DNA of 32,052 nucleotides from an uncultured Geobacter sp. (GTDB taxonomy: Bacteria; Desulfobacterota; Desulfuromonadia; Geobacterales; Geobacteraceae): assembly GCA_903925075.1 (NCBI GenBank), contig CAIYDQ010000345.1:1-32052 (forward strand). Direction: 5' to 3'. Below, one piece after another: positions 1 to 32,052 of this stretch. The position numbers and the translations under genes are program-made. Each line of letters begins with the position of its first letter. The first letter of the stretch is position 1. The notes beneath the pieces are model-generated. The model made no database searches, had not been told where the DNA came from, and saw nothing but the letters and a program-made list of their open reading frames with translations.

Positions 1-102
1 CGAAGGCGATGCCACCCTTGATCAAAATTGTCTACGAATCTCCCAGATTGCGGAACAAGCTTGCGCTGGCGACAAAAAGGGAGGTAGTAAGGCGAGCCCG
101 GA

Positions 103-137
103 GCGATCTGTATCGATTTGTTGCGATCTGTATCGAT
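103..137. repeat. 15-bp direct repeat upstream of the mucR-like promoter
   Basis: The 15-mer GCGATCTGTATCGAT occurs at 103-117 and again at 123-137, a period of exactly 20 bp (about two helical turns). It lies roughly 40-75 bp upstream of the -35 box of the MucR-like gene. The spacing would suit two protein dimers bound on the same DNA face, so an operator is possible. The function is inferred; only the repeat and its phasing are seen. The remainder of 1-178 holds no gene I can support. Confidence 0.5.
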
Positions 138-178
138 CAAAGGCTGACAACAAGCAAGAGTAGCTCTCGATAAATACA

Positions 179-207
179 TTGACAATCCAAATAAACATGT
201 CGATAAT
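179..207 (+). promoter_or_regulatory. Sigma-70-type promoter for the mucR-like gene
   Basis: TTGACA at 179-184 is followed by a 17-nt spacer and GATAAT at 202-207, which is six of six and five of six matches to the sigma-70 consensus at the optimal spacing. Transcription would begin near 214, giving a short leader of about 35 nt. The leader carries a GGAGG ribosome binding site at 236-240 before the ATG at 249. Confidence 0.75.
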
Positions 208-248
208 GGGTCCATTCAAACTCTTTTTATAAAACGGAGGATCAATCA

Positions 249-890
249 ATGGCTACCTTAGTAGAAATCGCGGCTCAGATCGTAGCGTCTCATGCCTCTA
301 GTACTCCGATGACCTCAGAACAGCTCATATTCGAGATTGGCAAAGTACACAGCGCGTTGAAAAGTCTGGAAGCCGGCGAATTGGCCGAGGGAGCGGAGGA
401 AACAAAAACCACTCTCACCGTCAAGGAGGCCTTTAAAAAAGGGGAAGTTATCTGCATGGTGTGCGGCAAAGGCGGGTTCAAGACCCTGGCGCGCCACCTG
501 AGCACCGCTCACGGCATGAAGCCGGGCGAGTACAAGAAGCAGTTCGGCATTCCGAGCAAGCAGCCGTTGTCGGCCAAGAATTATTCCGAGGCCAGAAGAA
601 AGACCGCGTTGGACCGGGGTTTGGCGGACAACCTTGCCAAGGCCAGGGAAGTGCGCATGGCCAACATCGAGGCCAAGAAGGGTGCCGCCGCCAAGCCGGT
701 CAAAGCCGAGAAGGTGGAGAAGGTGGAGAAAGTCGCCAAGGCCCCGAGAGTAGCCAAGGAGCCCAAAGCCGCGAAGGAGCCCAAAGTGGCCAAGGCGCCG
801 AAAGCGGCCAAGGCGCCTAAGGTAGTCAAGGCGCCCAAGGCGGAGAAGGTAGCCAAGCCCAAAGTAGCCAAGACCAAAGTCGAAGCCTGA
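249..890 (+). CDS. MucR/Ros-family zinc-finger regulator with a Lys/Ala/Pro-rich tail
   Basis: 213 aa. Residues 1-60 form the N-terminal helical part seen in MucR proteins. A C2H2-type zinc finger follows: Cys69-x2-Cys72 and His83-x4-His88, then the family-typical GMKPGEYKKQFGIP stretch. MucR/Ros proteins bind AT-rich DNA and act as repressors or H-NS-like nucleoid proteins. The oddity is the C-terminus: from about residue 140 the protein is almost only Lys, Ala, Pro, Val and Glu in repeated AKAPK/AKEPK units, like a histone H1 tail. Typical MucR proteins stop soon after the finger. The start is fixed by GGAGG eight bases upstream of ATG. The gene stands alone between its own promoter and a bidirectional terminator. 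Regulatory targets cannot be read from the window. Confidence 0.88.
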   Translation: MATLVEIAAQIVASHASSTPMTSEQLIFEIGKVHSALKSLEAGELAEGAEETKTTLTVKEAFKKGEVICMVCGKGGFKTLARHLSTAHGMKPGEYKKQFGIPSKQPLSAKNYSEARRKTALDRGLADNLAKAREVRMANIEAKKGAAAKPVKAEKVEKVEKVAKAPRVAKEPKAAKEPKVAKAPKAAKAPKVVKAPKAEKVAKPKVAKTKVEA

Positions 891-970
891 TTGCCCGCGG
901 CATCCATAGGCAGCATCCATAGAGATACCGCAGTCCCGTAGAGAATCGCAGCATCTAATAGAAACGAAAA

Positions 971-1004
971 AGCCGCCCGGGGAAATTTCCCGGGCGGCTT
1001 TTTT
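971..1004. terminator. Bidirectional intrinsic terminator
   Basis: An 11-bp perfect stem (971-981 with 989-999, AGCCGCCCGGG against its complement) encloses a 7-nt loop and is followed by a T-run at 999-1004. An A-run at 967-971 on the other side supplies a U-tract for the leftward transcript. It therefore ends both the rightward mucR-like gene and the leftward exchanger gene, which converge here. Confidence 0.9.
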
Positions 1005-1054
1005 CATGCGATGCATGGGGTGAAAAGGCCCCCCGCGCCGATCCTTAAGTCAAC

Positions 1055-2059
1055 TTACAGCGCTCCGGTAAAGACCAGCACCAGGAACAGCGCGTAGAAC
1101 AGGCCGCCGGCCAGCAGGGTCGACGGGGTCAGGGTTTTCTTCAGCCGGATCTGCGCGTAGGCGAGCCCGACCGAGGCGAAGGTCAGCAGCACAGTGACGA
1201 AGGCGGCATGCGTCAGCTCCCATTTGGTCATCATGATACCTATGGCGGTGATGACCGAGCTTTGAAACACCATGGCGCCGGTGATGTTGCCGATGGCCAG
1301 CGTGTCCTTGCCCCTGCCGATCCAGATGACGCTGTTGAACTTCTCCGGCAACTCGGTGGCGATGGGCGCGATGATCATCGAGAGGATCAAGGGGGACACC
1401 CCCAACTGCAGCGAGATGATCTGTATCTTTTCCACGAAGATGTAGGCGCCCCAGACGATCAGGAACAGGGAACTCATCACCTGGCTCATGATGACGGCGA
1501 AGTGCGGGTCGTGCGACTTGGGGGAGAAGTAGCAGGGATCCAGGTCCGATTCCTCGACCGGGCCGTGGTTGTTCCCCTTGATGGTCTTCAGCGCGTAGGC
1601 GCCGTAGCAAAGCAACAGGGTCATGGCGATGAAGACCCTGAGCACCGGATGGCTGAGAAAGGTGCAGAGGATGGCGAGGGAGTAGAGCGCCAGGAAGTAT
1701 TCCATGTCGCGGCGCATCACCACCGTGTCCACCCGCATGACGGGGTAGTCCGGCCTTTTCTTCTTGTTGGCGATGACCGCGACGCCGCTGATGAAGAGCG
1801 CCAGCGTGCCGAGCATGAAAGGCGCGCCGATGATGGCGCCGACGCCGATGCTGTGGCCGGAGTTGCCGGAGCCGAAGATGATGGCGATCACCGGCACCAG
1901 CGTTTCCGGGAGCGCCGTGCCGATGGCCGCGAAGATGCTGCCGACGGCGCCGTCGGAGAGGTTCATTTTTTTGCCGAACCACTCCAGGCCATTGGTGAAG
2001 ACGGTGGCGCCGATCAAAATGATGACCAGAGCCATAACCAGCATGAGGATGTTGCCCAT
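1055..2059 (-). CDS. Sodium/calcium exchanger family membrane protein
   Basis: 334 aa from the ATG at 2059. A longer frame exists upstream, but it has no ribosome binding site and its extension is not membrane-like; AAAGG lies just upstream of the chosen start. The protein has two hydrophobic halves of the CaCA (Na_Ca_ex) type. The first contains GTALPETLVP (about residues 47-56) and the second the related APIATELPEKF motif; the acidic residues in these alpha-repeats bind cation in this superfamily. A polar cytoplasmic loop (about residues 135-165) joins the halves. The expected role is exchange of Ca2+ or another cation for Na+ or H+ across the inner membrane. It is monocistronic and ends at the shared terminator. 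The family is clear; the ion is not. Confidence 0.88.
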   Translation of the reverse strand: MGNILMLVMALVIILIGATVFTNGLEWFGKKMNLSDGAVGSIFAAIGTALPETLVPVIAIIFGSGNSGHSIGVGAIIGAPFMLGTLALFISGVAVIANKKKRPDYPVMRVDTVVMRRDMEYFLALYSLAILCTFLSHPVLRVFIAMTLLLCYGAYALKTIKGNNHGPVEESDLDPCYFSPKSHDPHFAVIMSQVMSSLFLIVWGAYIFVEKIQIISLQLGVSPLILSMIIAPIATELPEKFNSVIWIGRGKDTLAIGNITGAMVFQSSVITAIGIMMTKWELTHAAFVTVLLTFASVGLAYAQIRLKKTLTPSTLLAGGLFYALFLVLVFTGAL

Positions 2060-2203
2060 GTAGTGGACCTTTTGCAGAGCGTCAGGCGCGGGAATTTCGG
2101 CGGTTAGCTGCCGAGGCCGGGAGCCGGAGTTTAGCCCATTTGACCGCTGCTGGCAACAAAAGACCGCAAACCGTCGCCGTGTTAAACCTAACCAAAGCGA
2201 ATA

Positions 2204-2332
2204 GCCACAAAAATGCACAAAAAGCACAAAAAGAACCAAGGACTTAGACTGTACAACCGAGCCAACGAAATGGTTGCGAAAGTCTCGATGGATACCTGGT
2301 TTATTTTTGTGAATTTTGTGCCTTTTTGTGGC
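2204..2332. repeat. Long imperfect palindrome, REP/MITE-like intergenic element
   Basis: The left arm at 2204-2232 and the right arm at 2304-2332 are 29-nt inverted repeats differing at only a few positions; both carry the TTTTTGTG / CACAAAAA motif. Pairing continues inward (AACCAAGG and AGACT against AGTCT and ACCTGGTT), so the whole 129 bp can fold into one long hairpin. No ORF lies inside. It sits between two leftward genes, downstream of the DUF3943 gene and upstream of the exchanger start. It may act as a terminator or RNA-stabilising hairpin, or be a mobilised non-autonomous element. Confidence 0.7.
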
Positions 2333-2360
2333 AATCGACTGCTTGATTTAGTTGAAAGGT

Positions 2361-3953
2361 TTACTGGTGGTCCTCCCAGTTGACTGCGCCGAAGTGGGCG
2401 TCGCCGAGCAGGGTGTAGACGAGGCTCACGGTGCCGTCGCTTTGGTGCCTGCCGGGGAGGCTGCCGTACTTCGCCTGGCGAATCGATTCCACGAACTGCA
2501 CCCCCAGGCCGTGACGCCCATGCACCCTGATGTTGAGATTGGCGTTGACGCGGCCAATCCTCTCCGAGCCGTTGGCATTGTCGGAGCCGGCGCCGCTCAC
2601 ATAATACAGCCGCCCCACGGTCTCCAAGGCGGCCCTGGTGCCGAAGATCAGGCGCAGCGCCAGCGTCCCCTGCGGCGTCACGCCGTAGTGGTAATCCCTC
2701 TCGCCGTCGGCCGTGGGGGTGACCCCGGCCGCGCCGAAACCGACGCCCCCCAGCGCCGACCCCTGCAGCGCCACGCCGGGCGCGACCCAGTACTGGCCGG
2801 TGGTGCCAAGCGACAGCGCGGTGTTGGAGACGCGGAAAATGGTCGGGGAGATGTAGTCGTAACTGCCGTACAAACCCCAAATGCCGCGGTACTGCTCGCC
2901 CAACTGATACGGTTTGCCGAAAAGCAGCCCGCGCAGCAGCACGTTGCTCACCGGATTGCTGGGGGTGGAATTGCCGGCTATCTGGAAGTCGAAATAGTCC
3001 AGAGGGCGGTTGTAGCTGTAGCCGGGCTTGCCGGGGAGGCCGTAGGACATGGCGAAATCCAACAGGGCCGCCTGCTCGGAGTTGCCGCCGATGCTGGCGC
3101 CCAGCCGAAAGCGCCAGAAGGTGGCGGGGTTGTGGCTCGGGAAAACGGTTTTGTAGCGCTCGCCGAACAGCAGACGGTTGAATCCGGTGGGGGGGGAGAT
3201 CATGGCGGCGGCCAATTCGCTCCAGCCGTCCGGCCTGGGCCCGGCGTCGTTCAGCACCAGCTCCGACATGCGAAACAGCGCCTCGCCCAAGAGGCTCCCG
3301 GAGTTGCCGGTGGTGACCATGTCGTTTATGGAGGGCGGATCGGTTTCGCCCGCCATCTTCCAAAGGAAGCTCCCGGCGTTGCTGTAGGCCCACGACTCCC
3401 AGAAGCCAAGGCCGGTGGAGCGCGCCAACCCGTACATGGTCGCGCCCTGATAGGGATGCCCCATCTGATTGACGTTGAAGGGGTCCTTGTCGAATACCCA
3501 GTTTTGCCGATGCAGGTGCTCCCAGGTGGTGGCCAGGTTGGAGCTGTAAACCCTTTTGCCGTCCTGGGTCTCGCCCGAATAGGCGACCCGGTCGTAGAGG
3601 TTGAGCAGGAGCAGGAAGGTCGGCACCTCCAGGGCGGGGACCAGGTAATCCTTGCCCGCTGCGCCGTCCCAGTCGATGCCGGCGGGAGGCGTCCCCGTTC
3701 TTACCACCGCCGGGTCGGGCTCGGAGAGCGCTATGCTGAACGGCGCGTCGCCGTTGACGCGCCGGCTCCCGACGCCGGCCAAGGAGCGCGGCTCGGAGGG
3801 CCGGGCGGCTCGATCCTGCACTATCAGGAAACGATCTGCTGGGGTGGCGGCCGCTTCTTTGCCCTGCGGCGCCTGGTCGAATCCGGTGATGACGGGGAGC
3901 AGCAGTGCGACAGCGAGCATCCGCCGAAAATATCGGGTAGCGGTGGTGGGCAT
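2361..3953 (-). CDS. DUF3943 domain-containing envelope protein
   Basis: 530 aa with an N-terminal signal peptide (basic RYFRR, then a hydrophobic stretch to about residue 24). Residues of roughly 130-260 hold the DUF3943 signature as I know it: a DPFNVNQMGHPYQG-like block, then AR-TGLGFWES, PSINDMVTT and GSLLGEALFRMS. The C-terminal half is rich in Gly, aromatic residues and alternating hydrophobicity, consistent with outer-membrane beta strands. No biochemical function is established for this family that I know of. The start is supported by GGAGA five bases before the ATG. The gene is divergent from the lipid cluster and shares its upstream region with it. Confidence 0.78.
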   Translation of the reverse strand: MPTTATRYFRRMLAVALLLPVITGFDQAPQGKEAAATPADRFLIVQDRAARPSEPRSLAGVGSRRVNGDAPFSIALSEPDPAVVRTGTPPAGIDWDGAAGKDYLVPALEVPTFLLLLNLYDRVAYSGETQDGKRVYSSNLATTWEHLHRQNWVFDKDPFNVNQMGHPYQGATMYGLARSTGLGFWESWAYSNAGSFLWKMAGETDPPSINDMVTTGNSGSLLGEALFRMSELVLNDAGPRPDGWSELAAAMISPPTGFNRLLFGERYKTVFPSHNPATFWRFRLGASIGGNSEQAALLDFAMSYGLPGKPGYSYNRPLDYFDFQIAGNSTPSNPVSNVLLRGLLFGKPYQLGEQYRGIWGLYGSYDYISPTIFRVSNTALSLGTTGQYWVAPGVALQGSALGGVGFGAAGVTPTADGERDYHYGVTPQGTLALRLIFGTRAALETVGRLYYVSGAGSDNANGSERIGRVNANLNIRVHGRHGLGVQFVESIRQAKYGSLPGRHQSDGTVSLVYTLLGDAHFGAVNWEDHQ

Positions 3954-4331
3954 ATCGTCTCCGGTTAACGGGCGCTTTAGTCCAAATGGAATCTTCTCTT
4001 TTGCGCAAATCAGTCAGCTGAAGCACACCTACTCTATCACAAAGAAGTTTTCTTTCATTGCTGCTGGACTTATTATTGTCCAAAAGACATGGTATTCCGG
4101 TATACTGAGACGCTGCCAATCCTCGGCGCTCCATGGCCGGATGTTTACCTGGCAGCTTGCCGGACAACCATTCAATTGCCGGCATAAGCGCCGGAGGAAC
4201 CAGTTTTTCATGTTACAACGATCATGTTCTTGCCCTAACAACTGTCGATGTGACAGAGCCTTTCTGCATGTGACAGAAAATACCGTCGATACAACAGACG
4301 GATAGGCTGGCTAGGCTAAAAAGGAGTACCT
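3954..4331. promoter_or_regulatory. Divergent intergenic region with dyad and direct repeats
   Basis: 378 bp between the leftward DUF3943 gene and the rightward lipid cluster. No convincing gene or clear -35/-10 pair was found. Near the right end ATGTGACAGA occurs at 4248-4257 and 4268-4277, exactly 20 bp apart. Each copy is embedded in a dyad: CTGTC-N5-GACAG at 4242-4256 and TTTCTG-N7-CAGAAA at 4261-4279. This lies about 55-90 bp before the ATG at 4332, a position suited to an operator controlling the cluster. AAGGAG at 4321-4326 is the ribosome binding site. Confidence 0.5.
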
Positions 4332-6806
4332 ATGCAGACGTTAGTCGAGCTTTTTCAAACCTTCCGGGCGCTGGGCGACAAGACCGCCTTCGTGAACCGC
4401 ACCGGCGTGCGGCGCTTCCGGGTCTCCTATGCGGAACTCTCCGAACTCTCCCTGAAAATGGCCGCGCTGCTGGCCCAACAGGGCGTGGAGCCGGGGGATC
4501 GGGTGCTGATCTGGGGGCCGAACTCCTCCTGGTGGGGGATCGCCTATTGGGGCATCATCATGCGCGGCGCAGTCGCCGTTCCCGTGGATTTCATGTCGGA
4601 CCCGGGGCGCGCCGCGTCCATCCGCGCCCTGACCGACGCCAAGCTCGTCATCCAGAGCCGCTTCAAGCCGGAGCGCTTGCAGGAAGTAAATTCGCTGCTG
4701 CTGGAAGACCTGCAGCACCTGCTGGCGGACGTGAAGCCGAGCGCGGAGATCCCCCGGCCGGTTCCCGACGACCTGGCGCAGCTGATTTACACCTCGGGCA
4801 CCACCGGCAACCCCAAGGGGGTGATGCTTACCCACAAGAATCTGGTGGCCAACATGACCCAGATCAACAAGCAGGTGCCGATCATCACGCCGGAGTTCGC
4901 CTTTCTCTCCCTGCTGCCGCTCTCCCACATGTTCGAGCAGATGGGGGGCTTTTTCACCCCGCTCTACCGCGGCGCCTCGGTGGTGTATCTGCGCACCCTG
5001 AAGCCCTCCGCCATCATGGAGGCCCTTGGCGAGGAGGACATCTACGTGATCATGTCGGTGCCCCGCCTGCAGCAGCTGCTGAAAACCACCATCGAGCGGG
5101 AATTGGCGGAAAAGCACCTGATCGGGCTCTTCGACGGCCTGTCCAAACTGGCGGCCCGGCTCCCCAAGAGCGCGCGCCGACTGCTCTTTTACCCGGTTCA
5201 AAAGAAGTTCGGCAAACACTTCACCGTTTTCGTTTCCGGGGGCGCGCCTCTCGACCCGGAGGTCTTCAACTTCTGGGACGGCATGGGGTTCACCGTGTTG
5301 GAGGGGTATGGCCTGACCGAAACCTCGCCGGTACTCTGCGTCAACACCATGGAGCGGCAGGTGGCCGGCGCGGTCGGCCCGCCGCTGCCGGGCGTGGAAA
5401 TCAGGCTTGAGGGCAAGGAGGTGCTGGCTCGCGGCGACAACGTCTTTCCCGGCTACTACCAAAACGAAAAGGCCAGCCGCGAGGCCTTCAGCGCCGACGG
5501 CTGGTTTCGCACCGGCGACTTGGGCGAGATCGGCCCGGACGGCTGGCTTTGCATCAAGGGACGGGAAAAGGAGCTGATCGTCACCGGCGCCGGGGTCAAC
5601 GTCTATCCCGACGAGTTGGAGGGGGTGCTGAACAAGACGCCGGGCGTGAAAGAGGCCTGCGTCGTCGGCCTCGACCGGGGAGGCGGAGAGGAAGTGCACG
5701 CCGTGCTGATCCTGGAGGGGAGCGACGCCAAGCCCGACCTGATCGTGGCGCAGGCCAATCAGAGCCTGGACACGCTGCACCAGATCACCGGCTACACCGT
5801 CTGGGGCGAGCCCGAGTTTCCCAAAACCACCACGCTCAAGATCAAGAAGTTCGAGGTGCTGGAGAAACTCGAGAAGGGCGACGCCGCTGACGACGAGGGC
5901 GCTTCCAAAGACGCGCTGATCAGGCTGATCGCCAAGGTGACCGGCGCCGGCGTCGCCGAGATCCGCGAGCAGTCCCTGCTGGTGGGAGATCTGGGGCTCA
6001 CCTCCATCGGCCGGCTGGAACTGGTCAACTTCCTGGAGCAGCAATATCGGCTGGATATCGAGGACTCCCAGATCGGACCGCAGACCAAGGTGTCGGACCT
6101 GCGCCAGATCATCGCCAAGCGGGAAAAGGTGAAAAGCGACGGCCACCACCGATTCTGGACCAACTCTGCACCGGTGCGCGGGCTGCGCATGCTCGGGGAC
6201 GCGATTTTCCTCTATCCGCTGTTTCGAAGCTTCGTAACCCTGGAGGTGCGCGGCGTCGAGCGCCTGGCCAAGCTGGCCGGGCCGGTGGTATTCGTGGCGA
6301 ACCACCTGAGCTATTTCGACCAGCCCTCGCTCATGTTCGCGCTCCCCAAGCAGATCCGCTATCGCACCGCCACGGCGGCCTGGGAGGAATTCTTCTTCGG
6401 GGAGTACCACGGCCTCAACCTTCTCTGGCGGCGGCTTAGCTACCAGTTGGCCACCCTGCTGCTCAACGTTTTCCCGCTGCCGCAGACCCGCGGCTTCAGC
6501 GGCGCGTTGAAGTTCATGGGGAGGCTCACCGACGCCGGCGTCAACACCCTGATCTTCCCGGAGGGTTCGCACTCCAGAGACGGCAAGATGCACGACTTTC
6601 AACTGGGGCTGGGGGTGATCGTCAAGGAGCTGGGGATACCCGTGGTGCCGATCAGGATCGACGGCACCCGGAAGGTGCTGGCGCCGGAGGAGAGTTTTCC
6701 CAAGCGCGGCAAGGTGACGGTGACCTTCGGGGAGCCGCTTTATTTCCGTTACGAGGAGCCCGCCGAGATCGTCGCCCGTGCCCAGGCCGCGGTGGCGGAG
6801 CTGTAG
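4332..6806 (+). CDS. Trifunctional acyl ligase - ACP - PlsC-type acyltransferase fusion
   Basis: 824 aa in three domains. Residues 1 to about 500 are an AMP-forming acyl ligase: the P-loop YTSGTTGNPKG is near 152-162, GYGLTETSP near 326, and the GDLGEIGPDGWLCIKGREKE hinge region near 396-415. Residues of about 527-595 are an acyl carrier protein with the motif DLGLTSIG; Ser558 is the predicted phosphopantetheine site. Residues of about 620-824 are a PlsC acyltransferase with H658-x4-D663 (HLSYFD) and FPEG at 742-745. The order is the reverse of E. coli Aas (acyltransferase then ligase), and the middle ACP could carry the acyl group between the two active sites. It opens the cluster and has a good AAGGAG site. 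I infer activation of a free fatty acid and transfer to a lysolipid or related acceptor; the substrate is unknown. Confidence 0.9.
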   Translation: MQTLVELFQTFRALGDKTAFVNRTGVRRFRVSYAELSELSLKMAALLAQQGVEPGDRVLIWGPNSSWWGIAYWGIIMRGAVAVPVDFMSDPGRAASIRALTDAKLVIQSRFKPERLQEVNSLLLEDLQHLLADVKPSAEIPRPVPDDLAQLIYTSGTTGNPKGVMLTHKNLVANMTQINKQVPIITPEFAFLSLLPLSHMFEQMGGFFTPLYRGASVVYLRTLKPSAIMEALGEEDIYVIMSVPRLQQLLKTTIERELAEKHLIGLFDGLSKLAARLPKSARRLLFYPVQKKFGKHFTVFVSGGAPLDPEVFNFWDGMGFTVLEGYGLTETSPVLCVNTMERQVAGAVGPPLPGVEIRLEGKEVLARGDNVFPGYYQNEKASREAFSADGWFRTGDLGEIGPDGWLCIKGREKELIVTGAGVNVYPDELEGVLNKTPGVKEACVVGLDRGGGEEVHAVLILEGSDAKPDLIVAQANQSLDTLHQITGYTVWGEPEFPKTTTLKIKKFEVLEKLEKGDAADDEGASKDALIRLIAKVTGAGVAEIREQSLLVGDLGLTSIGRLELVNFLEQQYRLDIEDSQIGPQTKVSDLRQIIAKREKVKSDGHHRFWTNSAPVRGLRMLGDAIFLYPLFRSFVTLEVRGVERLAKLAGPVVFVANHLSYFDQPSLMFALPKQIRYRTATAAWEEFFFGEYHGLNLLWRRLSYQLATLLLNVFPLPQTRGFSGALKFMGRLTDAGVNTLIFPEGSHSRDGKMHDFQLGLGVIVKELGIPVVPIRIDGTRKVLAPEESFPKRGKVTVTFGEPLYFRYEEPAEIVARAQAAVAEL

Positions 6807-6836
6807 ACCGCTACCTTAATAAGAGGAAACCACAGC

Positions 6837-8072
6837 ATGACGTCCCACCCGATCTCGCTCCCCTACCGCCGCTACGCCTTGGGGCTGTTGTTGGCGGTGA
6901 ACCTGCTCAACTACATCGATCGACAGGTGCTCTTCGCCGTTTTCCCCCTGATCAAGATCGACCTGCACATCACCGACACCGAACTGGGTCTTTTGGGCAG
7001 CGCCTTCATGTTCAGCTACATGCTGTTGGCGCCGCTCTTCGGCTGGCTCGGCGACCGCTGGAGCCGCGTCAAACTGGCCTCGGGCGGCTTGATCGTCTGG
7101 AGCCTGGCCACGGCCTTGGCCGGTTTCGCCCCGGGCTACCGGACCCTGCTCGTCGCTCGCGGCACCGTCGGCGTCGGCGAGGCGAGCTTCGGCACCGTCT
7201 CGCCCGGCCTCATCGCCGACTTTTTTACCAAGGAACAACGCGGCCGGATACTCTCCTGGTTCTACGTGGCCATCCCGGTGGGGAGCGCCCTCGGCTACCT
7301 GCTCGGCGGGGTGCTCGGACAGAGGTTCGGCTGGCACGCCGCCTTTTTGATGGTGGGCCTTCCCGGCCTGCTGCTCGCCGTTCCCATCGCCCTGCTGCGC
7401 ACCCCGCCGCGAGGCGGCGACGAGGCGGCAGCGGGGACGCCGGCCAAGGCCACCGGCTACGCCTCTTTGTTCAAGAACCGCTCCTTCGTCTGCAACACCG
7501 CCGCCATGGCCGCCATGACCTTCGCCATCGGCGGGCTCGCCCAATGGATACCCTCCTTCCTGTTCCGCATGCACGCCTTGAACGTGGAAAAAGGGAACAC
7601 GCTCTTCGGCGCCACCACGGTGCTGGCCGGCATCCTGGGCACCCTGGCCGGCGGCTGGCTCGGCGATCGTCGGCAAAAAAAGAGCGCCAGCGGCTATCTG
7701 CTGGTCTCCGGGTGGGGCTTTCTGATCGGCACTCCCTTCGCCGCCTGGGCCATCCTGGCGCCCAATCTCACCGTCTGCATGTCCGCGATCTTCGTGGCCG
7801 AATTCTTCCTCTTTCTCAACACCGGCCCCCTGAACACCGTGATCGTCAACGTCACTCCCGCCTCGATGCGCGCCATGGCCTTCGCCGTCAACATCTTCTT
7901 CATTCACGCCCTGGGCGACGCCGTCTCTCCTTCCATCCTCGGCTGGCTCTCCGACCACTGGGGATTGCGCAGCGCCCTGTTGGTCACGCCCGTCGCCATG
8001 GCGCTGGCCGGGTTGTTCTGCTTCATCTGCTGCCGCTTCGTGGCGAAGGACATGGCTCAGGCCGAGAGCTGA
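6837..8072 (+). CDS. MFS transporter, Spns (spinster)-like
   Basis: 411 aa with about twelve hydrophobic segments. The N-terminus contains NLLNYIDRQVLFAVFP, typical of Spns-like major facilitator proteins, and the loop 2-3 motif GWLGDRWSRVK (MFS motif A). GVGEASFGTVSPGLIADFF lies in helices 4-5. Eukaryotic Spns proteins export sphingosine-1-phosphate or lysophospholipids, and bacterial relatives occur in lipid loci. Context therefore suggests a lipid or lysolipid substrate; this is inference. It starts 30 bp after the ligase fusion with AAGAGGAAA as ribosome binding site, so the two are probably co-transcribed. Confidence 0.85.
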   Translation: MTSHPISLPYRRYALGLLLAVNLLNYIDRQVLFAVFPLIKIDLHITDTELGLLGSAFMFSYMLLAPLFGWLGDRWSRVKLASGGLIVWSLATALAGFAPGYRTLLVARGTVGVGEASFGTVSPGLIADFFTKEQRGRILSWFYVAIPVGSALGYLLGGVLGQRFGWHAAFLMVGLPGLLLAVPIALLRTPPRGGDEAAAGTPAKATGYASLFKNRSFVCNTAAMAAMTFAIGGLAQWIPSFLFRMHALNVEKGNTLFGATTVLAGILGTLAGGWLGDRRQKKSASGYLLVSGWGFLIGTPFAAWAILAPNLTVCMSAIFVAEFFLFLNTGPLNTVIVNVTPASMRAMAFAVNIFFIHALGDAVSPSILGWLSDHWGLRSALLVTPVAMALAGLFCFICCRFVAKDMAQAES

Positions 8073-8165
8073 GCCGCGGGGAGTTTCAAAACCCGATTTT
8101 GCTGCTATTATTTCGTCTTTGTGCCATGGGCCGAATCTATACTCCCGTGTCAACCGAGGTACTTT

Positions 8166-8993
8166 ATGCCTGGAGACAGAGTAATAGCGCCGGAAGCAGG
8201 CGGTAGCAGCGCCATAAATCGAGATTTTTACGACCGGCTCTGGTCACGCACCAAGCTCGCTCGCCCCGAGCGTTTCAATACCTGGCCGCTGATCGCCAGC
8301 CTGCTGCCGACGGCCGACGCCCGGCTGGAAATAGGCCCGGGGCTGCGCCCCAGACTCCCCATTACCGGCACCCACTTCATCGACATCAGCGCGCCGGCGG
8401 TCGAACGTCTGAACGCCTGCGGCGGACTGGCCCGGCTGGGCGACCTGCCGGAGCTTCCCTTCGACGACCACAGCTTCGACCTGGTCTGCGCTTTCGACAT
8501 CCTGGAGCACGTCGAGGACGACCAGCTGGCCTTCCATGAGCTAAGCCGCGTGCTGAAGAAGAACGGCGTCCTGATCTTTTCCGTCCCGCTGCATTCCGTG
8601 CTCTGGAACAACTTCGACGACTTCGTCGGGCACGTGCGCCGCTACGAACCCTCGCATCTGTGCGCCACATTGCAAAAGCACAAGCTGCTGGTGAAGATGA
8701 GCGCTTTTTTCGGCATGCAGCCGGCCAGCGTGCGCCTCTTGAACTTGGGCGTCTGGTTTCTCACCCACCGACCCGGCAGCGCCCTCTTCTGGTACAACTG
8801 GGTGCTGCTGCCGCTTAGTCTGTTGTTCCAAAGGCGTCTGAAGTTCTTCAACGGCATGCTCGATACCGACCAGGCCGACGAGATCGTGCTGGTCTGCCGG
8901 CCGGGGCAAACCCGTTGCCAAACGGTGGCGCCTCTGGCCGGGAGCGCCGCAAAGGGGAGGGGAAGGGTCCCTGCCAAGAAAAAACGGCAGTGA
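8166..8993 (+). CDS. Class I SAM-dependent methyltransferase
   Basis: 275 aa. The SAM-binding motif I LEIGPG is near residue 54, and the acidic end of strand 2 is HFIDIS. LPFDDHSFDLVCAFDILEHV is the familiar Methyltransf_11 stretch. A hydrophobic segment (about residues 190-225) suggests membrane contact. I chose ATG 8166 because GAGGT lies about six bases upstream; an in-frame GTG at 8121 would add 15 residues without a better site. It follows the MFS gene by 93 bp and overlaps the next gene by four bases (GTGA). The acceptor is unknown; a lipid, sugar or quinone-like headgroup are all possible. Confidence 0.82.
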   Translation: MPGDRVIAPEAGGSSAINRDFYDRLWSRTKLARPERFNTWPLIASLLPTADARLEIGPGLRPRLPITGTHFIDISAPAVERLNACGGLARLGDLPELPFDDHSFDLVCAFDILEHVEDDQLAFHELSRVLKKNGVLIFSVPLHSVLWNNFDDFVGHVRRYEPSHLCATLQKHKLLVKMSAFFGMQPASVRLLNLGVWFLTHRPGSALFWYNWVLLPLSLLFQRRLKFFNGMLDTDQADEIVLVCRPGQTRCQTVAPLAGSAAKGRGRVPAKKKRQ

Positions 8994-9841
8994 ATAACCC
9001 CGAGCCAAGGACCAAGGCCGCGGCGCCCAACGCTTTGACCGTCGATCTGGAAGACTGGTATCACGGCTGCTGCTCCGCGGCTGCTCCGCCGGTCCCGGCG
9101 GAGCAAAGGCGCGTGCGCCGCAACACGGAGTCGATCCTCTCCCTTTTGGCCGACTGCCGGGTGCAGGCCACCTTCTTCGTGCTGGGCTCGGTCGCCGAGC
9201 AGGATCCCTTCCTGGTCCCCATGATCGCAGCCGCGGGACACGAGATCTCCTCCCACGGCTATTCCCACACCTTGGCGCCGCTGCTTGGACCGGAGAAATT
9301 CCGCGAGGAGCTGCGGCTAACCGCCGCCATCATCGCCGCGCAGTCCGGTTCGCCGCCGGCGGGCTTTCGCGCCCCCCAATGGTCGCTGGGGAGCGCCACC
9401 CCCTGGGCGATGGAGATCCTGCAGCAGGAGGGATGCCTGTACGACTCAAGCTACAACCCGCTCCCCTTCGTCGGCAACCGCCGCGGCCCTTGCGCCCCCT
9501 TCGCCATCGGCACCCGCGGCGGCTCGATCCTGGAAATACCCCCCATGGTCACCCCCTCACCGATCGGCAACCTCCCCACCGGGGGAGGCTGGGGCTTTAG
9601 ATGTTTCCCCCTGTCGCTGATCCGCCGCAGCATGCAGGCTTTGAACGACGCCGGCGCTCCGGCGGTGCTCTATCTGCACCCGCGGGAGATGGAGGCCTTC
9701 GGTCCCCGGCTGCCGCTGTCGCCGCTGCAGTCCTTTCTGAGCTACGGGCCGAGAAGCGACGCCGCGGGCCGGCTGCGGGAGCTCTTGAGCCGGTTCAGCT
9801 TTCAAACGATGAAGGAGCTTGCCCTATGGGCGTCTGCATAG
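8990..9841 (+). CDS. Polysaccharide deacetylase (NodB-type)
   Basis: 283 aa from a GTG at 8990 that overlaps the preceding stop codon (GTGA), indicating translational coupling. The NodB fold is shown by VDLEDWYH (Asp19, Asp22), the metal-binding HGYSH (His89, His93) and GFRAPQWS. The C-terminal LYLHPREM resembles the region after NodB in deacetylases of PEP-CTERM/exosortase-type EPS loci, but no exosortase is present here. The likely reaction is removal of an N-acetyl group from an amino sugar, perhaps on a glycolipid made by the neighbouring glycosyltransferase. No signal peptide was seen, so it may act on a cytoplasmic lipid-linked sugar. The frame is open upstream to 8915, inside the methyltransferase gene. 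Confidence 0.82.
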   Translation: MNNPEPRTKAAAPNALTVDLEDWYHGCCSAAAPPVPAEQRRVRRNTESILSLLADCRVQATFFVLGSVAEQDPFLVPMIAAAGHEISSHGYSHTLAPLLGPEKFREELRLTAAIIAAQSGSPPAGFRAPQWSLGSATPWAMEILQQEGCLYDSSYNPLPFVGNRRGPCAPFAIGTRGGSILEIPPMVTPSPIGNLPTGGGWGFRCFPLSLIRRSMQALNDAGAPAVLYLHPREMEAFGPRLPLSPLQSFLSYGPRSDAAGRLRELLSRFSFQTMKELALWASA

Positions 9842-10488
9842 TGATGCCGGCCTACAACGCCGAGCGCAGCATCGAGGCCGTAGCCCTGGAGGCCCTCTCC
9901 ACCGGTTTGCCGCTGCTGGTGGTCGACGACGGCTCCCTGGACGGCACGGCGCAGCGGGTCCGCCCCCTGCCGCTTGACCTGATCGGTTTCTCGCAAAACC
10001 GCGGCAAGGGGGCCGCCTTGCGAGCCGGCTTTCAGTGGGCGCTGGCCCGCGGCTACCGCGGCGTGGTCACCGTCGACGCCGACGGCCAGCATGAGGTCCG
10101 CGCCGCCCTGCGTCTTGCCGAGGCCGCCCGGGCCGGCGGGATGGACATCATGATCGCCTCGCGCTACGCACAGTTCGAGGAGATGGCCGGCCTGCGCGGC
10201 TGCTGGAACCGTTTCGGCGTCTGGTGCATGCGAAAGCGCACCGGTTTCGATATCTGCGACAGCCAGTCCGGTTTTCGCTACTACTCCTCGGCGCTGCTGC
10301 GCCGGGTGCCGCTGGAAAGCGACGGCTACGAAATGGAGATGGAGATCCTGCTGAAGGCGTGGCGCAGCGGATATGCGATAGGCTCGCTGCCGATCGCGGC
10401 CAAGGTGGCGGACGGCAGGTCCACCAGTCATTACCGTCCGATTCGCGACACCTGGAACATCTGCATGACCTTTCTGCGCTACATGTGA
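9826..10488 (+). CDS. Family 2 glycosyltransferase
   Basis: 220 aa. The GT-A fold is indicated by IVMPAYNAE at the N-terminus, VVDDGSLDG (Asp34, Asp35) and the DADGQH metal/nucleotide motif (Asp84, Asp86), similar to dolichyl-phosphate mannosyltransferase-like enzymes. There are no transmembrane helices at the C-terminus, unlike GT2 enzymes fused to membrane domains. The start ATG 9826 lies within the end of the deacetylase gene and has AAGGAG at 9811-9816. It closes the first sub-operon of the cluster. It probably transfers a sugar to a lipid carrier or to the cluster's lipid; donor and acceptor are unknown. Confidence 0.87.
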   Translation: MGVCIVMPAYNAERSIEAVALEALSTGLPLLVVDDGSLDGTAQRVRPLPLDLIGFSQNRGKGAALRAGFQWALARGYRGVVTVDADGQHEVRAALRLAEAARAGGMDIMIASRYAQFEEMAGLRGCWNRFGVWCMRKRTGFDICDSQSGFRYYSSALLRRVPLESDGYEMEMEILLKAWRSGYAIGSLPIAAKVADGRSTSHYRPIRDTWNICMTFLRYM

Positions 10489-10927
10489 GGCCGCTTTTCA
10501 ACATCTGCAAAGCGGTGGGGCGAAATAGGTGCTGAATGGTTGCGCTCTTTGCTAGTCTCTGCACCCTTGCTCATAGCCTCGCGCCACCTTCGCGGCTAGA
10601 CCCCCTTTCTCTGACACAACCTCCGCATAATCCCGCTTTGAGCGTCGACGAAAAACCTCTGATTCAGCGAGCTTTTTTGGGCTTTGCTACCTCGCTTTCG
10701 TTAAACCCCCGCCCTTTTTATTTAAATAATGTTGATTATGATTACATTATTAAGTACAATTAATTATATAATGCGGGAGTCGCTCCAATCCTGATCGGTC
10801 CAGTCATAGGCCTTTCCCTTTGACAGAGACCCATCTCGATGCGAGTCGCTATCCCATACCTGGCGCTTTCAACTCCTTCGTTGCTTCACGAGCGCCATAA
10901 CTTCAATGACAGTGGGGGGAATTCTTC
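10489..10927 (+). promoter_or_regulatory. Intergenic region with weak hairpin and A+T-rich promoter island
   Basis: 439 bp that split the cluster. Just after the glycosyltransferase stop, CCGCTTT (10491-10497) can pair with AAAGCGG (10509-10515), but no T-run follows, so it is at best a weak terminator. A sharply A+T-rich island at about 10720-10772, in otherwise GC-rich DNA, ends in TATAAT at 10767-10772. No good -35 box was found at 16-18 bp. It probably contains the promoter for the gene group beginning at 10928. No gene is supported in this stretch. Confidence 0.5.
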
Positions 10928-12310
10928 ATGCTGCATAGCCTTAAAAAGTACTCCCGGGACAAAATCATCTCCGCGCTGCTCTCGCTGGCGACCAATTCCT
11001 CCAACGAAAACCTGGCGCGCATGACCTACCTGATGGAACTCATCCCCAAGAAGCAGTACTACAAGGAGCGCATCCGCTGGATACGCGGCTTGATCCGGGA
11101 AGGACACCCCGGGATCGAGTTCCCGCGGCGCATCCTGCGCGACCTGCACCCGAACCAGCGCGACAAGTGGATCACCAACCTGCTGGTGAATCATCTGCTG
11201 GCCGGCACCAACAAGCGCAAAAGCTGGCAGGAGCGCGAGGGGTATTACCCCCCCTCCACGCTGGTGATCAGCCCGACCATGAAATGCAACCTCAACTGCT
11301 ACGGCTGCTACGCCGGCGACTACCAGAAATCCCTGGAACTCTCCCTGGAAGAGATCGATTCGGTGCTCATGCAGATGAAGGAGATGGGGGTTTATTTCGC
11401 CGTCATCTCGGGCGGGGAGCCGTTCTTCAAAAAGGACATCTTCGAGATATTCCGCAAGCATTCGGACATGGCGTTCCTGGTTTTCACCCATGGCGGCTTG
11501 ATCGACGAGCAGATGGTCGATCGCCTGATCGAGGTCGGCAACGTGATGCCCTCGTTTTCGCTGGAGGGGTATCGCGAGGAGACCGACGAGCGCCGCGGCG
11601 CCGGCCATTTCGACAAGGTGATGCGCGCCATGGACCTGTTGCGGGAGGCCGGCCTCTCTTTTTGCAGCTCCTTCACCCAGACCAGCCGCAACACCGGGAT
11701 CATAACCGACGAGCGCTTCGTCGACATGCTGGTGGCCAAGGGTTGCTTCGCCATGTGGCTTTTCAGCTACGTGCCGATCGGCAGAAATCCCGACGCTGCC
11801 TTGATGCCGACTCCGGAGCAGCGCGATTTCATGCGCCGCCGGACCATCGACTACCGCGCCGGCAAGCCCATGCTCTTCATCGACTTCTGGAACGACGGCC
11901 CCCTGATCAGCGGCTGCATCGCCGGCGGGCGCAAATACTTCCACGTCAACGCCAACGGCGACATCGAGCCCTGCGTCTTCTGCCATTTCGCCGTCGACAA
12001 CATCCGCCGCACCACGCTCAAGGAGGCGCTGCGCTCGCCCCTCTTCGCCCGCATCAGGGAGAAGCAGGGGGAGCACGACAACCTGCTGCGCCCCTGCATG
12101 CTGATCGATCACCCCGAGGTGGGGCGGGAGCTGTTCGGCTCGCCGGGGGCCTATGCGACCCACGAGGGAGCGGCGGCCATTTTCACCACGCTCTCCACGG
12201 CCATGGACGGCTATGCCGCCGACTACGCCCAACTGGCGGACCCGGCCTGGGAGCGGGAGTTCGTCGGTCCGCCGCTCCCCGAGCGGCTCTCGGCCAACGT
12301 GCGGGCGTGA
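10928..12310 (+). CDS. Radical SAM protein with C-terminal Cys-containing extension
   Basis: 460 aa. The radical SAM cluster motif is CNLNCYGC (Cys120, Cys124, Cys127), followed by VISGGEPFF, the usual GGEP motif that contacts SAM. The C-terminal part has GCIAGG, NANGDIEPCVFCHF and a later Cys, arranged like the SPASM/twitch region that binds auxiliary Fe-S clusters. Residues 1-110 are a helical N-terminal extension with no match I recognise. The ribosome binding site is GGGGGA about eight bases before ATG. It heads the second gene group and is followed by an acyltransferase and ACP. The reaction is unknown; modification of a lipid or headgroup is inferred from context only. Confidence 0.85.
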   Translation: MLHSLKKYSRDKIISALLSLATNSSNENLARMTYLMELIPKKQYYKERIRWIRGLIREGHPGIEFPRRILRDLHPNQRDKWITNLLVNHLLAGTNKRKSWQEREGYYPPSTLVISPTMKCNLNCYGCYAGDYQKSLELSLEEIDSVLMQMKEMGVYFAVISGGEPFFKKDIFEIFRKHSDMAFLVFTHGGLIDEQMVDRLIEVGNVMPSFSLEGYREETDERRGAGHFDKVMRAMDLLREAGLSFCSSFTQTSRNTGIITDERFVDMLVAKGCFAMWLFSYVPIGRNPDAALMPTPEQRDFMRRRTIDYRAGKPMLFIDFWNDGPLISGCIAGGRKYFHVNANGDIEPCVFCHFAVDNIRRTTLKEALRSPLFARIREKQGEHDNLLRPCMLIDHPEVGRELFGSPGAYATHEGAAAIFTTLSTAMDGYAADYAQLADPAWEREFVGPPLPERLSANVRA

Positions 12311-12351
12311 ACGCGGCCCGGGCTTGAACAACTTGCGCGGGGGTTGGTCTC

Positions 12352-13233
12352 TTGGCACTCTACAGCAACGCGAACCTGTTCTTGATCAAAATGCTGACCA
12401 TCATGGTGCCGCGCATCCTTTTTTCCCCCTTCGCCTTTATCTGGGGAGGACTTTTCTACCTGGTCCTGCCACGCCTGCGCCGGGACCTGAGGAAAAACCT
12501 GCGCGTCGTGACCGGCGGCGGAGAGGTGGAGCGTCTGGTGTTCGCCACCTTCTACAAGTTCGCCCTCAACTGGTGCGACGTAATGCTGATGATGCGTCTG
12601 AGCGGGCCGCGCCTGCTCGATCTGATCGGCCGCCGGACCGGCGAGAAGCCTCTTGACGATGCCCTGGCCGCAGGCTGCGGCGCCATCTTGATCTCCATCC
12701 ACCTGGGGAATTGGGAACTGGGGGGGCTGGGGCTGGCCCAAAAGGGCTACCCGATGAACATCCTCACCTTCCGCGAGCCCGACGCCAAGGTGAACCGGCA
12801 GCGCGAAGCCATCAGGCGGCGAAGCGGGGTCAATTTCATCTACGTCGATCGCGAGGCCAGTTCCTCCTTGGCCATGGTCGAGGCGGTGAACGCGCTGAAC
12901 CGAAACGAAGTGCTGGCCATCCTCGGAGACCGGGACGGCTCCTCCCACGCCCTGGCGCTCGAATTTTTCGGCCGCCCGACCGCCATTCCGGTGGGCGCCG
13001 CCTATCTGGCCATGGCCAGCGGCGCGCCGGTGATCCCGGTATTCGTGCCGCTGGAGGGAAGACGCTACGCCGCCGTCATGGAGGAACCGATCTTTTTCAG
13101 GGCCGAGCGGGATCAACGAGAGAGGGCGATACGCGAGGGGACCCAAGCTATCCTGCGGGTCTTCGAGCGCTACATCAGAGCCTATCCGGACCAGTGGTAC
13201 AACTTCTTCGACTACTGGGGACAAGAAAAATAA
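12352..13233 (+). CDS. LpxL/HtrB-type lysophospholipid acyltransferase
   Basis: 293 aa beginning with TTG at 12352, the only in-frame start that fits. An N-terminal hydrophobic segment (about residues 10-40) would anchor it in the inner membrane. The catalytic signature is HLGNWE (His117-x4-Glu122), as in lipid A late acyltransferases, followed by GDRDGSS and the PVIPVFVP strand. LpxL enzymes transfer acyl chains from acyl-ACP to a lipid acceptor; the ACP gene 21 bp downstream is its natural donor partner. Since full-length lipid A genes are absent here, the acceptor may be a special lipid of this cluster. Confidence 0.87.
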   Translation: MALYSNANLFLIKMLTIMVPRILFSPFAFIWGGLFYLVLPRLRRDLRKNLRVVTGGGEVERLVFATFYKFALNWCDVMLMMRLSGPRLLDLIGRRTGEKPLDDALAAGCGAILISIHLGNWELGGLGLAQKGYPMNILTFREPDAKVNRQREAIRRRSGVNFIYVDREASSSLAMVEAVNALNRNEVLAILGDRDGSSHALALEFFGRPTAIPVGAAYLAMASGAPVIPVFVPLEGRRYAAVMEEPIFFRAERDQRERAIREGTQAILRVFERYIRAYPDQWYNFFDYWGQEK

Positions 13234-13254
13234 CCGTAAGCAAAGGAGCGGCGG

Positions 13255-13512
13255 ATGACGGACGAACTGATAGCCGAGGTAAAGCGACTGATCATCGAGA
13301 GCCTGCGCATCGAGGGGATGTCGAGCGACGAGATCGAGACCGACGCGCCGCTTTTCGGAGAAGGCCTGGGGCTCGACTCCATCGACGCCCTGCAACTGGT
13401 CGTGGGGATGGAGAACGCCTTCGGCGTGGTGGTCCCCGACGCCGCCGTGGGCGCCAAGGTGTTCCGCTCGGTGCGGACCATGGCGGACTACATCGCGCAG
13501 CATGCGGCATGA
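13255..13512 (+). CDS. Acyl carrier protein
   Basis: 85 aa of typical ACP size and acidity. The phosphopantetheine site is Ser42 in GLGLDSIDALQL. It would carry the growing or finished acyl chain as a thioester between the ketosynthase, reductase, dehydratase, thioesterase and acyltransferases of this cluster. AGGAG precedes the ATG. Its stop overlaps the next start (ATGA), so it is translationally coupled to the B12-radical SAM gene. That coupling suggests the radical SAM enzyme may act on ACP-bound chains, which is inference. A second carrier domain sits in the ligase fusion at 4332. Confidence 0.93.
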   Translation: MTDELIAEVKRLIIESLRIEGMSSDEIETDAPLFGEGLGLDSIDALQLVVGMENAFGVVVPDAAVGAKVFRSVRTMADYIAQHAA

Positions 13513-14786
13513 AACTGCTGCTCGTTTCGCCGGGCTGGCCCAAGGGGCGGCTGTGGGGGGAGCTGGGATTCAAGTTCCCTTCCTTGTCGCTGGCCGCCCT
13601 TGCCGCCGTCACCCCGCACGATTGGGAGCTGGAGCTGGCCGACGAGAACCTGGCGCCGCTCGACCTCGCCGCCCGCGCCGATCTGGTGGCCATCACCGCC
13701 ATGACCCCTCAAGCGCCCCGCGCCTATCGGATAGCCGCCGACTTTAAGGCCCGCGGCGTCCCGGTGGTGATGGGGGGCTTTCACGCCAGCAACCTCCCCC
13801 GGGAGGCGCTCTCCCGGGTGGATGCCGTGGTGATAGGGGAGGGGGACCGGGTCTGGCCCCGGCTGCTGGCCGATTTCCGGCAGGGAAAGCTGCAGCGAAG
13901 CTATCGTTCCTCCGCCCTGCTCGACATGGCCGATATCCCCCGAGCCCGCCGCGACATCTTCGTCGGCAAAGGCTACCTGCTTAACAACACCGTCCAGACC
14001 AGCCGCGGTTGCCCGTACGATTGCGAGTTTTGTTCAGTCACCGCCTTTTTCGGCAGGAGCTATCGGGAAAGGCCGCTGGACCTGGTGCTGGGCGAGTTGG
14101 AGCAGCTGCGCCGAAGCGGCAGCTTCCTGTTTTTCGTGGACGACAACCTGGTGGCCAACAGGAGCTACGCCTTGGCGCTCTTTCGGGGCATGCGCGGCAT
14201 GGGGCTCAAGTGGCTCTCGCACGCGCCCATCGATTTCGGCCTGGACTTCGAGCTCTTGCGCGCGGCGGGAGAGGCGGGCTGCGTCGGCATGTTCGTCGGT
14301 TTCGAGTCCCTGAACCAGCAAACCCTGGCCGCCATCGGTAAAAAGACCAACCGGGCGGAAGGCTATCTGGCGCAGGCCCGGGCCTTTCGGCAGCACGGCA
14401 TCGGCATACTCGGCTCCTTCGTGCTCGGCTGCGATGGCGACACCCCCGCCTCCTTCGAGTCCGTGCTCCGTTTTTGCGAACAAGCCCGCTTGGAGGCGGC
14501 CATCTTCCCCATTCTCACCCCTTATCCCGGCACCAAAGTCCGCGAGCGGCTGGAGCGGGAGCAAAGGATCACCAGCAACGATTGGCAAGACTACGACATG
14601 GGGCATGTGACCTTCGCGCCGCGCGGCATGACGGCGAAAGAGTTGCAGGCAGGGCACCAATGGCTGAACGAATCCTTCTACTCCTTTTCGTCCATGTACC
14701 GGCGCATCTTCAAGCTGCACCGCTCCTTGCAGGTCTTCGGACCGATGAACCTCGGTTTCAGGAGGGCGATCCGTAGGATGCGGTGA
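13509..14786 (+). CDS. Cobalamin-binding-domain radical SAM enzyme (first)
   Basis: 425 aa starting at the ATG that overlaps the ACP stop. Residues 1 to about 140 form a B12-binding-like Rossmann domain (LLLVSPGWPKG; VVMGGFHASNLP; IGEGD). The radical SAM motif is CPYDCEFC (Cys168, Cys172, Cys175) in RGCPYDCEFCSVTAFFG, followed by FFVDDNL and FVGFESLN. Relatives catalyse methylation of unactivated carbons, ring formation or other chemistry on lipids, bacteriochlorophyll and hopanoids. The classic DxHxxG cobalamin ligand motif is not present in the N-terminal domain, so cobalamin may be bound base-off or not at all. Its last codons and stop lie inside repeat element A (14772-14911). Confidence 0.87.
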   Translation: MKLLLVSPGWPKGRLWGELGFKFPSLSLAALAAVTPHDWELELADENLAPLDLAARADLVAITAMTPQAPRAYRIAADFKARGVPVVMGGFHASNLPREALSRVDAVVIGEGDRVWPRLLADFRQGKLQRSYRSSALLDMADIPRARRDIFVGKGYLLNNTVQTSRGCPYDCEFCSVTAFFGRSYRERPLDLVLGELEQLRRSGSFLFFVDDNLVANRSYALALFRGMRGMGLKWLSHAPIDFGLDFELLRAAGEAGCVGMFVGFESLNQQTLAAIGKKTNRAEGYLAQARAFRQHGIGILGSFVLGCDGDTPASFESVLRFCEQARLEAAIFPILTPYPGTKVRERLEREQRITSNDWQDYDMGHVTFAPRGMTAKELQAGHQWLNESFYSFSSMYRRIFKLHRSLQVFGPMNLGFRRAIRRMR

Positions 14787-14911
14787 AAAACGTGAACCGC
14801 ATCATGCACCGATGCGGTTCGATCCTCACTGCGTCATATTCAAGCCGATGCGGTTCGTGCCTTACGCGTCATTCCCAAACCGATGCGGTTCGTGCCTCAC
14901 CGCATCCTACG
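14772..14911. repeat. Repeat element A: 15-bp inverted ends enclosing three direct repeats
   Basis: CGTAGGATGCGGTGA at 14772-14786 is matched exactly by its reverse complement at 14897-14911. Between them CCGATGCGGTTC recurs at 14809, 14845 and 14880 (spacing 36 and 35 bp), each followed by related sequence. GATGCGGT (14777-14784) can also pair with ACCGCATC (14796-14803). The left end contributes the last four codons and the TGA stop of the radical SAM gene. It looks like a small palindromic repetitive element; no ORF lies within it. Confidence 0.75.
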
Positions 14912-14997
14912 CCTCGCATGTACCGGCAGCAGCGGCATTCCTGCCGCCACCTCAGCGCCTCTGGTGGCGAATTATTCGACTTTTGGGGGAAAGCGCC

Positions 14998-15939
14998 ATG
15001 AACTGCTTCATGTTTCCCGGACAGCCGCTGGCACGCTGCGCTTCCCTCCCGGACGACGCCGATTTCGCGCAGATTGCGCAGCTGGTCCAAAAGCTGGCGC
15101 GCTTCGACCTGCAAAACCTCGCCTGGCTGAGCGCGGAAGAGGGAACTGGGGAAGGGAATGGGGAGGGGACTGAGGAGGGGACTGAGGAGGGGACTGAGGA
15201 GGGGACTGAGGAGGGGACTGAGGAGGGGACTGAGGAGGGGACTGAGAACTTGGGCCTGCAGCTTTACGGCGTGGCCCTGAGCCTTTACCGGTTGCGCCGG
15301 CTGCGCCTCGACGGGGTGCAGCCGGATCTGGTGGCCGAACACAGCATGGGAATCTACCCGGCCCTGGTCGCCTGCGGCTCCCTCTCCGAGCCCGACGCCA
15401 TCGAGATCACCTGGCGGATCGGCGCCGCGCTGGCCCGCATGGCAAAAACGCAACAGTACGCGCTGGGGTGCGTGCTCGGCCTGAGAGCGGAACAGGTGCA
15501 GATCATCGCCGACCACAACCGGTTGCATGTTGCCAACCACAATACCTCGCGTCACTTTCTCCTTTCCGGAACCTCCGCCGATATGGCCGCAGCCGTGCTG
15601 GAAGCCGTTGATGCCGGCGCCTTCACGGCCCGCTTCTTCCATTACGACGCCCCGCTGCACACCCCGCCGATCGAGCGCCTGGAGGGGGAAATAGTCGGGA
15701 TCCTTGCCGACTACCGCTTCGCCGAGCCTCTTTGTCCCCTGATCAACCATCTGGACCAGGGGAGCCTGCGCGCCCGGGAGATCCCCAAGTTCCTGCTGCG
15801 CGAACTGAGCCGGCCGGTGTATTGGGAGAAAACCTACCGAGCGCTGCGCGCCGCTGGCGCCGACAGGTTTTTCGAGGTGGGCGCCGGCGATGCGCTGAAA
15901 AAATACAACCGCTGGATAGAGGGCGAAATTGAAAAGTGA
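14998..15939 (+). CDS. FabD-like malonyl/acyl-ACP transacylase with internal tandem repeat
   Basis: 313 aa from ATG 14998 with GGGGGAAAG upstream. The upstream open frame lies in the repeat element and is not used. FMFPGQ at the N-terminus matches the FVFPGQ start of FabD. The nucleophile motif is AEHSMGIYPAL (Ser116; GHSLGE in FabD), and the catalytic His is His221 in YDAPLHTPP. It should load malonyl (or another acyl) groups from CoA to ACP. Residues 48-84 are a Gly-Thr-Glu-Glu repeat encoded by a 12-nt minisatellite; other FabD proteins have only a short loop there. Gly before the nucleophile His-Ser is replaced by Glu, so acyl specificity may be altered. Confidence 0.82.
   Translation: MNCFMFPGQPLARCASLPDDADFAQIAQLVQKLARFDLQNLAWLSAEEGTGEGNGEGTEEGTEEGTEEGTEEGTEEGTEEGTENLGLQLYGVALSLYRLRRLRLDGVQPDLVAEHSMGIYPALVACGSLSEPDAIEITWRIGAALARMAKTQQYALGCVLGLRAEQVQIIADHNRLHVANHNTSRHFLLSGTSADMAAAVLEAVDAGAFTARFFHYDAPLHTPPIERLEGEIVGILADYRFAEPLCPLINHLDQGSLRAREIPKFLLRELSRPVYWEKTYRALRAAGADRFFEVGAGDALKKYNRWIEGEIEK
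15141..15248 (+). repeat. 12-nt tandem repeat (minisatellite) inside the fabD-like gene
   Basis: Six perfect copies of GGGGACTGAGGA run from 15165 to 15236, followed by an imperfect copy to 15248. Two degenerate copies precede them at 15141-15164, making about nine units. Each unit is in frame and encodes Gly-Thr-Glu-Glu, so gain or loss of units would lengthen or shorten the loop by four residues without a frameshift. Confidence 0.93.
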
Positions 15940-16366
15940 CGCCGCCGCGCGCTACCACGAGACCCGGATCAGGGTCCGCTTCAACGAGGTCGATGCCTAT
16001 CGGATCGCCTGGCACGGCCACTACGTGGCCTGGATGGAGGAGGCGCGCAACGACCTGGCCGGCCGCTTCGGAGTCGACGCCGCCCAGATCGCGGCCGCCG
16101 GTTTCCGGGCGCCGGTGGTGGCGCTGGAGCTGAAATACCTGCGACCGGCCCGCTTCGGCGAGGAGCTTTTGCTGCGCACCGCCCCGGTGCGCAGGCAGAC
16201 CGCCACGCTGGAGTTCGTCTGCCGGATCGTCGGGGAGAACGGCAGGCTTTCCGCCAGCGGGCGCACCGTGCATGCCCTGACCGACGGCGAGGGGATCTTG
16301 CTCTACACCCTGCCGCAGCCAATCGCGCAGCGGCTGGCCCGGCTCTACGAATTTCTGGGGGTCTGA
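15929..16366 (+). CDS. Hotdog-fold acyl thioesterase (4-hydroxybenzoyl-CoA thioesterase/YbgC type)
   Basis: 145 aa. The signature RVRFNEVDAYRIAWHGHY corresponds to the RVRY-ETDAMG-V-HGNY block of the YbgC/4HBT group; Asp22 is the likely catalytic acid, with His29/His31 nearby. The start is TTG 15929, overlapping the end of the fabD-like gene, with GAGGG just upstream; no in-frame ATG fits. It would release free acid from acyl-ACP or acyl-CoA. Aryl-polyene clusters also carry a thioesterase of this sort, and the freed acid could feed the ligase fusion at 4332. It couples by TGATG to the next gene. Confidence 0.87.
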   Translation: MKSDAAARYHETRIRVRFNEVDAYRIAWHGHYVAWMEEARNDLAGRFGVDAAQIAAAGFRAPVVALELKYLRPARFGEELLLRTAPVRRQTATLEFVCRIVGENGRLSASGRTVHALTDGEGILLYTLPQPIAQRLARLYEFLGV

Positions 16367-17745
16367 TGGATATCCTGCTCGTTTCCGCCAACCGGGAGAG
16401 GAACCCCTACCCGGTATTCCCCTTGGGGCTTTGCTGTCTTGCCGGCCCGCTGGCAAGCCGGGGACACCGGCTGCGGGTGCTCGATCTTTGTTTCGTCGAG
16501 GATACGGCCGCCGCCCTGAGCGAGGCGCTGGCCGCCTTCGCGCCGGCCGTGGTGGTCGTCTCCATCAGAAATATCGACAACGTCACCTTTCCCGGCAGCC
16601 GCTCCTATCTGGCCGGCGTGCGCGAGATCGTGGACGGCTGCCGCGGCAAGGCGATCGTGATCGTTGGCGGATCTGGATTCTCGCTCATGCCCGTGCAAGT
16701 GCTGGCGCACCTGGACGCGGATTTCGGCGTGGTCGGCGAGGGGGAGGAGGTTGTGCCGGAACTGATCGCCTGCCTTGAAAACGGCATCCCCCCCGAATCC
16801 CTCCCCGGCGTGCTCGCCAGGGGCGCCGCCGGCTATCTGCCGTCCGCTCCGGCGCGGCAGAGGGGGGCCGCCGACCGCACTCTGTTCCAGGTGGAGCGCT
16901 ACCACCTGCATGGCGGCATGGCCAATCTGCAAACCAGGCGCGGCTGTCCCTTCACCTGCATCTACTGCAACTATCCGCTCCTGGAGGGGCGCCAGCAGCG
17001 CCTCAGGCCCATCGCCGAAGTCGTCGACGAAATAAGATCGCTCATCGACGACCACGGCGTGAGCTACCTCTACTTCGTTGACGACGTCTTCAATTATCCT
17101 CCCGACTTCGCCTGGGATCTCTGTCGCGCCATGGCGCGTGAGCGGCTATCGATAAACTGGACCGCCTTCGTCAATCCCGGCTTTGTCAGTGCTTCCCTGA
17201 TCGATGCGATGCTGGCCGCCGGCTGCGACGCCTTTGAATTCGGCAGCGAGTCCGGCTCCGAGCGGATGCTGCACAGCCTGGGCAAGTCCTTCGGAGTCGA
17301 GGAGATCCGCGACGCCTCGCGCCTGTGCCGCCAGGCCGGAGCCGATTTTGCCCATTACCTGCTCTTTGGCGGCCCGGGCGAGAGCGAGGCGACCATCGAC
17401 GAGACCTTTTCCCTGATGGACGAACTGCAGCCAAGCGCGGTGATAGCCATGACCGGCATACGCATATTTCCCGGCACCGCCCTGCATCGAATTGCCGTCT
17501 GCGAAGGTGTGATAACCGAGGCGACCGATCTGCTGGAGCCGGTTTTCTACCTATCGCCGCCGATCCGGGACAGACTTTGCCAGATGGTGGCCGAGCGAGC
17601 CCTGGCGCGCAGGAACTGGGTCGCTCCCGGCATGGAAGTGAACATGAACGACGCCATGTTAGAGGCCCTGCGCCGCTTCCCCGTGCGCGGCCCCATGTGG
17701 AAGCAGTTGAAGCGCCTGACCCGCAGCAGGATCAAGCCGATGTAA
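16366..17745 (+). CDS. Cobalamin-binding-domain radical SAM enzyme (second)
   Basis: 459 aa; the ATG overlaps the thioesterase stop (TGATG). Residues 1 to about 150 form a B12-binding-like domain: LLVSANRERNPYPVFPLG, VVVVSIRNIDN, IVIVGGSGFSLMP and VVGEGE. The radical SAM motif is CPFTCIYC (Cys194, Cys198, Cys201) in TRRGCPFTCIYCNYPLLEG, then FVDDVFN and FGSESGSERML. B12-domain radical SAM proteins are a hallmark of predicted ladderane lipid clusters in anammox bacteria and of related uncharacterised FAS clusters; this protein resembles that lipid-associated type as I recall it, which needs a model search. It sits between the thioesterase and FabG, so an acyl substrate is likely. The chemistry is unknown. 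Confidence 0.86.
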   Translation: MDILLVSANRERNPYPVFPLGLCCLAGPLASRGHRLRVLDLCFVEDTAAALSEALAAFAPAVVVVSIRNIDNVTFPGSRSYLAGVREIVDGCRGKAIVIVGGSGFSLMPVQVLAHLDADFGVVGEGEEVVPELIACLENGIPPESLPGVLARGAAGYLPSAPARQRGAADRTLFQVERYHLHGGMANLQTRRGCPFTCIYCNYPLLEGRQQRLRPIAEVVDEIRSLIDDHGVSYLYFVDDVFNYPPDFAWDLCRAMARERLSINWTAFVNPGFVSASLIDAMLAAGCDAFEFGSESGSERMLHSLGKSFGVEEIRDASRLCRQAGADFAHYLLFGGPGESEATIDETFSLMDELQPSAVIAMTGIRIFPGTALHRIAVCEGVITEATDLLEPVFYLSPPIRDRLCQMVAERALARRNWVAPGMEVNMNDAMLEALRRFPVRGPMWKQLKRLTRSRIKPM

Positions 17746-17758
17746 TCCGGAGGGCAAT

Positions 17759-18493
17759 ATGGAATTCAAAGACAAAAACGTCATCGTCACCGGCGGCACC
17801 CGCGGCATCGGGCGCGCCATCTCGCTGCATTTCGCCAAGCTCGGCGCCCGCGTGATCGCCGCCTACCTCAATAACGACGACGCCGCCGCGGAACTGACCC
17901 AGGCGGCGGCTGGACTGGCGGGCTCCATCAGGACGGTGAAGGCCGACGTCGCCGACTCCGACGGGGCCAGGTCCCTGATCGAATCCGGCAGCAGCGGCGC
18001 CCTCGACATCCTGGTCAACAACGCCGGCATCGTCCGCGACGGATATCTGCCGATGATGTCCGAAATGGATTGGGACGACGTGCTGCGCGGCAATCTGAGC
18101 TCGCTCTTTCACTGCTGTAAATGGGGGGCGCGCAAAATGATCGGCCGGCGCGGCGGCGTGATCATCAATATCTCTTCGGTCTCCGCCTTCTCCGGGACCT
18201 CCGGACAGACCAATTACGCCGCCAGCAAAGGCGCGGCGCTCAGCTTCACCAAATCGCTGGCCCGCGAACTGGGTCCCATGGGCATCCGGGTCAATGCCGT
18301 GGCGCCCGGGCTGATAGCGACCGACATGACCGCCGCCATGAAGCCGGACTTGGTGGATCAAATCGTCAAGAGCGCCTCGCTGGGCCGAATCGGGCGGGTC
18401 GAAGAGGTCGCCGAGGTGGTGGCGTTCTTAGCCTCGCAACGCGCCTCCTACATTACCGGTCAATGCCTGGTGGTGGACGGCGGCATCATCTAA
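17759..18493 (+). CDS. fabG: 3-oxoacyl-ACP reductase (FabG type)
   Basis: 244 aa short-chain dehydrogenase. The NADP(H) site is TGGTRGIG (residues 11-18), with NNAG in the middle. The catalytic set Ser140, Tyr153 and Lys157 appears in the ISSVSAFSG and NYAASK motifs. The size and the C-terminal ITGQCLVVDGG ending are standard for FabG. It should reduce 3-oxoacyl-ACP to 3-hydroxyacyl-ACP during chain elongation. GGAGG lies six bases before the ATG. It is a cluster-specific paralogue; a housekeeping fabG would be elsewhere. Its stop codon lies in a 14-nt duplicated segment leading into the ketosynthase gene. Confidence 0.9.
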   Translation: MEFKDKNVIVTGGTRGIGRAISLHFAKLGARVIAAYLNNDDAAAELTQAAAGLAGSIRTVKADVADSDGARSLIESGSSGALDILVNNAGIVRDGYLPMMSEMDWDDVLRGNLSSLFHCCKWGARKMIGRRGGVIINISSVSAFSGTSGQTNYAASKGAALSFTKSLARELGPMGIRVNAVAPGLIATDMTAAMKPDLVDQIVKSASLGRIGRVEEVAEVVAFLASQRASYITGQCLVVDGGII

Positions 18494-18517
18494 GGGGCAT
18501 CATCTAAGGGGCATCAT
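18483..18517 (+). repeat. 14-nt tandem duplication at the fabG-ketosynthase junction
   Basis: GCATCATCTAAGGG is present twice in tandem (18483-18496, 18497-18510), and a partial third copy GCATCAT runs into the ATG at 18516. Each copy contains TAA and AAGGGG. The first TAA is the fabG stop, and the second AAGGGG is the ribosome binding site of the ketosynthase gene, only about four bases from its ATG. Confidence 0.85.
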
Positions 18518-19730
18518 GGAAAAGAAAAGAGCGCGTAGCATCGCCATAACGGGTCTTGGCATCTTCTCCGCCGCCGGCACGGACGTCGCCTCCTTCGCCA
18601 GAGCGCTGGCAAGCGGGGAAAGCGCCATCGGCCCGGTGGACCTCTTCGACGTCGCCCCTTTTGCCTCCGGCATCGGCGCCCAGCTGCGAGGCTTCGATCC
18701 GCTCGCTCATTTCTCCGCCAGGGACGCTGCGAAAATGTCGCGCGTCGATCAGTTCGGCGTCATCGCGGCAGGCGAGGCCTTGCGCGATAGCGGCGTCTCG
18801 GGCCATTACTCTCCCTACGACATCGGCGTTTCCATGGGCGCGGGGGCCTCCGGCATGCTGCAATGCGAAGCCTGGCTGCAAGAAACCCTGGCCGGACGCA
18901 GGGCCAAGCCGTCGCTATTGCGCGGGCTGCTCCCGGACCGCACCGCGACCACCATCGCCGCCACCTACAACCTGTGCGGTTACTAGTCGAGCATCACCAC
19001 CGCCTGCTCTTCGTCGGCAAGCTCCATCGGTTGGGGCGCCGACCTCGTTGCCACCGGCAGGTTGCGGGCGGTGCTATGCGGCGGTTCCGATTGCCTATCC
19101 CTGCTCACCTTTTCCGGTTTCAATTCCCTCAAAGTCGTCGATCCCTTGCCCTGCTCGCCCTTTAGCCGGGGGCGGCAGGGGATCTCGCTGGGAGAAGCCG
19201 CCGCCTTCATGGTGCTTGAGGACGAAGCGGAAGCGAAAAGGCGCGGGGCGCGCATCCACGGCTATCTCCCCGGTTACGCCGTGACCGGCGAGGCCTATCA
19301 CATGACTGCGCCGGACCCAAGCGGCGAGGAGGGCGCCAGGGCGATGAGCCTCGCCTTGGCCGGCGCCGGGCTTTCAGCCGAGGAGGTGGGCTGGGTCAAT
19401 GCCCACGGCACCGGCACCCCCTTCAACGACCTGGTGGAGTCAAAGGCGATGAAACTGGTTTTCGGCGAGCGCGCGCCGTTGGTGCCCCTGGTCTCCACCA
19501 AGGCCTTGACCGGCCATTGTCTCGGCGCCGCCGGCGCCGTCGAAGCCGTGGCGACAGTCCTGGCGCTCAAAGAGGGTTTGATACCCCAGACCCTGAACTA
19601 TCGGGGAGCCGACCCCGAATGCGACCTCGATTACTGTCACTGCGCTCCCAAGACCACCGATGCCACAGTAGCTCTTTCCAACTCCTTCGCCTTTGGCGGC
19701 AACACCACCTGTCTCGTGTTCCAAGTCTGA
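18516..19730 (+). pseudogene. Beta-ketoacyl-ACP synthase interrupted by one in-frame TAG
   Basis: A 405-codon frame of normal FabF length with a single TAG at 18984-18986. Before it: IAITGLGIFSAAG, VSMGAG and NLCGY. Directly after it in the same frame: SSITTACSSS with the nucleophile Cys (codon 164), then VNAHGTGTPFND and STKALTGHCLGAAG holding both histidines and the Lys, and a normal end SFAFGGNTT. No frameshift or other stop is present. The stop falls where FabF proteins usually have Ser (GPS-T-A-AC), and the next codon is TCG, so one C-to-A change from TCG explains it. As written, translation gives a 156-aa fragment without the active site. Options are a very recent nonsense mutation, a sequence error, or readthrough; I favour the first two. 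Confidence 0.88.
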
Positions 19731-20156
19731 CCAGCGTCGGGTTGTCCGACTACCCCTCGCTCTCCGGGAGCTCTGTAGCTCTGTAGGTCGCGTTGAGGCA
19801 CGAAACGCGACGTTGCGATGATGGCGTTGGAGGTGCTGTTGCGTTTCACGATGCACCCGTTCAACGCAACCTACACATCTGTAAAAAAGCCCCTCACTGT
19901 ATAAGGGCAGGAGAGTTGCGATGATGGCGTCGGAGGTGCTGTTGCGTTTCACGATGCACCTGTTCAACGCAACCTACGCATCTGCAAAAAGCCCCTCCCT
20001 GTACAAGGGCAGGGGAGAGGGTGAAAATCTCGCCACAGCGTTCCCACCCCTCAACTCCTCACATAAAACGGCGCGTCCGCCGAAGCCTAGGCGAAGGAGG
20101 GAGGGGACAGAAATACCGACACTGAGCCGCGAACCCTTGCAACGAAGGAGATCAAC
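19731..20156. repeat. Repeat elements B and C between the two ketosynthase genes
   Basis: This 426-bp gap has no gene. Element B has inverted ends TGTAGGTCGCGTTGA (19782-19796) and TCAACGCAACCTACA (19861-19875), matching at 14 of 15 positions. A roughly 103-bp segment is then duplicated in tandem: 19813-19915 and 19916-20019 differ at only some positions, both containing the TTGCGTTTCACGATGCACC stretch and a CCCCT...AGGGGC hairpin. The remainder leads to GAAGGAG, the ribosome binding site of the gene at 20157. The same end sequences recur at 22506-22598 (element D). Confidence 0.8.
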
Positions 20157-21266
20157 GTGAATCCTGCAAACAACGACATCGTCGTCACCGGTCTTGCCGC
20201 CATATCTGCCGCCGGGGTGGGGACCACTCCTCTTAAACTCGCGCTCAAGCGCGGAGAAAGCCTGCTGCAGCCGGTGCCCGAGGAGATCCTCGGGGAGGTC
20301 GGACACTTTTGGGGCAAGGCCGAAGCATTTCGGGCCGCCGACTTCATGCCGCCTCTCAAGGCCCGCAAGTTCGATCGCTGCAGCCTGCTGGCGGTGGTCG
20401 CCGCGGGGATGGCGCTGCAAGACGCCGCCATCTCTCCCGGCGCCCTCGACGCCACGCGCATCGGCATCGTCCTTGGCTGCGGTTTCGGCGGCATCGCCAA
20501 CGCGGAAGAATTTCTGCGCGGCTACTTCACCTTGGGCGCGGACGGGTTAACGCCCATGCTGTTTCCCAACATCGTGCCCAACGCCGCGGCAAGCAACGCC
20601 TCCATCGAGCACAAGCTGAAAGGTCCCAACGTGACCACCATTCAGCGTTTTTGTTCCGCCGAATCCGCCTTCCTGATGGCCGCGCGCTTTTTGGAGGAGG
20701 ACAGAGCCGACGTCATCCTGACCGGCGGAGTGGACGAGGTCTTTCCCGCCATGCTGAAGGGGTTGAAGGCGATGGGGCAACTGCGAGCCTTCGGCGCAGG
20801 TTTCGGGTCCGGATCAAACGAAGAAACCGGCGATCAACCGAGCGAGGCGTCCGCCTCAGGTTTCGGCGAAGGCGCGGGGATGCTGGTGCTGGAGCGCGGC
20901 AGTCGCGCCCGCAGGCGCAACGCCCGGATTTTGGCCGGCGTGGACGGAGTAAGGACCGTCGGCAGGTTCGATCCAGGGGCACGGGAGGAAGCGCTCGACC
21001 GGCTGTTGCCAGGCCCGTATTCGGCGGATATGGTCTCCATCTCGGGGACCGCTCGCCTGGAGAAGGCTCTGATGAATCGTCTGCCGGCGATTCCCGTGCT
21101 CGATGCCGGCCGAGTACTGGGGCGCTCGCTCGCCCTGGGCGGACTCGCCTTGGTGGGGCTGGTGGCGATGCTTAAACCCGGGGATGTCGGTCTGCATCTC
21201 GCGGCTTCGCCGGAAGGTCCGTACTACGCGATCGATCTTCATGCAGGCGACGATGTTCGATCCTGA
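20157..21266 (+). CDS. Ketosynthase-like / chain-length-factor-like subunit
   Basis: 369 aa from a GTG with GAAGGAG six bases upstream. The N-terminal half is clearly thiolase-fold ketosynthase: IVVTGLAAISAAG, IVLGCGFGG and SGFGEGAGMLVLE. A Cys is retained at the nucleophile position (Cys166 in TTIQRFCSAES). The NAHGTGT motif is replaced by VSISGTA, and the KALTGH motif by GRVLGRS, so both catalytic histidines are missing and the C-terminal half is shortened. This pattern suits a partner subunit (chain length factor) that pairs with an active ketosynthase, as in aryl-polyene systems. Its natural partner is the interrupted enzyme at 18516. It overlaps the dehydratase start. Confidence 0.83.
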   Translation: MNPANNDIVVTGLAAISAAGVGTTPLKLALKRGESLLQPVPEEILGEVGHFWGKAEAFRAADFMPPLKARKFDRCSLLAVVAAGMALQDAAISPGALDATRIGIVLGCGFGGIANAEEFLRGYFTLGADGLTPMLFPNIVPNAAASNASIEHKLKGPNVTTIQRFCSAESAFLMAARFLEEDRADVILTGGVDEVFPAMLKGLKAMGQLRAFGAGFGSGSNEETGDQPSEASASGFGEGAGMLVLERGSRARRRNARILAGVDGVRTVGRFDPGAREEALDRLLPGPYSADMVSISGTARLEKALMNRLPAIPVLDAGRVLGRSLALGGLALVGLVAMLKPGDVGLHLAASPEGPYYAIDLHAGDDVRS

Positions 21267-21639
21267 TCCCACCGCCTACCTTCCCCATCGGCCGCCGTTT
21301 CTCTTTGTCGACAGGCTGTTAGCCCTGGAGGCGGGAGTCGCCGCAACCGGCGTGTTTGCCGTGGCTGCCGGAGGCTATTTCCCGCCTCTTTTGCTGGTGG
21401 AGGCCATGGCGCAGGTGGGCGGCATGGCCGCGGGCCAGCAGCAAGGGGAGGGTGGCGTGCTGGCCGCGCTCGCGCAGGTGGAACTGCCAGCGGAGGTCGC
21501 ATCGGGAGCCGTGCTCACCGTGCGATCCCGCATCGTCAAGACCTTCGGGCGTCTTATCCAGGTGCAAGGCGAGGTGCGTAAAGAAGGGGAAGTGATTGCG
21601 TCCGCGACTATCACGCTCGCCATCGGGCGCGGCGCGTGA
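21253..21639 (+). CDS. FabZ/ApeP-like 3-hydroxyacyl-ACP dehydratase
   Basis: 128 aa from ATG 21253, overlapping the previous stop; an ATG at 21241 would add four residues. The hotdog dehydratase motif is YLPHRPPFLFVDRL with catalytic His12, and the acidic partner is Glu50 in LLLVEAMAQVGG. Compared with FabZ, the FPG-PIMPG segment before the Glu is reduced to YFPP, as in the shorter ApeP-type dehydratases. It would dehydrate 3-hydroxyacyl-ACP to the trans-2-enoyl form. No enoyl reductase is present in the cluster, so the chain could remain unsaturated (polyene-like) unless a housekeeping enzyme helps. Confidence 0.82.
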   Translation: MFDPDPTAYLPHRPPFLFVDRLLALEAGVAATGVFAVAAGGYFPPLLLVEAMAQVGGMAAGQQQGEGGVLAALAQVELPAEVASGAVLTVRSRIVKTFGRLIQVQGEVRKEGEVIASATITLAIGRGA

Positions 21640-21681
21640 TCTAAGTCTATTCCCGCGTAAATCCGATACAGAGGAGTATTT

Positions 21682-22293
21682 ATGAAAAAAAAGCTCTTAT
21701 TTCTGTTCATCGCCTTGGCGATTGTCGCCTCTGTGCCTGCGTATGCCGATGACGACCCGGCGCTGCACGCCTTGGAGACGCTACGGCGCGGCTTCGCCGG
21801 CACCTCCGATTTCACCGCCGACATCCGGCAGGAGAAGCAGTTGGCCCTGATGAAGCAGAAGATGGTTTCCAGAGGAGAGGTCCGGTTTAAAAAGCCGGAC
21901 TCTTTTTTTATGGAACTGTTCCCGCCTCACGCGAGCCGGCTCCTTTTAAAGGACAACCTCATGGTGATGCGGCTGGTCGAACAAGGCGTGACCGACAGGA
22001 TCGTGCTGCCGCCGGAGGAAGGGCTGAAAAAATGGTTCGCCTATCTGGGCAGGCCGGTGAACGCGCTCCCCGAGGGGGTGGAGGCCAAGGCGGAGCGCCA
22101 CCAGAAACAATGGGTCCTGCACCTTTTCCCAAAGGGCAAAGGAAGCGTGCGGCAGTTGACGCTGACCTTCGACCTGGAGGGAAAAATCAGCCGCATCGTC
22201 ATCGACGAGTGCAACCGAGACCGGACCGTTCTCTTATTCAGCAACATGCGGCGCAACGTCGGTCTGCAGGAAAAGGATTTCACGACGGAGTAG
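21682..22293 (+). CDS. LolA-like outer-membrane lipoprotein carrier
   Basis: 203 aa with a clear signal peptide (MKKK, hydrophobic core, cleavage near AYA-DD at about residue 23). The body has the LolA-type pattern: DFTADIRQEKQ, RGEVRFKKPDSFFMEL, LTLTFDLEGKISRI and an amphipathic beta-rich layout. LolA homologues in aryl-polyene and related lipid clusters are thought to carry hydrophobic product across the periplasm. GAGGAG lies upstream of the ATG, 42 bp after the dehydratase. An MMPL-type exporter normally accompanies such genes, but none is encoded here. Inside the coding region a terminator-like hairpin is present (21880-21909). Confidence 0.82.
   Translation: MKKKLLFLFIALAIVASVPAYADDDPALHALETLRRGFAGTSDFTADIRQEKQLALMKQKMVSRGEVRFKKPDSFFMELFPPHASRLLLKDNLMVMRLVEQGVTDRIVLPPEEGLKKWFAYLGRPVNALPEGVEAKAERHQKQWVLHLFPKGKGSVRQLTLTFDLEGKISRIVIDECNRDRTVLLFSNMRRNVGLQEKDFTTE
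21880..21909 (+). terminator. Terminator-like hairpin inside the lolA-like gene
   Basis: GTCCGGTTT (21880-21888) can pair with AAGCCGGAC (21892-21900) through a three-base loop with one G-U pair, and seven Ts follow at 21903-21909. The shape is that of an intrinsic terminator on the coding strand. It encodes the conserved FKKPDSFF stretch, so it may be a by-product of codon choice. Whether it attenuates transcription is not shown by the sequence. Confidence 0.4.
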
Positions 22294-22505
22294 CTGCCGG
22301 ACAGACAGGTCAGGCGAGGTCTTATGATAATCCATATGCCAGAGTAGTCGGGTATCTGAACGAGGGAGACAATCCCCGGCGGCGAGAATCGGGGGGATTA
22401 AGAAAGGCGATGGCAATTGGTTCTGATGCCGAGCGCGTAAAAAAGCTTGGCGGTGAAATGCCTTGATGAGATGCTCAGAGTTTCAGGCATCACGGCTTGC
22501 CAAAA

Positions 22506-22598
22506 TGTAGGTCGCGTTGAGGTACGAAACGCGACATCGCAACGGTGCCACGGTCGCAATGTCGCGTTTTACGATGAAGCCGTTCAACACGACCTACA
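22506..22598. repeat. Repeat element D (same family as B)
   Basis: TGTAGGTCGCGTTGA at 22506-22520 and TCAACACGACCTACA at 22584-22598 form 14-of-15 inverted ends. The first 30 bases match element B (19782-19811) at 29 positions. Internally ACGCGACATCGCAACGGT and ACGGTCGCAATGTCGCGT are also nearly complementary, so the element folds into one long hairpin. It lies about 210 bp after the lolA-like gene. Confidence 0.8.
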
Positions 22599-22638
22599 GG
22601 TGAGCAAAGTTGATAGCTGATCTGGTGAATAGTTACTG

Positions 22639-22794
22639 TTATTTTAAACTTGAAGGCAAACTCATCCGCCCAGGATGATCTCCGCAATACCTGCAGTATC
22701 GGCAACATGGTTCTCTACCGTGCGAGCTGTTCCGATTATAGAGTGGGCAAAAGCAAACGTCTTCGTATTCTAATATGTTATGGGTCGCCTTCAT
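22639..22794 (-). CDS. Small Cys-rich protein, unknown function
   Basis: 51 aa, too short for usual ORF cut-offs. The ATG at 22794 is preceded by a near-perfect Shine-Dalgarno AAAGGAGG (22800-22807) at five-base spacing, the main reason to believe it. The protein has six Cys: CFC near residues 14-16 and PCCRYCRYC at 29-37, with His26 and His40, suggesting a small metal-binding (zinc-ribbon-like) fold. It starts MKATHNILEYEDVCFCP and ends in a polar tail. I do not recognise a family. It stands alone, opposite in direction to its neighbours. It could be genuine or a remnant of a larger gene. Confidence 0.55.
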   Translation of the reverse strand: MKATHNILEYEDVCFCPLYNRNSSHGREPCCRYCRYCGDHPGRMSLPSSLK

Positions 22795-23371
22795 GACGAC
22801 CTCCTTTGCCCTCTATACGTCCATTGCATTTAACAGGATTAGAAAGAAAAGAGCCAAGTATGTCGGAAAAATTTATCCTTCGGCAGCTCGGCTTTCCTCG
22901 TGTGAAGATCGTCGGCTTTCCGTCCTTCGTCGATGAAGGTTGTCTTTTTGAGATATTGTTATTTTATAATTCTCTGTAATGCTCAATTATTTTAATTCTA
23001 CGACTTGCCGTCAAAGGTACAAGCAAGCGCTCGCCGCTATGGCGTTGCGCGATTCGCTTGACATCGCCAGAATGATGCCTCTCAAACTCTGGGCCATGAA
23101 GTCACTGTAACGCGCTGGCGCCTCTTTGAGTATTGCCGAGCTAGACTCTGCCCTAAGGCTATCGACTAAGCCAACCGGTTCCCGCCTCTGTTACCTACCG
23201 CCGCAACCGCCACCCCGTAAACCGAGTAGAGTGGAGAGTAGGTTCAGACGTGAACGACCAGCAGGTTTTGCATTTCCCGCCTCGCTTTCTTTCGACGAGG
23301 ATAGCGGTTGTTACCGTCTTCCTCCAGTTTTAACCCGCACTGAACGGCTGGCAAGTAATCAAAGTAGAGCC

Positions 23372-23399
23372 TTTACCTTTCGTTGTGGCCGGGTATAAT
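23372..23399 (+). promoter_or_regulatory. Probable sigma-70 promoter of the response regulator gene
   Basis: TATAAT at 23394-23399 is a perfect -10 box; TTTACC at 23372-23377 is a four-of-six -35 box at 16-nt spacing. The start codon lies about 65 bp downstream with TTGGAGA as ribosome binding site. The regulator would thus be made independently of the sigma-54 operon it precedes. Confidence 0.55.
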
Positions 23400-23464
23400 C
23401 GGTTATTCTGGTTGGGGTGTGCAAATTAAAATAGTTTATAGCTAGCTGTGATTGGAGATGCGAA

Positions 23465-24880
23465 GTGATACCTTCATGCTCAAAAGAGACCGTTTTGTTG
23501 GTGGATGACGAAGAATTGTGCAGCAAAATGTCGATGGAACGTTTACGGAGAGCGGGGATTATGGACGTTTCCATTCTCGCCGATAGCCGCCTCGTGACGC
23601 AGTTTCTGGATAACAATCGTGTTGCGTTGGTGTTGCTGGACCTTCATATGCCTTATATATCCGGCGTCGAATTACTAGAAATACTCAGCCGTGATTATTC
23701 CCATGTCCCTGTAGCTATTTTGACCGGCTCCGATGATTTGGACACGGCTCTAACGTGCATGAAACTTGGCGCATTGGATTACCTGGTCAAACCGGTTGAA
23801 ACCAACCGCTTCATCTCATGCGTTAAAAACATTTTGATCACTAGTGAGTTGCAGGCCGAAGTGGTCGGGCTGAAGCAGCACCTACTCAGCGATTCGCTCG
23901 AAAATCCCGAATTTTTTAATGAGATATTAACCTGCAGCAAAACCATGCATGCAGTATTCAAATACATCGAGATGGTGGCTCCATCGCGGCAGACGATTCT
24001 CATCAACGGAGAGACTGGCGTCGGCAAGGAACTAGTTGCTTCAGCCATACATCGGGCCAGCATGGTGAGAGGAGAGTTTGTCGTAGTAAATGTGGCTGGA
24101 TTGGACGACTCAATGTTCTCCGACACTCTCTTCGGTCATAAAAAGGGGGCTTTCACCGGTGCCGATTGTGCCCGGGACGGCCTGCTCTCCCGTGCGGCAG
24201 GCGGGACTCTTTTCCTGGACGAAATCGGGGATCTCGCCGAATCTTCTCAAGTAAAGCTGCTGCGGCTCCTGCAGCAAAACGAGTATTATCCGGTCGGTTC
24301 AGACATCCCCAAAATCAGCAGTGCACGCATCATTGTAGCCACTAATGCCGACCTCCAGATAAAAATCATCGGCGGAAGCTTCCGCAGAGACCTGTATTAC
24401 CGCCTCTGCACGCATCAGGTTGTTATTCCGCCCTTGCGGCAGCGTCCTGAAGACATCCATCTTCTGACCCGTCATTTCGTCGAAGAGGCTTGCCGACTTT
24501 ATCAGAGGCCAGACTCGATCCAAATCCACCCCGATGCCGTAGGCTTTCTTAAAAGATGCTATTTCTACGGAAACGTAAGGGAACTTCAATCCGTCATCAA
24601 CGACGCGGTGGCCCGCCACACCTCGGGTCCTCTCGGCCCGGCCGGATTCAATGTCTCGCAGGAATGCACAAGAAACGGCGAGCTGTCCGGCTCCCCTGTT
24701 AGCGGCGGAGAGATCGCGTCTTTTTCCTCATTATTCGGCCATTTCCCGACATCTAGGGAGGTTGAGGAGAGACACTTGGACGAAGCCCTTGAACTTGCTA
24801 ACGGTAACCACAGCATTGCAGCAACGCACCTTGGTGTGACCCGCAAAACTATCTTAAACCGCCTAAACTCCCGCAAGTAG
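23465..24880 (+). CDS. NtrC-type sigma-54 response regulator
   Basis: 471 aa from a GTG with GGAGA upstream. Residues 1-120 are a receiver domain: LLVDDEE acidic pocket, phospho-acceptor Asp59 in LLDLHMP and the VKPVE Lys. Residues of about 155-395 are an AAA+ activator domain with Walker A GETGVGK (182-188), the sigma-54 contact loop GAFTGA (228-233) and Walker B GGTLFLDEIGD. The C-terminus (about 430-471) is a Fis-type helix-turn-helix (NGNHSIAATHLGVTRKTILNRL). Its codon and base composition is more A+T-rich than the lipid cluster. It most likely activates the sigma-54-type promoter at 25290 for the chemosensory operon that follows. No cognate histidine kinase is adjacent except CheA. Confidence 0.92.
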   Translation: MIPSCSKETVLLVDDEELCSKMSMERLRRAGIMDVSILADSRLVTQFLDNNRVALVLLDLHMPYISGVELLEILSRDYSHVPVAILTGSDDLDTALTCMKLGALDYLVKPVETNRFISCVKNILITSELQAEVVGLKQHLLSDSLENPEFFNEILTCSKTMHAVFKYIEMVAPSRQTILINGETGVGKELVASAIHRASMVRGEFVVVNVAGLDDSMFSDTLFGHKKGAFTGADCARDGLLSRAAGGTLFLDEIGDLAESSQVKLLRLLQQNEYYPVGSDIPKISSARIIVATNADLQIKIIGGSFRRDLYYRLCTHQVVIPPLRQRPEDIHLLTRHFVEEACRLYQRPDSIQIHPDAVGFLKRCYFYGNVRELQSVINDAVARHTSGPLGPAGFNVSQECTRNGELSGSPVSGGEIASFSSLFGHFPTSREVEERHLDEALELANGNHSIAATHLGVTRKTILNRLNSRK

Positions 24881-25404
24881 CGTCAAACTGCGTCCTCCCG
24901 CCCTCAACCACCCTTCTTTTCGCTCCTTTTCTATTCTCTTTCCCACTCTTTCCTTTTCGAATCCTTTTCGCATCCCTCTCAAACGGTGGCTAGCTTGCTT
25001 AGCTAGTGAACTGTTTGGTTAGTCCACTCCACTCATTTATTCGGTGTTTGGCGATTATCACGTGTCGTGTTGAAGGAAAAATATCAACAAACAGTTCACT
25101 AGCGATCTTCGGTAGCCTTCGGCGTGTGTAACATTTACCATCTGGGGAGGAATTTTTTTATTCACCCATCTAGCTGAAAGATTTCGACTTTTCAAGGTTT
25201 ATCCGATCAGGGCCGAAGTTGGCGGGAAAATGTAACTGCAGCCGCAAACGAGATATTGATCAACCTATTAAAATTAGGAGTAATTAACTTTGGCACAAAT
25301 ATTGATAAGGCTTAAGGATGCGCCGTGAATGCGCCCCCACGAGTCGAAACAAATGGAGATAGAGTCTGCGGGGGCGGCTAGCGGGAGCATATAAGGGGGA
25401 GAGT
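24881..25404. promoter_or_regulatory. Intergenic regulatory region with 16-bp inverted repeat
   Basis: 524 bp without a gene. At 24890-24985 the top strand is almost all C and T. GCTAGTGAACTGTTTG at 25002-25017 is matched by its exact reverse complement at 25088-25103, 86 bp centre to centre; each copy also contains the partial dyad AGTGAACT. This pair lies about 200-300 bp upstream of the sigma-54-like promoter and is a candidate enhancer (UAS) for the regulator encoded just before it. Confidence 0.6.
25290..25306 (+). promoter_or_regulatory. Sigma-54 (-24/-12) promoter candidate
   Basis: TTGGCAC at 25290-25296 is a perfect -24 element, followed by five bases and TTGAT at 25302-25306, which matches the -12 element TTGCT except for the C. 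Spacing is exactly that of sigma-54 promoters. It lies about 100 bp before the STAS gene and directly downstream of a sigma-54 activator gene, which strengthens the call. The imperfect -12 is the weak point. Confidence 0.6.
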
Positions 25405-25728
25405 GTGGACAGCCAGACGCCAACCGGACTGCCGGCATTGAGCGGAGATTGGACAATCGGCTTCGTTGCCTGCCAAGCGGACCTCCTGCGCAGGATCGCC
25501 TGCGACCTTGCCGCTGCGCGGCCAGGCTCAACGACGGTGATCGACTGCAGCCGCATAGAGAGCATTGATACCAGCGGCTTTCAGCTTCTCTACACATGGG
25601 CAACGACTTTAGATTTCAAGGGAATTAAACTGCTGTTCGCCGGTTTTCCGGAACCGATCTTGGCATCCCGCGCGCTGCTAGGCTTCACGGCTCTGTTTGC
25701 CTCCCTGGACTTGAACGTGAGGAAATGA
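25405..25728 (+). CDS. STAS-domain protein (anti-sigma-factor-antagonist-like)
   Basis: 107 aa from a GTG with AAGGGGGAGA immediately upstream. The fold is that of STAS/SpoIIAA: TTVIDCSRIESIDTSGFQLL contains the conserved DTSG loop whose Ser is phosphorylated in SpoIIAA-like proteins. In chemotaxis-like operons such proteins often act as phosphorylatable partners or as lost HPt-like modules. It is first in the operon, 72 bp before cheA. The partner kinase or phosphatase is not in the window. Confidence 0.82.
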   Translation: MDSQTPTGLPALSGDWTIGFVACQADLLRRIACDLAAARPGSTTVIDCSRIESIDTSGFQLLYTWATTLDFKGIKLLFAGFPEPILASRALLGFTALFASLDLNVRK

Positions 25729-25800
25729 CCTGCTACGCGGCTGCCTGGCTCTCAGGCGGGGTCGCTACCGACAGTTGCCCATACTCAAGAGGACTCGTCA

Positions 25801-27864
25801 GTGGATATCGATATGACGCAATTTTTCCAGGTTTTCTTTCAGGAGTGCGCCGAACATCTGGCCGAGATGGAGCGCATTTTTCTCTCGATCGACCTGCAGA
25901 ACCCGGATGCCGAGGAGCTTGACGCTGTGTTCCGCGCGGCGCACTCCATAAAAGGGGGGGCCGGGACTTTCGGCTTCTCGGATATGACCGTCATGACTCA
26001 TGCCGTGGAGACGCTGCTAGACAACGTGCGCCATGGGAAATTGGTTCTTACCCGCGAGATGGTTGAAGTTTTCCTGGAAGCCGGCGACGCCATCGAAATG
26101 CAACTGGCTGGCCATCGAGACGGGGCGGATGTGGCGTTGGCCAAGGTGGAGGAGGTCTGCGGCAAGTTGAGCGCGATCGGCGAAGGCGGCGCCATTCGTT
26201 GCGCCGGAACCGCTCCCGTCGTCTCGATGCCCGAACCTGCGCAGACCGGCGCCGCGACCTTCTATAGGATCGTCTTCACTCCGCAGGCCAATTTTTTTAG
26301 CCGTGCGGTGCCGATGAATCTGCTCTTTGAAGAATTGGCCGGCATAGGTGAAACTACGACAATTGCCCATGTCGCAGCGTCTGACAGCTTCAAGAAGTAT
26401 GACCCAGAGCGCTGCCTTACCTCGTGGGAGGTGTGGCTCGTTACTGAGCGCAGCCTAGAAGACATACGAGACTTCTTCATGTTTTTTGCGGACGATGAAG
26501 AACTGATTGTAGAAGTGGCGGCCACCGACATTCCCGCCGAAGGATCGACCGTGACAGCGAACGCCGAACCGGAGACCGCGGGCCCGCTATTACCGGATCG
26601 GCCTGTTGCCGCCGCCGAAGGCCTCCGCAAAGGAAGGCGATTCTCCGACCGTGATGAACTGCCTCAGGGAACCTCGGGCCGAAAGCACTCCGACGCTCAC
26701 GACGCTTCCTCGATCCGGGTGGGGGTGAGCAAGGTGGATCAACTCATCAACCAGATGGGCGAACTGGTTATCACCCAGGCCATGCTGGCCCAAACTGCGC
26801 AGCGGTTCGATCCGGTCATGAACGAGGACCTGCACCGCGGCATGGCGCTGCTGGAAAGAAATACCAGGGATTTGCAGGAGAGCGTCATGTCGATCCGCAT
26901 GATGCCGCTCAGCTTCATTTTCAGTCGTTTCCCGCGGTTGGTGCACGACTTGGCCGCCAAGCTGGGGAAGCAGGCAGAGCTGAAACTGATGGGGGAGGCC
27001 ACCGAACTCGACAAGGGGCTGATCGAAAAGCTTGCCGATCCGCTTACCCATCTTGTGCGCAACAGCTTGGACCACGGAATCGAAACTCCGGTCGAACGCA
27101 TGGCTGCCGGCAAGCTCCCGGGAGGCACAGTGACCCTGAGCGCCGCCCAGACCGGAGGAAGGATCGTAATCGAGGTGTCAGACGACGGCGCCGGACTGAA
27201 TCGAAAGAAGATCCTCAAGAAGGCGGCTGACAAGGGTTTGCCGGTGGCGGAGGAAATGTCGGATGACGAGGTCTGGCAGTTGGTCTTCGCCCCTGGTTTT
27301 TCCACAGCGGAAGAGGTCACCGATGTCTCCGGCCGCGGAGTGGGGATGGATGTTGTAATGAAAAACGTGCAGAGCATGGGGGGGCGCGTGGCGATCTTAT
27401 CCGGGGAAGGCGCCGGAAGCCGCGTGGTGATTTCTTTGCCGCTCACTCTTGCCATCCTGGACGGCCTTTCAGTCAGGGTGGGAGAGGAAGTTTTCATTGT
27501 GCCGCTCAACTCGATCCTCGAGTCGCTGCAACTTGGGCCGGAAAGCGTAAACCAGGTCGGCGGTAACACCACCGTGCGCGTGCGCGACGCGTACCTGCCG
27601 CTTTTGAAAGTGGCCGACGTCTACGGCATCGCCAAGGCGAAAGAGCGCCCCGAAGAGGCAATTGTCGTGATCGTAGACGCGGAGGGCGAACACGTTGCGC
27701 TCCTGGTGGACGAACTGCTCAACCAACACCAAGTGGTTATCAAGAGCTTGGAAGCAAATTACCGGAGGGTGCACGGGACTGCCGGAGCAACCATCTTGGG
27801 AGACGGTCGCGTCGCTTTGATCCTCGATGTGGCGGACCTAGTCCACCTGTGGCGGAAAAGCTAG
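25801..27864 (+). CDS. cheA: Chemotaxis histidine kinase CheA
   Basis: 687 aa from a GTG with GAGGA upstream. The HPt domain is at residues 1-105 with the phospho-His His48 in AAHSIKGGAGTFG. A P2-like insert (about 155-245) resembles a CheY-binding or delta-proteobacterial spacer. The dimerisation domain (about 300-365) is followed by the HATPase domain with HLVRNSLDHG (Asn421), DDGAG and GRGVGMDVV. The C-terminal CheW-like domain runs from about 555 to the end. It transfers phosphate to response regulators on receptor signals. No CheY lies in the window, so the NtrC-type regulator upstream is a possible target. Confidence 0.95.
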   Translation: MDIDMTQFFQVFFQECAEHLAEMERIFLSIDLQNPDAEELDAVFRAAHSIKGGAGTFGFSDMTVMTHAVETLLDNVRHGKLVLTREMVEVFLEAGDAIEMQLAGHRDGADVALAKVEEVCGKLSAIGEGGAIRCAGTAPVVSMPEPAQTGAATFYRIVFTPQANFFSRAVPMNLLFEELAGIGETTTIAHVAASDSFKKYDPERCLTSWEVWLVTERSLEDIRDFFMFFADDEELIVEVAATDIPAEGSTVTANAEPETAGPLLPDRPVAAAEGLRKGRRFSDRDELPQGTSGRKHSDAHDASSIRVGVSKVDQLINQMGELVITQAMLAQTAQRFDPVMNEDLHRGMALLERNTRDLQESVMSIRMMPLSFIFSRFPRLVHDLAAKLGKQAELKLMGEATELDKGLIEKLADPLTHLVRNSLDHGIETPVERMAAGKLPGGTVTLSAAQTGGRIVIEVSDDGAGLNRKKILKKAADKGLPVAEEMSDDEVWQLVFAPGFSTAEEVTDVSGRGVGMDVVMKNVQSMGGRVAILSGEGAGSRVVISLPLTLAILDGLSVRVGEEVFIVPLNSILESLQLGPESVNQVGGNTTVRVRDAYLPLLKVADVYGIAKAKERPEEAIVVIVDAEGEHVALLVDELLNQHQVVIKSLEANYRRVHGTAGATILGDGRVALILDVADLVHLWRKS

Positions 27865-27939
27865 TGCGAAACGCGGCAAAGAAGGGACGGGCGCCAATTG
27901 CCGGAAGGATAAGGCGTCGAATCTTAAGGCGGGGACACC

Positions 27940-28446
27940 ATGGAAAATAAGACTGGCAAAACGGTGGAAAGCGGCATTCAGGAATTCCTTACCTTCACTC
28001 TGGGAAAAGCGGAGTACGGCATCGACATCCTCAAGGTTCAGGAGATACGCGGCTACGATTCGGTCACCCGCATCGCCAACGCGCCTGAGTTCCACAAAGG
28101 AGTCATCAATCTGCGGGGCGTGATTGTCCCGATCATCGACATGCGCGTCAAGTTCGGGTTGGAGCATGTGGCGTACGACCAGTTCACCGTAGTCATCATC
28201 ATCAACGCGCTTGGACGGGTGATAGGCATGGTCGTGGACGGCGTTTCCGACGTGGTCAGTTTGCGGGAGGAACAGATCAAGCCTCCCCCTGAGTTCGGCG
28301 CCGGCCTCGATACCGAGTACATCACCGGCATCGGCACCTCCAACGATCAGATGCTCATCCTGACGGACATCGAACGGCTCATGGGGGGCGCCGACATGCA
28401 ACTGGTCGAAAACAGGAGCAACGCTGATAACAACTCGGCGGTATGA
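27940..28446 (+). CDS. cheW: CheW adaptor protein
   Basis: 168 aa CheW domain: [20 protein letters not shown] at the N-terminus, [16 protein letters not shown] in the middle and [10 protein letters not shown] later. CheW couples receptors to CheA in the signalling array. It starts 75 bp after cheA, and its stop overlaps an ATG of the next frame (ATGA at 28443). The C-terminus ends in a polar tail of about 20 residues not needed for the fold. Confidence 0.93.
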
Positions 28447-28466
28447 ATCCGACAAAGGAGCAATCC

Positions 28467-29072
28467 ATGGCTTTCACCTTTTTCATGAGGGATCAACCGA
28501 CGCTTGAACATGCAGTCACCCATATGATTTCCTATGCCAGCGGCAGGAGCCGGATCAAGGTCTGGGACGCCGGTTGCGCGCTTGGACAGGAAACCTACAC
28601 CATTGCCATGATCCTGGCGGAGCGGATGAACAGCTTCGGCTTCAATAATCTGCAAATAGACGCAACCGATTACGACAGCGCCAACGGCTTCGGGGATTGG
28701 GTGAAAAACGGGGTCTACCACGGCGACGAGCTGAAACGGACTCCCACGGAGCTCCTCGGCAAGTACTTCGAGCCTGCCGAGACGCCCGAGCACTACCGGG
28801 TGATCGACCGCTTGCGCAGCCGAATCCGCTTCAGCTACCACGACCTGCTGTCGCTCAAGCCTCATGCCAGCGACTACTGCCTGATCGTTTGCAAGAACGT
28901 GCTGCTGCACTTTCAGCAGTCGCAACGGGTCGAGGTGTTGGGCATGTTCTACCGGGCGCTGGCACCGGGGGGCTTTCTTGCCTGCGAGAACACTCAGAAA
29001 ATGCCCCAAGAACTTTCCGGAAAATTCGAGCGGGTAGTTCCTGAAGTCCAGCTTTTCCGTAAGATCGGCTAG
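28467..29072 (+). CDS. CheR-like methyltransferase, catalytic domain only
   Basis: 201 aa. DAGCALGQETYTIAMIL is the CheR SAM-binding motif, and IVCKNVLLHF corresponds to the CheR I-CRNVLIYF strand. The N-terminal CheR helical domain that recognises receptors is absent. I place the start at ATG 28467, because AAAGGAG lies six bases upstream; the ATG at 28443 overlapping cheW has no such site. It should methylate glutamates of the receptor next door or, given the missing domain, another protein of the array. No CheB methylesterase is seen. Confidence 0.85.
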   Translation: MAFTFFMRDQPTLEHAVTHMISYASGRSRIKVWDAGCALGQETYTIAMILAERMNSFGFNNLQIDATDYDSANGFGDWVKNGVYHGDELKRTPTELLGKYFEPAETPEHYRVIDRLRSRIRFSYHDLLSLKPHASDYCLIVCKNVLLHFQQSQRVEVLGMFYRALAPGGFLACENTQKMPQELSGKFERVVPEVQLFRKIG

Positions 29073-29076
29073 CGGG

Positions 29077-29715
29077 ATGCGCGTGAAATCCCTCGACAAA
29101 AGCCTCAAGTCATATACCTGCAACAGCTACCTCATTCTGGGAGAGTGGAACCGGCTGGAGGACAGGAACACCCTCATAGATCCGGGCACCGACGGCAGCG
29201 TCATTGAGCAGATAGAGCGCGTTCCCACCGGCTGCGGCAAACGCCCGGTGGAGCAGATCATCCTGACTCACTGTCATTTCGACCATTCCGGCGGCGTTTC
29301 GAGCCTGAAAAAACGCTACGGAGCGAAGGTGCTCGCCTTTAGCGACGGCCCCTATGTGGACGAACTCATCTGCGATGGACTGTGCCTGCGGGTGGCTGAC
29401 GGATATTTGGAGGTCATCCATACCCCCGAGCATTCCTCCGATTCGATTTGCCTCTTTCATCGCGAATCGGGCTGCCTCTTTTCGGGCGACACGTCGCTGC
29501 ATCACCGTGGGGCGGTTGAATCCGCCTCGCCGGAAAGCCTGCTTACCCTGGAAAAACTGGCCGGCCTGAACATCCGTCTCGCCTATACCGGCCACGAGGG
29601 CCCCTTCTACGGCGGCATCAATGAGATGCTGAGGGAAAGCCTTTGCACCGCGCGTCGAGTTTTGGATTTTGAGAATAATCAGCAAGAAGCTACGCCGCAC
29701 TTTGTATCCACATAA
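29077..29715 (+). CDS. Metallo-beta-lactamase-fold hydrolase
   Basis: 212 aa. The metal site motif is THCHFDHSGG (His65, His67, Asp69, His70), with HTPEHSSDS, FSGDT and a later TGHEG supplying the other ligands, as in glyoxalase II-like MBL proteins. No signal peptide. It begins four bases after the cheR-like stop and ends 27 bp before the receptor gene, so it belongs to the chemosensory operon, where it is an unusual member. Its substrate is unknown; hydrolysis of a signal molecule or thioester is a guess. Confidence 0.85.
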   Translation: MRVKSLDKSLKSYTCNSYLILGEWNRLEDRNTLIDPGTDGSVIEQIERVPTGCGKRPVEQIILTHCHFDHSGGVSSLKKRYGAKVLAFSDGPYVDELICDGLCLRVADGYLEVIHTPEHSSDSICLFHRESGCLFSGDTSLHHRGAVESASPESLLTLEKLAGLNIRLAYTGHEGPFYGGINEMLRESLCTARRVLDFENNQQEATPHFVST

Positions 29716-29742
29716 AACTAAAGCAGACAAAAGGAGGACTCA

Positions 29743-32052
29743 ATGAAGTGGTTCTACAACATGAAAATAGGCACCAAGATCGTCTCGGGATTCCTGTCGA
29801 TGGCCCTCATTGCAGGAGTGATCGGTTTTATCGGCATCAACGCCACCAGGAACATGGCGCGCGAATCGGCGAACATGTACAACCAGCAGCTCCTGCCGCT
29901 ATCCTACTTAAGCGGGATTTCGACCGCGTTCCAACGGTCTCGGGTCAACGTCCTTGAGCTGGTTCACGCCAAAACGCCGGCCGAGCAGGCAAAGTACCAG
30001 CAGAGAATCAAGGAGTTTAGCGAAGAAATCTCGAAAAATGCCGCTGCCTTTGAAAAATCCTGTGACGAAGGGGTCGAGAAGAAGCTGTTAGCAGAGTTTT
30101 CAGAGTCCAGGGGGGTTTATCGGCCCTTGCTTGAAAGGGTCACGCAATTGGCGTTGGCCGGCAAGGTTGCCGAGGCGAACGCTTTGGTGGTCGGCGGCGC
30201 GCGTACGGCGGCTTTGGCGGAACAGGCGGCCATCGACAAGTTGGAGGAATATAAGATCAAGACCGCTCAGTCGACCAACGAAACAAACCAGAAGGCGGCA
30301 ACGAATTCGATTCGGCTGTCCGCGCTGTTCGTCGCCTTTGGTATAGCTCTGGCGGTCGGACTCGGCATAATTATCTCGCGATTAATAATGCGACCGCTCA
30401 GCGCTTGCATCGCTGCGGCAAACCGGATCGCCGCAGGGAATACAGACGTTCAATTGGACAGTAGCAGTACCGACGAGACCGGTATCCTGCAGGCCGCCAT
30501 GGGAAAAATGGCGGCGGCCATCAACGCCTTAATGATGGACGCTTTCATGCTTTCGAAGGCGGCTATGGAAGGAAAACTAGCCACCCGCGCAGATGCCGGC
30601 AAACATCAGGGCGACTTCCAGAAGGTCGTGGAAGGTGTGAACCAAACACTCGATTCGGTCATCGGGCCGCTGAACGTGGCCGCCGAGTACGTTGACCGGA
30701 TCTCCAAGGGGGACATACCGCCCAAGATCACCGACAGCTACAACGGCGACTTCAACGAGATCAAGAACAACCTGAACACCTGCATCGAAGCCGTCAACGC
30801 GTTGGTAAGCGATGCCGCAATGCTCTCGAAGGCCGCTGTGGAAGGAAAACTTGCCACCAGGGCGGATGCCGCCAAGCATCAAGGCGACTTCCAGAAGGTC
30901 GTGGAAGGGGTCAATCAGACGCTCGACGCGGTCATCGGCCCGCTGAACGTGGCCGCCGAGTACGTTGACCGGATCTCCAAGGGAGACATCCCGCCCAGGA
31001 TCACCGACAGCTACAACGGCGACTTCAACGAGATCAAGAACAACTTGAACACCTGCATCGACGCCGTCAACGCGCTGGTAGGCGACGCGGCCATGCTTTC
31101 GAAGGCGGCTGTGGAGGGAAAACTTGCCACCAGAGCGGATGCCGCCAAACATCAAGGCGACTTCCAGAAGGTCGTGGAAGGGGTCAATCAGACGCTCGAC
31201 GCGGTCATCGGCCCGCTCAACGTGGCCGCCGAGTACGTTGACCGGATCTCCAAGGGAGATATCCCGCCCAAGATCACGGACAGCTACAGCGGCGACTTCA
31301 ACGAGATCAAGAACAACCTGAACAATTGCATCGAAGTCATTGAGAACCAAGCTGACGCGGCGCAGCGGATTGGGCTCGGAGACTTGTCGGTAAAGATAAA
31401 TGTCAGATGCGAGAAAGATATCTTATCCAAAGGGCTAGTCGATGTCATTTCCGTGTTGCAAGGATTGCAGAAAGAGCTGCAACGGTTGACCGAGGCGTCT
31501 AGGGAAGGACTGCTTTCCGAAAGAGGCAAGCCGGAGCAGTTCCAGGGGGCATACGCAGATGTGATTGGCGGCGTAAACGAAATGCTCGATGCCATTTTGC
31601 TTCCGATTGGCGAAGGGAACAGGGTGCTAAGGCAAATCCGTGGCGGAGACCTGCGTGAAAAGGTGGAAGTGGAGTGCCGCGGCGACCATCAGAAGATGAA
31701 GGATGCAGTAAACGGTGTTCACGCGTGGTTGACCAATCTTGTGGCATTCATTACCAGTATAGCGAACGGCGATATGACCGCCGAAGTTGCCAAGGCATCC
31801 GATAAGGACCAGATTTATGAGTGGCTTATGTTGGTGAAAAACAACGTCAGCGCACTCGTTGCCGACGCCTCCATGCTTTCGAAGGCAGCGGTGGAGGGGA
31901 AACTAGCCACCCGCGCCGATGCAGCCAAACATCAAGGCGACTTCCAGAAGGTTGTGGAAGGGGTCAACCAGACGCTCGACGCGGTCATCGGCCCGCTGAA
32001 CGTGGCCGCCGAGTACGTGGATAGGATCAGCAAGGGGGACATCCCGCCCAAG
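29743..32052 (+). CDS. Methyl-accepting chemotaxis protein with tandem HAMP repeats (partial)
   Basis: Open from ATG 29743 (AAGGAGG upstream) to the window end, 770 codons with no stop, so the C-terminal signalling domain lies outside. TM1 is at about residues 12-32, a four-helix-bundle sensor region follows, TM2 is at about 190-211, and a HAMP domain comes next. Then come near-identical 91-residue units rich in AEYVDRISKGDIPP and DFQKVVEGVNQTLD, which I read as poly-HAMP modules. Three are in tandem (from 30538, 30811 and 31084) and a fourth begins at 31864 after divergent HAMP-like sequence. Poly-HAMP stalks convert or insulate signals between sensor and kinase-control tip. The operon position makes it the likely receptor for this CheA/CheW set. 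Confidence 0.9.
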   Translation, partial: MKWFYNMKIGTKIVSGFLSMALIAGVIGFIGINATRNMARESANMYNQQLLPLSYLSGISTAFQRSRVNVLELVHAKTPAEQAKYQQRIKEFSEEISKNAAAFEKSCDEGVEKKLLAEFSESRGVYRPLLERVTQLALAGKVAEANALVVGGARTAALAEQAAIDKLEEYKIKTAQSTNETNQKAATNSIRLSALFVAFGIALAVGLGIIISRLIMRPLSACIAAANRIAAGNTDVQLDSSSTDETGILQAAMGKMAAAINALMMDAFMLSKAAMEGKLATRADAGKHQGDFQKVVEGVNQTLDSVIGPLNVAAEYVDRISKGDIPPKITDSYNGDFNEIKNNLNTCIEAVNALVSDAAMLSKAAVEGKLATRADAAKHQGDFQKVVEGVNQTLDAVIGPLNVAAEYVDRISKGDIPPRITDSYNGDFNEIKNNLNTCIDAVNALVGDAAMLSKAAVEGKLATRADAAKHQGDFQKVVEGVNQTLDAVIGPLNVAAEYVDRISKGDIPPKITDSYSGDFNEIKNNLNNCIEVIENQADAAQRIGLGDLSVKINVRCEKDILSKGLVDVISVLQGLQKELQRLTEASREGLLSERGKPEQFQGAYADVIGGVNEMLDAILLPIGEGNRVLRQIRGGDLREKVEVECRGDHQKMKDAVNGVHAWLTNLVAFITSIANGDMTAEVAKASDKDQIYEWLMLVKNNVSALVADASMLSKAAVEGKLATRADAAKHQGDFQKVVEGVNQTLDAVIGPLNVAAEYVDRISKGDIPPK
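30538..32052 (+). repeat. 273-bp coding repeats in the chemoreceptor gene
   Basis: Three copies with a period of exactly 273 bp begin at 30538, 30811 and 31084, and a fourth begins at 31864 and runs out of the window. Long stretches are identical at the nucleotide level, including synonymous positions (for example GACTTCCAGAAGGTCGTGGA), so they were duplicated recently or are kept alike by gene conversion. Confidence 0.9.

Follow-up and report, generated by a model that had tools for sequence, protein, structure and literature searches.

The window (the whole 32,052-nucleotide stretch that was analysed) holds a run of forward-strand genes between positions 4332 and 22293, assigned as follows.

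4332..6806, + strand: acyl/AMP ligase, PP-binding domain and PlsC acyltransferase in one 824-aa protein (Pfam PF00501, PF00550, PF01553); accessory
6837..8072, + strand: MFS transporter (PF07690); accessory
8121..8993, + strand: class I SAM methyltransferase (Methyltransf_11, PF08241); accessory
8969..9841, + strand: polysaccharide deacetylase (PDA) with DUF3473 (PF01522, PF11959)
9829..10488, + strand: GT2 glycosyltransferase (PF00535; matches E. coli ApeJ)
10928..12310, + strand: radical SAM/SPASM protein (PF04055, PF13186)
12352..13233, + strand: LpxL-type acyltransferase (PF03279; matches the ApeJ protein, not ApeD)
13255..13512, + strand: acyl carrier protein (ACP) with the GLDSID serine (NCBIfam ACP models; matches E. 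coli ApeE)
13509..14786, + strand: B12-binding radical SAM protein A (B12rSAM_A; BchE/HpnR/HpnJ-like; PF02310, PF04055, PF13282)
14998..15939, + strand: FabD-like acyltransferase with a (GTEE)n insert (PF00698)
15929..16366, + strand: 4HBT thioesterase (PF13279; matches E. coli ApeK)
16366..17745, + strand: B12-binding radical SAM protein L (B12rSAM_L), TIGR04072 (rSAM_ladder_B12; 398.9 bits)
17759..18493, + strand: FabG-type ketoreductase (PF13561; matches E. coli ApeQ)
18516..19730, + strand: ketosynthase (KS), interrupted by TAG (PF00109 in both halves, PF02801 in the second half)
19782..19995, no strand: dispersed-repeat (REP-like) copies between KS and CLF (pattern matches in the genome)
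20157..21266, + strand: KS-like partner of the chain-length-factor type (CLF; PF00109 only)
21253..21639, + strand: FabZ-like hotdog protein without the catalytic-His segment (ApeP-like; by alignment)
21682..22293, + strand: LolA-type carrier (PF03548)

Every protein type named in the sequence-only reading of this DNA was found in its place by Pfam and NCBIfam profiles, reading frames and alignment; the Methyltransf_11 protein (8121-8993) is missing from its list. Its description of the genes as almost all coupled holds apart from gaps of ~440 bp before the SPASM gene and ~430 bp between KS and CLF. Several proteins score below the cut-offs of individual models: PDA against TIGR03006 (191.9 bits, cut-off 276.2), the ACP against NF006617, its best NCBIfam model (66.3 bits, just below 70), the FabD-like protein against TIGR03131/TIGR00128, and the LolA-type carrier against the flexirubin LolA2 model NF053544 (52.3 bits, cut-off 125). 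The top NCBIfam models for B12rSAM_A score far below their own cut-offs. A tandem repeat lies inside the FabD-like gene (15139-15246). CLF keeps its Cys in 11/11 aligned rows and has no match to the KS C-terminal domain. The FabZ-like call stands by alignment, with scores below the thresholds of both Pfam (21.3 bits, cut-off 23) and NCBIfam (54.7 bits, cut-off 113).

Conservation was counted across named Geobacterales-type loci, 48 for the upstream genes and 44 for the downstream genes. PDA, GT2, SPASM, LpxL and ACP are each present in 47/48, FabD-like and 4HBT both in all 48, and B12rSAM_A in 46/48 (66-76 per cent); the median is 76 per cent for both SPASM and ACP. Downstream, FabG and KS are found in 38/44, CLF and LolA in 37/44 and FabZ-like in 36/44, and a locus-by-locus gene map shows that the gene order is kept among related loci. 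With upstream genes in 46-48 of 48 loci and downstream genes in 36-38 of 44, in a recurring order, the association is more than chance, and these genes form a genuine, conserved set. A synteny check thus did not show unrelated neighbours in most genomes, the outcome that would have spoken against a joint cluster. Close orthologs of SPASM and TIGR04072 occur in the same 24/48 family genomes, and 23 of these 24 also have a close B12rSAM_A. Five genomes of one genus have the cluster split into two modules, both of which are kept; FabG, KS, CLF, FabZ and LolA lie together at the second place, with KS intact. Six of the 44 loci have no downstream module nearby (L062, L076, L078, L056, L096 and L099), and the first three of these match contigs of the split genus in length and position.

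The first genes of the run behave differently. Within the ~10 kb of upstream sequence covered, the ligase/PlsC protein (72 per cent) and the MFS protein (80 per cent) each occur in one of the 48 named loci, and the single match to both among 19 longer stretches comes from that same genome; the Methyltransf_11 gene is present in 7/48 (57-60 per cent). The ligase and the MFS exporter are therefore outside the conserved set. An export route is present too: the usual set is LolA with LolB-like and MMPL proteins, the latter two found downstream in 29/41 and 30/41 loci. Four Acidobacteriota loci (three of them only ~5 kb) carry B12rSAM_A and B12rSAM_L, one also with LpxL. No FAS genes were recognised in these four loci, so the B12rSAM pair may have other uses.

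The copy in the window appears to be interrupted. The protein that is by family match a ketosynthase, as first read, has an in-frame TAG (18984-18986) shortly ahead of the region around its active-site Cys, and the best other KS in this genome is 44 per cent identical (with the second half of KS as query). Because KS is interrupted, the pathway may be off in this genome. The copy is quite possibly a decaying relic, a reading we put a little short of even; it concerns this copy rather than the pathway and is compatible with the other readings below. Besides the TAG, dispersed repeats part KS from CLF (the REP-like pattern has 61 genome matches at ≤3 mismatches, and its reversed control has none), and the LolB/MMPL exporter genes are on another contig, C211, where the repeat pattern was not found in the 10.5 kb searched. 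An in-frame TAG also interrupts two of 69 radical SAM matches in this genome (L136 and L137). None of 96 ABC-domain matches has an in-frame stop (150 of 211 candidates scored), and on these grounds TAG recoding and general read-through were rejected. On the other side, every other reading frame of the cluster is open, LolB-like and MMPL are open frames on C211, another genus has a split cluster with an intact KS, and the TAG may be a one-base sequencing or assembly error (368 contigs). Loss of the exporter, which the absence of LolB and MMPL from the window might suggest, is ruled out by the two genes on C211. A second such cluster in the same genome was also rejected: the frames around a 34 per cent radical SAM paralogue (contig C95), judged by eye, are without FAS genes.

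The core resembles the aryl polyene (APE) clusters of the E. coli CFT073 type. Eight window proteins (KS, CLF, FabG, ACP, 4HBT, GT2, LpxL and FabZ-like) match E. coli APE proteins, as does the MMPL of a relative, and CLF matches ApeR rather than ApeC. By family and position the shared parts are KS, CLF, ketoreductase, ACP, thioesterase, GT2, LpxL-type acyltransferase, LolA, LolB-like and MMPL, with LolA and LolB recognised through Pfam only: neither matches ApeL/ApeN, and counterparts of LolA, LolB, ApeC, ApeD and ApeH are unlinked by sequence. In contrast to APE clusters, the Geobacterales cluster adds three radical SAM enzymes, whose profiles find no match among the E. coli APE proteins, together with the FabD-like protein and the DUF3473 deacetylase. 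Nor is there an aryl-starter ligase of the ApeH type: a ligase is present in only 1/48 loci, and nothing in the window matches ApeH or ApeI.

Of the two dehydratase halves of APE clusters, only one was found. ApeI and ApeP form a heterodimer with a single active site (PMC8041823), and the FabZ-like protein corresponds to ApeP, the half carrying only the Glu. The active-site Glu is present in 22/22 rows, and the catalytic-His segment (GHFP) is absent from all 18 Geobacterales-type rows aligned (of 21 extracted), so a complete His and Glu pair as in catalytic FabZ was not found. A search by motif for an in-frame, His-bearing hotdog partner of the ApeI type found none in 82 stretches, some of which end short of that region. 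With the catalytic-His segment missing in 18/18 aligned sequences, a plain unsaturated or polyene chain, thought plausible from the first reading, becomes less likely.

The same observations bear on a possible anaerobic synthesis of polyunsaturated fatty acids or hydrocarbons. Such a route was proposed for Desulfotalea and Kuenenia in an excerpt of Rattray 2009 (PMC2649909), where similar Geobacter clusters are named, and it would fit a cluster that joins a type II FAS to radical SAM enzymes and in which Pfam and NCBIfam recognise no enoyl reductase. We give it little credence here, given a dehydratase-like protein without its catalytic-His segment, no in-frame partner by motif, and no match (0/59) to the phytoene-desaturase-like protein of an anammox cluster.

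A check against TIGRFAM models of B12-radical SAM lipid enzymes, as first suggested, makes B12rSAM_L (16366-17745) a member of TIGR04072 (398.9 bits, cut-off 360), a model with no match in 14 control genomes. It has both PF04055 and the B12-binding PF02310, and the three CxxxCxxC cysteines are kept in 29/29 rows. The nearest solved fold to its predicted model (pLDDT 92.5) is TsrM, a B12 methylase that acts on tryptophan C2 (E 1.1e-36, TMq 0.86; 228 bits by sequence). At the position of TsrM Arg69, whose role we take from PMC8992657 (consulted in part), Arg is invariant in 29/29 TIGR04072 rows. The position of Glu273 is I, V, T, L, N or A in the same 29 rows, so the TIGR04072 mechanism need not be that of TsrM, and the context differs as well: peptide for TsrM, lipid for TIGR04072 here. 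The fold matches also include OxsB and the diol dehydratase AprD4, and kinship with TsrM is thus not proof of methylation.

The SPASM protein has a CxxxCxxC motif and four more cysteines, all invariant in 23/23 rows. A structure search for it (five models, pLDDT 59.9 to 82.8) returned only general SPASM relatives (SuiB, SkfB and anSME), which do not tell its substrate. Its gene comes after those of the deacetylase and GT2, with all three in 47/48 loci, and the cytosylglucuronate decarboxylase BlsE is among the solved relatives of its profile (43.8 bits, rank 13). Together with AprD4, solved with bound paromamine, among the relatives of the B12 protein, this is what one would expect if the radical SAM enzymes modified a head group, either a sugar or a polyprenyl carrier, and left the acyl chain alone. 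We consider this unlikely: these relatives are a mixed set of weak matches in which SuiB, SkfB and anSME rank above BlsE, and the SPASM protein is also found near FAS-type TIGR04072 clusters in distant Deltaproteobacteria (five loci, 51-55 per cent).

The reading we prefer, and hold to be about evenly balanced against all others, is that the cluster lets Geobacterales make a specialised lipid of the outer membrane, with an APE-type chassis building a chain that is C-methylated by B12 radical SAM enzymes. What we observed is which genes are present and in what order, that they occur together, the families to which they belong and the catalytic residues that are missing; each chemical step and the order of the steps we infer. 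The FabD-like protein would load malonyl units onto the cluster ACP, KS with CLF would elongate the chain, and FabG would reduce the keto groups. Since the FabZ-like protein should be unable to dehydrate by itself, the chain would either keep its hydroxyls or be dehydrated with the help of an outside partner. Carbon groups, most likely methyls, may then be put on the ACP-bound chain by the two cobalamin radical SAM enzymes, with further modification by the SPASM enzyme. The thioesterase, LpxL-type acyltransferase, GT2 and deacetylase would attach the chain to an amino-sugar or lipid anchor, and LolA, LolB-like and MMPL would carry the product to the outer membrane. The original proposal of an exported or membrane lipid with a radical-modified chain thus keeps its conserved APE-like core, its radical SAM enzymes and its export route, while the radical chemistry stays a matter of inference.

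More tentatively, and with a good deal less confidence than in the methylated lipid itself, the cluster could make a new kind of exported bacterial lipid, polyketide-like and distinct from both aryl polyenes and ladderanes. In this third class, an APE chassis with a degenerate dehydratase would make a hydroxylated chain that is repeatedly methylated by B12-radical SAM enzymes and cross-linked or desaturated by the SPASM enzyme. If so, cultured Geobacterales would be the first tractable hosts for reading the ladderane-associated chemistry of TIGR04072.

Geobacter clusters are mentioned in one sentence of an excerpt of Rattray 2009 (PMC2649909), the only paper among those opened that names them, and a search of titles and abstract openings among the papers listed, with subscription journals mostly outside it, found no characterised product of the Geobacterales cluster. 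For ladderanes, part of a 2023 paper (PMC9821293) describes the ladder-building enzymes as unidentified and anammox bacteria as never grown pure. The TIGR04072 enzyme of ladderane clusters is common to cultured Geobacterales (relatives with an intact cluster include Geotalea, Oryzomonas, Geomobilimonas luticola and Geobacter argillaceus), where it belongs to a compact, conserved pathway open to gene removal and lipid analysis. Our results also suggest that the widespread APE-type machinery for outer-membrane lipids has a radical-SAM version in anaerobes, and that this version has, unexpectedly, lost half of the dehydratase site.

TIGR04072 takes its name from ladderane clusters, and the anammox FAS II clusters associated with ladderanes (Rattray 2009) are a natural comparison. 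Seventeen of 35 TIGR04072-bearing genomes in the Planctomycetota set carry the hydrazine synthase alpha domain (partial in G302, at 41 bits), including seven of the eight best TIGR04072 matches, and are therefore probably anammox. Five of their loci (L173, L174 and L176-L178) combine PDA, KS, CLF, B12rSAM, ACP, FabZ, MMPL and GT2, with FabG recognised in two (L173 and L174), so that TIGR04072 beside KS/CLF, ACP, FabZ and a ketoreductase is found on both sides. This shared set would suit a cyclised lipid, ladderane-like or with other rings, whose C-C bonds are closed in the chain by radical SAM enzymes. We think such a product improbable in Geobacterales. The phytoene-desaturase-like, ligase and methyltransferase proteins of L173 have no match in 59 Geobacterales-type sequences, whereas 4/6 other anammox loci match; the Geobacterales KS fall outside the main anammox KS branches (in a tree without the window's own KS); and Desulfotalea, which has a similar cluster, yielded no ladderanes according to an excerpt of Rattray 2009 (PMC2649909). 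In addition, anammox FabZ keeps GHF...PG by pattern in four of five loci and has GHY in the fifth, unlike the Geobacterales FabZ-like protein, and the other radical SAM protein of the anammox clusters has a best match here of 26 per cent.

The branch closest to the Geobacterales KS is instead that of six deltaproteobacterial TIGR04072 clusters (L111, L115, L116, L118, L120 and L121), which share FabG, ACP, 4HBT, GT2, KS and TIGR04072 in one run and, near five of the six, the SPASM protein on the opposite strand. They differ in gene order and have neither an LpxL match nor a close B12rSAM_A (one 29 per cent match, L111). With an APE chassis joined to radical SAM enzymes and 0/59 matches to the anammox genes, the Geobacterales cluster is, judged by its sequences, neither a standard APE cluster nor an anammox ladderane cluster.

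The window spans all of contig C345, which belongs to a 6.55-Mb genome in 368 contigs. Based on open frames and on Pfam and NCBIfam, the cluster genes lie on the + strand in the order ligase-PlsC, MFS, methyltransferase, polysaccharide deacetylase (DUF3473), glycosyltransferase GT2, SPASM radical SAM protein, LpxL-type acyltransferase, ACP, B12 radical SAM protein A, FabD-like protein, 4HBT, B12 radical SAM protein L, FabG, KS, CLF (the KS-like partner), FabZ-like protein and LolA. The sequence-only reading had proposed a lipid cluster here, with a type II FAS/polyene core and three radical SAM enzymes, and every part that it named is present. A 12-bp unit repeated nine times in frame (window 15139-15246) gives the FabD-like protein a (GTEE)n stretch, and another repeat (14808-14900) is found directly upstream.

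Among the best eighty loci from our scan, fifty-eight were Geobacterales-type by title (Geobacter, Geotalea, Geomonas, Oryzomonas, Pelotalea and similar names, or only Desulfuromonadales, Deltaproteobacteria or Proteobacteria). Forty-eight of these named loci extended at least 9 kb upstream of the gene for protein L, and forty-four at least 5.5 kb downstream. The upstream part is nearly always complete: FabD and 4HBT occur in 48/48 loci; the deacetylase, GT2, SPASM protein, LpxL and ACP in 47/48; and a close protein A in 46/48. Downstream, FabG and KS were found in 38/44, CLF and LolA in 37/44, and FabZ in 36/44. In genus g13 the gene for protein L is not followed by FabG, and each of the five genomes examined keeps FabG-KS-CLF-FabZ-LolA as a block at another place in the assembly. 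LolB-like and MMPL genes lie downstream in 29 and 30, respectively, of 41 loci; in our genome they are on another contig, C211 (stretch L193, 973-4224), apart from LolA. Ligase-PlsC and MFS were each found in 1/48 named loci (about 10 kb upstream covered) and in 1/19 longer stretches (L031-L049), which is the same genome as the named-locus match. The methyltransferase was found in 7/48, and we treat all three as accessory. A Cas6-like gene was also seen upstream of the cluster in L053 (1033-1935) and other loci, and its ORF family occurs in thirteen loci.

Across the family, 24/48 genomes carry a close ortholog of protein L, the TIGR04072 protein (58-100% identity), and 44/48 have some match at E <= 1e-40. 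The same twenty-four genomes carry a SPASM ortholog (67-100%), with two in-frame TGA codons in one of them (G032), and twenty-three have protein A at 68% or more. Only one same-genus genome (G027) has the cluster in common. Median identities to the window in the named loci were 76 for SPASM and ACP, 71 for protein A, 68 for FabG, 65 for KS, 64 for LpxL, 63 for GT2, 62 for protein L, 59 for 4HBT, 56 for the deacetylase, 53 for CLF, 47 for LolA, 46 for FabD and 45 for FabZ. The high value for the SPASM protein suggests that it is probably a core component and not a passenger.

The KS of this copy is interrupted by a TAG codon (18984-18986) at a position that is Q, R or L in twelve relatives, and intact KS copies were found in relatives. 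The best other KS of the genome is 44% identical, using the second half of KS as query. Two further radical SAM genes of the genome (contigs C116:634-1128 and C87:9736-10215) also have one in-frame TAG each. A dispersed palindromic (REP-like) repeat, with sixty-one genome matches at up to three mismatches, has these copies in the window:

19782-19995: two copies of the dispersed REP-like repeat, between KS and CLF
22506-22598: a more diverged copy after LolA, outside the sixty-one matches

The gap between KS and CLF ranges from 0 to about 130 bp in the relatives inspected. Elsewhere in the window, a 273-bp unit is repeated about three times at 91% (30547-31336) within a frame that by eye resembles a methyl-accepting chemotaxis protein and continues past the contig end.

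Protein L (16366-17745) exceeds the TIGR04072 cut-off. Its AlphaFold model (pLDDT 92.5) is closest to TsrM, followed by MgmA, AprD4, OxsB, CysS and TokK. When aligned to TsrM, the Arg under cobalamin is invariant (29/29 rows) and the Glu that blocks SAM in TsrM is absent from all twenty-nine; a passage of PMC8992657 describes both residues' roles and notes that Glu is common at that position among radical SAM enzymes. From alignment and model, we infer that protein L is probably a cobalamin methylase, perhaps using radical or polar chemistry. Protein A (13509..14786) is similar to BchE, HpnR and HpnJ but far below each NCBIfam cut-off. Several loci contain one or two extra A-type genes, which would fit repeated tailoring. 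In the SPASM protein the SAM-cluster Cys and four further Cys are invariant (23/23 rows), and its model (pLDDT 82.8) recovered general SPASM relatives only. Four Acidobacteriota loci (L102, L104, L105 and L106) have close A and L proteins adjacent, and L106 has LpxL too; no FAS genes were recognised in the stretches covered, three of which come from contigs about 5 kb long.

The active-site Glu of the FabZ-like protein is conserved in 22/22 rows, but 18/18 Geobacterales-type rows (eighteen aligned of twenty-one extracted) have a deletion that removes the segment bearing the catalytic His. E. coli ApeP looks alike, and ApeI has a His motif (sequences inspected); PMC8041823 describes the two as heterodimeric with a single active site. 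A motif scan of eighty-two stretches, in which the same genomes recur and some end short of the partner region, found no His-bearing partner; its four matches were by eye out of frame. Because the His stretch is missing and no partner was found, a plain polyene chain seems doubtful, unless a partner is supplied from outside the cluster.

We compared the cluster proteins with seventeen proteins of the E. coli aryl polyene (APE) cluster, with gene roles taken from a portion of PMC8253772. KS matches ApeO and ApeR, CLF matches ApeR, FabG matches ApeQ, ACP matches ApeE (and ApeF), 4HBT matches ApeK, GT2 and LpxL each match ApeJ, the FabZ-like protein matches ApeP, and ApeM is matched by the MMPL of a relative. 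None of the seventeen was matched by LolA, LolB, the ligase or any of the three radical SAM proteins. In a KS/CLF tree of seventy-one rows (with the window's CLF, not its interrupted KS), the Geobacterales KS fall into a single group (100/100) adjoining KS of distant Deltaproteobacteria. A wider branch (99/91) unites them with ApeO and two anammox KS of a second cluster type, and the main anammox KS are placed elsewhere; ApeO and ApeC are long branches, so their placement is unsure.

Searching 392 Planctomycetota-set genomes for TIGR04072 at E <= 1e-60, with four candidates from each genome scored, gave matches in fifty-seven, twenty of them above the cut-off; of the fifty-seven, 35 were tested and 17 had the hydrazine synthase alpha domain. 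Five loci of such genomes have the deacetylase, KS, CLF, B12 radical SAM, ACP, FabZ, MMPL and GT2 in common with the cluster type described here. In two of the five, FabG was recognised as well; FabZ has GHF...PG by pattern in four and GHY in the fifth. Two other loci of hydrazine synthase genomes (L171 and L172) hold another cluster type, with L- and A-type B12 radical SAM proteins, a long LpxL-bearing protein, ACP, KS, CLF and MMPL. The phytoene-desaturase-like protein, the ligase and the methyltransferases encoded at anammox locus L173 had 0/59 matches in Geobacterales-type sequences. By gene content, the present cluster is therefore no ladderane cluster of the anammox type, although it may employ one of the same enzymes.

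Our literature search found no published analysis or product of the present cluster. One sentence in Rattray 2009 (PMC2649909) mentions members of Geobacter with similar clusters, and a passage of PMC9902471 reports antiSMASH ladderane clusters of unknown function in Desulfobacterota, among other phyla. What is new here is the conservation of the gene set across the family and its split, a chassis resembling that of APE clusters, the absence of one dehydratase half, the fold similar to TsrM, and how far the analogy with ladderane clusters holds. The cluster is a distinct variant of a kind already known.
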